64,000 nt of DNA from Enchytraeus crypticus (Eukaryota > Annelida > Clitellata > Enchytraeida > Enchytraeidae): assembly GCA_905160935.1 (NCBI GenBank), contig CAJHZI010000807.1, positions 756,001 to 820,000 on the forward strand, in the 5' to 3' direction. The notes under the pieces are model-generated. The model did no database searches, was not told the origin of the DNA, and worked only from the letters and a program-made list of their open reading frames with translations. Positions within the stretch are counted from its first letter, which is position 1; the number at the start of each line of letters is the position of its first letter. Positions 1 through 64,000 of this stretch are shown here, in pieces. Made by a program: the position numbers and the translations under genes.

Positions 1-127
1 AATTACTCCAGGTGAAATTACTCCATGTGGAATTACTCCAGATGGAATTACTCCAGGTGGAATTACTCCAGGAGGAATTACTCCAGGTGTAATTACTCCA
101 GGAGGAATTACTCCAGGTGGAATTACT
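1..127. repeat. 15-bp minisatellite at window edge
   Basis: About eight copies of AATTACTCCAGGTGG with point changes. It continues beyond the left edge. Confidence 0.95.
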
Positions 128-3100
128 AACTACAGTGTTGTACATTTTATTTTGCATTTGTTCATTAACACTTGATGCACACTTCGCAACAGTTATAGAA
201 AACGTAAAATCACGAATAAGCATTCATTAAAATTGATCTTTATAGCAAAATTAACAAGTCTGATACTGCATAATTTCAGGCAGAAAAACTACAGGTAAGA
301 ATATATTGAGTAGTATATAAAAAGACAAAGTTCACAACGCTTATTGAAGCTGTTTCTAAAGGAAGGAACTTCATTATAAAACATTCTCAAGTGTATATAC
401 TAAACCTAACGAAAATCGTATTTAATAAACAATCACACAAAAGGATCGATTACACATAAGGCACTAAATAAAATACAACAAATGATACGTGAAAACATAT
501 ACAAATACTAATTCTATAAGTTACGTCTCTAAACTACAATAACTGTAACATAAATAGCATTATATAATTATTAGATTACACGAAGTTCATATAAGCTAAT
601 GTCTCTACAGCAACTGAGAAATAAAGTATTTTATTCAGACATTTGGAAGATGTAATGCGACAGGACAGATAAACAGGACGATTTATAACAAAATTTTCAT
701 CAAGAAACTCGCGTTCGGAAAGGAACAACCACGGTTAAAACATACTATGACAAAATCAAGAACAATAGCATACGCTTGTAAAGTAGTCTCAAGACCCATT
801 GCCGTGAAGATATAAGGAGAGAAAACGTCGCTGAAGGAGATCTGTCCACCTTCCCCAACTCCTCTCCACCTGCTTACGCTGAGATTTGCATTAACCAGAC
901 CAGAGATGAGTCTGATTAAACAAGACCGCTGATCAAGAAATCAACAAAACCTATCAATTTATCTTCAACTACGACATCAATTAGTTACACGCTAATTAAA
1001 AAACCTTATTGTCGCCATTGTTTAGAGAATAACAACCTCTGATAGTTCTGTGGCTATAGGAAACTGAATGACGACAATAGCGTACAAAGAAATAGTTACA
1101 AATAAATGTAAGGTTTCACATGCGATGTTTCAAATACAACACGAGCATGGCATCGTCTGGTGTAATTAATGATAATCTCATTCTAGAGTGCTATAGTTTG
1201 ACAATAGAAAGGTCGAAAACAGACTAAAATGTTAGAGGAAATATTATAGAAATTCACGCCGTTTTTACCACATCGTGAATTCATAGGGGTTAAAATAAAT
1301 GAATACGCGCTATTAGCTGAAAGTAAAAACTGTTGCCTTTTGATGAATTAGCTGAAAATAAAACCGTTGCCTGTTGATGTATGAACTCAAATTGGCTATT
1401 TGCTTAAAAATAACAGAATTGTTCGAGGTTAACAAGTCAGCCATGGTTGATCGCAGGCAAGTGTACTGAATATCTTGAATTCAATTTACATCTAAAAGTA
1501 CGTTAACATAAAAACAAACGCATCTAAACACGTAACAATAAATACATTATCTATTTACAACTATTACCGAACGAATTTAAATTACAAAATAGAATCATTT
1601 ATTTGCATGCATCGTAAATTAATAGAAAATAGAAGGGTGAGTAGCTACAAACAAAATTAGGGCGAGCGTAGGCTGTAAATTAATATCTACATATATATAA
1701 AAGCATAGAAATAGCGTAAAAGGTTATCTAAGCACCCGACAGTACCGAATAACAATCTGTCTTATTAATAAATGCCATGAAGCCGCATTCAACACCCCGT
1801 ATGACTGAACAATATATCTGTAGTTGTAATTCGGTAAAAAATGGAGAGCGTAACGCATCATTATCAGCTTCATCGCTGGCAATGATGCATTCAGTCCCAG
1901 GGATGGCAAAGCCTTAGTTTCAGACCAAGAACTGACCAATTTATCGGATATAGAGAACACAACAGAGGTACTGGCACGATCTTATAGTGTATAAGCGTTG
2001 GCTCAGCTATCAGAGAACAAATCTTCACGAAATTTCATTAAAGTCTACCTCTGTACCAAAAAGGGCTCTGCCCGACAAGCTGCGGCTAGAATTTGAAATC
2101 ATCGCCATCAGCCTAATAGGCTGGTGGGCTAACATCATCATCACTCTAGTGCATCCAAACAAGATGATATTTTCTCGAATACACATTCTAGAGTGCAATC
2201 ACTAAATTTGACCTCAATGTGTATAGGTAGCCTTCTAGGGCTTAAATCTAAAAACCACTAATTTGTCACCTTAAAAACTCTTAAAGCCATAGACAGTAGA
2301 CACCTGGACGTATTAACACTAATTTAGAAAAATAAAAGTACAGTAAATTACAGCCAGTACTTGCTCTCTATGAACATAACTAGAAAAGTAGAAGAGGAGG
2401 AACACGTAAAAGTAGTGTTTGGTCGGTGGTAAGGGTTAGATTGCTATCGCACGGGAAATACGAAAGTTGTGGCGCACTTGTTATAGCTCAACATTAGTAA
2501 CCAGCCAATCACATGCGAGCATATTCCGGCTTGAAATTTCAATTATAACTGAGCAAATTAAATACATAAACCGCTGTAATACACTAGCGCAATAACGAAG
2601 GCGTAATTTTAATTACAATAACGATTTATAACTGGTAAAAAATTAAGCCAGAATAGTAAATATTTAATGGAATTAAAACACCAAAGCTGCTTGTTGCCCT
2701 TAAATGAATCTCAAAACTGTACGTTTCTACAGACTAAGTACATTTAAAATGATAATCGACGAAAAAACTTGCAACAGATCAAAACACTCTCCCGTTACTT
2801 TGTGCCTTTGGTCAACTCTAAGTATTTACGTTTAATGATTTAATATGTTTCAAAGGACATGCACAAGATATCGATGATTAAATCCTATCATGAAATGTTT
2901 CTAGGCTCAATTTGCAGTCAATATAAAATCAGAAATAAATACAATATCTAGTAGGCTATTATTCATGGTCAATATAATAATATGGTAATATTCGTAGTAC
3001 TATTAGTGGTTAACAGTTGGTTTCATATTTTAATATTCATGCTCTCTCGAATCCAAAATGGTCTGTAATTGTTGCTAAGATTTACTAAGTGTTACATAAT

Positions 3101-4205
3101 AAATTGACATTGTTCTACATAATAAGTCCTCAAATCTACAAAATTAGAAAACTGCCAAAAATGGCTCTTGACAAACAGAAATCAAGGAGAGAAGGCAGAG
3201 CACCAATATCAAAACACAATGTCAACCAAGGTAATAGTGTCATTTAAAGACGATTTAATAAAAGATAACAAAAATTCATAAAACATTTAGAACTTTAGAT
3301 GAATTTAAAAATATACTGTAGATTTAAGCACTTATCTAACAAGCCTTCATAACTAACTCATGATCACGTGGTGCTCATCTCAGTCTGTGATTGGCTCAAA
3401 TCGATCATCTAATTTTATCTCTTTTAAAATTGTTTTCTCTTACTCATTGAAAACAGAATAAATATGTGATCACTTAAACATTAATACCTGCAACTAACCA
3501 ATTACAGATATTCTTAATTAAACTTGTAAAATTACAAGATTGAGTACATAGAAAAGAATGCCATAGAAAGACGTCGACCATGGGTTTACGATGATCTAGT
3601 TGGCCTACAAAATCCAATATTATATTGTGACAATTATACTCGCTCAATCCATACCAACGCTCAACAAGATTTTTACAAATGTTTCATTAACTGCCTCTGA
3701 CTGATTTAATAAAAATAAAACTCTTGAATAAAATCAGCTACTCTAAACATGCAATAAGCCATGCCAGTTCAAGTCATTAAATCAACGATGCAAAGTCAAA
3801 CTAACAGTCAATAACTAACTTACACAAAATCGCAGTGAATTATATCTAATTTATCAGACAAGAAAAGTCACAACAGACTGTCTCAACTCTAATTCAACTA
3901 GATTAAACGATTTGCAAAAATCTTCATATTATCTCAGGAAATCTATTTTAAAAAGTTTAATTTGATCAAATTAGTCATGCCTAAACGCTTAAAGAATTTA
4001 ACCAGCTGCAAAATATTTCTAAAGTACTTAGTACCAATATTTGCGTCAACCTTTCTTGTCTATATACGAACATTACAATTTCCTGTAACTGCGAGGTAGC
4101 AGCGAAGCCTTATGGCTCGTGGGTAAACGATTCAGTAATTAGGACAGGTATCGATAAAATGATGTCAGAACTACGGTTAACCATAATGGCCAACATGAAC
4201 AACAC
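128..4205. other. Non-coding stretch downstream of CASK
   Basis: AT-rich sequence with no exon, RNA gene or known repeat that I can recognise. Part may be the CASK 3' UTR; the polyadenylation site was not located. Confidence 0.5.
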
Positions 4206-4382
4206 TCAGTAGACCCAGCTGACAGGGACCCACTGAGGCAGAGAGGCGACGTCCTCAAGCTTCTGCAGCAGCTGACTTATAGTGTCGTCTATGTCGTTGT
4301 TGTGGATGACGTGGTCGAAGTAGTGCCTGTACGCCTTTTCCAACAACTCGCTCTCTCGCGCCAATCTCTCCAAGCTTGCATC
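4206..4382 (-). CDS. CASK: CASK exon 23 (C-terminus, stop)
   Basis: Encodes [20 protein letters not shown], then [15 protein letters not shown], ending QWVPVSWVY and TGA. This is the conserved C-terminus of CASK. Confidence 0.96.
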   Translation of the reverse strand, partial: DASLERLARESELLEKAYRHYFDHVIHNNDIDDTISQLLQKLEDVASLPQWVPVSWVY

Positions 4383-4661
4383 CTACGACAAGTCATTAAT
4401 TATACATATATTACATCTAAAAATTATACATAATTGTACATAAAAATTAACTTAAATTTCACCTAAAAATGTTATATTAAGATCACCTTCATCATCACTC
4501 GCTTGTTTCAGAAATAAAGAATCCCCTAGTATAATTAAATAAAACTTGACCGCGAAATATAGATCATAGCATTACACAGGTATTTGGCCAGACGACTTAA
4601 CCAAGTCAGTGATGATATATATATATAGTATCATATATATATATATATTATAATATATATA

Positions 4662-4695
<34 letters not shown>

Positions 4696-4753
4696 TATAA
4701 TATTATATATATATATATATATAAGTATATACATGCATACATACATACATACA

Positions 4754-4822
<69 letters not shown>

Positions 4823-7800
4823 TATAAGTAGCAGGCTCTTACGTTGTTGAAGTTGACATCTTTCGGAGCAGCTATAAAGACAACATAGGGTGCAAAATCA
4901 GCGGTGCGCAGTACCTTCAGTGCCTGCATAAGCAACATAACAGTAATAGTATAACTCAGGCTGTTTATTAATTAGCATGAATTCCTAATTATCAGATAAG
5001 TTCAGGAATATTAATCTAATAATTTCATCTAATCAATTAATATACCAGTCATTCAGTCGGGAAACATCACTAAATTATTAATAAATGAATCAATCATTCA
5101 ATTAAAAAAAGCTGTAAAGATGTAAAAAAGCTGTAAAGATATTAATAATGACAGTTTTATCTTTCGAAGGCGATGTCAGTGACGGGCGAACCCAGGTTTT
5201 GAACCCCGCACATACTGATCCCCAGTAAGAATATTAGAGGATTCAACGTCCAGTTTTTCAGATAGGGGGATGACAAAGTAATCTCAAGTACCTTACAAAA
5301 CAAAAGCACTTTTAACACCTGAACAAATATTTACTTGTGCATAGACTGAAGAGAAACTACTATGAAACAGTGGGAAGTCACAGAGAAACAACTTTAGAAG
5401 CAAATAAATTTCCAAAGCTAAAGGGTTATATTAAGATTTAATAAGATGGAACTGACACGTTGAACATGGAATATCACTAAAGAGAGTGAAAGTAGATTGT
5501 GGATATTTATTCAGAATTGTCATTTGTCACTTTCCAGAGAAATTCTGAACGACTCTGAACTAAAGACGCCAATTCTACCATAGCAAAAAACAAAAATGCA
5601 GCAATTTTCAAACAATGCAATTTAAATTTTTCAGACTATAAGATCATCAAGTCTCATCGGCATCTATACGCTTGAGAGCACACCATTCGAGAACCGCCTG
5701 TGCTTAATAACTAACAAAGCTGTAGAGATAGTCAAAGAACAAATGACAGAAGTCCTCCTTTCTACATACAGCATAATATGCAATATATGTCTTCGTGAAG
5801 AAGATTTAAATTAGAAACTGCCTTAGGTACAACAACAAAAATAGAACGGGTCATCAAGTCAGGCTATTCAAAATCAGCTTAAGCCAAAAAAGAGATTACT
5901 TTAGCAATCTTTTCTAGTAGTCGCTCAAAACACTGTGTAAAAAGTTTCTATTTCATTCTTATATTTCTATTTGATTCTCAAAGCACATACAAGCAATGTT
6001 AAGATTTACTTTCCGTTTGTCTCCGTATAGAACCAGTTTTTAGAGTGCTGCGTTAAACCGGAATCAGCTTCCCGGATTAAACCGCAACATGCTTGACAAC
6101 TTATACTATGAGACCAGCCAAGTAATTTAAACAGCAGACTCGAATGGTTGACTGACCTGAGGCTCGATGTCGAGTATGGCGAGTAGATTCATGCGGTGAA
6201 TCTCTCTGATTGTTTCTAGCTTAGTCCCGTACATGGCGTTCTCGTGCTTGCCGTACTCGAGATACTCATTGGCTGAGATGTCCTTCATCATCTGCTGGTG
6301 CGTGACAAAGTGATAGTGCTTCCCGTGCTCCTCATCCTTGCGCGGTGCTCGTGTAGTGTCTGTGCAGACATCAGAACTAAAACACTAACTAGGAACTGAA
6401 TAGAACATCATCATAACACAGGAACATAAGAACTAAAACATCAACTAAAACTAGGAACTGAATAGAACATTATCATGATAAAAGACAATGATTACAGTAA
6501 GCAGATATTCTGATGTGCAAACAGCAGAACTAAGACACTAACTAAAACTAGGAACTGAATAGCACATCATCATAATAAAAGACAATGATTACAGTAAGCA
6601 TATGTTCTGATGTGCAAACAGCAGAACTAAAACATTAACTAAAACTAGGAACGGAATAGAACACCATCATAAAAAAGACAATGATTACAGTAAGCATGCG
6701 CAAACAGCAGAACTAAAACACTAACTAAAACTAGGAACTGAATAGAACATCACATAATAAATAAAAGATTATTACTCTAAGCATATGTTCTGATGTGAAA
6801 ACATTAGAACTAAAACACTAACTAAAACTGGGAACTTGAATAGAACATCATCATAATAAAGAACAATGATTGCAGTAAGAATTTATACCGATACAGAGTT
6901 AAAATAAGATATCATCATCATCATCATCATCATCATCGACCCAGTTTAACCAGGGTCGGGATACAAATAGACTGTCTCAAATCATCTCTATCCTACACCA
7001 CACCACCAGCCAATCCGCTGTTTTAGACTTTCATTTGTTTAAATTTTTGTAGCAATTTCTGGAGCCTAGGCGCTCAGCAACCGAATGCCCTTTCTGACGT
7101 TAATATGGATCTTAATGCTTTAGTCGCCTCCTGCGATACGTGCAGTCACCGGTTGGTCAATTCTTCAAACAACCTGGATACAACACGGGGAACCCGGATA
7201 CAAAAGAGGGATTGTAGTTAGAATAAGATATACGGGACTAAAATACTAACTAAAACTACGAACTGAATAGATAATACATGACATAAGAATATGACTATAA
7301 CCTGAAGACACAATGTAATGTGTCTCTGCAGAGCTATCAGCCAATGTAATGTCAGAAAGATTTCAAATTAGGGATCATTATAAACAGCTGAAGTATAATA
7401 TTAAGACTGCATAACAGATCAGTAAATATTAGTCCACAGTGCGTTATCAGTGAAAGAAGATTCATAGTGGATCTGTGCTTGCCGTCAAATAGAGATGACA
7501 ATTCTGCGACAATAATCTTTGTTTATGAATAGAATTAAAATAAAAACTAACAACCGTCTAGACAGGCACAGGACAGATACCAAGAGCCAAACTAGTTGTA
7601 CTTACGGGGTATGGGATATGCGAATTTGTCCGGGTACTTAGAAATCAATGTGTTCTTTATGTGTCGCCGGCCTACACCGTGAGCTCCTGTAAAATGCACA
7701 AATTCTAGAATCTTTAGAAAACAAAGTTACTTACGACAGAGATGTTTAGCATAACTGCTCATCAATGAGTTAAAACAGCCGACTGCCTAAAACTGAAATA

Positions 7801-10642
7801 AATAAAGTGCAGAACACCTTGAAAGATTAAAAAATTGTAAATAAGATTTTACATGGCAAAATTACAATAGGATTGGAACAAAGCTGCCCTTCAAAAATAA
7901 GGCATTGCCTAGACAGCAATTCAACATAACTTTAAGCATATCCTGATCGAAAGCAAAGAGTTAAACCTAGTAAAAACCTAATACTCTACACTAAAGCTAA
8001 ATCACAGATTATTCCTTCTACATGAAATGCTACTTGAATGGTGATTTATTTCCAATGCTTTCCTCAATATTAGCATAAATAGGACAATATAAAAAATAAT
8101 ATATCCTATTGTAAATAGGATGTATTATTTTTTAAGAGACAAGACAAGAGACAAGAGTTGAGAAGCCATGACTTGCTCATACCCAGCAGAACGAGTGTCT
8201 TGCGACGGAAGGCAGGCAGCCTGACGACCTCCTCATACGTCACCAGATCGAGCTGATCAAAGAGAGCGTTGTGCTTGGCCAGGTACTTGTCCTTCGTCAG
8301 GCTCTTCCTCTTGCTCTTACCACCGAACAGTCCACAGTTGACTAAATACCATCAACAGCATTAGCATACTTAGCAAACATAAGATACGTGAATACAGTAT
8401 GTGAATATGCTACGTGAATACACTACGATGTGTCTACTAGTATGACTACTATGATTAACAATGTTTAAGCATAATTTAATAAGACAATATAATAAAATTT
8501 TTAGTTTAATAGATACTAAATTTAATCTTGCGGGTTGTGATGTATATGATCTCGCCATGAATCGTGATTGGTGGAGGAGGAGGAAGGTTGTAAGAGACTA
8601 CTCTAGTGTCCACAAAGAGGCGCCATAGAGTTGATATATAATAATGTTTCATTAAAGACTAAAATATAATTTATCCTCAGTTAAAAATTAGTCCAAAAGT
8701 ACTTAAAAAACAATGCAAAGTAAGCCTAACGTTCCATGCGTTTTTAAATACCTTGCTTCGACATACATGAAAGTGTTGAGCAAAGCATGATGATTAAACA
8801 CATTAAATAAATAGATTAAATTAGAAGAATATAATACTACGCGTGTAGGAATCTCAATACTTTTAAAGCTGAAAAACTAGAACTCACGAATAATGCATGC
8901 TAAAAAAAGAGAATACAAGCATTTCGCAAGAAAGAAATAGATTACAGTAATTTAACAAGAAAAACGACTGATGAGATACTTGCGACTAATACTCGTAATT
9001 CACAGGAAATGATCAAATGAAAAGATGCAAAATTTAAGTTTTCTCTGAAGACATAAAGCGAGACACAATATCTGCATAAATCTAAAAGTTTATTCCACAA
9101 CACTGAACACGTTCCAGGCAATGACCAATCACCATAAGAAACTGCTCTACACCTAGAAACAGCCAGCTTTCTTGACTCAAAACTCAACCGATAACATTTC
9201 ATACCAGTTTTGGATTTATCTAGAGCCATATAGGTGCTGCGCCATTCCATGATTTCAGGAGAGGGGACAAGCCCCGCAGCACCCCCCACTCCCCCACTGG
9301 GCTCCATGCCCTCCCCCATTCTCAATCCAATGTCTCCACGTCGCAGTGAGTTAGAGTAGTCGTTGTACCATTTCCTCGCCTGCCACCAGCTGTGATCATC
9401 CTTGCTTATGATCTATAGCAACATCAAACAAATGAGTAGTTGTGATCATCCTTACTTATGATCTGTAGAAATATCAAACAAATCACCGGCTGTGATCATC
9501 CTTACTTATGATCTACAGCAACATGAAACAAATCACCAGCTGTGATCATCCTTACTTATGATCTATAGCAATATAAAAAATTTGTAATTATTCATTCACC
9601 AGTTGTGATCATCCTTGCTTATGATCTATAATATAATATAATAGCAACATCAATAAAATTAGTAATTATTTATTCAACATTTATGATCATCATTGCTAAT
9701 CAATAAGGAGTAATCATTCAGCACTTGCACAAAACTAAACCAAACCATATTCATAAAATCCATAACAAATAGTATTACTAAAGCAGGCGATAACAAAACA
9801 TATCATATGCTAGTTTCGCTCTCTCTTTATCTCACTCCAATTAGCATACTCCATGGATCAACAAACAAGTTAATCCCGCTTACCCAGGACAATGCCTTAT
9901 CCACACGTTAATGTAACAAATAGCTTGATTAAATTATTGCTTGCAAGGTGGTTTCTCTTTGATTTCCCTATTAAATCTATACGATACGTGCAGCAAACGG
10001 CTGGTCTATTCTTCAATAGCTGACACAATATGGCTAGCCCGAACACAACAGGGGAACATATATTTCAGTAACTAAAATAATAAAATAATTACAAAAAACG
10101 TTTACATAAACAGTACCAACTGTTCTTTTTATTCAAATTATTAAAAATCAATGCATAAACAAATAAATATTTAATTAATTAATTAAACTATTCATAATAT
10201 TTATGAATGATAGACCTGCAATATTTCACCGGTACTGAACCTGATACCAGCCTGCTTACATGGAATTAAATCATCTGTAGACGGGTCATAGTCAAATAGA
10301 GTCCTCACAAATATCTACGGCAAATAACAATTACATCAGTAAATAATTAGGTCAGTGAAAGATAAAATAGGACGAAGTTTAATTTGTTAATTGAATCTAA
10401 AAACTGGTTTTGATATGAATTAGAAATTTGATTGTGGTTGCTTTCCATGCCATAACGGAGCCCGAACGATGACACGAAAAATTATGAAATATTTAGGAGT
10501 AAAATTAGCATAATACAGCAAGACTGGTGAGACATTGTGAAGAGACATTGTAATGTTGTGAAGACATAAGAACTAATGTAGAAAAGCAATAATATAACAA
10601 CAGCGAGGATAAAATTATCTCAATACTTTTATATTATTACCA

Positions 10643-10683
<41 letters not shown>

Positions 10684-13663
10684 GCTAAAGTGCTCTGATT
10701 CTGTTGAAATGCCAGACGAAAGTATATATTCCTACACAATGTTAACTAACACATTAACACATCCTCAAAATAACACTTCAACAACTAAAACAATGATCCC
10801 AAGACTCAAGAACATAACATTTTGCCAAAATATTGCGCAGACTTTAGAAAAATATATTCCATGCGAGGTGGTTCCACTTCCTTTGTCATTTCCTGCTTAG
10901 CAGCCTTTTATTGCAGACTCAGTTACAGGTTGGTCTATTCTGTAGAGGCCCATACATATCACAAGCACAAATCATTAGTAGTTTAAGTCATTATCATCAT
11001 TGCCATCTTCCCATTAATCCCAGTTTATCTAGGGTCGGATCGAATAGACCTTTTACACTCCTCCTGGTCCCAAACCATATCATCAGACAATTCCTTATAA
11101 CTTCTTCTATTCGATTTATAAAATTTTGTAGCAATTTCTGGAACCTACGCGCACACAAACCGAATCCCTTCCTGACACTAGTTTGGATCTTAGCGCTTTA
11201 GTTACCTTCTACGACACGTGCAGTCAATGGATGGTCACTTCTTCAAACAGCCCGGACAAAAAACGGAGGAATCAATAGCTTAAGTATTAACTATTAATTA
11301 GGCCTATCGACAGTACATGCTCTATACTACAATGGGTCTTAAGATCATATGATCTCCGGACCTGCACCATTTAGGATCTTTATCTTTCTCTTCAGCACAT
11401 GTTTTTTCAGACCGTTTGGGGTGAATCGATTTGTGGTAACATGTGATGGGGGACGTCCCTGACATCATCCTTGTGCGAGGAAACGAACGTTAAACCTTTA
11501 TTGTTATTATTTTTATAAGACAAGAGACAGGGCACACACCTCACAGTGGGGAGGAGGGGTCCTGAAGCTAGGCACGACCTTCATCGTTATCGTGCCTCTC
11601 GCCTCTCTCTACAACAATGCAGACATCATCATAATCCATAAATAGCATCACAGAGAAATCTTGTTTAAATATCTATTCAGATTTAACAACAAAAGTCTCA
11701 AAACTTACTAGCATGAACATCCAACTGTAATATTATGAAAGTATGCAGAAGCTGGAAAATAAGCAACGAAAACTGCAATGTATCTTACGATTCTTCTACA
11801 AAAATGCTAACATTTAGCAATATTCACAATTTATGCCGAACTTGAAAAAAATTATTGTACTATCAGAAATACTGCCTGAAACATCAAACTATGACTGAAA
11901 ACGAGAGGTTAGCTTAACAGAATTTTGCACATGCATTTAGTTAAATAGCTAACATACCAGCGTTAAATAGCTAACATACCAGCGTTAAATAGCTAACAAA
12001 CCAACGTTAAATAGCTAACAAACTAGCGTTAAATAGCAAACATACCAGTGTTAAAAAGCAAACATACCAGCATATGCTGCAGTGTCTCGGCAGTCTGTCC
12101 CTGTGCAGTTACACCGTTTAACTCATATATCACGTCACCCACGTGCAGAGTCCCTATACCAGTGTACAAGAAGTATAAACATACAGATAATACTCGATCA
12201 CCAAAAGAGCTGCACTACAGTAAAATTAATTATAATTATAGTCAGAGCCAGTGGCGATGTCGATAAGATACTCGACCGCGGATCAGTATGTGCGGGGTTC
12301 AAATCTTTGGCTCGACCGTCACTGACATTGCTTTCGAGTGAATAAACTGACGTTAACCTTAGATTTACCAGATCTTTTATGCGCTGCTACAAAACGAATT
12401 TATAATCATCTGTGCATTGCAACAATGAAGAGTAGTTTTCTACCCTTAAAGCGAGAATGTGACTTTCACGTGTTGAGCCCAGGACACATAAGACATACAT
12501 TTGAAGGGATTAACTCTTGATCTAACATACCCTAGCGGTGAATCGAGCAATAACTGAATACATACCCTGGCGGTGAATCATGCCACCATGGATAATTCTG
12601 GCAATAACACATCGGCCATCACTGTTCAACTTCAAAGTAATACCCTGAAACAGAAAGTTGCATTAATCTCAATGAAATATCAACCAGAGTGGTTATAATC
12701 AGCGCCAAAAGATTTCAACCAGGAAATCAACGAGAGCATATCTAAAGTGCTACTTTATATACAATTTCACAGTAAGGGAAAGTTAAGCTGCACATAGACT
12801 CCTTTATGTCTGGATTTTGAGTACCCAACCAGTCTACAGTAGGGAAATCAAGGTCATAATGTCTTATGAAACCATATCAGTCATGGTTATAAGTGTGCAT
12901 GTTCCGCACACGGTTCCGCAAGGTTCTCTCAAAAAATAGTGCTTTTAATCAAGGTTAACAGCAATACCACTAATACTAACAACAGGTGCCTCAGTTTAGT
13001 ACCTCAAGAGTAATAAACAGCACCACTACAAACAACAGGTGCCTCAGTTTAGTACCTCAAGAGTAATAAACAGCACCACTACTAACAACAGGTGCCTCAG
13101 TTTAGTACCTCAAGAGTAATAAACAGCACTACTACTAACAACAGGATCCTCAGTTTAGTACCTCAAGAGTAATAAACAGCACTACTACTAACAACAGGAT
13201 CCTCAGTTTAGTACCTCAAGAGTTAAACAACACTACTACTAACCATCGGTTCATCGGTATTCCTCTGAAACTGAACAAGTCGAACTTTCATAGGCCCATT
13301 ACTCTCCTCTCCTTCTCCTACCAGTTCCTGACTGTCCATTGTTGAGGGGGGAGCCATCATCCCCTCACCTCTCTCACCACACACCCCTATGCCATTGGTA
13401 AAACCCCCTCCACTGATTCCCCCAACCCCGCTGCCGCTGGCGCCCCCCAATGAAGATCTCAAGGGGCCAGAGCCGCTAACAGCCGAGACGGTGGCTGGGG
13501 AACTCTCCCGCAGGTAGCAGGCCTCTCTACTGTACACAGCTCCCACCAGCACGTCCATCACCTGCAGTACAGCCTGTTCAATCAATCAATCAATCAATCA
13601 ATCAATGCTCCTCTGCTGTACACAGCTCCCACTAACACGTCCATCACCTGCAGTACAGCCTGC

Positions 13664-13697
<34 letters not shown>

Positions 13698-16600
13698 CTC
13701 CTCTGCTGTACACAGCTCCCACTAATACGTCCATCACCTGCAGTACCGCCTGCTAAATCAGTCAATCAATCAATCAATCAATGATATCAATCAATCAACA
13801 CTTCTCTGCTGTACACAGCTCCCACTAATACGTCCATCACCTGCAGTACAGCCTGTTCAATTAATCAATCTATCAATCAATCGATCTATCAATCAATCAA
13901 TCAACCAATCAATGATATCAATCAATACTTCTCTGCTGTACACAACTCCCACAATATAAATAGAAATACACAGCTCCTACTAGTAGATCGACTGCTTGAC
14001 GTACAACCTGATAAATTACTTAGAAATCAATCACTTTCCTGCAAGCATCAGAATAGTCAAATCATATCTGAAGGATAAAATATAATCAATCAATACACAG
14101 TCACGTACATAAGTTAACAATTAGGACTCAAATGTGCAATTTAAATTAATTAGGTAGCCAGTAGTGGATCTAATAGGTGTCTAAAAGCTGATCAATAAGT
14201 TTCGCGTTCAAACCCAGAGCTCTCCTCGATTCTGATAACTAAACAGGAAAAGAAACTGACGTAAAACATAGACTTAATTTTAGCCTTAGATACTATCAAA
14301 TAATTTCATAAGCAGCAAATTAAAGGTTAAATAAATCTTATTTAGATTACCTGAAAGTTTTCTTTGGCAAGTATGTCCTGCAGTTCAATAGCAGCAGCAG
14401 ACGTGCAGTCGTCCAAGGCACTCTTTACCTAAGCAAATACACACCAGTATATCTCTATACACCTTAGCTGGGTGGAGCCAGTGGCGACGTCTTTAAGATA
14501 TTTGATCGCGGATCAGTATGTGCAGGGTTCAAATCCTGGCCTCGCCCGTCACTGACATCGCTTTCAAGTGAGGAAACTGACGTTAACATTAGCTTTAGCC
14601 TTACTTTAGGGAGAAAACGAAAAACATCTTATTAGGCGTTCGATGTACATTGAAAACATCGATTTACTATCAGATTAATTTCATATTTTTAAATTTTCTC
14701 TAATTCAATCGAATACACAACATAACTATACAAATTTTATTAGGAAATAAGCAACCGTTTTGAAGGGCCTTTATTTAAACATAAATTCATGAGTACGTTT
14801 ATAAACACCTATAGAAACTTATCATTAGTTAATAGCAATCATATGAAACAATTAGTAACATTATTTAACAACAGTGAAGTTAGTTTTTAAAAATTTTAGC
14901 AATAAAGTAAAATAATTTGATGGAATAAATTTAATATCAAACTTCGTCAGAAATACGTAAAAATCTAGCATAGTTAGAACATCAATGCATTACAGTTTCA
15001 AGACAACTATAAAAATGTAAACATTTTATATGTAATAAAATATTGTACTTGCACATGCTGACCTCTAAAATAAGGTTCATTTCTACACTATTAACAGATT
15101 AAATTCGTTTATTATTGAGAGTGCCTAACATCAAGTTCAATAGCATAGTCCTCTCCTCAACAAGGCATGATTCCCACAAGAAATTTCTGGCCAAAATATC
15201 TTAATACTGAAACCACGTTTAAATGTGTTAATTAAATTAACACAAATGCAATGCTTGTGATATAACTAAAATTATTATTTCTTAACAAAATCTCGTTACC
15301 ATGGCACTGAAATAAAGAGTGCTCTGTGAGACACAGAATAAATTACATTTTATATTTGTTTACATATTTAAACAACAGAATATTCTTACAAATAAAGATC
15401 CTTTATAGGAATCACAGAAAATATATATTTATAAATTTAATAATTATATTAATTTTCAGTTCAGATACTTTTGATATATATTTAATTACTTTGGATTTTT
15501 TTATTCTTAATGCCACAATTAAATATTTAGCAAAATTTTCAGTTTCGCTGAAATATGAATTAGAGATCGTCTAAGATAAGAGACTAAATAGAGACAAGGT
15601 AACAGAATACCTGCAGAGATCTCTGCAAGCAGTCCACTGGCAGTCGATGGAGGGAGGTCAGTTGTTTTAAAGCTATGTGGTCGTACAGCTGAAACATAAA
15701 GTATCATACATAAATATCTGACAAATTATTAATATTTCTACCTTAAAGTGAAATTGCAACGGCAAAACACACATAAAAGCAAATTGATCATCTAAGATAA
15801 AATTTACTACTTTTAACACTACATACATTTAAATCATCAGGTTGTTTATTGATTATTATTGATTTACTAGTTTTGCGAATGCCCGAGGTTTTACTCTGAT
15901 TAAGCTATGGTGCTGGGATTCGTACCCAGAATTGTTCAACTCATCTTAGGAATGATAATTATTTAAAATTTCATGCCGGTACTAGCCGGTTTACATACTG
16001 AGATTATATACTATGTGTTATATAACTGATAATAATAAATCTGACTGAACCCTACCTGTAGCACTGCTGCGAGTGTTCTATCGTTAAACATGGCATATAT
16101 AGCATTAGCCTGAATGAACCCTACCTGTAACAGTGCTGCTAATGTTCTATCGTTAAACATGGCACAAATAGCATTGGTGTCACTGCCATCGACCATACAG
16201 TCTATTTGCTCTAAGCTGGTTAACACTGCTCCAACTCCTGAAGAACAAAAACATTGCATTTTAAGCACTGCTAAACACACCTGCCTAGCAAACATGCTAC
16301 AAACAAACATTCTAACGTATCTCCGACACCCATTAGCAATATAAACACATTTTTAGCCCTAATTTTTTTTTACATAAACGGTACATGTTAGCAATGCAAC
16401 AACAACTGCCCAAAAACAGACATAATATATGTAACACCTGTAGATTTACACTGTACAACAAAAACTTGTATTAATACGGCTAAAAGTTGAACATGTAACC
16501 AAAAATACCTCCTTAACAAAAAGTACAATCCACGAAACACCTTTATAACTAATAGTAGGAGATTTGTATGAAATTTACTATTTCGATACATATTATACTT

Positions 16601-18675
16601 ATTAATTCAACAGTAATAAAACAGTTAACTGTTTATAGTTATGCTATTAAGTAAGTGTAGTGGTTTGCAATAAATAAATAAATAACAACCCCGTGTCAAC
16701 TACAACGATATAAAAGTATATGACCATATAAAAACTTACTAAAAAAGACACAGACAGACAAATACATATTGCATAGCCAAATATAGCACTGCATACATCA
16801 TTTATAAATTATCAAATTACATATAATTTAAAACAAAAATTACACTAACATTTCAACTTATATTTCATGTACAGAAATTTTAGTTGATTCTAAAACTTCT
16901 CAAGAATCTATCTTATTTGAATTAATTCCACTTAAATCTATGATAATGCCAGGATCCAATCTAAAAACTTTCACTTATATGTTGGCTATATGCCAGTTTC
17001 ATAAACATCACATTAGACAAATAAATATAAAAGTAAAGCACACCAGGTACAGTACGGCTGTCACTCAGTTCAGAGATGACAGTGTCGGGAAGTTTGCTGG
17101 ATGAAGACATGAAGTCATTGTACGAGGGAAGATCAGACTGAGGGTTCAAGGCGCTCCACATTGAACTATGAACAGATATCATCACCGACTCCTACAACGT
17201 GCGTTAACAAAATGTCATAGAAATATAATTCTCACACTTCATGAATTTAATAACAATTTAGGGGGCAAAAGGTATTTCTGTGAAGATGAAATTATTCACA
17301 AATGACGTACATAGGTTATTCGTAAGTAATCTAAAAACTAATTACTAATTCTTTTAATTAATAACAAAGAGTGTGTTTCATAATATTTCATCCACTCATG
17401 AAGAGCAACGTTGTAGGCGATAAATTTTCAAATTTTGTTTTCTACGGCCAATAGCTTGCATTTGATTCTAATTTTAGTTATTTAAGTCACATTATTGACA
17501 ATGACCAAAGCGATTATTTCAATTTTAGCAAGAAATCATAAACATTTTTTTGAGGACTAAGTGTTAAAACGCTGATTTTTCTTATGTTCGCTGGCACTTA
17601 AAGTGAAATTGTTAGAAAGTTTTTGTCCGTGCTTTGAAGCTGTAGCACTTTGAAAAAATTCTAGTCAAACTATCTTTAAGCGAATAATATCGTGCTATAA
17701 CAAGTGTATTAAATTCAATATTTAAGACAATGGTATCGGATTATAACAAGTGAGTTAAATTCCTTTACAATTTTCCTAAATTCAGTATCACTGGAGTTTG
17801 TATGTATCCAGCTTTGCTAACATTTGATACATATTAACATTTGATACATATATTATATATCACAAGAGTTACCTTGTTTAATTCAGTATTAAAGCTAAGG
17901 TTAACGTCAGTTTCCTCACTTGAAAGCGACGTCAGTGACGGGCGAGCCCAGGAATTGAACCCCGCACATACTGGTCCGCGATTGAATATCTCACCGACAT
18001 CGCCACTAGCTCCAGCCATTAAGGTAATGTAACCATCAATTTGTTCTATTGGAAGTGAAACTTAGGATGAGCATCAGTCATTGATTTGTGTATTTTGCAC
18101 TGAATTGCTACTGGATGTTAATTTCTATGTCTTATTTTAATACGGACTGTTATATGTCCTAAATAAATGAGTGATGAAGATGATGATAGTAAAAATTAAT
18201 ACAAATATAGTATATTTAACATTAGATCAAAATAAAATGTTCACTGACAGAGACAGTTAAAAAAAAAAAAAAAAAGCCTACTCCTACTACAAATCAATAG
18301 CACTAAAGATTAAACTAACAACTAAAAATCCATAACACTAATAACGACATAGTAACGATGCTAAATATGAAGTAACCTTGAGTTTTCGTTGAGTATTGAA
18401 GCGTATCAGAGACTGCACAGTTTCACTGAGGTGTATCTTAGGTGCTCGACCGCGCTCCTGAAGCAAGACAACCCGCGTTAACACAAAATGCAGATATTAG
18501 GTGACTTTTTACATGCATATGGGGAAAGATTCTAACGAATTGGTAGAGTGTGTGGCTCAGAATATGAACATCTAAGTTCAAATCACAAGGTAAATCCTTC
18601 ATTTTTGAAATTATAAATGTTAGCACAACATCAATTTTGAATGCAAAATGTAACTCGACCAACAAAAGGAAGAAA

Positions 18676-18754
<79 letters not shown>

Positions 18755-21700
18755 CCACGGGTACTTGAGTGCATAGTATAGTGTAAGTATAGTATATAAA
18801 CCCTGATCTACGGGTGCTTGAGAGTATCATAGAATATAAGTATAGTATTTAAACCTTGATCCACGGGTGCTTGAGAGTATAGTAGAGTATAAGTATAGCG
18901 TATAAACCTTGATCCACGGGTGCTTGATAGTATAGTAGAGTATCAGTATAGTATTTAAACCCTGATCCACGGGTGCTTGAGAGTATTGTAGAGTATAAGT
19001 ATAGTGTAGCATTGTAGAGTATAAGAATAGTATATAAACCCTGATCCACGGATGCTTGAGTGCATCTTCCACCGTGATGCGATGCTGAGGATTAAGCTGA
19101 AGCATCCCGTGCAGTAAATTCTTAGCATCGTCTGATATCTCTAAAAACTGTCGGCTGCGAGTCTACAATCAATCAGAATCATATACATTAAACTCATATA
19201 ACACTTAGCAACAGCATCTGGAGATCTTTAGATTACGTATTCCAATCAAAATGAAAATTAAGCAATGGACAGAACGTAACCTGTGCAATACATGATGTTG
19301 TGCTATGTACAAACAAATGCAACGTAAACTGTAAACTTGTTAAGTAAGATACATTAAAAACACATTCTAGAGAATTAGCTAATCAGTAGCAATGAAAAAA
19401 AAACTGTCACCTATTACAAAATCTAATTACATCTAACTTTTGTCAAAAAAAGTATAAAAAGAAGATGTACTCAATAGAATTTGACTTTAATAATTCTCAT
19501 AAAACTTAACAGACTAACTAATGACGGACTGATTAATACTTGCCCATCACTGAAATCACTTTCGAGTGAGGAAACTGATGTTAACATTAGTTTTACCAGC
19601 TTTTACTTGCTTATCATCAGGTCAAATCAATTCTACGTATGATAGAAAGCACAAACCAGTTCCTGTACGTCCTCAGTGATGTATGGATATCTACCGACGA
19701 GCAGCAGGTGCAGTATGTGACCCAATGACCACACATCAACGGCCTTGCCATGTGGCTCGCTCCTCCGTCGCTCAGGAGCATCAAACTCACAACTTGTACT
19801 CACGTATCCTTAAATAAATCAATCAAAAAGATCTTACTATCAGTCAGCCACTCAATGGCTCAACTACATGATTGAATCTAATTTTAAATTACTACTAAGT
19901 AATATAATAATTAATTTCAATAGAATTATCAAGAGAACAAGTAGCAGCAGTTTAGAAAAACTAATATTATTATTGAACAATAATTAAAATAATTAATTTA
20001 ATAATTATCATGGTAAGAAACTAAAAATAAACTTAGTCCTACGGGGAACACTTGAAGAATTTTGTACATACCAAACTTTTCTCTTTCAAAGCTAATACAA
20101 ATTCTTGATGCCACTTTTCTCTCTTCATCTTCCACTGGAAATAAAATATAATCAAGTAGATAAGTATACAAAATCATCATTTAAAATTATATTAATTATA
20201 CAAGTATAAAATATTTGAGTGTTGAGGGGATTAGGGATAGGTTGGCTCAGTCGACATTGAGATAATATAGGCATATAGATGAGGACGTAGTAAAGACAGT
20301 TTGGAGGGAAGAGCTGGATATTAAGCTAACGAGAGGTAGACCACACCTGACGTGGGTTGCAGTGATTAAGAAAGACATGAAAAATAGGATATTGACTGCT
20401 GATATGGTGCGGGATAGAGAGGACTGGAGAATGTCTATTCATATTCTGATCCTGATTACACTGAGATTTAAGGGAAGATGCTGATGATGATAAAAGTATA
20501 AAATCAGCAAGTACATAAGAAAGTATAAGAGCATCATTCAAAAGAAACTGAGCAATATGAGCATGCTACAACTATCATTCGTGCAATGAGTACAAAGTGT
20601 TCCACATACTACTTTGAAAACTGTCCATCTTAATCAAGCCAACTGCTTCTCAGTAGCTCAGATCTAAATTAGCCTAACGTTAGCCTGCGTTAACTGCAAT
20701 ATTAGCTAAATTAAAGCTTTTTAAATAATTATTTAAAACAATTATTTAAAACAATTATTTAATCAGAATTCGGATTTTGTTACGCTAAATAGCAGCTATC
20801 CCTTTAATCCCAGTTTAACTAGGATCTTACATTAACATATTTTCAATTAAACTATAAATGTTAACAGTAATACCATTCTCAATAGAAATATCCCTAATAT
20901 CATCAGAAGAAAATTCCATAAAATCTTGCTAATTATGAATTTCTTATTACTAATCTTGCTACTTAAATATCTAGGACTGCAAATTATATTTACTATTAAT
21001 ACTATCATACCAATTAAGAATGGACACAATAGCACAACGACTGTTTATTACTTAATGTCTAAAAAAAACATCTATAGCATACCAAAATAATCATTGTTCT
21101 CAAGTTCCTCCACATCAATAGCCGACTGAAAGTATGTAAGTTTGATCGGAGAAGAGTTCTCTTTATTAGCCAGCTGAATACAATGTGGTGCAATGGCTCT
21201 ATGCACGATGCGATTAGAATGGCAGTGTCTAACTGCATCCAACACCTGACGCATGTAGTGGCTGCAACAATCAATCAATCAACTAACGAATCAATCATTA
21301 TGTATTACCCTAATGTACTCTGACATTGATGACCGAAGTTCTTTATTTATAATTTACCAGGTAGGCTGGTTAATAAATAATTTATAATGCCTGGTATCCC
21401 TGATGATATAAAAGACCACGTCCTAACAATGTTAAACTTATTACCATCATCACCATCATGATCATCCCTGAATTCCAATTTAACTAGGGCCAGGATTAGA
21501 AAATTTTGTAGTAATATCCAGAACCATTGTGCTCACCAACAGAATGCTCTTTCTGACGGTCGTTGGGATCTTATTAATTTGTCACTTTTTATGATAACGG
21601 CAGTCCACTGTTAGTCTATTCTTCAGCAACCGGGACAAAACACGGGTAAAACCTACATACAGCGGGTTAAAACACAGGTTAAAATATACATGGGCTAAAA

Positions 21701-24700
21701 CATACATGGGTTAAACCAGTATATTATTATAATTGATAATATCAGAAGCACGCTCAACATTATGATATAGTACTGTCGACAATCCAAACATACATATACA
21801 ATCCCTGACAACCAATTTGTGAAAATATCAAAAACTAGCAGTCGTCTAGTCAGTACACTAAAAGCTCATTAGCTCAACTTTCAAGTTCTTCAACCTGCTC
21901 AGATTTAACAATAACGACTGTAATCAGCTGAGTTTGAGAATTTTCTACAGCATCCAATGCAGTCTATTATTAGTTATACTACAGACACAGTAATTAAATG
22001 AATTACACGACAGATCTCCCAGCCTATGAATCTATCTAAGCATTACCTTCCAGTGCAAGCTCCGAACTCTTTTAATTGTGGGTTTGCTGAGTTCACGCTC
22101 ATATGTTGGATAGTAACTAATACAGTCACTAATCTAGCACTTTCTTCAGCCTCAACATTGTCATACACGTTATGGTGGTGTAGAATTCCTTGCGTCTCCC
22201 TGACTTTGATTTTGAGTGATGAGCATTTAATCCCATTAATGGACGGATCATACAAAAACACGCATGACATCAAGCCGCCAAGGTATTTTGTTTGTTTAAT
22301 GCAGAGAATCTAAGCCAAAATAACAATAGCGTAGACAGGAAGAGAGATGGAATTACCTCGCCACAGCCTCACTGTAGACAAAACCACCAAGAGCTCTTCT
22401 CACAATCTCAAAGCACAGATCTGCGCCCTCCAGGCTACAACAACAAAAAGAGGATGAATCCATAAAATCAAAAGATAGCACAAAGCAAACTATACCTAAA
22501 AAAACCATAAACTCAATTCTTCCAAAAAAGAAGTTAATAAATTTTAAACGGCATTTGCAGCCATCAAATTAAGCATGAATTCATTGACCAACACTGCTAA
22601 TGAGATATCAAAAATTTATCACGAATGGTTAATAAATTTAGTATAATTTTTGTTTACTAATGGTGAAATTTTGAATTTATAATGTCTCCTAAGGGACAAC
22701 AGAGAGGTTCATAATAAGAGAGAGAGAGTTTCATAATAACATCCATTCTCTAAAAAAAGTACTCTTATAAGAAATGTTACATTTTTCAATAGAACTCTAT
22801 GCTATCCATTCTACACATTTATCCACATTCTGCACATCTATCCACTAGCATTTATCGCTGATTGACAAATCTCTTCAAATGTATACATAAATATAATAGA
22901 TATACTAATATCTCAGAACAAACAACCAATTGGGTTTAAATTGATTAAATTTACATAAATTTTTTCAATATGAGTTTGAAAACAAATCAAAACTTACTAT
23001 TCAAACAAGAAGTAGAAGAATCTTTCATCGTAAAATGTATCCAGTAGACCCACAATATTGTGATGCTTCAGACGCGGATAGATACCGGCCTCTCTTCGAA
23101 TATCTGTAATAATACAACAAATATCAGGAGGGTTTGAATAACAATTAAATACTTCTTAATAGTACATAATGACCAAATAGTTAATGATCTCTTTCTCATA
23201 GAAACATTATTACATAGAGAGGCCAGAAGTACTGTAACCACCGCGGTCGGTAAGATACTCGACCACGGATCATTATGTGCGGGGTTCAAATCCTGAGCTC
23301 ACCAGTCACTGACATCATTTTCGAGTGAGGAAACTGACGTTAACATTAGCTTTACCAGCTGACTAGACAGGTATATTGCCCCAAAAATTCACCAAAGTTG
23401 AATATCACTGACAGCAATAACACTGCCAATCAATGCATTTTCTATACGCTATAATGCATTTTCAGGTTATATCATCTATCTCGCTTAATGCATATCATAG
23501 AATATAAAGCAGAACTTTACGTATACAGAACGTATACAGACTTTGAGAAATTAGGAACAAGTTAGGTGTTTAACTTACTTAAGCTCAATCTAAATAAATT
23601 CCAATCTTATCTAGGTGTGTTTCAGCATATTTAGACATAATCCTGGGCCAGCTAGGGTCAATGATGAATAGATCAACTGCAAAATGCACAGGTCATAAGA
23701 AATAACCCCAAGTAACAAATGAGGCAGGCAAATTAAAACGCTCTCAGAAATCATATCTTTACAAGCTAAAAGTTACATTATTGAGTGAATAATACATTGC
23801 TTATTGTGAAGGGAATAACTAGTTGATCGACGGAGTGCTTGTTAAGTAGTGTGATCGCAGACAGAATAGAAATATATGCTATGGAACTGTGACTCGGCAG
23901 AACACTAGAGAGGACTGAAACTTAGATTTTTTCAAGCGCTATCAGACTGAGAAGCTATCAAATATTCAATAGTATTACCCGCCATAGAGAATCCACAAGA
24001 ATTAGTAAATAACTGAATGTCAATTATCTTTACAGCAAACGCCTGACCAGATTTCTTGCTGACACATCGTCTCAATATACTGCATGTACCCCTGATAAAA
24101 CAGATATAAGCACAATAATATAAAGAATTTATTTTTACATGACTATATCATCTTGTTTAGTTTAAATTCTGAATACAAACAAATTTTGAAGTCATTCAGA
24201 ATGCATTTTTATTATGACAAACCAAGTCTCTAAATAGGTACAGAAATATTAGTAACCCTATGGACTTGAGAAAATATATTCAGATGATACAAATATTTAT
24301 CATAGCGTCAGTTTCAATGAAGTACTCTCTGCTGTTGTGCGCATTAGTGATGTATTGGTAAACAGATACACAGAGCTGGACAGGGTCAATTAGACAGACT
24401 ACAGAAGATTCAGAATGCTGCACCTATGTTTTTCATATCTGGTAGTAGCAAACATGAACATATTGCTCTTGTCTTGTGTGACCTTCATTAACTTCCTATT
24501 TTTCAAACAATTGAGTGCAAACTTTCGTCTATTGTTTACAAGAGCCTACATCACCAAGCTCCTACGTTGCAATGTCTCTACCCTATCAGATCATAACAAA
24601 CTTTCATTTGCTTATGCTCTATATTCCATGAACCAGAACGACGATGGGCCCCGGGGATCTGCTCTCTCAGGGCTTAGGCTGTTTAGAAAACTCAACCTGC

Positions 24701-25577
24701 TAGTCTTGTACAGTCAGACAGGTCCCTCCCTTTTGTGCTTTCAGAAGAAGCTTAAGACTATTTTGTTCAATCGTGCAAAAAATTAACTATTGTGGCTTAC
24801 TGCATAGAGTGTCGCTCATATAATTTCACTTGTTATTGTTATGATCTCACCTTATAAGACTACAATGTGTTTATACAGAATATAAAACCAAAAATGATCT
24901 CATTTTATTGACAACACTGTGTAAACAAATAATTGACATCACAACAAGGTATCAAACTGTGGATTAGTAAATGGAGGGTTCAAATCCAGTGCTTTGCCCT
25001 ATCACTGACCTATTTCGAGATAGGAAACAACATTAAACTGGGTTTTAGCCGTTGGAATTTAGCTCTTGATGTGTCACCAGGACTTCTATGATGCAAAAAT
25101 TGACTTAAAATTGCATGTAGTCTTGCCGTAAACAATTAGATAATTTGCATAATAATTGTAAACGACTGATAACATAGAAACTGCGCTAAATCTAAACAAC
25201 TTCGAGTCACAGACAGTAAAAGAGGTGACGGCCAACAATTTAATAAATTAATGCGTAGTTTTGAAATCAAATGCAGCAGAAATGCCAGAAGATAATTTGA
25301 GATATCCTAACAATAGTTTCTCCAAATTCTCTTAATGCGCCTATTAAACTTATCATTCTTACTAAGCAAATCCTTAGCATCAGCATGCCATATTTATCTG
25401 TTTGATTGGTAACTTTTAAAACGCATAAACAAAATAACAATTTCAAGTTATTAGGCTAGGATAATAGCTAGTAATGAAAACATACTTAGCAATTACTTCA
25501 CGGATTTCATACTCTTCTTCAAATGCAGTTCCATTAGAGTCATTCAACTCTTCACCGTTGCCCCTTTCTTCATCCAT
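4206..25577 (-). CDS. CASK: CASK/LIN-2-type MAGUK scaffold, 23 coding exons, 970 residues (gene span)
   Basis: Complete split gene. Coding exons in 5'-3' order: 25577-25486, 24091-23979, 23103-22998, 22434-22357, 21261-21083, 19808-19657, 19162-19040, 18457-18377, 17191-17044, 16237-16125, 15688-15611, 14428-14351, 13573-13244, 12644-12566, 12153-12068, 11608-11540, 10314-10216, 9412-9205, 8341-8183, 7686-7606, 6359-6157, 4923-4843, 4382-4206. Every junction is GT-AG with matching phase and the total is divisible by three. Domains: CaMK-like about 22-278, two L27 about 310-450, PDZ about 544-633, SH3 about 636-725, guanylate-kinase-like about 783-965, ending WVPVSWVY like vertebrate CASK. The family scaffolds synaptic and epithelial junction complexes (Veli, Mint, neurexin, syndecan) at the membrane. 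The start ATG has A at -3 and G at +4. The kinase lacks HRD and DFG; residues 448-541 form a Gly/Ser-rich linker and the SH3 has an insertion. Assignment by remembered homology; exon 9's donor is the least certain border. Confidence 0.96.
4614..4820. repeat. Compound (TA)n/(TACA)n microsatellite in last CASK intron
   Basis: (TA)n tracts surround about 12 copies of TACA/CATA at 4731-4782. The open frames across it are simple-repeat artefacts. Confidence 0.95.
4843..4923 (-). CDS. CASK: CASK exon 22 (guanylate-kinase-like)
   Basis: Encodes [20 protein letters not shown] and then KDVNFNN, matching the family's [20 protein letters not shown]. The donor GTAAGA lies against a (TA)n tract in the next intron. 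Confidence 0.95.
5155..5235 (-). mobile_element. tRNA-derived SINE (family S1), partial
   Basis: On the minus strand it reads the S1 body: a GGTTCAAA-like B box, then CCCGTCACTGACATCGCC and a TTCGA-type tail. See 36333-36475 for a fuller copy. Confidence 0.75.
6157..6359 (-). CDS. CASK: CASK exon 21 (guanylate-kinase-like middle)
   Basis: Encodes [18 protein letters not shown], then [16 protein letters not shown], ending [10 protein letters not shown]. These are the GMP-binding-fold segments of MAGUK GK domains. The donor is GTCAGT. Confidence 0.96.
6360..6860. repeat. Intronic tandem repeat next to CASK exon 21 acceptor
   Basis: Five units of about 95-115 bp built on GAACTAAAACACTAACT, AGGAACTGAATAGAACATCA and AAGACAATGATTACAGTAAG. 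The unit nearest exon 21 begins at its acceptor, and other units carry a degenerate version of that border (GTGCAAACAGCAG). Confidence 0.85.
6912..7206 (+). mobile_element. LINE-tail SINE-like repeat (family S2)
   Basis: Runs from CATCATCATC and a CAGTTTAACCAGGGTCGGGA block, through GTAGCAATTTCTGGAGCCTA and CTTTAGTCGCC, to ACAACACGGGG. The same order occurs at 10986, 21444, 36005 (reversed) and 40875. One end matches the end of a LINE reading frame, see 20221. Confidence 0.8.
7606..7686 (-). CDS. CASK: CASK exon 20 (guanylate-kinase-like start)
   Basis: Encodes [20 protein letters not shown] and then [20 protein letters not shown] is identical to the MAGUK GK-like loop, which is non-catalytic in this family. 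Confidence 0.96.
8091..8133. repeat. Small inverted repeat in CASK intron 19
   Basis: 20-bp arms (8091-8110 and 8114-8133) with one mismatch and a 3-base loop. Confidence 0.85.
8183..8341 (-). CDS. CASK: CASK exon 19 (SH3-GK hook)
   Basis: Encodes [12 protein letters not shown] and then [20 protein letters not shown], followed by the segment ending RRKTLVLL. It is strongly conserved with CASK. Ends in phase 1; the split glycine starts the GK P-loop-like segment. Confidence 0.95.
9205..9412 (-). CDS. CASK: CASK exon 18 (SH3 second half with insertion)
   Basis: Opens [13 protein letters not shown] and later reads [13 protein letters not shown], both CASK signatures. Between them sits an insertion of about 20 residues, rich in Gly and Met. 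Ends in phase 1 at GTATGA. The acceptor and first ~29 coding bases are repeated upstream in a 50-bp array (9413-9690). Confidence 0.93.
9391..9690. repeat. 50-bp tandem array copying the exon 18 splice acceptor
   Basis: TGTGATCATCCTT recurs at 9391, 9441, 9491 and 9541 with exact 50-bp spacing, then near 9603 and degenerate near 9680. On the minus strand each unit is a polypyrimidine-poor CTATAG or CTACAG followed by the exon's first bases (ATCATAAGCAAGGATGATCA). Confidence 0.95.
9880..10065 (+). mobile_element. SINE-like repeat (family S3), partial
   Basis: Shares CAATGCCTTATCCA, a GGTGGTTTCTC-like block and ACGTGCAG..AACGGCTGGTCTATTCTTCA with 29860-30180 and 57205-57472. Confidence 0.65.
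10216..10314 (-). CDS. CASK: CASK exon 17 (SH3 first half)
   Basis: Encodes [20 protein letters not shown] and then [13 protein letters not shown], matching the family's VRAQFEYDP..DDLIPCKEAGI..F. Phase 0 at both ends. Confidence 0.94.
10647..10681. repeat. (CT)n microsatellite
   Basis: About 16 CT dinucleotides. Confidence 0.98.
10860..10965 (+). mobile_element. SINE-like repeat (S3), fragment
   Basis: GCGAGGTGGTTCCAC, CTTAGCAGCC and ACAGGTTGGTCTATTCTGTA match the 3' half of S3 copies. Confidence 0.5.
10986..11275 (+). mobile_element. LINE-tail SINE-like repeat (S2)
   Basis: Same block order as 6912-7206: CCCAGTTTATCTAGGGTCGG, AATAGACC, GTAGCAATTTCTGGAACCTA, CTTTAGTTACC, ending with ATGGTCACTTCTTCAAACAG. 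Confidence 0.8.
11540..11608 (-). CDS. CASK: CASK exon 16 (PDZ end)
   Basis: Encodes [20 protein letters not shown] and then HCE, the last PDZ strand (family consensus REMRGSITFKIVPSYR) and a very short linker. The linker to SH3 is far shorter than in vertebrates unless an unseen small exon lies between 10315 and 11539. Confidence 0.92.
11935..12067. repeat. ~21-bp tandem array copying the exon 15 donor
   Basis: Five to six units of GCGTTAAATAGCTAACATAC. On the minus strand each begins CTG-GTATGT or a GTTTGT variant, the exon 15 donor context. Confidence 0.93.
12068..12153 (-). CDS. CASK: CASK exon 15 (PDZ)
   Basis: Encodes [20 protein letters not shown] and then AETLQHML, the PDZ core with the LHVGD and ING-like motifs. 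The donor context CTG-GTATGT is repeated in the intron (11935-12060). Confidence 0.95.
12240..12365 (+). mobile_element. tRNA-derived SINE (S1)
   Basis: A-box-like TGGCGATGTCGATAAGAT, B-box GGTTCAAATC, then the family tail with CACTGACATTGCTTTCGAGT and CTGACGTTAACC. Located in CASK intron 14. Confidence 0.85.
12520..12566. repeat. Duplicated donor of CASK exon 14
   Basis: CATACCCTAGCGGTGAATC (12526-) repeats the true border CATACCCTGGCGGTGAATC (12561-), a 35-bp tandem duplication spanning the last ~14 coding bases and the GTATG donor. Confidence 0.88.
12566..12644 (-). CDS. CASK: CASK exon 14 (PDZ)
   Basis: Encodes [20 protein letters not shown] and then GMIHRQ. GITLKL is the carboxylate-binding loop of the PDZ. 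Ends in phase 1 before GTATGT; a second copy of this donor lies about 34 bp into the intron. Confidence 0.95.
12955..13243. repeat. 53-bp tandem array copying the exon 13 donor
   Basis: Five units containing CTCAGTTTAGTACCTCAAGA. Each carries the minus-strand donor GTTAGTAGTAGTG or a near variant. Confidence 0.93.
13244..13573 (-). CDS. CASK: CASK exon 13 (L27 end, Gly/Ser-rich linker, PDZ start)
   Basis: The longest exon, 110 residues. It opens [20 protein letters not shown], the end of the second L27. A Gly/Ser-rich low-complexity linker of about 90 residues follows, longer than in vertebrate CASK. It closes [14 protein letters not shown], the invariant start of the CASK PDZ. Tandem arrays flank both ends (13574-13930 and 12955-13243). 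Confidence 0.94.
13574..13960. repeat. ~90-125-bp tandem array copying the exon 13 acceptor, with (AATC)n
   Basis: Four units (13605, 13694, 13798, 13925; the last decayed). Each holds CTCTGCTGTACACAGCTCCC and CGTCCATCACCTGCAGTAC plus (AATC)n. On the minus strand this is an AG acceptor plus about 55 bases of exon 13. Confidence 0.94.
14351..14428 (-). CDS. CASK: CASK exon 12 (second L27)
   Basis: Encodes [20 protein letters not shown] and then AKENFQ. It aligns with the family's VLEEI...ELKRILTQPHF segment. Phase 0 at both ends. Confidence 0.9.
14470..14605 (+). mobile_element. tRNA-derived SINE (S1)
   Basis: GGAGCCAGTGGCGACGTC, GGTTCAAATCCTGG and TGAGGAAACTGACGTTAAC in the family order. 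Confidence 0.88.
15611..15688 (-). CDS. CASK: CASK exon 11 (L27)
   Basis: Encodes [20 protein letters not shown] and then LQRSLQ, 26 residues bounded by phase-0 junctions. LYDxI matches the CASK L27 junction. Confidence 0.9.
16041..16178. repeat. 69-bp in-frame duplication of CASK exon 10's 3' end
   Basis: Units 16041-16109 (intron side) and 16110-16178. They share CCCTACCTGTA and TTCTATCGTTAAACATGGCA at exactly 69-bp spacing. Confidence 0.96.
16125..16237 (-). CDS. CASK: CASK exon 10 (L27)
   Basis: Encodes [14 protein letters not shown] and then [16 protein letters not shown], an L27 helix pair. The donor GTAGGG is followed by a 69-bp in-frame copy of the exon's 3' end (16041-16109) carrying its own GTAGGG donor. 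The exon may therefore end at 16056 in some transcripts. Confidence 0.92.
17044..17191 (-). CDS. CASK: CASK exon 9 (start of L27 region)
   Basis: Encodes a divergent segment starting [15 protein letters not shown] and continuing DLPSYNDF, where CASK has AVLAAVSSHKFNSF...LPDF. Two in-phase donors fit exon 10: GTGTGC after 17044, or GTACTG after 17056. The second removes four residues. The reading frame is certain, the 3' end is not. Confidence 0.8.
17865..18025 (-). mobile_element. tRNA-derived SINE (S1), near full length
   Basis: Minus strand: GGAGCTAGTGGCGATGTCGG, then GGGGTTCAATTCCTGGGC, then TGACGTCGCTTTCAAGTG and the family tail. Confidence 0.88.
18258..18275. repeat. A homopolymer
   Basis: About 18 consecutive A in CASK intron 8. 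Confidence 0.95.
18377..18457 (-). CDS. CASK: CASK exon 8 (post-kinase linker)
   Basis: Encodes [20 protein letters not shown] and then NTQRKLK, which aligns residue for residue with the family's region after the kinase domain. The donor is GTTACT. Confidence 0.93.
18677..18751. repeat. (TA)n microsatellite
   Basis: Uninterrupted TA apart from one TACA, ending against the exon 7 donor array. Confidence 0.98.
18749..19039. repeat. 53-bp tandem array copying the exon 7 donor
   Basis: Five units, each with GATCCACGGGTGCTTGAG or a close variant. On the minus strand this reads CTCAAGCACCCGTGGATC and GTTTA, the last coding bases and donor of exon 7. Confidence 0.95.
19040..19162 (-). CDS. CASK: CASK exon 7 (kinase C-lobe end)
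   Basis: Encodes the segment ending [15 protein letters not shown], as in CaMK-type kinases. The donor is GTTTAT. The last 19-20 coding bases and the donor are repeated five more times downstream in the intron, 18749-19039. Confidence 0.92.
19540..19612 (+). mobile_element. tRNA-derived SINE (S1), 3' half
   Basis: CACTGAAATCACTTTCGAGT and AACTGATGTTAACATTAG match the family tail; the tRNA-like head is missing. Confidence 0.75.
19657..19808 (-). CDS. CASK: CASK exon 6 (APE motif, helix F)
   Basis: Encodes an APE motif (residues 200-202), then [18 protein letters not shown], the helix F and DVW motif of the kinase fold. The fold is therefore kept although the catalytic residues are gone. The donor is GTTTGT. 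Confidence 0.93.
20221..20500 (+). mobile_element. LINE fragment, C-terminal coding end and 3' tail
   Basis: Broken frame reading GRPHLTW, then [20 protein letters not shown], typical of the C-terminus of jockey/RTE-type LINE polyproteins, followed by GGGAAGATGCTGATGATGA. The stretch from GCTGATATGG to GATGATGA also ends the S2 repeats, so S2 probably borrows this LINE's tail. Lies in CASK intron 5. Confidence 0.7.
21083..21261 (-). CDS. CASK: CASK exon 5 (degenerate catalytic loop and DFG region)
   Basis: Opens with [10 protein letters not shown], as in CASK. The catalytic loop reads HRAIAPHC at residues 150-157, where human and fly CASK have HRD. The DFG position reads YFQ (173-175). The CASK-typical [11 protein letters not shown] segment lies between them. 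Ends in phase 1 before GTATGC. Confidence 0.95.
21444..21650 (+). mobile_element. LINE-tail SINE-like repeat (S2)
   Basis: CCATCATCACCATCATG, AATTTAACTAGGGCCAGGAT, TTTTGTAGTAATATCCAGAA, and the GTTAGTCTATTCTTCAGCAA end. Confidence 0.75.
22357..22434 (-). CDS. CASK: CASK exon 4 (kinase hinge, helix D)
   Basis: Encodes [18 protein letters not shown] and then VYSEAVA. This is nearly the CASK consensus [12 protein letters not shown]...FVYSEAVA. Confidence 0.95.
22998..23103 (-). CDS. CASK: CASK exon 3 (alpha-C helix)
   Basis: Encodes [20 protein letters not shown] and then [14 protein letters not shown]. It matches the family's KREAS...LKHPHIVELLE segment, with the helix Glu kept. Ends in phase 2 at a strong GTAAGT donor. 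Confidence 0.93.
23222..23365 (+). mobile_element. tRNA-derived SINE (S1)
   Basis: GTCGGTAAGATACTCGACCA, GGGGTTCAAATCCTGAGCTC and GAGGAAACTGACGTTAACAT; the 5' end is slightly worn. Confidence 0.88.
23979..24091 (-). CDS. CASK: CASK exon 2 (glycine loop and VAVK lysine)
   Basis: Encodes [13 protein letters not shown] then [10 protein letters not shown], matching the family's beta 2-3 region. Lys52 in FAVK is the ATP-contacting lysine and is kept. The glycine loop is weak (A-K-G-T-C-S). Ends in phase 1 before GTAATA. Confidence 0.93.
24365..24790 (+). mobile_element. CR1/L2-type LINE fragment (RT C-terminal region)
   Basis: One frame reads [12 protein letters not shown], then [15 protein letters not shown], then [16 protein letters not shown]. 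This is the usual post-RT segment of CR1/L2-like LINEs (LQ..QN.AAR...HI.P.L..LHWLP...YK.L). Stops and frame changes show decay. Sits between CASK exons 1 and 2; it is not a CASK exon. Confidence 0.75.
24945..25055 (+). mobile_element. tRNA-derived SINE (S1), degenerate
   Basis: GTGGATTAGTA, GGGTTCAAATCCAGTGC, CACTGACCTATTTCGAGA keep the family order with many changes. Confidence 0.65.
25486..25577 (-). CDS. CASK: CASK exon 1 (start codon, N-terminus)
   Basis: Begins [10 protein letters not shown] and ends at EYEIREVIA plus two bases of Lys31; the donor is GTATGT. The acidic N-terminus leads into the first beta strand of the kinase fold. A CAG sits 4 bases upstream of the ATG, so a 5' UTR intron ending there is possible. 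No promoter motif could be recognised upstream. Confidence 0.9.
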
Positions 25578-26355
25578 TTTTCTGCATATCAAACAAATAA
25601 CAGAATACCAGTAGAAGATATGCATGATAATAGCAGCGATAAATATATAGTAACTGACTACTTAATACTGACTACTAAAGAGAAGTCAGCTCCAATTAAT
25701 TAGAAAGTGTCCATCAATGAAGATTATTACATCAATAGCTAAATAATAAAACTGCAGCTTTTGTTACCGTCTCCAGTGTGATTATCAGATTTTAACTAGA
25801 TTACGCACACACACGATTTAAATGCATGCTGTAAACATTAGGCTGAAATTCTTGAAATAACTTTGTCAAGTACGCCGCAAAGTACTTCTTTACCATTTTG
25901 CCAGAGAAACAATGCACTAAATACCGCATTGTGATATCTCAGAACACGAATGTGTTACGAGAAAAAGAACAACTAGGAGAAATTTCTACCTCAGATATAC
26001 TCCACAAATATTCAGAATTTATACATTAACTTATAAAATAAAAACTAAATAAAAGTAAACATATCAGGCTAGTGTTGCCAACAATTTTTTGAAAAGGGCC
26101 GAAAAAGGAAAATTTAATTAAACCACCAACAACAACACAACTTAGAGTGCTAGTGTATTTTCTGTGACTATATTTGGTGCTATGAAGCCAAATCCAACTG
26201 ATGAGCAGAGTGTGGGGTCGAACTACAGAGTGAACAAAAGCCGGGAATTCAGTCTAAGGAAGGCTTTTTAAGCGGAATGGAGGCTTACAGGTTTGCCTCA
26301 CTTCATGGACATTGCGTGTAAACTGTTTAGGCTACTACAGGAAGGATCTTGTGAG

Positions 26356-27769
26356 GAATCTTTTAGAGATGGGAATTTCATGAATTTCCAGAGTTCGGGT
26401 TCGGTTCGGTTCGTTGAAAATGAAAGTTCGGTTCGGGTTCGATTCTAACAAGGGTTCGGGTTCGGCTTACTTTCCAACTCGCAAAAAGTTCGATTCAAGT
26501 TCGAAATGGTTTGGTTTGTACAATGTTGCAATTGTTTAACTTTACTTATAATAATCATGGTAAAGGCAAAATGTTTAAAATGATTGATGGTAAATATGCT
26601 TACAAATTCATTAAGTCCTAATAGCTGCCACATTTTTTCACCTGGGTAAAAATATGACAACGAAAAAAGGAGAGAATTGGTATTTATTCCTGTACATTTC
26701 TAAAAATATTGTTAGTTGACCAACAAATGCTTATAATATAGATATTTAGCTTTATCATTGTATCTGAAATATTTTCCTAGATTACAACGAGCAAATAGAA
26801 TGCTTCATCAGTTTTAAAATTTTTATCGTCACTATAGACCTATATATTAGATACGTTTAAAATTAAGTGGAAATGTCTTGGCTAAAATTTGATCCAATAT
26901 ATCAGAGACAAAGTGCAATTTAGTAACATAAAAATGTCAAATAAAGATGACTTAGTAAACGTAAACACGCGTACTTCCATAGAAAAATGATCATAATATA
27001 CACCGTTTGCTACCAACTGACCAGTAATAAGCTTCATAATTTACCTTAGGGTTTCAAATTTTAAACTCTCAGATCAATTATGAAGTTACGAAAATAGTTA
27101 TGAAATTATTGCATTGCTATGGTGAAAAATTATTTACTCAAGATAGCCTGAACAAATATAGAATGTCAAATATAATTATTTGTAAATCTAGCTGCAAAAA
27201 TATTAAGGTAGCACACTAAAATTAGAAAAAACTCATAATTTGAATTTAACAAGAACAAATCCATCTAGATTGAGACAAGCATTTTCAGATTTTTATGGAA
27301 TGCTCTCATCACTTTTGTCTCTTTGATGTTAATCTTCATTCCATATTTCAATGCCGTATCATTCAGACTATCCATTAATTATCTTCTGTAGGCCCGTCTC
27401 GCTTCCCGCTACCATTCCTTTGTACCGCTACCATTTTAAAATTTGTGTCGGAACCAACCTTACCTGAATATATGTTGTTAGATACTGTAAGACATGTAAA
27501 TGCAAAAACTAATATATATTTGTATTGTTCTTACTATCTTTATATTATGTCAGGCTGGTGAAGAAGAACGGAACTCTGAGAGTTTGATTCAGTGCGGTTT
27601 GAACGAAGTCTGAGTTCGCGTTCGGTTCGGTTCGGCCAGAGTCTGGGTTCGGGTTCGGTTCGGGTTCGATCAGAGTCTGAGTTTGAGTTCGGTTCGGTTC
27701 GGTCAAAATTCTAGATTTTAGGGTTCGGTTCGGTTCGGGTTCGGTTCGATTTCCATCTCTAGAATCTTT
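26356..27769 (+). mobile_element. hAT-like non-autonomous transposon, copy A, with 8-bp target duplication
   Basis: Element 26364-27761 (1398 bp), ends TAGAGATGGGAA and TTCCATCTCTA, flanked by direct repeats GAATCTTT (26356-26363 and 27762-27769). Both subterminal regions carry arrays of TTCGGTTCGGG. The 1-kb interior has no transposase frame. The 8-bp target duplication is the hAT length. Confidence 0.88.
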
Positions 27770-28299
27770 CAACAGCTTATAGAATTGATCACAAGGAAGG
27801 AGAGGCTGATTAGAGAAGACGGGGATTCGCAAAGTGGAAGAAAGAGAATTTTAGATCTCTACATGAAGCAGTTGTACGTTGCGGATCGATTGATCACTTT
27901 CTCATACAAACACTATTACTTAAAGAGGCCAGAAGTACAATAACCACCAGCTGATTGGACAGGCATAGTGCCCCCCAATCATTTCTGTCTTCTTCATTTC
28001 TGTTTAAATCCAAAATTTGACTTTGAGCGCAGATCTGAATGTTACAGCTCCGATAGACATGCACATGATTGCATGATTATACGGAAAAATTGCCTAAAAA
28101 TTTTAACATGTACGTGGTATTAAAAGTGATAGATAACGACGTATAGTTGATCATTTCGATCATTTATATCCAGTGACGGTGTTTGCATTGGTTTGTTTAA
28201 ACAGCCTGCACTTCTGAAGAAATTGCCCACGTGCATTAGGCCCTAATTAGATTCGGCAAAACCGAGATTATTTATTTAAATTAATATAGGGATATTAAC

Positions 28300-28690
28300 A
28301 TGGACCTTAAGGAAGGAAGATATTAGGAAACTACATGTAGAGGCATTGTAAATGTGTATGGAGAAGAATGGAAAGGATTAGCTGGACTCAAAAAGGTTAA
28401 AAATGAGGAAGTTCTGGAGAGAGTTGGTACAGATAGACAGTTGATAAATGAATTAATAAATAAGAAGAAGAGTTGGATAGGGTATATTCTAATGGGGGAG
28501 GTCCATTAATAGAGTTCATAGAAGGTAGAATGGAAAAAAGAGGCAGAGGCAGGCCGAGATTAGGTATGTTAGATGATTTAAAGACCCACTCATTTGTGGA
28601 AATGAAGACTAAAGTGGAAGAAAAAGAATAGTGGAGGCGATATATACCATGGACCTGTCAGTAGGCAGTACACTAAGAGAGAGAGCGAGG
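28300..28690 (+). mobile_element. LINE 3' fragment (C-terminal coding end)
   Basis: Broken frames read MRKFWRELVQ, then KKSWIGYI, GRGRPRLG, DDLKTHS, and MDLSVGS. The same ending recurs at 50120-50345 and 57785-57855. Confidence 0.65.
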
Positions 28691-28704
28691 TATTATTAAT
28701 TTAA

Positions 28705-28800
28705 AAAGCTAAAGATAAAGCTAAGGATGTCAGTGACGGGCGATCCTAGGATTTGAAACCCGCACCTACTGATCAGCAGTCGTGTATCTTACCGAATTAT
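28705..28800 (-). mobile_element. tRNA-derived SINE (S1), partial
   Basis: Minus strand: GGTAAGATACACGACTGC, GGGTTTCAAATCCTAGGA, CCCGTCACTGACATCC. Confidence 0.75.
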
Positions 28801-28829
28801 TAGTACTATTGAATACATTATCATATTTC

Positions 28830-28940
28830 AGACCGACCGACAGACAGACAGACAGACAGACAGGCGGCAGGTAGACAGACAGACATACAGACATAGAGAC
28901 ATACAGACAAACAGACAGACCGATAGACAGACAGACAGAC
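28830..28940. repeat. (CAGA)n microsatellite
   Basis: Interrupted tetranucleotide array of CAGA/CATA units. Confidence 0.96.
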
Positions 28941-29119
28941 TTTAAGTGGGGCTAAGTCGTTTAAATTTAGCTTTTGCTTTTACACGCACTCATAAATTTA
29001 ATTTAGTTTAACCCAAATTTATTTCACAAAAACAGTAATTAATTTAGGCCTACAGTAGATTTGATGATCTAGAATAGTAGGCTATAACATTCCATTAGCC
29101 GGGAGTTTATATGGAAGGC

Positions 29120-29205
29120 TGACGATATTTGATTTTCCTGCCATGTAGTCCCTCATCCAAGTACTAAGTAATTCAGAAGTTGCTTAACTTCGTCTATGAA
29201 TCTAT
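29120..29205 (-). mobile_element. 5S-rRNA-like fragment (SINE3-type head or 5S pseudogene)
   Basis: The minus strand reads GACGAAGTTAAGCAACTTC, then TTAGTACTTGGATGAGGGAC and CATGGCAGG. This follows the 3' half of animal 5S rRNA (AAGTTAAGCAAC...GGTTAGTACTTGGATGGGTGACC) with an internal change. It is too diverged to be a working 5S gene. Confidence 0.6.
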
Positions 29206-29854
29206 ATCAGTTGTGTTTTTCATGATCTACCATTGCGCTAAACTCCATCTCTCATTGTACGTACAGAGCTAACTGGCTTTAATTTTGCGATACATAAAAT
29301 ATAAATTCAAATAAAGGTGACTTAACACAAAGAGCTCGTAATGTTCTAAGTATTTAAACTAATGCGTAAACAGCAGCTGTCAAAAGTACACAGCTGATTG
29401 GACGTGGTAAACATTTTTAATGTAGGCATGCTAATTTCCTTAACTTTTGCATGGGACTATTCATGAATACGTTCTCTACATAGTGTGAATACGTTTGACA
29501 TCAACTATAGCTGTCAGAATAAAAGTGTAGCCTATAAATCAAAATATAGGCATAACAAGTACACAGTTCTTAGAAGGCCATAAAGGGAAATTGTAGATAT
29601 AATCTAAGATATTCATTATGTGGCATTGAAATATAGCTTAGCCTCACTACAAAAAAGAGTTTAAACTTTAAATTAGGCTTGCTCTAATAAAAGTTATTTA
29701 ATTTATTACATTTATTTTGCTGACCTTATGGCAATATCATATATATATCTACAACAGTATGAAAAAGCCTAAATGCCAACAAGCTATCATAATTAAGCTA
29801 GTTTCTTTTGCAAACTTTACTGTACATAATGTTATTGTAAGTCTTCTCTCTACT

Positions 29855-30185
29855 TCAGTGCACTGCCAAGTGGCAGGTTCAAGGTACATATTCATTCTCA
29901 AAGTCTGTTTTCTCGCTCCATACGAGCACTCTCCAGCCAGTTCAACAAGTTAATCCCTTCACAAAGTCTATGCCTTATCCATACCTTAGGTAGCCTATAG
30001 CTTGGGAAAAATTTGGCTTCTGAGGTGGTTTGCAGTTGCTTTCCTCAGTTAGATGGATTAATTACTATTTAATCCTGGGGGAAAATATTTCATGGTGAGG
30101 TGGGTCCCCTCTTGCCATCCTCAGCTCCTGCCTTAGTCGCCTCTTACGTACAAGCAGCAGATTGTTTACAGATGTTTTGTTTGTT
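29855..30185 (+). mobile_element. SINE-like repeat (S3), fuller copy
   Basis: Starts with GCCAAGTGGCAGGTTCAAGG, contains TATGCCTTATCCATACC and CTGAGGTGGTTTGCAG, and ends CTTAGTCGCCTCTTACG. The copy at 57205 has the same order. GGTTCAAGGT resembles a Pol III B box. Confidence 0.65.
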
Positions 30186-30189
30186 TGTT

Positions 30190-31700
30190 AATGTAAGTAT
30201 GAACCATAAAATAAAACGAAACTAGCTTCCACTATAGACAGTTATTAGACTCTACAATTTCAATAAAAACAATATAATACGTTAGATGCCATGTCACTCA
30301 TTAATCTCTTCATTCTCTACTCGTATGGATTTATGAAAGCAATAGTTAATTATTAAAATTCTACTCGTATCCATCATAATACTTCATATATATTTATAAC
30401 TTTATGCAGAATTTTGCTTTTTTAAAAAATGTTGTTACCCACTTAGCTTTTCTTAAGTTGTTCATGTAGGCCTACAATAGTAAAGATGAGTGTATAGATT
30501 TAAGGAAAACAACAAAAAACTTACAAATGAAGGATCTCTATATGAATATTTAGAGAATATTAGGCTACATTAAAGTAGTAAATTATAAGCTACGTATAGC
30601 CTATACATTATTAAAGAACGTCAAATAGTTGGGTGACTAAATTGAGTATAATGTAAGGTAACATCAAAAATTTTTAATGACCAATCCTATTGTGCTTTGT
30701 GTTCCGAAGATTGGAGTCCCAGCCAATCAGACAATAGAATCTCGGATATTAACAGAACCGGTAAATGGATAAAAGTCTTACAATCAATTAAAACATATTG
30801 TATTAAATTTGTTATATCAAGACGGATGATTATTTCACTATAAAAATATATAATATAATACGTTTAAAGAAATCAATAAACTAAATAACTAATATATCAA
30901 AGTGAAATGTTAAAATAGGCCTACATAATATATGTTTTAATTTAATTCTTAAAGGCATAGATGGAACTTGGCGTATCCGTTTATAGCATGGCATCTCGTG
31001 CGAAGACAAAGGATATTCAAATCTCAGTCTTCACCACGTCACATTTTATTATTTACTCATTCATTTGATTTTTCATATTAGTAGGCCTAAGCAAAATAGT
31101 AAGCATCATGTAAGACAGCAATTACATACATAATGCAGCATCAGGGTTCCAATCAAGGCGGTAGTCACTTATAGTCTATAGCAGAACTATAAATGATACT
31201 TTAGTGCAAATAAAATACTAAATGCTTAGTAGTTTCAAGAGAACTTTTTTATGATTAACAATTTTAAACGCACCGATACAAACGTGACTATTCCTACATA
31301 TACTGTATATAGCCTACATGTAGCCTATATAGATTTGTAATTGTTTTAAAACTTAGGGTAAAACCTTGAAGTTACACTTTTCTCCAGTGATTCTGCTTCA
31401 ATCCCATTGCCGGTTCTAACTCATTCAACCACCTTACTCCAGGACCTACATGTAACTCCCCTTACTCCCTTCCATTCTCCCATACCCAATATAACTACTG
31501 TCTATTGTCCCTAACAAAAAATCTCAAACAATGTTAATCTCTGCTTCAATGTTAGATTTTCTAAGGAGTTAGTATCCAAATTTGTTAAAGTGGGTCCATT
31601 GAAGAATGTGACTTTTTCAGTCCGCAAAACTCAATAGAATAAACCAGCACTAACACCATATAGGCCTATATGTTGTTAATTAATATAATAATAATAACAA
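30190..31700. other. Intergenic sequence without recognisable features
   Basis: AT-rich; only scattered TAGGCCTA words and no exon-like or repeat structure that I can name. Confidence 0.5.
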
Positions 31701-31719
31701 CAATTAGAGTGCTACTGTC

Positions 31720-34200
31720 ATCAATGACAACATCGAGCACTATTGAGATAAAATCAAGCCGGCGAGCAAAAAGAAGGTCCAAAACGGTGCAAATTCCAAA
31801 ATCCAGATAATCAGTCCATAGTGAAGGGAATTAAAGAAAAGGAGGTTTAGGCGCAGGTCGCTGCTCATGGACACTGGATGGAAAAGAGAGATGGAAAAGA
31901 TAGGTCTTCAACTGCCTATGGAACTGATCATAGGAAAGCAAAGGCCGATGTGCTTTAAATGAAGATTTCCAAAGATTTGATGGAAGAGAATTCCAGATCT
32001 GCGGTGCAGCATGCTGGAAAGAATGATTAGATAGCTTAGAGCGTGAAGGTAAGCTAGGTCTCACAAGAGTAATTAACTTAGAAGACCGAGTAATAGCAGG
32101 CTGCATCACTTTAATCAAGTGAGATATACAAGTTTGTCCAGGGATGGTGATGGACTTATAGATCAACGAAGCTGTTTTGTAAATGATTCGCTCTTTAATC
32201 CTTAGCCAGTGCAAAGACTTTAAAATGAGCGTAACATGTGAGTACTTGGAACTACAAAAAATTGCTCGAGCAAGAGAATTCTGAACAAACTGCAATTGAT
32301 CAATCTCACATCCAGGGAGATTTAAAAACAGGGAATTGCAATAGTCCAATTTCGATTGCACAATGGCAGCACCAATTGTAGCAGCTGTCTCACGTGACAA
32401 ATATGGACGTATTCGACGAAGATCTCGGATATGAAAGAAACACGCCTGTGACGTTTTAGTTATGCGTTCGTGGAAGGTTAGGTGTTTATCAAGGATAACA
32501 CCGAGATTTCTCACTGAAGAAACAGGTGTTATTGTAATATCCGACGATAACGAAAGAGTTTTCCCATTCAGCTTCAGATGCTGTTGAAGTGTCCCAATCA
32601 ACAAGAATTCAGTCTTAGATGGATTAAGTGCCAAAAAATTAGCAGACATCCAAGAGGATATAGTCTGAAAATTTTGTTGCAGGAGTGTTTCAGCATTAGA
32701 ATAGGAGTTAGGGGTGAAACAAGTGTACATTTGAGTGTCATCAGCATATAGTTCATGATTAATAGAATGAGAAGAGATCAGTGAGCTCAAGGGTGTTGTA
32801 TATAGGTTGAAGAGGATAGGACCAAGAACGGAGCCTTGAGGCACACCATGCTTTAAGTGGGAAGGTGAAGAGATGTACTCCATCACTTTCACACTAAAAG
32901 AACGATCCGTCAGATAGGAGGAAAACCAATCAAGAACAATTCCACGAATACCGAACCAGGAAGAAAGACGTTCCAGAAGAATATTGTGATCAATGATATC
33001 AAAAGCGGCCGAAAGATCAAGCATACATAATCCAGTTAAGCGTTGTGTGCACATGGCATTAACAATAGAATTGCACAGATAGAAGCACCGTTTCAGTTGA
33101 ACAATGCTTAGTATAAGCAGCTTGATGCTGATTAAATAGATCATTGTAAGATAGATGAGTAGAAAGCCTCTGAAGAACAATTCTTTCAGTGAGTTTAGAT
33201 ATGTATGAGAGATTAGATATAGGCCTGTAATTCGACAATGATTCCTTATCCAGTGTGGGCTTTTTAAGCAATGGAGTAATAACTGCATGCTTAAAAGCGC
33301 AAGGAAATATTCCAGTAAAGAGAGATTAACAATCAATGTTAATACAGGAGCAAGTATGTGAATACACTTCTTTAAAAGAGAGGTTGGGATAGGGTCCAAG
33401 TCACAATGTTTGGCTGGAGAGTCTAAAACTAATTTAGTACTCTCTTCAATTGTAACTGGAGTGAAATTAGAAAGCTCAACCTTGGAATGAGTCTCTACTG
33501 GAGTATGAGGAGTCAAGTTAGGAGCTGGAGAGATAGATGCTCTAAGATTGCTTATCTTATCACTAAAGTAACTGGAAAATTGTTCAGGAAGTGACTCAAT
33601 AGGAGTAGAAGGAAGAGAAGGGGAAATAGATCTATGTAAAAGATCATTAACAGTTTTCCATAATCTCTTAACATTCACAGCCTTACTGACCAAAGAGGAG
33701 TAGTACTCTTTCTTAGCATTAGCAATAGCAGTACGATAAATCTTGTGTTGCAAATTAGAAACAGTTTTCCAAAAAGCGGAATGGCTATGACGCCACTTTC
33801 TTTCAGCTCTAAATCATGCAGCCTTTAGCTTTCTCAGATCAGAGGTGTATCAAGGGTTAGATTTCTTAAGCTTCTTGGTAGTTAGAGGTGCATGCTTTTC
33901 AAGTAGAGTTGAAAGGGTAGTGTTATACTGTGTTACTAATTCATCAAGATCATTAGAAGATGACTTGATCAAAGTCGAGTTTTCAAGATCAGATCAAAAG
34001 AGCTCAAGATCAATATTATTAATACACCTGAATGAAATAGTAGCTGAATTTTGAATAGTATCTGGTTTAACATGATTATAAGTGAATACAACAGGTAAAT
34101 GGTCAGACGGCGAGTGAGATAAAATATTAACACTTAAAGGATCAATAGCAGAGAGACTTGGTGCAATAACAACATCAAGTGTATGATGGTCAATATGAGT
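31720..34200 (-). mobile_element. CR1/L2-type LINE, 5'-truncated, two compensating frameshifts
   Basis: Reading the minus strand, an endonuclease remnant (HHTLDVVIAPSL, then SDHLPVVF) is followed by a stop-interrupted linker and a reverse transcriptase: [28 protein letters not shown] (33059-33271, another frame), LDLSAAFDIIDHNILLERL, GVPQGSVLGPILF, and the catalytic YADD in ELYADDTQMY. The frame leaves at about 33290 and returns near 33060. It ends with KPPFL and a stop at 31831, then a 3' UTR ending in ATAATAATAAT-type sequence. The endonuclease N-terminus is missing. Confidence 0.92.
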
Positions 34201-34267
34201 AATAATTGCAAATGTAATAAAATAATAAAATAATTGCCATATACGTATACAGTAAATCTTTACATTG

Positions 34268-35675
34268 ATATAGATTAGAGATGGGAACTGAACCCGAACC
34301 CAGACTCTGGCCGAACCCGAACCGAACCCGAACCCAGACTTCGTCCAAACCGAACTGAACCAAACTCTTGTAGTTCCTTTCTTCTTCACCAGCCTGACAT
34401 TAAATACTGAGAGTAAGAACAATACAAATATATAATAGTTTTTGCATTTACATGTCTTACAGTATCTAACAGCATATGTTCAGGTAAGGCTGGTTCCGAC
34501 ATAAATTTTTAAATGGTAGCGGTACAAAGGAATGGTAGCGGGAAGCGAGACGGGCCTACAGAAGATAATGAATAGTCTTAATGATACAGCATTGAAATAT
34601 GGAATGAAGATTAACATCAAAGAGACAAAAGTGATGAGAGCATTCCATAAAAATCTGAAAATGCTTGACTCAATCTAGATGGATTTGTTCTTGTTAAATT
34701 CAAATTATAATTTTTTTATAATTTTAGTGTGTCACCTTAATATTTTTGCAGCCAGATTTACAAATAATTATATATGATATTCTATTTGTGTTGAAACTAG
34801 CTGGAGTAAATAATTTTTCACCATAGCAATGCAATAATTTCATAACTATTTTCGTAACTTCATAATTGATCTGAGAGTTTCAAAATTGAAACCCTAAGGT
34901 AAATTATTAAGCTTATTACTGGTCAGTTGATAGCAAACGGTGTACAATATGATCAATTTTCTATGAAGGTACACGTGTTTACCAAATCATCTTTATTTGA
35001 CATTTTTATGTTACTAAATTGAACTTTGTCTCTGAAATAGTGGATCAAATTTTAGCCAAGACATTTCCACTCAATTATAAAAGTATCTAATTTATAGGCT
35101 TATACTGACAAAAAAAAATTTAAAGTTTGATGAAGCATGGTATTTGCTCGTTATAATCAAGGAGAATATCTCAGATACAATAATAAAGCTAAATATCTAC
35201 ATGTATATTATGAACATTTCTTGGTCAACTTAACAATATTTTAAGAAATGTACAGGAATAAATACCACTTCTCTCCTTTTTTCATTGTCATATTTTTACC
35301 CAGGTGAAGAAATGTGGCAGGTATTATGGCTTAATGAATTTTTAGGCATATTTACCATAAACCATTTTAAACATGTTTGCCAAAACCATGATTATTATTA
35401 GTAAAGTTAAACAATTGCAACATTATCCAAACCAAATCATTGAGAACTCGAATAGAACTCTTGCGAGTTGGAAAGCAAGCCGAACCCGAACCGAACCCGA
35501 ACCCTTGTTAGAACCGAACCCAAACCGAACCGAACTTTCATTTTCAACGAACCGAACCGAACTCTCAAATTGTCAACTGCTAACCGAAACCGAACCGAAC
35601 CGAACTTTCATTTTCAACGAACCGAACCGAACCCGAACTCCGGAAATTCATAAAATTCCCATCTCTAATATAGAT
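34268..35675 (-). mobile_element. hAT-like non-autonomous transposon, copy B (reverse), with 8-bp target duplication
   Basis: Element 34276-35667 (1392 bp), with the same ends as copy A, flanked by ATATAGAT at 34268-34275 and 35668-35675. It lies just beyond the 5' end of the LINE. Interior homologous to copies A and C in reverse. Confidence 0.9.
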
Positions 35676-35999
35676 CTATAGCAAATTATAATTATAAATC
35701 TATATATAGCAATCTATTCAATGATTACTATATTTAGATTCATCCGCGGCTATTGTAGGAATATACATGTGTATTATTCATTTCAATCTTAGAGTTTACG
35801 ACGAAAGAGCTGTTATAAATCATATGCCTTTTAATTGCTTTAAATGGCAAATACAATATTTTAATCGTCTAGACTTTTTCCTGAAATTTGAAGTTCGCTA
35901 GAGTGCGCAAGCGAGTTTTGATGACATAATTGGGTCAACATATGAAGATTAATATAATTGTGCACTGATTTAATTTTATAAATCATCTGACCGTGTCGT

Positions 36000-36270
36000 G
36001 TTTAGTGTACTGGAAGAATAGGCCAACCGGTGACTGCAAGTGTCGTAGAAGACGACTAAGGCACTGAGATCAAAACAAACGTCAGAGAGGGTATTCGGTT
36101 GGTGAACGCCTAGGCTCCAGAAATTTCTACGAAATTTTCTAAAATATATGGAATATAAATAGAAGATTAACTGATGATATGATGTAGGACAGAGTAGAGA
36201 GAAGGTCTATTCGTAGCTCGACACTAGTTGAACTGAGATTAAAGGGAAGAAGACGATGATGATGAATATG
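36000..36270 (-). mobile_element. LINE-tail SINE-like repeat (S2), reverse
   Basis: Reads CAACCGGTGACTGCA, GTCGTAGAAGACGACTAAGG, CCTAGGCTCCAGAAATTTCT, then GAGATTAAAGGGAAGAAGAC and GATGATGATG. The coding-like tail matches 20400-20500. Confidence 0.8.
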
Positions 36271-36325
36271 ATGATGCTGATGCTGATGCTAATGATGATG
36301 ACGATGACGATGATGATGATGATTA
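36255..36325. repeat. (GAT)n-rich tail
   Basis: GATGAT/GCTGAT runs directly after the S2 copy, probably its 3' tail. Confidence 0.85.
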
Positions 36326-36332
36326 TGATACT

Positions 36333-36470
36333 GGCTGGAGACAGTGGCAAAGTCGGTAAGATACTCGACCGCGGATCAGTAGATGCAGGTTCAAATCCTG
36401 GGCTCACCCGTCACTGACATCGCTTTCGAGTGAGGAAACTGACGTTAACCTTAGGTTTACCAGCTTTTGC

Positions 36471-36475
<5 letters not shown>
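36333..36475 (+). mobile_element. tRNA-derived SINE (S1), good copy
   Basis: GGAGACAGTGGCAAAGTCGG (A-box-like), TAAGATACTCGACCGCGGAT, GGTTCAAATCCTGGGCTCAC (B box GGTTCAAATCC), CGTCACTGACATCGCTTTCG, GAGGAAACTGACGTTAACCT and TTTACCAGCTTTTG. About 14 copies or pieces in this window share this order, in both orientations. Confidence 0.9.
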
Positions 36476-36505
<30 letters not shown>

Positions 36506-36595
36506 ATGTTGATGATGATGATGATAGTGATGATGATGATGATGACGACGACGAAAACGACGATGATGACGATGATGATGGTGATGATGACAGAT
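36468..36595. repeat. (GAT)n trinucleotide array
   Basis: Over 120 bp of GATGAT with GAC/GAA variants. The poly-Asp and poly-Met frames across it are artefacts. Confidence 0.97.
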
Positions 36596-36650
36596 ATATT
36601 CATATACATATACACATACACGCATGTATACATTATATATAGAGATGATA

Positions 36651-36651
<1 letters not shown>

Positions 36652-36703
<52 letters not shown>
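36652..36703. repeat. (TA)n microsatellite
   Basis: About 25 TA units. Confidence 0.98.
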
Positions 36704-36705
<2 letters not shown>

Positions 36706-37659
36706 TATATACAAGTGCATATTCAATCAGCTATCTCACCTACCTACATACAGCATGCATACATTCATAAAGAATGAATATACTGTACATATGACATAAG
36801 CCAACACACTTCACAAACACACATATACATACATGTATATGTAAATATATGTATATACGTGGTTTAGTTTAGCCTAACCTGGTTTGGTTATATCATTAAT
36901 GTCAACAAATATTTTTAATAAGTAAAAGACTATAACCCATCGGCCTATATGAAGTTATAGCATATATAGGGTCTATACACGCAGCATAACCAAATTTTTG
37001 ATATTAAACTAAATGCTTTTATAAATACTTCACTTAGCTAAGGAATTTTAGCTTCATTTTGCTTATAAATGTCCTAATTAGCAAAATGACAAAGACTCGA
37101 CAACCACTGTCGTCACTGATAACATCGTGTAATTATAAATGCAGTATTAGATGGATAAATTTTCAGTTGGATATTAAGTTCAGTTTTCTCCAATTGCAGC
37201 TTGCCACACATAATATTTCTTGAAAATTACTTCTTGCTGTTTGTTGACAATGTACCATGCATGAGTGATGTTTTATTTTCAAAAGATTGTTTGTATTTCT
37301 TTCAAAGTGCCATAAAAGAAAGCTCCACATATGAGCGATAAAAATTTATAATATAAGAATGTCCTACAAACAATTTCAATACCTGCTTACTCAAAGGACT
37401 TGCATTATATAGCCTAGCCTACACTTTTAATCCCAGATACGCAGGCTAGATTTGCTTTGTTCAAATTCAATATCCTTATGGATTTTGCTAAAACTATTTG
37501 TGGAATGGAAAGATTTCTTTTGCTTCATATCGATGTCAGATGGCATTACAAATATTACCATAACACACAATCACACAAACACACACAGGTACACACTAAC
37601 ATAATAATAAATGTATAGGCATATATTATAAATAAAAATAAACATTATAGGGCCTATAT

Positions 37660-37665
<6 letters not shown>

Positions 37666-37711
<46 letters not shown>
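37666..37711. repeat. (TA)n microsatellite bordering a mariner relic
   Basis: About 22 TA units ending three bases before the mariner terminus. Confidence 0.97.
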
Positions 37712-37713
<2 letters not shown>

Positions 37714-38640
37714 GCAGGGTGAGTAAAAACTTGATTACACCTGCGAAAAGTTTGAATATCTCTGGCTATTGTTAATATTTTCCAATAAAACTTTTACCAA
37801 TTACTAAAGGACTAATTTCTGATGGGTTGGCCAATTTTCATCCATTTTGGTACATGGATTGGTCAGTTATGCAAGTTTTAGCAGAGCAAGTCCCCATTTT
37901 TTTATATACTGTAAATAAAAATTATATTTAATTTAATTTTTATTTTTTCACTGAAAAGAGCTGTTGTAGTGGTTCAGAAAGAACCAGATGTATCTGCTAG
38001 CCTTGCTGACTATTCGATATGCCTTCCTCCTGCAGCTACGCAGGACTGCAGTCGCTTTTGGAACGCTAGGATAGCCTTGTTGATTCCAGCTTGGGACACT
38101 CTCTCCCAGATCGATTGTAGCACTTCCTGCAGTTCTGTCTTGTTTTTAGTCTACGGCTGGTGTTTCTGATAGAGATGCAGCATGGTTCTCCAGACATAGT
38201 AATCCAGAGGATTTAGATCGGGAGTGTTTGGAGGCCATTCATTCTTCTTAATGAATCTGGGTTTCTCTCGCTGATCCATTTCTGTGCATGATGAGATGCA
38301 TGAGCTTGAGCACCATTCTGCTGAAAGATGAAACCATTTGGTAGAAGAGCACAGCAATCATGAAACAGCTCCGGAAGCAAAGTGTTGACGTTATACTGAG
38401 AATTCACCTTTACCTTCTCGTCAATGAAGTGCAATCTGCCCTTACTGTTGCAGCAAAGGCCATTTTTAGGTAAAAATGGGGGGTTGCTCTGCTTAAACTT
38501 GTATAACTGGCCAATCTATGCATTCAAATGGATAAAAATTGATCCTTTATTAATTGGTTAAAGTTTAATTTGAAAATATTTACAATAGCCTGAGATTTTC
38601 AAACTTTTTGCAGATGTAATCATTTTTTACTCACCTTGTA
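37714..38640 (-). mobile_element. mariner-like transposon relic with ~200-bp terminal inverted repeats
   Basis: Left end CAGGGTGAGTAAAAA; right end the reverse complement of CAAGGTGAGTAAAAA, next to TA (38639-38640). The arms match well to about 37905 and 38455. Between them, the minus strand has broken transposase frames: FIFQQNGAQAHASHHAQKW, then WPPNTPDLNPLDYYVW, the mariner catalytic-triad context, in different frames. The N-terminal DNA-binding part is gone. Confidence 0.88.
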
Positions 38641-38839
38641 TATCTGTAAAACTGCGTTGCAGCGTAGTTTTTCTTATAGCAGTAAGCACTCTAAAAGAAT
38701 TTTAATTTTGATTTTATTTCGTTTTAGCTTTGAGAATGGCTGTTTTGTATTGTTTGTTTATTTAAGTATTAATTATGTATTAATGAAGCCACCTCTAACT
38801 CTCACGCATACGTGGAGTCTCTTACGGAAATAACATTGA

Positions 38840-39130
38840 TTTTGTGGATAGAAGTCTGCCGTAACTCAGCCCAAATTGACCGTAGTGCAACCTTGAGCTC
38901 TACAAGGGGCGTTGGCTTTGGATTGATCTTTTTATATCTCTCAATCATCATACCCAGACACAGTAATCCATGAGATTCAAATCAGGAGAGTTTGGTGACC
39001 TTTCGATGGCTTTGCCAATGAAGTCAGGAGAGTTGACCATCAAAGACTCCTGCGCTAGACGAGATTTGTGTTCTGGTACACCGTCCGGCTGAAAGATGAA
39101 ATCTCTGTCTGGCTCAGCATTACTATCATC
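38840..39130 (-). pseudogene. Second mariner-type transposase fragment
   Basis: The minus strand reads DFIFQPDGVPEHKSRLAQ and SPNSPDLNPMDYCVW, the mariner signature PDLNPxDYxVW. It differs in sequence from the relic at 37714, so it is a separate family member. Confidence 0.8.
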
Positions 39131-39263
39131 AATCAGTTATGGGGCAGTGACGGGCTGGTCTAGCGCTCGTCATTGACTTTAATCTAGACTTACACCAAAT
39201 GAAGCGCTTCTTTACCACTGTAATGAAGCGCTACATTTCTTTCTGTAGCACAAGGTGCACACC

Positions 39264-39264
39264 A

Positions 39265-39299
<35 letters not shown>

Positions 39300-39647
39300 T
39301 GTATGTGTAAATATATATATATATATACATGTATATATATATATATATATATAATAAATAATGTGTATGTACATATATACTGGTATCTATATCCATGTAT
39401 AATATATCAACTGTATATATTGGGGCCCATATATAATTATATAAATATTTACATATATATAATATATATAATATATATATATATATTCATGTATATAAAT
39501 ATATATAATATATAATGTGTATGTATATATATTTATATATATATATATACTGTATCTATATCCATGTATAATATATAAACTGTATATATTGGGGCCTATA
39601 TATAATTATATACATATATATATATATATATTATATATATACAATGT

Positions 39648-39692
<45 letters not shown>
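39264..39692. repeat. (TA)n-rich compound microsatellite with ~150-bp duplication
   Basis: TA tracts with CATGTA/TGTG units. ATATATTGGGGCCTATATAT and TATCTATATCCATGTATAAT occur twice (about 39385-39440 and 39550-39605). Confidence 0.93.
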
Positions 39693-39696
<4 letters not shown>

Positions 39697-39904
39697 GTAA
39701 TCTTAAAATGAGTTTCAAGAGGTCTGCCAGCCTTTCAATGTGATATAATAATTGTTAGGTTACTATTCAGCCACTGTAGACATGGTTGATTTTTTATGAT
39801 AAACCTGTTGTCAAACGAGTAAACTGTGCTTTCATTTTGACAAATTAAATGACAATTCACGCTTAGCGCGTAGTGTTCAAAGTTACACATTAAAGTCAGC
39901 TCGA

Positions 39905-40018
39905 CAGCAAGCTACAGTGCTACAATGCTATAATGCTACAATGCTATAATGTTACAATGCTAGAATGCTATAATGTTACAAAGCTACAATGCTACAATGC
40001 TAAATGTTACAATGCGTT
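39905..40018. repeat. ~9-bp minisatellite
   Basis: GCTACAAT/GCTATAAT/GTTACAAT units in tandem, about 13 copies. Confidence 0.9.
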
Positions 40019-40514
40019 CTATGGAAGATTAAATGGTCATTCGATATCCGCTTGACGTCTACGGCGAATCTAACAATAATTTATTATTGTTTCTAATATT
40101 TTGTGGGTATAAAATGATAGTGTGCACCGTATTGTCCAAGAAAATCGTTAACATCGTTCTGTCTATTAAAGCCTAATAGTATCATATTAGGTTAAAGTTT
40201 TTTACAGTTACTTCGAAAGCTCGAAATCTTTGAAATCATAACCAGAAATGAGAAATGTAATGCTGCAATATTTGCTTGACTATGACTTGACTTATAGCTT
40301 AACTCCATTCTTTAAAGCATTTATCAAAGTTAATGTCAAATTGTAAGACTAAACTGTGTCTAATTAATTATGATCGATATTTAAAATTTAAATTTTACAA
40401 TAAAACCTTGCAAAGTACATTGATACATATTTAATACTTTATTATATTACTAAACCATTACTCATTACAATATGTGTATTTTTATTAGAAGTATATGGTA
40501 TATAAAACCAAGTA

Positions 40515-40562
40515 GGAGTGTTGCTAGATGATTTAAAGTCCCACTCATATGCAGACATTTTT
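40515..40562 (+). mobile_element. LINE tail scrap
   Basis: TTGCTAGATGATTTAAAGTC and CACTCATATG match the LINE ends at 28565 and 50230. Confidence 0.45.
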
Positions 40563-40874
40563 CAGATATAAATTTAAATTTAAATGTAATTTTGTTTAGC
40601 TTAATATTATTGAACTCTCTCTGTAAAGTAGTCTCGAAGACCGATTTCGGCCAAGACACTGCTATATAAGTTGTCGTTGTTAATAATAATAATAACAATA
40701 ATATACGATTAGTATTCTTACTACTATTACATGATCATTAGATTCATTACTAATCCATTCGTGTAAACTACAACGACGATTTTAGTTTAATTAAATTTCT
40801 CTATTTGTAGACTCTAAAATGGTTAATCTGTAGTTTCTATTATTTTTGTTTGTATATTATTATTTTCATTTCTT

Positions 40875-41100
40875 GTTCTCAAATCTTCTTTGTCCTACAC
40901 CACACCACCAGTCAATACCTATTTGAGACTTTTTCATTCGTTTACATTTTTGTAGCAATTTCTGGAGCCTAGGCGCTCAAAAACCGAATGCCCTTTCTGA
41001 CGTTGGTATAGATCTTAGTGCTTTAGTCGCCTTCTACGACAAGTGCAGTCATCGGTTGGTCAATTCTTCAAGCAACCCGGACACAACACGGGGAAGATTT
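40875..41100 (+). mobile_element. LINE-tail SINE-like repeat (S2)
   Basis: CTTTGTCCTACACCACACCA, GTAGCAATTTCTGGAGCCTA, GCCCTTTCTGACGTTGGTAT, CTTTAGTCGCC and GGTTGGTCAATTCTTCAAGC in order. Confidence 0.82.
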
Positions 41101-42240
41101 CTAGACATGACACTGGGGTTATAATCAGTATCAACTTTACCTTTAGAATTGTAATGCTTTCAATTCCTAATCATTACATCTCATTACAATGAAATATCTT
41201 TTAATTAAAATATCGAGTATGTCTTCAACTTTTCATGACATTTAGTCATGAACTGTAAAAACAAATTTTAGTCTATTAACTATTCTATTCAATGGTGTCA
41301 TAGTAACTTTGTATCTAGACATATTAATAGGTAGCCTACATAGGTCTGGCCTACGTTTTTCTACAGCTTGAGGACGATACTAATAGAAACACCCATCAGC
41401 TTTTATGCAGTTCTTGTCCTTAATAAATTATATGACATCATTGTTAAACGACAAAACTTTTATGTTTACAAAACTGCGAAGAATAGTCAATTTTTACATT
41501 AAAAATACCGCACTTGGAGCAAATCCCGTCAACTGGCAGACTAAGCATCGAGGATGAAGCGAGGGTTTCGCTACCTTCCGCCCCCAAACCACCGTTCCTT
41601 AACCTGAACCTTCTAGGTTTAAGGCTAACCCTAGACCACAACCCGATAGATTTTCAAAAAGTAAATAAAACTATCAAAAGTTTGCAAAAAGTTCATAACC
41701 ATCCAAAAATATAGGCGCTTTAGAATAAGAAAATTTCGCACGAAGCACTGTTACTGAACTGTGATGATGTTCTCTGTCGTGATTTTGTTAGCAATTTAAG
41801 ATTGAACAATATCTTTGTGCCAATAGCTTCAAAACGAGTCCCGTCGTTTTGAAGAGAAGTGAGATTCTGATATTGATGTTAAGTATACTGCGTTGTGCTT
41901 ACTCGATTATAATTTCATTTTCTGTTACCTTGATATCTTTTTAATCCCCAATAACTCACTTAATCAACTGCCCTTAGGTTATATGTAATAATTGAATATA
42001 CAAAATCAATGTGATTCTTAATAATATAGAGTATAGCTGTCTTTGTAAACTCGAAAACTATAAAAAATGATTCAACAGTGAACTTATATATTTCGACCCT
42101 AAGGGCAAAACAAAAAGGACTTTCTAATGATTCAGAAATCTAATTTTCTAAATAAGAGCTAGAATATAAAAAATAAATTCAATAAATTTTCTTTGTTAAA
42201 AAGCTGGAATAAAAGTATGCAGAGTATTTTAATGCCTGGG
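41101..42240. other. Intergenic sequence without recognisable features
   Basis: No homology recognised. The stretch 41520-41660 is less AT-rich and open on both strands but does not resemble a protein I know. Confidence 0.4.
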
Positions 42241-42245
42241 CGATA

Positions 42246-42324
42246 GAGAGATGAAGAGTAGGAGAGAGAGAGAGAGAGAGATGAAGAGAAAGAGAGAGAG
42301 AGATGAAGAGCAAGAGACAGAGAG
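42246..42324. repeat. (GA)n microsatellite
   Basis: GAGAGA runs broken by ATGAAGAG units. Confidence 0.97.
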
Positions 42325-43109
42325 TCGATTAGCCTAACTCTTGAATATTTTCAACGTTTATTAAGCCTATTATTTTTTAATTTTCAATAGATTCTTAAAA
42401 TATAGTGGTAGACTAATTGTATGAGTCCCAGGGGCTGAAGTATTGAACCTAACATAAATAGCAATATTTGGATAATTTTAAATTTTAAGAAACCAGACTT
42501 AGAGTAAATATTTTTATATGACAAATCTTAATTGGGACTATCGTGTCAGGCTCATAATCTTCCCATATATCACGTACTATCAAAATAATAGCAATTGCTT
42601 ATTCATTGCAAGCCGTTAAATCTCAACAATCTCCTTATCCTAACTTAAAACTAAACCATCCAACTAAACTAAACGTCCCAAGCTTAAAACCCATCGAGAA
42701 ACATAGCCTAATTTAACTCCGCATTTTTTAACCATAGGTATATCATAGACCATATACGTGTTTGATCATACTTACACCAACAAAAACAAATAGGGTCTAT
42801 ATATTGATGCAGGATTAGAGACGAGATTTAATTTCATTTATTCGTGCAAAAACTACCAAAGTTTTGAAATTAGGGCGTGTAAGAAGGATCGTCGTTAAGA
42901 ATGCCTATATATACATACTTCTAAACGAGAGGATTACACAATCGAGAGCTATTTACTCTCATTAATGCTCTTGAAAAGTTCTCATTACAGGCAGACGAAG
43001 TTCTTACAATACTGTATAGTAAAGAAGTTCCACTAGCCGTGGAGATAAACTTTATCAGCTGATGTGGGGGATATCCAGGGGCCGATTATGAACGGAGGGG
43101 AGAGGTGAA

Positions 43110-43425
43110 TATACATAGGCTATATATACATGTATATAGGCATATCTATATATATGTATATAATATATAGGTATGTATATATATATATATATTATATATG
43201 GGCAAATGGGCATTATATACTGTATATATATATACATGTATATACACACACACATATATATATATATATACATGTATGTATATATTATTATTATTATTAT
43301 TATACACGTATATATATCAGATAGTATATCGTATATATATATATATATATATATTTATTATATATATATTATATTATATATATATATATATATTATATAC
43401 ATTAAATATATATAATGTACATATT
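43110..43425. repeat. (TA)n/(TTA)n compound microsatellite
   Basis: TA tracts with CACACA and ATTATTATT inserts; long shadow frames are artefacts. Confidence 0.95.
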
Positions 43426-43494
43426 TATTTATCTTATGCTAGCGTTTGCAGTAATGCAAACGCTATCATCATAGAAACAATCACGACACACACG

Positions 43495-43710
43495 GAGCAG
43501 AATAACAGTATTAGGCCTATCTTGTTATCTATGACAGCATTGAGCACAGTTCATGAAGCCATCAAAGCCAAGTTGAAGAATTAAATCGAAAATGCCAGTT
43601 GAACGGTGCGAATAGGAATTTCAGAAAAATTGAGTAAAGACGCGGGAGTAAAGGAAATGAACTGTTCTTTTTGGGCGCAACTCATGGAAACAGGATGAAA
43701 ACTATGTACT
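43495..43710 (-). mobile_element. CR1/L2-type LINE 3'-end scrap
   Basis: GACAGCATTGAGCACAG, GAACGGTGCGAATAG and GCAACTCATGGAAACAGGAT line up, with gaps, against 31727-31880, the 3' end of the LINE at 31720-34200. Confidence 0.55.
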
Positions 43711-45022
43711 TGTACCTCGCCTGACGATGTGAAATTAGATTTCTTTTTAATATTTTAAGCACTCGGCTTGATCTTTCATTGAGTCTAATTCAATCGTTTC
43801 AACAGCTCTAGTATATAAGTGATTCAGTATTTCCAATGGAGTTATTAGATTTAATTCATGCGACTTTTTAAATTCGTTTCTTTGTTTATTAAATTAACAA
43901 TTTTAATTAAAGAATGTGTATAATAATTGCGTAACCATTTTCTAAAATAATAATTACGTAACCATTTCCTAAAATATGAAAGGGTCTATAAATCCATCCA
44001 TAATAAAAATACATATTCACAACTTTTATACTCGTACTTTGAAAAATGTCATCAACTCATATCTAAAGTAAGTCTTTGATATGTCATACAAATAGCATGG
44101 TTTAACAACTGAAACTAATTATAAAGCTTTGACAAGCTATTACCTACATTTCATAACTACTAGACTTTCATCTTATGTAGAATCAAAATGGCAAACTGTG
44201 TTTAATAAGTCTTCTTAAGTTAAACTCGTTGCACCCTTGCTTCGTTGAGGGTGTATGAGAAACTAGAAACTATATCGATGGGAAACGTCATATATTTCGT
44301 AAGAGCTGATATTTCAGAGCAGAAATACTGTCAGAATTAGGGATCAGCAAATTGATTCACATAAATTAACTAGTTGATCACTAATTAAGTTCAATATTTT
44401 CGGAAGTTTACTGATGTTTTTAAGACAAACAATGCTCTCATTTTAGGGTTCCCTGGGGTGGATGGGAGGAGGTGGCACTGGATGACCACGCAACCCAAAA
44501 TAATACTTTTAATGCATAGAAGGAAAAAAATAGTAAAATAAAAAAATCAGTAAAATCAGTAAAATTCTCCACCAGTTTTTCTGAAAATTGTAGCCAGATA
44601 TCTAACCAGCCTGATTTCTTAGCAGTTGAAATCATTTCTCTTCACGCAATCGATGCATGAAAAGTTCAATAACTTAGTCCATTAAGAACATATCACCACG
44701 TGTCTTACGTCTTTTTGAAAAGAAAATATTTCACTTCAAAATACCATTAGCAGAAATGCTAGGTGACGTGTTGCTATTATTTTATAGAGATAATTTTACG
44801 CTGCGTGTAACCCGCCCGTAATCCTGTACTGGAAATTTCTCATCTGACCCCACTCCAATTCGCAAAACTATAACTTGAACGTTTTTAAAGATACTCAAAC
44901 GAAATATCCCTATATTTGGTGGAATTGGCTGCTGATCAAGTACTATAAATTTCAAGGTCATCGATCAAGTCCTTACGACTTCATTGTAAAAATAATATGG
45001 GGTATTAGTTATAAAAAACGCA

Positions 45023-45023
<1 letters not shown>

Positions 45024-45075
<52 letters not shown>

Positions 45076-45092
45076 CATGTGTATAAAATATT

Positions 45093-45136
<44 letters not shown>
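45024..45136. repeat. (TA)n microsatellites
   Basis: Two TA tracts, 45024-45064 and 45097-45136, the second ending at the MITE terminus. Confidence 0.97.
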
Positions 45137-45141
<5 letters not shown>

Positions 45142-45895
45142 CTGGGGCAAAAAAAATAATCCCCTAGCGAAATCTCAATAACTTTAAGAAAACTAAAAAT
45201 ATCTCTACGACATTTACGGAGCTTCTAGGAGTGGAATTTATGCGTATATCCTGAAACCGTGCTGAAAATATATTGAGCAGAAAAAATATTACAGCGTTTC
45301 TACGAAAAAAGTGCAAAATCAGTTTTAACAAGGCTTTTTTGACCAAAATTCTTAATAATTTGGACAAAACTCAAAATAGTTTACAAAATTTTAGGAGCTA
45401 AATTAGAGGAGGAACACATATCCTGCGAATTTGGTGAAAATATATTCAGTAGTAACAAAAATACGGAGTTTCTTCGAAAAAATGTTAAAATCAATTTTAA
45501 CAGGGCTTTTTTAAATAAAAGTACCGGACATTTTCTTCAAAATTTAGGAATAATTTTAACAGAAGAACGAAATTTAAGCATCTTTTATTGGAGTAGCTAA
45601 CAAGGTTGTGCAGGCTAAACTCCACCACTTAAGTAAACGGCCCTTTTCAGGGTCGTTATTTTCTTTAAAAGGAACGACTGACATTTCGAAAAGCCTTGTT
45701 AAAATTGATTTTAGCACTTCTCTTATAGAAGTGCTGTAATTTTGTAACTAATGAAAATATTTTCATCAAATTCGCAGGATATACGCAGAAATTCCTCCTC
45801 TAGAAGCTACGTAAATGTCGTAGAAATATTTTGAGTTTTCTAAAAGTTATTGAGATTTCGCTAGGGGATTATTATTTTTTGCCCAAGTCTGTATA
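45136..45895. mobile_element. ~755-bp MITE with long inverted repeats, Tc1/mariner-like ends
   Basis: Left end ACAGACTGGGGCAAAAAAAA; right end the reverse complement of ACAGACTTGGGCAAAAAATA. About 60 bp match almost perfectly (CCCCTAGCGAAATCTCAATA shared) and weaker similarity continues for about 200 bp. Internal blocks with AAAATCAGTTTTAACA.GGCTTTTTT occur at about 45310 and 45490, and inverted near 45700. There is no coding sequence. Both ends abut (TA)n. Confidence 0.9.
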
Positions 45896-45899
45896 TACA

Positions 45900-45951
<52 letters not shown>

Positions 45952-45968
45952 TATTATATATATGTATA

Positions 45969-46022
<54 letters not shown>
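45900..46022. repeat. (TA)n microsatellite
   Basis: Over 110 bp of TA with a short GTATATTATATATG interruption. Confidence 0.98.
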
Positions 46023-46026
<4 letters not shown>

Positions 46027-46489
46027 CTACATTTTATCTGGGAATTTTCCTACGCTTGCTGACAGGCTGATAATTGCAGTAAAAGAATCGTCTAAGCATT
46101 CAATGGTACTCTTTATCGCTTTATTTTTTTACTCTTTATCAAAACCTGAACTATTATTATATTGCAGCCTGCAATATTTGTAATATTATACTTATTTGTC
46201 GGATAAAATTGATATCATTTCTCATATCATATCTTGGATAAGAAAGTTAACTTTCGGAGTGCAAAGAGATAAACGTTAAATCATTGCTGTATTAAATAAA
46301 TATCTCTATAAATTGTTCTATCCGATGCGGGACCATTTCCATATAGAATTCGGACCGTTTTTCGCTTCGGTGATCAAAAAAGAGCATTCAGTTCACCAAT
46401 ACATTCATTCCATCAAAAAAGCCTTTATGGATTTTTAAAGATTTTATGGCGTCTAAAGTGGTCTCCATAGATATGTTATCACTTTGGGC

Positions 46490-46560
46490 TTAGTCGCCTC
46501 TTACAATGCGTGAATTTGAGAGACATGACCCTACACTGGGAGCATTAGTCACCGTATTAT
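46490..46560 (+). mobile_element. S2/S3 scrap
   Basis: CTTAGTCGCCTCTTACAATG matches the conserved block of both SINE-like families; the rest is unrecognisable. Confidence 0.4.
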
Positions 46561-47107
46561 AAACGCCATTGTTAGGGTTTTTATACTTTTGTTAAGTTTA
46601 ATAGAAATCTATACAGGATTGGTAGCGATTTTGCGATAGTCGGATGTTACGAAGATGACACGTGCTGACACTCACATGTGAATTCAGAATAATGAGACTT
46701 TTTGCTCTCATTTTGGGAAAATCTAACAATTTTGTTTGCTGTGTTAAAAAAATTAAGTTAACACTAATTTTTGCTATCCAAATCATTTCTCTCTCATTTT
46801 TATATCGCACGCGTACATGTTCACGCATATTCCGTTGATTTACATAAGTGAACGAAGATTTTGTACATTTTTTTCTAAAGTGTTATTTTTTAGACAACTG
46901 TTTGTATCAGTATAGCTACGGACAAAGCACCATTACTGCGCTTTTTTATAGAGTTTTCGTCTTTATTTATGATTGCTGTAGTTCTTTATTTTCTCTCCAC
47001 AAGTTTTAATCAACGTGGCCTTTTATGGCGCTAATTGCTAGAGTTGCTAGAGCATCAAGCACTATTATAAGAATTATCTTTCAAGGCGCCTGAGGTTTTA
47101 TTTTTAA

Positions 47108-47200
47108 ACTATAAGAACTCGATAGTTTTAGATTATCACCCATCCGAATACTAACCGAGCTCGACGATGTCTCAGTGAGTTTAAGACGCCACCCTCTACC
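47108..47200 (-). mobile_element. 5S-rRNA-like fragment
   Basis: The minus strand reads GAGACATCGTCGAGCTCGGT and TAGTATTCGGATGGGTGATA, close to animal 5S rRNA's GGTTAGTACTTGGATGGGTGACC with its upstream region. Diverged, so a pseudogene or the head of a SINE3-type element. Confidence 0.6.
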
Positions 47201-47870
47201 AATACAGTAAACCCCGTCCTCACATTCTCACAGACATGTCCAGTACAAAGTTTCATTCACCTACTCGTCGCTGCTTAATATAATATGCTTACTAATGACA
47301 ATCTCTTACTATAATTTGCTAATATGCTTCCTAATAACTCTTTTAGTTTGAAATTGACCAGTTACTGAATTTATCAGCTGCACCACATAGTGATATAGAC
47401 ATAGCCCTCTACAATTTTTGTTATTTACACGTAAATATTGCTTCTTTGTTTAACCTCTTATATGGGCGTTCCTATCGCTTGCATAATTTGTGCTGAGAAA
47501 AAAAACGATATGAAACAGAGAAAAAAAACAATCACTTCATATATTCTGTCCTGCCTGTCTGATCACGCTCAAACAGTTACATCACGAACAACAGTCATTT
47601 AAAAAGCGTGTCTCTATTGCTATCCCGTTTGATAGGCCAGACAGTATGAAAAATAATCGCTCGGTAAAAACATTGATCCATTCTTCACGGTACGATCCAT
47701 AATGACAATGCTACTGGCGCGAGTCTTACTATCTCAATTGTCAAGAAGCTGTCCTTACTAGTGGTTTATTTCCAGGGATATCGTTTGGGCAATATTCAGA
47801 TTGAACTTAAGGTTGGCTATGGTTTAAAAATAGGATTTGACAAGGGATTTTAGCATTTAAGCAAAAACTA

Positions 47871-47873
47871 TAC

Positions 47874-47904
<31 letters not shown>

Positions 47905-48034
47905 CATACATACATACATACATACATACATACATACATACATACATACATACATACATACATACATACATACATACATACATACATACATACATACATA
48001 CATACATACATACATACATACTTGCATGCATGCA

Positions 48035-48065
<31 letters not shown>

Positions 48066-48262
48066 CATACATACATACATACATACATACTACATACATA
48101 CATACATACATACATACATACATACATACATACATACATACATACATACATACATACATACATACATACATACATACATACTTACGTGCGTACGTGCGTA
48201 CGTATGTATGTACATACGTACGCACATACGTACGCACATACGTACGCACATACGTAAGTAAG
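47871..48262. repeat. 390-bp (TACA)n microsatellite
   Basis: Nearly pure CATA/TACA, with breaks at 48022 (TTGCATGCATGCAT) and 48090. It passes into a TACGTACGCACA variant array at 48182-48260. Confidence 0.98.
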
Positions 48263-49735
48263 ATGCACTAAATAGTCATACATTATGAAGTAAATAAATT
48301 TATTGATATTATTAATCCTAAGGGCCTACTATGAGGCAGTTTATTGGCCTATTAGCGTCTTGGTTTGGCTATTGTATAGATCGAGGTATTTTATATGGAT
48401 CAAGGTTTAGATTAGGGTTAGGGAAAGGGTTTTTTAAGCTCAATCTTTTAAAACTCTATCTTTATACGTTAAGTCCATGATTTTGTATTATTAGAAAATA
48501 CTTTCTCAATTTTCTAAATCAAAAAGAAGATTCAAAAACCAGATAGTTTTATTGATTCTAGTTTAAAAATTTATCAAAGCTGGTTTGTATATTTGATAGT
48601 TACTATGAGGTCCAGCGCAGTTCTGACTAAAATTAAGTTTGGAAAAATTTAAAACTGCGATTACTTGATACAAAAATTTCAAATGCAATTCAGAATTTGC
48701 TGTTGTATGCACTTTACTACTCAATACAGAATATATACTGTAGCTTCCTTATAAAATTCTTAATGTTTTGTTTCAGCTATGCTAAAAAGTTAATTTATGA
48801 AAGAATAACATAGAAGGAAGTTTATCACATGGCGCATGATCACATGTGATATGTTTAAAATCTTAATGACAATTTCTAAGCCAAACATTTTATTATGGCT
48901 AATGGATTGGCTTAAAAATTTTCATTACTTGTTTATTCAATGCTCCTTTAATAAATGTCTTTATGTTTAATGTTCAATGCTCCTTTAATGTTTAAGCCGT
49001 CAGTTGTTCCAAACTCGGCCGTTATTAAGTACATGTTTCTATTCATTAGTTAAGATGTTATAGGTTTAATTGACTTATTCCGCGAATAAGTCAATTAAAA
49101 ATAGAATGGAATGACGTACAATAGCAAATGAAGATAGCGTAGAATGACGAGACAGCTCAGCTGAACGGTGTTAAGATGAGTTACAGTAGCAACGATATTC
49201 TTGATGTTGGCAGTTCGTTTGAAGTTAATTATAGTACTGTAATTAATTACTAATGGACTGCTCCGTTACTGTACTATAAATTTCTAATGCATTTGAGGAT
49301 AAAGCCCTTCATGGCACATAAAATGTGATTTAGTTAATTAAAAGCTTTAGGGATTGACCAAATCATCAAGAAAATATCACGATTGTATTTGAATTGAATA
49401 AATATCTAAGTCAATTCCTCGTGCGTGTGTTTACTTTGTGCGATTTTAACAATTTAAGCTTTTTGTCAGTGCTGTAGCTATCTAACAGCAAATTTATGTA
49501 TGCGTTAAACGATACATTTATAACAATTTTATGAACATAATAGATATGAATAACTTCCGACAGAGATGAAGATTTCGTAGAAATATCTTATAGGAGCATC
49601 TTGGATATTATATTATTATAGGATGTTATAAGCAATATATTTTCTAGCAGATATACCACATTATATTTGTATTTTATATTATACTGTGGAAATAGTATCT
49701 ATCTTTTGATAGTTAATCACATTATATTATTATAT
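48263..49735. other. Intergenic sequence without genes
   Basis: AT-rich; contains one short perfect inverted repeat (49065-49099) and nothing else recognised. Confidence 0.5.
49065..49099. repeat. Perfect 16-bp inverted repeat
   Basis: TTTAATTGACTTATTC, a 3-base loop CGC, and its exact reverse complement. Confidence 0.97.
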
Positions 49736-49754
49736 TATATTTGATAATAATAAA

Positions 49755-49892
49755 AGGCGATGTCGGTCGATGACGATATCGACCGTGGATCAGAATGTGC
49801 GGGATTCAAATCCTGGGCTCGTCCGTTACTGATATCGCTTTCGAGTGAGGAAACTGACGTTAATATTAGCTTTACCAGCTTTATCAGCTTTA
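49755..49892 (+). mobile_element. tRNA-derived SINE (S1)
   Basis: GGCGATGTCGGTCGATGACG, GATTCAAATCCTGGGCTCGT, CGCTTTCGAGTGAGGAAACT and TTTACCAGCTTTATC. Confidence 0.87.
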
Positions 49893-50119
49893 TTTTAGAT
49901 ACATGAATATCTTAAAGTACCTTATTTTATATTAGGCTATTTTATATAAATGCATTATATATGCCGTCGTTCTGGTGTTTATAGACTGTTTGACACACTG
50001 TGTTCCTGGGAATTTTTTAAACTTTATTTCATTTAAATGTTTATTTCTGTTTGCATTTGTCAGTGATTTGGTGTTGATGCTGAAAATACAGAAATTCCTT
50101 GAAAAAGAATTTTCATAAA

Positions 50120-50345
50120 GAAATAAGAAAAGTTGGATAGGGCACATTCTAAGGGGAAAGTCTACTAAAAGAGATCATAGAAGGCAAAATGAAAAGAAAT
50201 AGAGGTAGAGGCAGACCGAGATTAGGAATGTTAGATGATTTAAAGATTCACTCAAATGTGGACATGAAGAGGAAAGCTGAAGACAGAGAAGAGAGGAGGC
50301 GTCATATGCCATGGACCTGCCAGTAGGCAGTGCACTAAAAGAGAG
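50120..50345 (+). mobile_element. LINE 3' fragment (C-terminal coding end)
   Basis: Reads AAAGTTGGATAGGGCACATT, then TTAGATGATTTAAAGATTCA, then a broken frame for MKRKAEDREERRR, HMPW and TCQ, a common C-terminus of animal LINE ORFs. Confidence 0.7.
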
Positions 50346-50827
50346 ACATTACTATATTACATGTATATTAAAGAGATATATTTGAAAGTAAATATAAATT
50401 AGATCTTTAAACTTTGAGCAAATCTGATGACGCATTAAGACGATAGTGTAGATATTGATTTAATTATAAATACCGGAACTGAAATTTCAATGCCAATCCC
50501 ATTTTAATAACTTCTAAATAACACACACAAACTTTTCTTCAAAGCCAGTGACTTTAATCCCGTCAGGCTTTCGAAGCATTAACTTGTACTTCCTTAATTC
50601 GTACCAAGCATTAATCATGCTATTATTGAATAACAATCGGATTTCTTATTGAATGCTTCAATTCTCCAAAATTAGTTTTAGTCCAGTGACCGCATTAATG
50701 AGTAATTGTAATCTATTCATTAAATCTTTTGGACATAGAATCACTAAAAACCATCACTAAGTGAGCAAGAGGCATGATATAACTATTACATTTCCCATTT
50801 CCGGTACGTACAAGTAGATGAGAAATT

Positions 50828-50860
50828 AAAATCCTGGGCCTTCCAGTCGCTGATATTATA
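50828..50860 (+). mobile_element. S1 SINE scrap
   Basis: AAAATCCTGGGCCTTCCAGT and CGCTGATATTAT match the B box and the region after it. Confidence 0.45.
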
Positions 50861-50880
50861 GAAATTTAACTTCACAATCT

Positions 50881-50981
50881 TTATTGCATCGGCTAGTTTA
50901 TGTTATTTATGAGTGCAGAAATTGCAAGTTTAACTTGCAATTTCTGCACTCATAAATAACATAAACTAGCCGATGCAATAA
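50881..50981. repeat. Perfect 101-bp palindrome (50-bp arms, 1-base centre)
   Basis: Arms 50881-50930 and 50932-50981 are exact reverse complements around the single base T at 50931. They contain GCATCGGCTAGTTTATG and its complement. Confidence 0.98.
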
Positions 50982-51557
50982 TTATTAGCCAACAAGAGTT
51001 AACTGATCTAAGAGAAAATCTCTACCAAAATGTGAATACAGCACTTATATTTTATTCTGCATATCATGGACACTGCTTCGAAGTAGAGTGCACTAGAACT
51101 CTTTCTCTACCTCTGCATCAGTTACCACAAGTTACAGATCAGGCTCTTTCTAACATTAAATAGTACATGCTGCATATTAGTGAAACTGCAATGTAGTGCA
51201 ATTTCACTACTATTATGAAATCTTCATTAAATTATTTATATAAAAATAATTATTATTCAATAATTAGTATTTTAATAAAACATAGTAAAGTACAACGAGC
51301 ATCCAAGAAGAGATTTATCAAATTTACCATCACGTAAATCAATAGTCGAAAGACATCTAGTTTAGTTAACTCTTCAACTACTCGACTGACTGTCTTTTGA
51401 TTGATAGAGATTTTCTCTAAGATCACTTAACTCTTTCTGAAATCGAACCCAAAGGGAGATAAATTCATCTCAACACCTGTCATTTAAGCACAATTTAGCA
51501 TTTGAGGTCGCAAAATTAGCGTTGAGAATTATAGATATTTAACATGATTCTTTATTA

Positions 51558-51559
51558 TA

Positions 51560-51610
<51 letters not shown>
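51558..51610. repeat. (TA)n microsatellite
   Basis: About 25 TA units. Confidence 0.98.
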
Positions 51611-51612
<2 letters not shown>

Positions 51613-52259
51613 CCAATACATCACACATTATTAATGCATATCAGCCGATGCAGAGTTCATTGACACATATTAACCAATACATAACGCAAAACCTTGACTA
51701 TCATTTTCTATTTTTCGAATGCAAAACAAATATAAAATTATAACTGGCAGTCTATTCGGTAGAATAAATATGAGGACTTGTAAATATATGCTCGGCTAAC
51801 ATTTTGTATGAATGTTAGAATCTTTCGTCATTCTTTTGAATAAAACTCAGCAAAGCGAGTAATTAACAAGAAATCACCGTCGTTGATTTTCACTCATCTT
51901 GACTGCATATAAATTTCTAAAAGCTTTTATTAAATGTTAAATGAAAATTATTATCAACGTTGTCAAAAGTAACATGTTGACATATCAAAGCCTCTATAAT
52001 ACACCAAGTCTTCTGCTGCGGTAGGTTTCTTTTCTTTGACTTCTTTACGGCTACCTCAAGTTTTAATTTGCTCATTTTTTCAATGTTAGTTGCTGTATAT
52101 CTTCCTCTCTCTCTACATAACTCTGCTTAGTGGGAAGTCTAAAATATAATTTTTTCTAGACGTTTAATGGGAATAACAGGGTGTTCAAACAGTCGATCAT
52201 CATAAAGTATTTACTAAACTTTAATGTAACCTTTAAATTTTAAACGTTAAATTTAATTC

Positions 52260-52440
52260 GTGAGACTTCAATTTGAATTAAGGTTAAACCTTAATGCAGC
52301 TTCTAGGATGAGAAAATATGAGTTCTGAAGTGAGGTGGTTCTCATTACCATCCTCCTTGCAAGCTTAGTCGTTCCTTACAAATGTGCAAATTACGGTTGG
52401 TCGATTCTGTAACAACCCGAATACTACACGGCTGCCATAC
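52260..52440 (+). mobile_element. SINE-like repeat (S3), degenerate
   Basis: CTGAAGTGAGGTGGTTCTCA, GCTTAGTCGTTCCTTAC, ACGGTTGGTCGATTCTGTAA and ACTACACGG keep the family order. Confidence 0.6.
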
Positions 52441-52660
52441 AGCTCATTCTAATACGAATTATGGCTTAAATATTTCATTGCATCCTATTACGTGTGATTC
52501 AAAGTGTCCAAGAGAAGGGAAGGTTTTATGGATTTAATGCCACCCCCCTTAGGGAGATTTATGAAAATAATAATTATAGACAACGGTAATTTAATATTTA
52601 GATTATCGGTCGTATGAGCCGACAAAAAACTCATCGTTTTTAAAGTTTTGAAGCGTCACT

Positions 52661-52722
52661 GTGGCGTAGCCAGGATTTTTGAGGGGGAGGGGGCCCTCCC
52701 TCAAAAATCCTGGCTACGCCAC
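52661..52722. repeat. Inverted repeat, 25-bp perfect arms (MITE remnant)
   Basis: GTGGCGTAGCCAGGATTTTT plus GAGGG at 52661-52685, and the exact reverse complement at 52698-52722, separated by a 12-base G/C-rich centre. It looks like two transposon termini brought together. Confidence 0.93.
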
Positions 52723-53257
52723 AGGATTCTAATATATATTTTGGTTATCTTTAAAAACTTTAGACATGATTCTTTTATTAGTCCTACAGCAGTGGAATAA
52801 TGGAGTGAGTCTGCTTCGATAGTGGGACGATATATAATTCATCGTCCTTCATGTAATGCCATCACGTGTCTTTCTTCTTGAGTTTATTTCTTACTTTAAA
52901 ACTGAGGGTGAATACCTCTTCGTCCTACAACACAAGTACGAAACGAGATTAACAACGGTTCAAGCTACCTAAAATTACCTTCATGAAACGCGAATGTTGG
53001 CATTGCGGATAACTCGGCATTTCCTCGCATTGCATGCTATTCGGTGCACGGCATAATTCTAGACTCGACATCATCCTTGTTAATCTTTTCTCAGCGGTCT
53101 GATTTGCCAAATAAAACAATGAGCGCTTACAGCCCTGCAGACAATTCTTTGCATTCCGATTCGTTATTATAAAATTATAACACGAGTCACGTACACTGAT
53201 GACCGGCAGCCCGTCGTCACGTGACCGCCTTGTTTACTGCGCCTACACACTCATAAC

Positions 53258-54678
53258 ATCATAAGCAGAGATGGGAATTTTATGAATTTCCAGAGTTCGG
53301 GTTCGGTTCGGTTCGTTGAAAATGAAAGTTCGGTTCGGTTCGTTGAAAATGAAAGTTCGGTTCGGGTTCGGTTCTAACAAGGGTTCGGGTTCGGTTCGGG
53401 TTCGGCTTGCTTTCCAACTCGCAAGAGTTCGATTCGAGTTCTAAATGATTTGGTTTGGATAATATTGCAATTGTTTAACTTTACTAATAATAATCATGAT
53501 TTTGACAAACATGTTTAAAATGGTTTATGGTAAATATGCCTAAAAATTCATTAAGCCATAATACCTGCCACATTTTTTCACCTGGGTAAAAATATGACAA
53601 TGAAAAAAGGAGAGAAGTGGTATTTATTCCTGTACAGTTCTTAAAATATTGTAAGTTGACCAAGAAATGTTCATAATATACATGTAGATATTTAGCTTTA
53701 TTATTGTATCTGAGATATTCTCCTTGATTATAACGAGCAAATACCATGCTTCATCAAACTTTAAATTTTTTTTGTCAGTATAGGCCTATAAATTAGATAC
53801 TTTTATAATTGAGTGGAAATGTCTTGGCTAAAATTTGATCCACTATTTCAGAGACAAAGTTCGATTGAGTAACATAAAAATGTCAAATAAAAATGATTTG
53901 GTAAACACGTACTTTCATAGAAAATTGATCATAATATACACCGTTTGCTATCAAATGACCCGTATTAAGCTTCATAATTTACCTTAGGGTTTCAAATTTG
54001 CAACTCTCAGATCAATTATGCAGTTACGAAAATAGTTGTGACAATATTGCATTGCTATGGAGCAAAATAATTTACTCCAGATAGTCTTAACACATATAGA
54101 ATATCATATATAATTATTTGTAAATCTGGCTGCAAAAATATTAAGGTAGCACCCTAAAATTATAAAAAATTCATAATTTGAATTTAACAAGAACAAATCC
54201 ATCTAGATTGAGTCAAGCATTTTCAGATTTTTATGGAATACTCTCATCACGTTTGTCTCTTTGATGTTAATATTCATTTCATATTTCAATGCCGTATCAT
54301 TCAGACTATCCATTATATTCTGTAGGCCCGTCTCGCTTCCCGCTTCCATTCCTTTGTACCGCTACCATTTTAAAATTTGTTGCGGAACCAGCCTTACCTG
54401 AATATATGCTGTTTGATACTGTAAGACATGTAAATGCAAAAACTAATATATATTTGTATCGTTCTTACTCTCAGTATTTAATGTCAGGCTGGTGAAGAAG
54501 AAAGGAACCACAAGAGTTTGGTTCAGTTCAGTTTTGCACGAAGTCTGGGTTCGGGTTCGACCAGAGTCTGGGTTCGGGTTCTTTTCGGCCAGAGTCTGGG
54601 TTCGGGTTCCGTTCGATCAAAATTCTAGATTTTAGGGTTCGGTTCGGGTTCGGTTCGATTCCCATCTCTAATCATAAG
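53258..54678 (+). mobile_element. hAT-like non-autonomous transposon, copy C, with 8-bp target duplication
   Basis: Element 53266-54670 (1405 bp), ends CAGAGATGGGAA and TTCCCATCTCTA, flanked by ATCATAAG at 53258-53265 and 54671-54678. Same orientation and interior as copy A. Confidence 0.9.
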
Positions 54679-55214
54679 TAAACAAAGCCCTCGAGAAGTA
54701 GACCATGACTTGTTAGGCCCACACGTAAAATATGTCAATTTAATTCACTTTGTTTTGTTTTGTTATCTGAAGTAGACTATCTTTTGCTTTAACTCTATTT
54801 GATTATTTCTTCGATATTTTTATAGTTGTCTTCTTTTATGGACAGTAATTAATATGCATGGTTGCAATAGATTCTACAGTAGGCCTATTCTGTAGCATAG
54901 AAGACAATTAATAAACGTATTTGTAATTTTTATTAGCTGCTACTGACTGTATTACTTCACATAGGCATTTTTGTGTTGACCCTCCTCTTCTTGATGATTT
55001 GTTCAGTTTCTAGTTAAGAATTCTGTAGTTGCTTTATATTTAGACATGTTAAACATATAAAAAAGGTTCTAGGTAGAAAATCAAATATTTCGCTATTAGG
55101 CCTATCACTCATTCGGATAAAAGAAATATTACTATTGTTCCAGTTCACTACTGTGAAATGGAACAAGAAGCTGTTATAAGGCGATACAATTTGTTTTAGC
55201 CATTTCAGAGGTTT

Positions 55215-55330
55215 GCTATAAAGCTGGTAAAGCTAATGTTAACGTCAGTTTCCTAACTCGAAAGCGATGTCAGTGACGGGAGAGCCCAGGACCCGCACGT
55301 ACAGATCCGCTGTCGAGCTTCTACGCCTAT
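55215..55330 (-). mobile_element. tRNA-derived SINE (S1)
   Basis: AAAGCTGGTAAAGCTAATGT, TAACGTCAGTTTCCTAACTC and AAAGCGATGTCAGTGACGGG on the plus strand. A deletion removes part of the B box. Confidence 0.82.
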
Positions 55331-56504
55331 GTTTGAACGCTGGCCCGTAATCCGTATTGGAGGCATAAACCAGCTGTTCCATAAGATGCTACCAATCCCT
55401 GTCCACTAGCATGTTTATGCAAGGACTGATCGTAATCATGACTCAGCATCTGCCTCGCTAATCGGGTTGTTTGATAGTGGGGGGATAGGGGGGGGGGGGG
55501 AATAGATGGGCAAAATCCCGGCTGACCTAGCTAGCACATTGACTTGGATTTTTGCGTAGACCTAAGTTCTTATATAACTGTTACAAAACTTTTCTAACCT
55601 TAACCAGTTCCCCTCTTGAAAGTGCACCCCCCGTGATTTCGTTTTAGGACATACCACTAGATTATTCTCAAGCTCAAACATCAGTAAAGTGTAGGTAGTG
55701 TACGGTAAGCGCTGAACTACAGCGCTACACACGCATCACTCGTATCTTATAATAGCATGCTTTCAATTCAACAGAGATTCAGCCGACATTGAAGAATACA
55801 AGTAGATTTAAGTCGGCTGTGCAATAACACAGTCGAGCTTCAAAAAGAAAATCAGCGATGCCTTATGATTTAGTCAACAGCGGCAGTTAACGAGAGACCA
55901 GGACTAATAGATAAACGTGTCTAAACATATAGATAAACGTCAACTTAATCTATTGATTTATTTAGTGCAATTCTTTCATGATTATAGATTGATGCAACGA
56001 TTCTTAATGCAAAACAACATTTTGAAGTTTAATCCATAATTGTGGACTATAAAAAAGGATTAAATTAATAATAGACTAATAGTAAGCATATAGCTAAATG
56101 CTTTTAAGTAGATTTTTTAGAGAAATATATTGATTTGTTAAATAAATTGATTTGTTTAAAAATAGATTTAAATAGTTCTGCAAAATTAATCGTTCTAGCC
56201 AATCTTGAGTATTATTAATTACAGTTATTTGTTCAATGAAGCTGTTTATATTAATTTAATAAATAAGTAATATTGGAATGTATTAATAAGGTTAATTGAG
56301 TTTGACAAACTCTTAACTCTTGGATACCACGTCTATAATGGATTATAGATCAATTAAGACAAACAACAATTGACTAGTAAACTAGGAAACATCAGTTTGG
56401 AGTTTTAGACCTTACCTTAGGTCGAACTTGTAGTCAACAACTATTTTATGGAAATATTGATGAATATCTCTCTCGGATAATATATTTCGCTTGTATCTAA
56501 CGCA
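55331..56504. promoter_or_regulatory. Region upstream of DUOX start
   Basis: The promoter should lie here or farther left if there is a non-coding first exon. No TATA box or Inr could be assigned with confidence. Contains a G-rich run at 55479-55500. Confidence 0.3.
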
Positions 56505-56562
56505 ATGAAGCTTTCAACTCTGACACAGTATTATTTATTTATGATCTCCTGCCTGTTTTGTG
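56505..56562 (+). CDS. DUOX: DUOX exon 1 (start, signal peptide)
   Basis: Encodes [19 protein letters not shown] and one base of Asp20, a typical signal peptide with a hydrophobic core. The GTAAGA donor has phase 1, matching exon 2. This is the best start within reach of exon 2, but an upstream non-coding exon cannot be excluded. Confidence 0.82.
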
Positions 56563-57157
56563 GTAAGAATACCAGTTTTATATCCTTCATATATATCATA
56601 TACATGTATTAGCATTTTGATTTTCATAGCAGACGTGTTTTCTTGGGGCAGGCAGATTAAATGCTTTTTTGTTCATTTTAGTATAGCAAGTGAATTAACT
56701 TCAAAGAAATTGATTGAACCTTAATTCATTGAGTCATTTCACGGCCCAAAGTGAGCCATGTTGTGTTCGCACTATTGCAAAATAGGTCAACTGTACATTG
56801 CTTATGTAGTATGAGGAGATTAGGCTGTAAACTGAGATTGACAATGAGAAACCACCTCAGAACTGCAATATTAAGATTTGATTAAACATTTTGATGGAAT
56901 CACATCCTCTACAACAGAGATCGTATGCTCCTAATCTTGCATGAAAACAAACCATGAATCAAATTTTCTTATTTAGACTTGCCTCTTGACAGATCACTCG
57001 AGCGGTAGGAAGTGACCCTTAAAGCAAACATTAAACTTTTTCTCTTAAAATTTTATGACATTTTAAAGTTAATTAATTAACTCCATTTCTCTCTCTCTGT
57101 TTTTTTCTCTCTCTCTTTCTCTCTCTCTTAAAGTTTGTTTAATAAATTTCTCACTCT

Positions 57158-57201
<44 letters not shown>

Positions 57202-57885
57202 AGCCAAGTAGCAGGAGCAAGGTGCTTATTCGTACACGGAGTCGGCCTTCACGGTTCATATAGAAATCGCTACAAAGATCAACAGATTAATCTCTTTACA
57301 AAAGTGTATGCCTTATGCATACATGTACCTCATATAGCCCATAGCTTCAGGAAAAACATGGCATCTCAAGTGATTTCTATACGCCATCCGAAGTTTTTGT
57401 TCTGTCGCCTCTTGCGACACGTGCAGTTAACGGTTGGTCTATTCTTCAGTGCCACGTACCCAACACAGGAGACTGATTATTAACTGAATATGAATTACCA
57501 AATAACCTAAAATATTTTTACATTCAATCTAGATACAATTTCATACTAATGTCACTGCTAATTACCAGGCTCAAGTATGTATTCTTGTATGTTTAGATAT
57601 CGCATCCTGCGAGACTCAGAGGTTTGACGGCTGGTATAATAACCTAGACAACCCGAAGTGGGGATCGGCAGGTTAGAGTTTGATTGTTTATATTTATTTT
57701 TTAAGATGTTTTAATAGATGTATGTCATAAGTGTACAGAATTAACATTATTAAACAAATAACGTATATATAGGCCTCTCGCTTAGTTGATTATAAAAAAG
57801 ATCCACTTGTATGTGGGCATGAAGAGATGAAGAGGAAAGCGGAAGATAAAGATGTGTTTTATATATATTTAGATATATTTATACG

Positions 57886-57927
<42 letters not shown>

Positions 57928-57945
57928 ATATATATACATACATGT

Positions 57946-57981
<36 letters not shown>

Positions 57982-58018
57982 AATATATATATATATATAT
58001 ATATATACGCCATCCGAA

Positions 58019-58057
<39 letters not shown>

Positions 58058-61000
58058 GCACTTCGTTCTTGTGGATACCGGGTGGATACCGAATACCAGA
58101 CCGTGGATACCGGGTGGATACCAGATACCGGGTGGATACCGGATACCGGGATACTGGGTGGATACCGGGTGGATACCGGGTGGATACCGGGGGGATACCG
58201 GGTGGATACCGGGTGGATATCGGGTGGATATCGGGTGGATATCGGGTGGATATCGGGTGGATACCAGATACCGGGTGGATGCGAATACCGGGTGGATACC
58301 GGATATTAGGTGAAAACCGGATACCGGGTGGATGCCAGATACCGTTTGGATACCGGATAGAGGGTCGATACCGGATACCGGGTGGATGCGGATAACGGTC
58401 AAGCATCGTCTACGATCTCAAATTTCTCTCCTAGATATTTTCATAAATTGTTTTGAATAAACAGACCTACAATTATTCTGCGGTCACACCTCTGATATCA
58501 TTATTGCATTTGGTAAAAACGCTATAAAGCTTTTGCGCAGGTGAAATTAGTTAGAGGTTGGGATGATACTTTCGTTAAAACTTCTAAATTACTCCTACCG
58601 TCAATTTATATTGTCACGTTTTTATGTTTGACAGGTGACAACATAATCTACTCGGTGAGACCGGCCTATGATGACTTGACGTATATGCTCTCTGGGTCTA
58701 ATAGACCCAATCCCAGGACCATCAGCAACAACCTGCTGCGTGGTCCAAGTGGTCTGCCCTCCTATCAGAACCGCACCGTGCTCTTCGCTTACTTCGGTTA
58801 GTCTCAAATACCCCACAGATTTCTAGTGCTATATTAAAATAGAGACATTCAAGACTGAACTTGTTTTCTACTTGCCGATTTGTAATAATATTGATTGCAT
58901 AGCTGAAAGTTTCATATGAGCCATTTTTCCGTTACAATCCTAAATTAAGGTCTGTAGATGTATGACCGTGGTGCATTGAACTTATTGTTTGTCTATAGTT
59001 TTCAATTTTGAGAACGTTATAGTTGACTAGTAATAGAAAAATGCTGTATATCTTAGATTTGGCAATTTTAAGAAGAATGAGAGAGACGGAGAAGTTTTAA
59101 TCTATTTATTATGAGAAATTATAAGTGGCATAATGTTTATGGTTTTTGCGTCTCTCCTTTTGAGGCTTGGCTACGGAGCAATAGAGTGCTGGAGCGATAG
59201 AGTGATGGAGCAATAGAGCGATGGAGCAATAGAATGATGGAGGAAGAGAGTGATGGAGCAATAGATTGACGAAGCAATAGAGTGATGGAGCAATTTAGGG
59301 CTGGAGCAATAGAGTGATGGAGCAATAGAACGATGGAGGAAAAGAGTGCTGGAGTAACAGAGTGATGAAGCAATAGTGTGATGGAGCAATTGAGTGATGA
59401 AGCAATAGAGTGATGGAGCAATGTGTGATGGAGCAGTAAAGTGATGGAACAAGAACACCTACTGATCAAATTAACCAACATTTAATGCGATATGATTTTT
59501 ATAACCCTTTTGATTGTCCGTGCAATTCTATACTTTTGCAAGCCTATAAATAATTACTGTATAAAGTTTTTAATTTTAAAATTTTAAATTGATTCTATAT
59601 TGTAATTACTCCGCAGACAAATATGCGCAATAGCAACAACAACAAAAGAAAACCGTCATCCTGACTACGTTGAGCACTATATTAGCCAAATCAAACAAGT
59701 TAGCAGAAAAATAAGGGTTCATCGCATGATGTGAAGCCAATCCTGTATTATCGGGATTTCATACGCTGTGGATTATTCTTTTTCTTGCATTGTCCTTGCA
59801 CAGCTGTATGTCTTTTAACGCATTTTTGATGATCATTACCGTTAATTATTCGATTTGTACACTCAGTATTACGTGTACGTTACTGTGTAATTTAATGCAC
59901 GGTTTGCGCGTGCAGGTCAAATGATTGCTTACGAGATGGTTCATTCCAGTGCTTCTGGATGTCCAATGGAACTGATAAAAATTCCCGTGCCGGCCGATGA
60001 TCCAGAATTTGGTGGTCAGAGTTCCATTTCGCTGTTTAGCCAATCTGAGGACGGAAGCAGCAGTACTTTTAGCAGTACTGGGAGTAATGCACAACAGTAC
60101 TTTCCGTTCGTTCGCTCTGCCTATGATAAATCAACTGGACTGTCACCGAATAGACCGCGTCAGCCGGTTAGTGTGTTGTCCTCTCAAGTCATATATAGTC
60201 ATGTCTAGTCATGACTAGTCATGTCATATATAGTCATGTCTAATCATGTCATATATAGTCATGTCTAGTCATGTCTAATCATATCATGTCATATGTAGTC
60301 ATATCTAGTCATGTCATATATAGTTAAGTCATATATCAATAAGTTAAGTCATATCAAGTCTAGTCAAGTCTAGTCAAGTCAAATCTAGTCAAGTCTAGTC
60401 AAGTCATAGCTAGTCCAGTCTAGTCAAGTCAAATCTAGTCAAGTCTAGTCAAGTCATAGCTAGTCCAGTCTAGTCAAGTCATATCAAGTCATATCTAGTC
60501 ATGTTTAGTCATGTCTCGTCGTGTCCTGTCATGTCTAATTATTTTTAATCATGCTAAGAATAGGTTCTAGTTCCATCTTTACTTTAATTTACGAAAGCGT
60601 TAGGATACAATGTGCCAATTTCAGCAGATATCTTTTGAGAGTTACGCCTATGGTAAATTTAGGAATAAAACCGGGCATCCTGCTAACCTGCTACGTGACA
60701 TACATTTCTTGTTTCAGCTCAATACATTTTATGTTTAAACTATCGTTTGCATAGTGTACATGTAGATTATGAATTGAAGTTATTGTCGACCTAGAATAAA
60801 TTTAGAATGTCTAAACGATTAAATCAGTTAACTAGTCAGATAACGATATAGAACGCTAGTGCCTTTATTAATAATTTTAAAAATTTGTCAATTCAATCTC
60901 TTCTCTCAATCAAATATCTATATGACGGGTGAGCCCAGGATTTGAACCCCTCTTACACTGATCCACAGTCGAAATTATAACCGGTGCTGTCATAAGATTA

Positions 61001-62444
61001 TACTTGCCTTTCAGATCAACAAAGTCAGCAGCTGGATTGACGGAAGCTTCATTTATGGTCGTAACGAGATTTGGTCTAGCTCGCTAAGGTCGTACCGCAA
61101 GGGTCAACTGGCCTCTCTGAACGATTCCGGGATTTTCCCTGCCCATAATTTTCTACGTCTTCCTCTGGACAGCTATCCGAGCTCCGCTTCGGATCGTATG
61201 AGTAATCCGCAGAAGATGTGGGGTGTGTATTTGATAATAGTGAAAACAGTTAATAATGATGGAGCATCATTAAACCTATTTATTATATTATTTTTGAATG
61301 TTAGAAAAAGACTATAAACCTGCAGTTGGCATCATTGCAATTGTAGGCGGCTTTATTAAAAATAATTATATTTATAGAGAGGAAGCCGATACTTGTGTAG
61401 TTATGCGGTCGCTAAGTGTATTTACATGCCGTCACTTATTAATGTTACTTTCACAAATGAAATAAATCGCTTTAGCGATAATTTGTACTAAGAAGAAGAG
61501 TCTAAGCTCAACCATGCACCTTCACATTGATGTTAATTTTGCTGAGAAGCAACGGGAGTGGATATGGCGTAGCAGCCAGAGTGTTTGTCTCGTAGGAAGT
61601 GACCTGAAGAAGTAACTACATGTACGATCATATCCTAATTTGCTCTGTGTTGAAACGACCATATTCATTAAAACCTGATATGTGAAATATTATACAGAAA
61701 CGTTCCTGGTCTATCATGTTTTTAATATATGCTTAAGAAATAGGACCTAGAATTTATCGTCATTCCTGTGGAATTACATTTTCACTCTTATCTCTCCTTT
61801 CAAAACTGCCGCCCTGAGTATTACTAAACAAAGTGGAACGCCTTATTTTATTTAGTGGGTATTTCATATCTTTTGACTAAGAATGCACGCCAAACTTAAT
61901 TTTTAATACAATGTATTTGACAACAATGAAAGGTGTTAAATGAGTAATCAGTTTGAGATACATCTACATCTAACGAAGTTCTAAGTGTCATCCAAACCTT
62001 ATATCAAGTTTAAATCTATGAATATTTTTTTATTTCACAGTAACGGGAGATCAGAACAGCCATCAAAACCCTGGTCTTCTGGTTATGCACTTACTCTGGT
62101 TTCGGTATCACAACGTCATAGCCGACCGGCTGAGTGTTCAACACCCGGACTGGTCCGATAATAAATTGTATAACGCGGCCAGAAGGCACGTCATTGCTGT
62201 GCTACAGGTGGGTTCTCTAAGCAGGTTTTCATTAACATTAAATCTGTGGATAGAGTGAAGCGAAAAAATTCTGTTAAATTTTACTAAGTATAAATTATTT
62301 AATCTTATCAGGAGTTTGACCCTGTGGTCTGTTTTCTCATATTTGTCTAAGAGACAATCAATTAAATAAATTATAGAGTTACTCATTTCATAAAATGTCA
62401 AACTTATTTTCTCGCACACACATAGACACACACACACGTATATA

Positions 62445-62511
<67 letters not shown>

Positions 62512-63436
62512 GGCCTCTGTATAGTATATATTGTATATTATTCATGATTGAATATTGATGTGTTGCAGAATATCATCATGTACGAATGGCTGCCTGCTTT
62601 GCTTAATCAAAGCATCCCTCAATATACCAGTATGTTTAGTTTTCTCAATTTTTTACTTTTATTTTATGTCATTAAGTTAATCTATGTTCGAGTCGAGATT
62701 ATTGAGAATTGAGCAAAAGAATGTTCCAAATCAAAAGATCAAAATCGACTGATGATGCATAACGCTAAGTAGTCTAACTTAACTGCATGCAGTGCCTGTA
62801 ATCTGTCAACCAGTTGTGATCGTACATTGTTACTGGCTGCAGCCAGTGGCGATGTCGGTAAGATATTCGACGGCGAATCAGTATGTGCTTGGTTCAAATC
62901 CTGGGCTCACCCGTCACTGATATTGCTTTTAAATAAGGAAACGGAAGTCAACATTTGCATTTTTAGTTTTAACATTATTAAGGGTAAGGAAAGTGATAGA
63001 GTGTTGGCTGCCTTCTGGCCATACAATTTAGTTTACTCCGTAATTACAGTAAGTCATGAAACAACTTATTTAATTTACTCAATTGAGTCCATTTTCCTGT
63101 AAAGGAACGTCTAATAATTGAATTTAATCCTATCCCACTTTTCAGGATCTTTATTTACCTGAAAAAATCTCGTAAGTTAAATTCGCTGTCATATTGGATG
63201 TGATTTACTTGAAAATGAAATAATAATTAATGAGATAGATTAATAATTTGTTAGGATATTATATTTGCATTTAGTTATTTATTTAGTTATTTAATTATTT
63301 AGTTATTTATTGATTAATTGACTAGTTGACTGATTGTAGGATATAACCGCCATATACAACCAGGCATTGACGTGGTATTCGAATCAGCAGCATTTAGATT
63401 TCTGCACACCACTATACCGCCAGGCTTCTATATCAG
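56505..63436 (+). CDS. DUOX: Dual oxidase, N-terminal peroxidase-homology part (8 exons, 3' part outside window)
   Basis: Exons: 56505-56562, 57597-57671, 58635-58796, 59916-60166, 61015-61222, 62041-62207, 62569-62629, 63340-63436. All junctions are GT-AG and in phase, giving 359 residues before the window ends. DUOX is a plasma-membrane NADPH oxidase that releases hydrogen peroxide; its extracellular N-terminus is a haem-peroxidase homology domain. Seen here: a signal peptide (1-19), [41 protein letters not shown] with the proximal-type His275, [18 protein letters not shown], and [14 protein letters not shown]. The distal-His position reads FGQM, as I recall for other invertebrate DUOX proteins. 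The transmembrane, EF-hand and NADPH oxidase parts lie beyond 64000. A DUOX rather than a plain peroxidase is inferred from the order and wording of the motifs. Confidence 0.93.
57080..57200. repeat. (CT)n microsatellite in DUOX intron 1
   Basis: CT tracts of about 20 and 35 bases around an interrupted section. Confidence 0.97.
57205..57472 (+). mobile_element. SINE-like repeat (S3)
   Basis: AGCCAAGTAGCAGGAGCAAG, TATGCCTTATGCATACATGT, CTGTCGCCTCTTGCGACACG, and CGGTTGGTCTATTCTTCAGT in the family order. Confidence 0.72.
57597..57671 (+). CDS. DUOX: DUOX exon 2
   Basis: Encodes [15 protein letters not shown] and then [18 protein letters not shown] is the hallmark start of the mature DUOX peroxidase-homology domain. 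Phase 1 in and out. Confidence 0.93.
57785..57855 (+). mobile_element. LINE 3' scrap
   Basis: Contains ATGAAGAGGAAAGCGGAAGA, translating MKRKAEDK, the conserved LINE C-terminal piece also seen at 50260. Confidence 0.55.
57885..58052. repeat. (TA)n compound microsatellite in DUOX intron 2
   Basis: Three long TA tracts split by CATACATGTATTG and CGCCATCCGAAGTTTT. Confidence 0.97.
58066..58396. repeat. 10-11-bp GGATACCGGGT minisatellite in DUOX intron 2
   Basis: About 30 units of GGATACCGGGT or GGATACCAGA. GC-rich against an AT-rich background. Open in several frames ([10 protein letters not shown] on plus), but in an intron and purely repetitive. Confidence 0.96.
58635..58796 (+). CDS. DUOX: DUOX exon 3
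   Basis: Encodes [18 protein letters not shown], then [18 protein letters not shown], with NRT as a likely N-glycosylation site, ending AYF. It matches the family's PNPR.LSN...RGP.GL.S..NRTVL. Confidence 0.94.
59172..59456. repeat. ~16-bp GATGGAGCAATAGAGT minisatellite in DUOX intron 3
   Basis: About 18 units with variants; the long minus-strand frame ([10 protein letters not shown] repeats) is an artefact. Confidence 0.95.
59916..60166 (+). CDS. DUOX: DUOX exon 4
   Basis: Encodes [20 protein letters not shown], then a serine-rich stretch of about 20 residues, then [14 protein letters not shown] and SPNRPRQP. It matches the family's FxRSxxDxxTGxSPNxPR region. The usual distal His is Met101. 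A 10-bp minisatellite begins 15 bp past the donor. Confidence 0.93.
60181..60548. repeat. 10-bp TAGTCATGTC/TAGTCAAGTC minisatellite after DUOX exon 4
   Basis: Over 35 units. The ATG variant dominates at both ends and AAG in the middle. Starts 15 bp past the exon 4 donor. Confidence 0.96.
60925..60985 (-). mobile_element. tRNA-derived SINE (S1), partial
   Basis: GACGGGTGAGCCCAGGATTT and GAACCCCTCTTACACTGATC: B box and flank on the minus strand. Confidence 0.72.
61015..61222 (+). CDS. DUOX: DUOX exon 5
   Basis: Encodes [20 protein letters not shown], then [13 protein letters not shown] and a proline-rich end. [11 protein letters not shown] is a core peroxidase-family motif. Confidence 0.95.
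62041..62207 (+). CDS. DUOX: DUOX exon 6 (proximal haem histidine)
   Basis: Encodes [20 protein letters not shown], then [10 protein letters not shown] and [10 protein letters not shown], ending HVIAVLQ. His275 in RYHN is at the proximal haem-ligand position of the animal peroxidase fold. Confidence 0.95.
62414..62513. repeat. (CA)n/(TA)n microsatellite in DUOX intron 6
   Basis: Short CACACA run, then about 30 TA units with one CATA. Confidence 0.97.
62569..62629 (+). CDS. DUOX: DUOX exon 7
   Basis: Encodes [20 protein letters not shown], 20 residues plus one base, matching QNI..YEWLP..L. The donor is GTATGT. Confidence 0.93.
62834..62962 (+). mobile_element. tRNA-derived SINE (S1)
   Basis: GCAGCCAGTGGCGATGTCGG, TAAGATATTCGACGGCGAAT, GGTTCAAATCCTGGGCTCAC and CGTCACTGATATTGC. 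The A and B boxes are well kept. Confidence 0.88.
63340..63436 (+). CDS. DUOX: DUOX exon 8 (last in window)
   Basis: Encodes [20 protein letters not shown] and then [11 protein letters not shown], ending in phase 2 before GTGAAA. No further exon was recognised to 64000, so the window ends in an intron. Confidence 0.92.
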
Positions 63437-64000
63437 GTGAAAGATTTTGATTTAGGCGATACTTTTGCAAGTGAAGCTTTTTCTATTTGCTTTCAAATCA
63501 TAGCGGCTATTTCATTTCTTTGAAATTTGCAGACAATATTCATCTATCAATTCTGTCGCAAAGCGTTCTTAAATATCTCAGCTATCTTTAAAATAGAAAA
63601 GCTTTTGAAAATTTCGTATGAATGTCGTCGAGAAAAATTTCGTCAGTAAATCAAAGTTAGCTTTATAGGAGCAACGCATTAGTAAACTCTATGGAGCTCC
63701 ATGTAACGCTGTTTTGTTAAATTCTTATATCTACTTGTATATTTAATTTCGCAAGCACTGCGTAGAAGTGAACTATGACAAATATTCTATAGAAGTTCAA
63801 TTGAGAAATAAAAATAAAAATTCAGTTCATGTCAGTTCTCATGGAGCAAATTTTGTTGATTTTTTTATAATTCTGCATCAAGGAAACTAAAATGTCATTC
63901 TCTCAGTCTTTAAAATTCAGTCAACTTTAATAAATGGCACAGAGTTAATGAAAATCTACCGAAACAGGATTCTATCAACCGGTTGATCATACCGCAAAGG

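Follow-up and report, generated by a model that had tools for sequence, protein, structure and literature searches.

The CASK Locus and Its Neighbours

The window, by which we mean the whole 64-kb stretch of DNA that was analysed, carries a complete CASK gene and the 5' part of a dual oxidase (DUOX) gene.

4206..25581, minus strand: CASK gene, complete; spliced open reading frame of 24 exons and 991 codons
56505..63436, plus strand: DUOX, 5' part, 8 exons; animal haem peroxidase domain, best PDB match dual oxidase 1

The CASK exons (E1 to E24) were called by reading, in one open frame, and all 23 introns between them are of the GT-AG type. The initial annotation had counted 23 exons, one too few, and its exons 7, 10, 13, 14, 15, 18, and 21 are E8, E11, E14, E15, E16, E19, and E22 in the numbering used here. 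Pfam recognizes protein kinase, L27, PDZ, and guanylate kinase domains in the product, with SH3 slightly below the cut-off. Among the 120 matches listed, the homologues are 44-50% identical to it, and the best come from Aplysia, Lineus, and vertebrates; in a tree of 12 rows the CASK branch was very long and its placement was not obtained.

The window also contains several repeated or mobile sequences. A reverse transcriptase reading frame (PF00078) on the minus strand, 31831-33813, is 64-68% identical over nearly its full length to a few environmental proteins, and from the domains of these relatives it may be taken as a putative non-LTR element. Short tandem stretches rich in GTTCGG recur at 27606-27738, 34285-34361, 35523-35638, 53294-53405, and 54513-54616, and by eye they appear to lie on either side of a dispersed repeat roughly 1 kb long. 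A shorter dispersed repeat occurs in several CASK introns (12210-12390, 14460-14620, 17930-18000, 23240-23345, and others) and carries a stretch resembling the tRNA T-loop, GGATTTGAACCC, so that by eye it is likely to be a SINE; a search of the window against Rfam gave no match at gathering score.

Tandem Arrays at the CASK Exon Borders

A scan of CASK for local duplications with offsets of 14-150 bp and a minimum score of 16 yields ten clusters once low complexity is filtered out, and a splice border lies inside six of them: the donors of E8, E11, E15, and E16, and the acceptors of E14 and E19. One further cluster abuts the donor of E14, one lies near the acceptor of E22, and two weak ones are situated mid-intron. 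The claim from which we started, that tandem arrays sit at the splice borders of at least six CASK exons, is borne out by these counts, and with other scores a border is inside 5 of 7 clusters (score 18) or 6 of 14 (score 14). The named arrays are the following.

18751..19060, minus strand: E8 donor array, unit 53 bp, exon border at 19040/19039
16041..16175, minus strand: E11 donor duplication, 69 bp in two copies, with the last 51 coding bases and GT
13525..13952, minus strand: E14 acceptor array, three close copies spaced 86, 90, and 103 bp, 49 coding bases copied
12968..13243, minus strand: E14 donor-side array, unit 53 bp, with its start precisely at the intron's first base, no coding sequence included
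12525..12579, minus strand: E15 donor duplication, offset 35 bp, two copies, with 14 coding bases and gtatgt
11940..12071, minus strand: E16 donor array, 22 bp in six copies, GT in every copy, 4 coding bases
9384..9697, minus strand: E19 acceptor array, units of 50 bp, four intronic copies with AG and at most 29 coding bases
6368..6879, minus strand: E22 acceptor-side array, units of about 97 bp, a loose case with no coding bases copied

They were found again by TRF, by copy-by-copy alignment, and by the duplication scan, except that the two-copy case at E15 is without TRF support. The E8 copies include the last 21 or so coding bases and keep the GT in four of five cases, and an old copy of the E14 acceptor (70%) lies at 14033-13967, 155 bp beyond the close ones. 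That the arrays repeat the splice site together with 14-55 adjoining coding bases is true of E8 (21), E11 (51), the E14 acceptor (49), E15 (14), and E19 (29), but not of E16, where only four such bases are copied, or of the E14 donor, where there are none. The looser case suspected at E22 is indeed loose, since the array ends 8-27 bp short of the acceptor, depending on threshold, and takes in no coding sequence.

The CASK units resemble neither each other nor anything elsewhere in the window, bar one 15-base match in a TGAT stretch, and among the eight units there is no cross-match beyond one of 9 bases that is attributable to chance. Within CASK the earlier description of unrelated units, each confined to its own array and sharing position rather than sequence, can therefore be kept, and a single dispersed element is not their source. 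Neither are they repeats of the kind that random sequence produces, a possibility ruled out by one Markov shuffle of the introns and flanks (58,746 bp), which gave 0 clusters. An assembly artefact is scarcely credible: the copies within an array differ from each other (roughly 82-100% alike), arrays are spread over many contigs, and exon ends mean nothing to an assembler.

Placement of Arrays in CASK and DUOX

When the CASK clusters are compared with random placements at three thresholds, with an overlap of 60-75 coding bases allowed and the abutting E14 donor array counted as touching its border, their concentration at borders has p values of 0.0001-0.017. When each cluster is confined to its own intron, p is 0.001-0.002, and in a unit-level test it is 0.0004-0.006. 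Counts based on TRF are weaker. The seven strong TRF arrays, if they may overlap coding sequence by 100 bases, give p = 0.009-0.08, and arrays of all strengths give 0.036-0.053 (14 arrays) or 0.06-0.15 (20 arrays). Taken pointwise, 8 of 46 borders lie in arrays against 9.7% of random intron points, an excess that is not strong. With the same kind of test as is used for other genes below, CASK alone has four donors in clusters where 1.07 are expected (p = 0.015) and two acceptors where 1.07 are expected (p = 0.29).

As a control within the window, none of 14 DUOX borders lies in an array, and none of the four DUOX clusters contains a border. The DUOX introns hold three strong minisatellites off the borders (58071-58398, 59173-59452, and 60184-60515), the last of which starts 17 bp past a donor.

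These numbers leave room for a reading by chance, in which minisatellites are generally abundant, the model of what introns tolerate is a strict one, and it was the striking look of CASK that led to its selection. The unraised pointwise coverage and the non-significant TRF counts at the weak end accord with it, as do the negative results at acceptors in DUOX and in the other MAGUK genes described below. Since CASK is a single hand-picked gene, it could not by itself settle whether exon borders attract arrays.

Acceptor Excess in Other Genes

The genome sampled for this purpose comprises 524,188,772 bases on 802 contigs, and the sample outside CASK consists of 55 introns in chaperonin, MCM, proteasome, MAGUK, and DUOX genes, families that were chosen by hand and not drawn at random. 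Gene models other than those of CASK, DUOX (in part), and CCT7 are profile hits combined with splice scores.

Some observations on the same genome stand apart from the arrays. COX1 is complete on a contig of 15,205 bases (C802), where it stays open under the invertebrate mitochondrial code (code 5). AGA occurs at positions where a serine is conserved in the nearest relatives of solved structure, and this reading speaks against tunicates and vertebrates. There are five COX1-like fragments with stops (on C361, C424, C796, C373, and C166), one of them below the cut-off. An uninterrupted frame of 554 codons at C373:1699388-1700899 matches the chaperonin family over positions 3-486, nearly the whole length, and is perhaps an intronless Hsp60 of mitochondrial type. 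Two identically scoring chaperonin-like matches in a frame of 894 codons (C259:219813-222410 and C400:245545-248142) are perhaps uncollapsed haplotypes.

In the sample outside CASK, an acceptor lies inside 20 of 46 clusters, where 5.8 are expected (p = 9.5e-8), and a donor inside 3 of 46, where again 5.8 are expected. Counted by intron, 20 of 55 acceptors and 3 of 55 donors are in clusters (Fisher p = 1e-4). If at least 10 exon bases are required to be included, and CASK is added, acceptors are in 13 of 38 clusters with 4.2 expected (p = 1e-4). The null windows were drawn with 60 or 80 exon bases allowed, for which the expectations differ somewhat. The proposal of an excess of arrays at exon borders thus holds beyond CASK for one kind of border: acceptors show it, donors do not, and a donor rule outside CASK is rejected by the count of 3 of 46. 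It follows that the wider rule is one of acceptor anchoring, to which the donor arrays of CASK are the exception. Tests against random placement, which the initial annotation had recommended for the whole genome, favour borders in the sampled genes, both in CASK (p = 0.0001-0.017) and, at acceptors, elsewhere (9.5e-8), with the reservation that the weaker CASK counts reach 0.15.

This signal can be followed in the chaperonin family, which was picked as conserved and intron-rich before its arrays had been looked at and from which nine genes were taken. Here 52 of 57 matches were used; excluded were four matches on C259 and C400 and the C373 match, which has no intron. Introns were called between consecutive profile hits (27 called, 21 kept at a score of at least 5). 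Twenty clusters touch these 21 well-called introns, with an acceptor inside 12 and a donor inside none. When exon ends are counted instead, the acceptor side is in an array in 16 of 51 cases, compared with 5, 4, and 2 of 51 at control points 200, 300, and 400 bp upstream; the point 100 bp upstream gives 9 of 51, a figure in which the same arrays may be partly double-counted. Donor-side ends are in arrays in 3 of 47 cases, compared with 4, 4, 6, and 2 at control points between 100 and 400 bp.

For CCT7, 11 introns obtained by spliced alignment replaced the called ones, which brings the chaperonin total to 27 introns. The gene was modelled on a homologue 81% identical to the query composite, and 7 of its 11 acceptors, with none of its 11 donors, are inside arrays. 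The copies are easily recognized; in one example, an acceptor with the opening codons of the exon that follows it recurs two or three times upstream. The homologue pieces adjoin or overlap at 9 of the 11 junctions, as expected when the exon-proximal acceptor is used, and the placement of the other two, around residues 4 and 150, depends on the alignment program.

The remaining families are smaller. In MCM genes, where five of eight matching contigs were taken and one of their 17 matches (C268) was unused, 4 of 11 acceptors and 2 of 11 donors are in arrays, with a borderline p of 0.054 for acceptors. In proteasome genes (10 regions with 22 of 27 matches; introns called in four regions, one pair uncalled) the called introns give 1 of 5 acceptors and 0 of 5 donors (p = 0.26, not significant), and the exon ends 4 of 15 acceptors and 0 of 17 donors, with 0 of 13, 0 of 12, and 2 of 12 at upstream control points; the donor figure leaves out, under the margin rule, two ends close to the fetched edge (L060, L064) at which arrays are in fact present on the donor side. 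In MAGUK genes apart from CASK, 0 of 5 acceptors and 1 of 5 donors are in arrays when introns are counted, and 0 of 14 and 2 of 14 when exon ends are counted, the latter from 14 of 25 non-CASK matches, with two acceptors that had no candidate AG set at the start of the hit. None of the seven DUOX acceptors is in an array. Chance, with its general abundance of minisatellites, is made unlikely by the chaperonin set, fetched before its arrays were seen (p = 3e-10, 60 exon bases allowed), and by the pooled genes outside CASK (p = 9.5e-8); this applies to acceptors, and for the donors of CASK the explanation by chance still stands.

The uneven distribution over families invites another explanation. 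A germ-line mutational process tied to transcription or splicing, for instance through R-loops or cleavage of nascent RNA, might act at 3' splice sites, and acceptor arrays would then accumulate in the genes that germ cells transcribe. The chaperonin, MCM, and proteasome families are, in general, ubiquitously expressed, and 20 of 43 acceptors are arrayed in them compared with 2 of 35 in CASK, DUOX, and MAGUK genes (p = 9e-5). The presence of an acceptor excess and the absence of a donor excess also agree with such a process, but the division of the genes was drawn after the chaperonin result was known, and without chaperonin genes and CASK it leaves 5 of 16 versus 0 of 12 (p = 0.053). We regard the germ-line process as rather unlikely. 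Its fullest form, in which splicing-linked events in the germ line repeatedly copy 3' splice sites, arraying about half of the acceptors of ubiquitously expressed genes (20/43) and largely sparing donors and tissue-restricted genes, so that splice sites would leave a footprint in DNA, is in our judgement unlikely.

The Fate of the Copied Splice Sites

The initial annotation had suggested selection for redundant splice sites as one reason why arrays recur. Such selection would maintain the copies as backups or for the sake of isoforms. Several observations in the copies could be read in this way. In CASK the splice-core columns are the less variable ones (3/32 versus 74/237, p = 0.011, with p values from 0.0008 to 0.18 in other comparisons), which is possibly a sign of constraint, and many copied sites score as high as the sites in use. 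Of 58 border-bearing acceptor copies, 53 retain the AG, where 48 are expected if it decays as the rest of the copy does; a first count, in chaperonin genes, had found it in 29 of 33. The second donor of E11, in the duplication at 16041-16175, has a score equal to that of the first, and its use would add 23 in-frame codons, so that, judged from sequence, no other site is as good a candidate for a genuine alternative isoform. The three close copies at E14, finally, translate into the 16 residues that the exon encodes, with 5 of 5 changed columns synonymous.

Against selection, the AG-bearing copies are in frame with the AG in use in 18 of 53 cases, which is the chance third and shows no preference for reading frame. 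Among the alternative CASK sites listed (score above 3), only the donors E11 +69 and E8 +132 keep the frame without a stop. One of the E8 copies carries a stop, and the intronic copies of E19 (9463-9630), when read in the exon frame, meet a stop at codon 10 in three of four cases, which is where the copied stretch ends, and at codon 13 in the fourth, so that their use would truncate the protein. Three of the five changed columns at E14 are common to all three close copies and may be changes of the exon itself, arisen while it was under constraint. Selection for redundant sites, with little support from these counts, we hold to be quite unlikely. A coding function for all copies is rejected both by the variable columns, whose bias over codon positions is not significant (7, 5, and 10; p = 0.16), and by the stops at E8 and E19. 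The older E14 copy, at 70%, still reads much like the exon, and the E14 copies, this one with the three close ones, may be a relic or, possibly, alternative mini-exons.

By these counts the copies look tolerated rather than used; the reading frames of CASK would demand the exon-proximal site.

Simple-Repeat Tracts and a Possible Origin of the Arrays

The tracts before acceptors contain more simple repeats than random intron sequence (p = 7e-6, 57 introns), and donor sides do not (p = 0.12). The simple-repeat index is higher for the 17 acceptors with arrays than for the 40 without (p = 0.04), although the gap between the medians, 0.425 and 0.385, is small. About half of the 17 acceptor units, by eye, have a (TGAT)n or (TG)n stretch just ahead of the AG, and among 21 units from CASK and chaperonin genes cross-matches occur only between those with tracts of TGAT or TG type. 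The statement that the units are unrelated must, outside CASK, be modified to this extent. Since TTGAT also agrees with the loose branch-site consensus, such tracts could serve splicing.

What is directly established is a local tandem duplication of unrelated units, with copies of coding sequence in introns, and an acceptor excess, in genes picked irrespective of their arrays, that outside CASK has no counterpart at donors. With moderate confidence we take the arrays to be exon-border minisatellites of the mirage kind that prefer acceptors, seeded by slippage in the acceptor tract and tolerated in their extra copies. To see how they may arise, consider an acceptor whose tract is built of short tandem units such as (TGAT)n or (TG)n, as is often the case. 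Slippage or unequal exchange would begin there, and the duplicated unit would now and then extend over the AG into the start of the exon. Later exchange would add further copies on the intron side. If the spliceosome stays with the exon-proximal site, the one joined to the full-length exon, the duplication would be tolerated, and the extra copies would remain intronic and evolve nearly neutrally.

Slippage seeded at the acceptor tract would account for the preference for the acceptor side. CASK itself, with four donor arrays and only two acceptor arrays, speaks against it, and the E11, E15, and E16 units, which have no simple-repeat tract, cannot be explained by acceptor-tract slippage. The simple repeat could also be a consequence of the arrays and not their cause.

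Discussion

The original paper on mirages is reportedly that of Canestro in 2002. In later accounts, mirages are tandem duplications of exon-intron borders in the amphioxus genes for Adh3, globins, troponin C, and PGBD5, situated at either border, with unit lengths between 10 and about 160 bp, AG or GT retained in many copies, splicing apparently undisturbed, and variation in length (PMC3087553, PMC3902484). The arrays described here are alike in that tandem units span the border in six CASK clusters and at 20 acceptors and 3 donors outside CASK, that either border can be affected (four donors and two acceptors in CASK, with a strong acceptor bias elsewhere), and that many, though not all, copies keep the AG (53/58 at acceptors). 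They differ from the mirages described there in that many borders of one gene are involved, and in that an acceptor excess without a donor excess outside CASK has been counted against a null model of placement. The structure is the same as that of mirages; what is new is the setting, the density, and the preference for acceptors. No cephalochordate is named among the 120 CASK and 120 CCT7 matches listed, many of the latter being without names. Among those listed, matches that do carry an organism name are at most 50% (CASK) or 74% (CCT7) identical, and the best named ones for CCT7 are from insects, annelids, and a brachiopod.

Related phenomena are found in other genomes. In human segmental duplications, internal tandem repeats on exon-intron boundaries differ among paralogues of recent origin and can give rise to new introns (PMC2812944). 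The placement on exon-intron borders is shared with our arrays, which unlike those repeats lie in introns of conserved genes, where no new intron was seen. In an RdRp gene of potato, an intron was gained by tandem duplication over an intron-exon border, with proof from RNA (PMC4974935). There, as here, the duplicated segment is the 3' end of an intron with the start of an exon, but the potato case is one duplication, and here arrays of several copies occur with no sign of a new intron. Introners are copies of one element that insert into many genes (PMC9860276). Both involve repeats that carry splice signals and occur in many genes, but introners, or any single dispersed element, are rejected here by units that are unrelated and local (the eight CASK units; 21 units that share only TGAT or TG tracts). 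Mutually exclusive exon duplicates, in which an entire exon is copied with its two splice sites, do not fit clusters that reach 4-79 bases into the exon, and NAGNAG tandem acceptors, which are separated by a few bases, do not fit best offsets at acceptors of 30-115 bp.

Among the matches listed in a search of largely open-access literature, no genome-wide report of border arrays appeared. If the pattern seen in the sampled genes is genome-wide, this animal would offer very many natural tests of how the spliceosome chooses among near-identical acceptors some 30-115 bp apart, and its border duplications would form a permanent reservoir of raw material for new introns or exons. The mirage would then not be confined to lancelets and would have a preferred side, which would constrain how mirages form.
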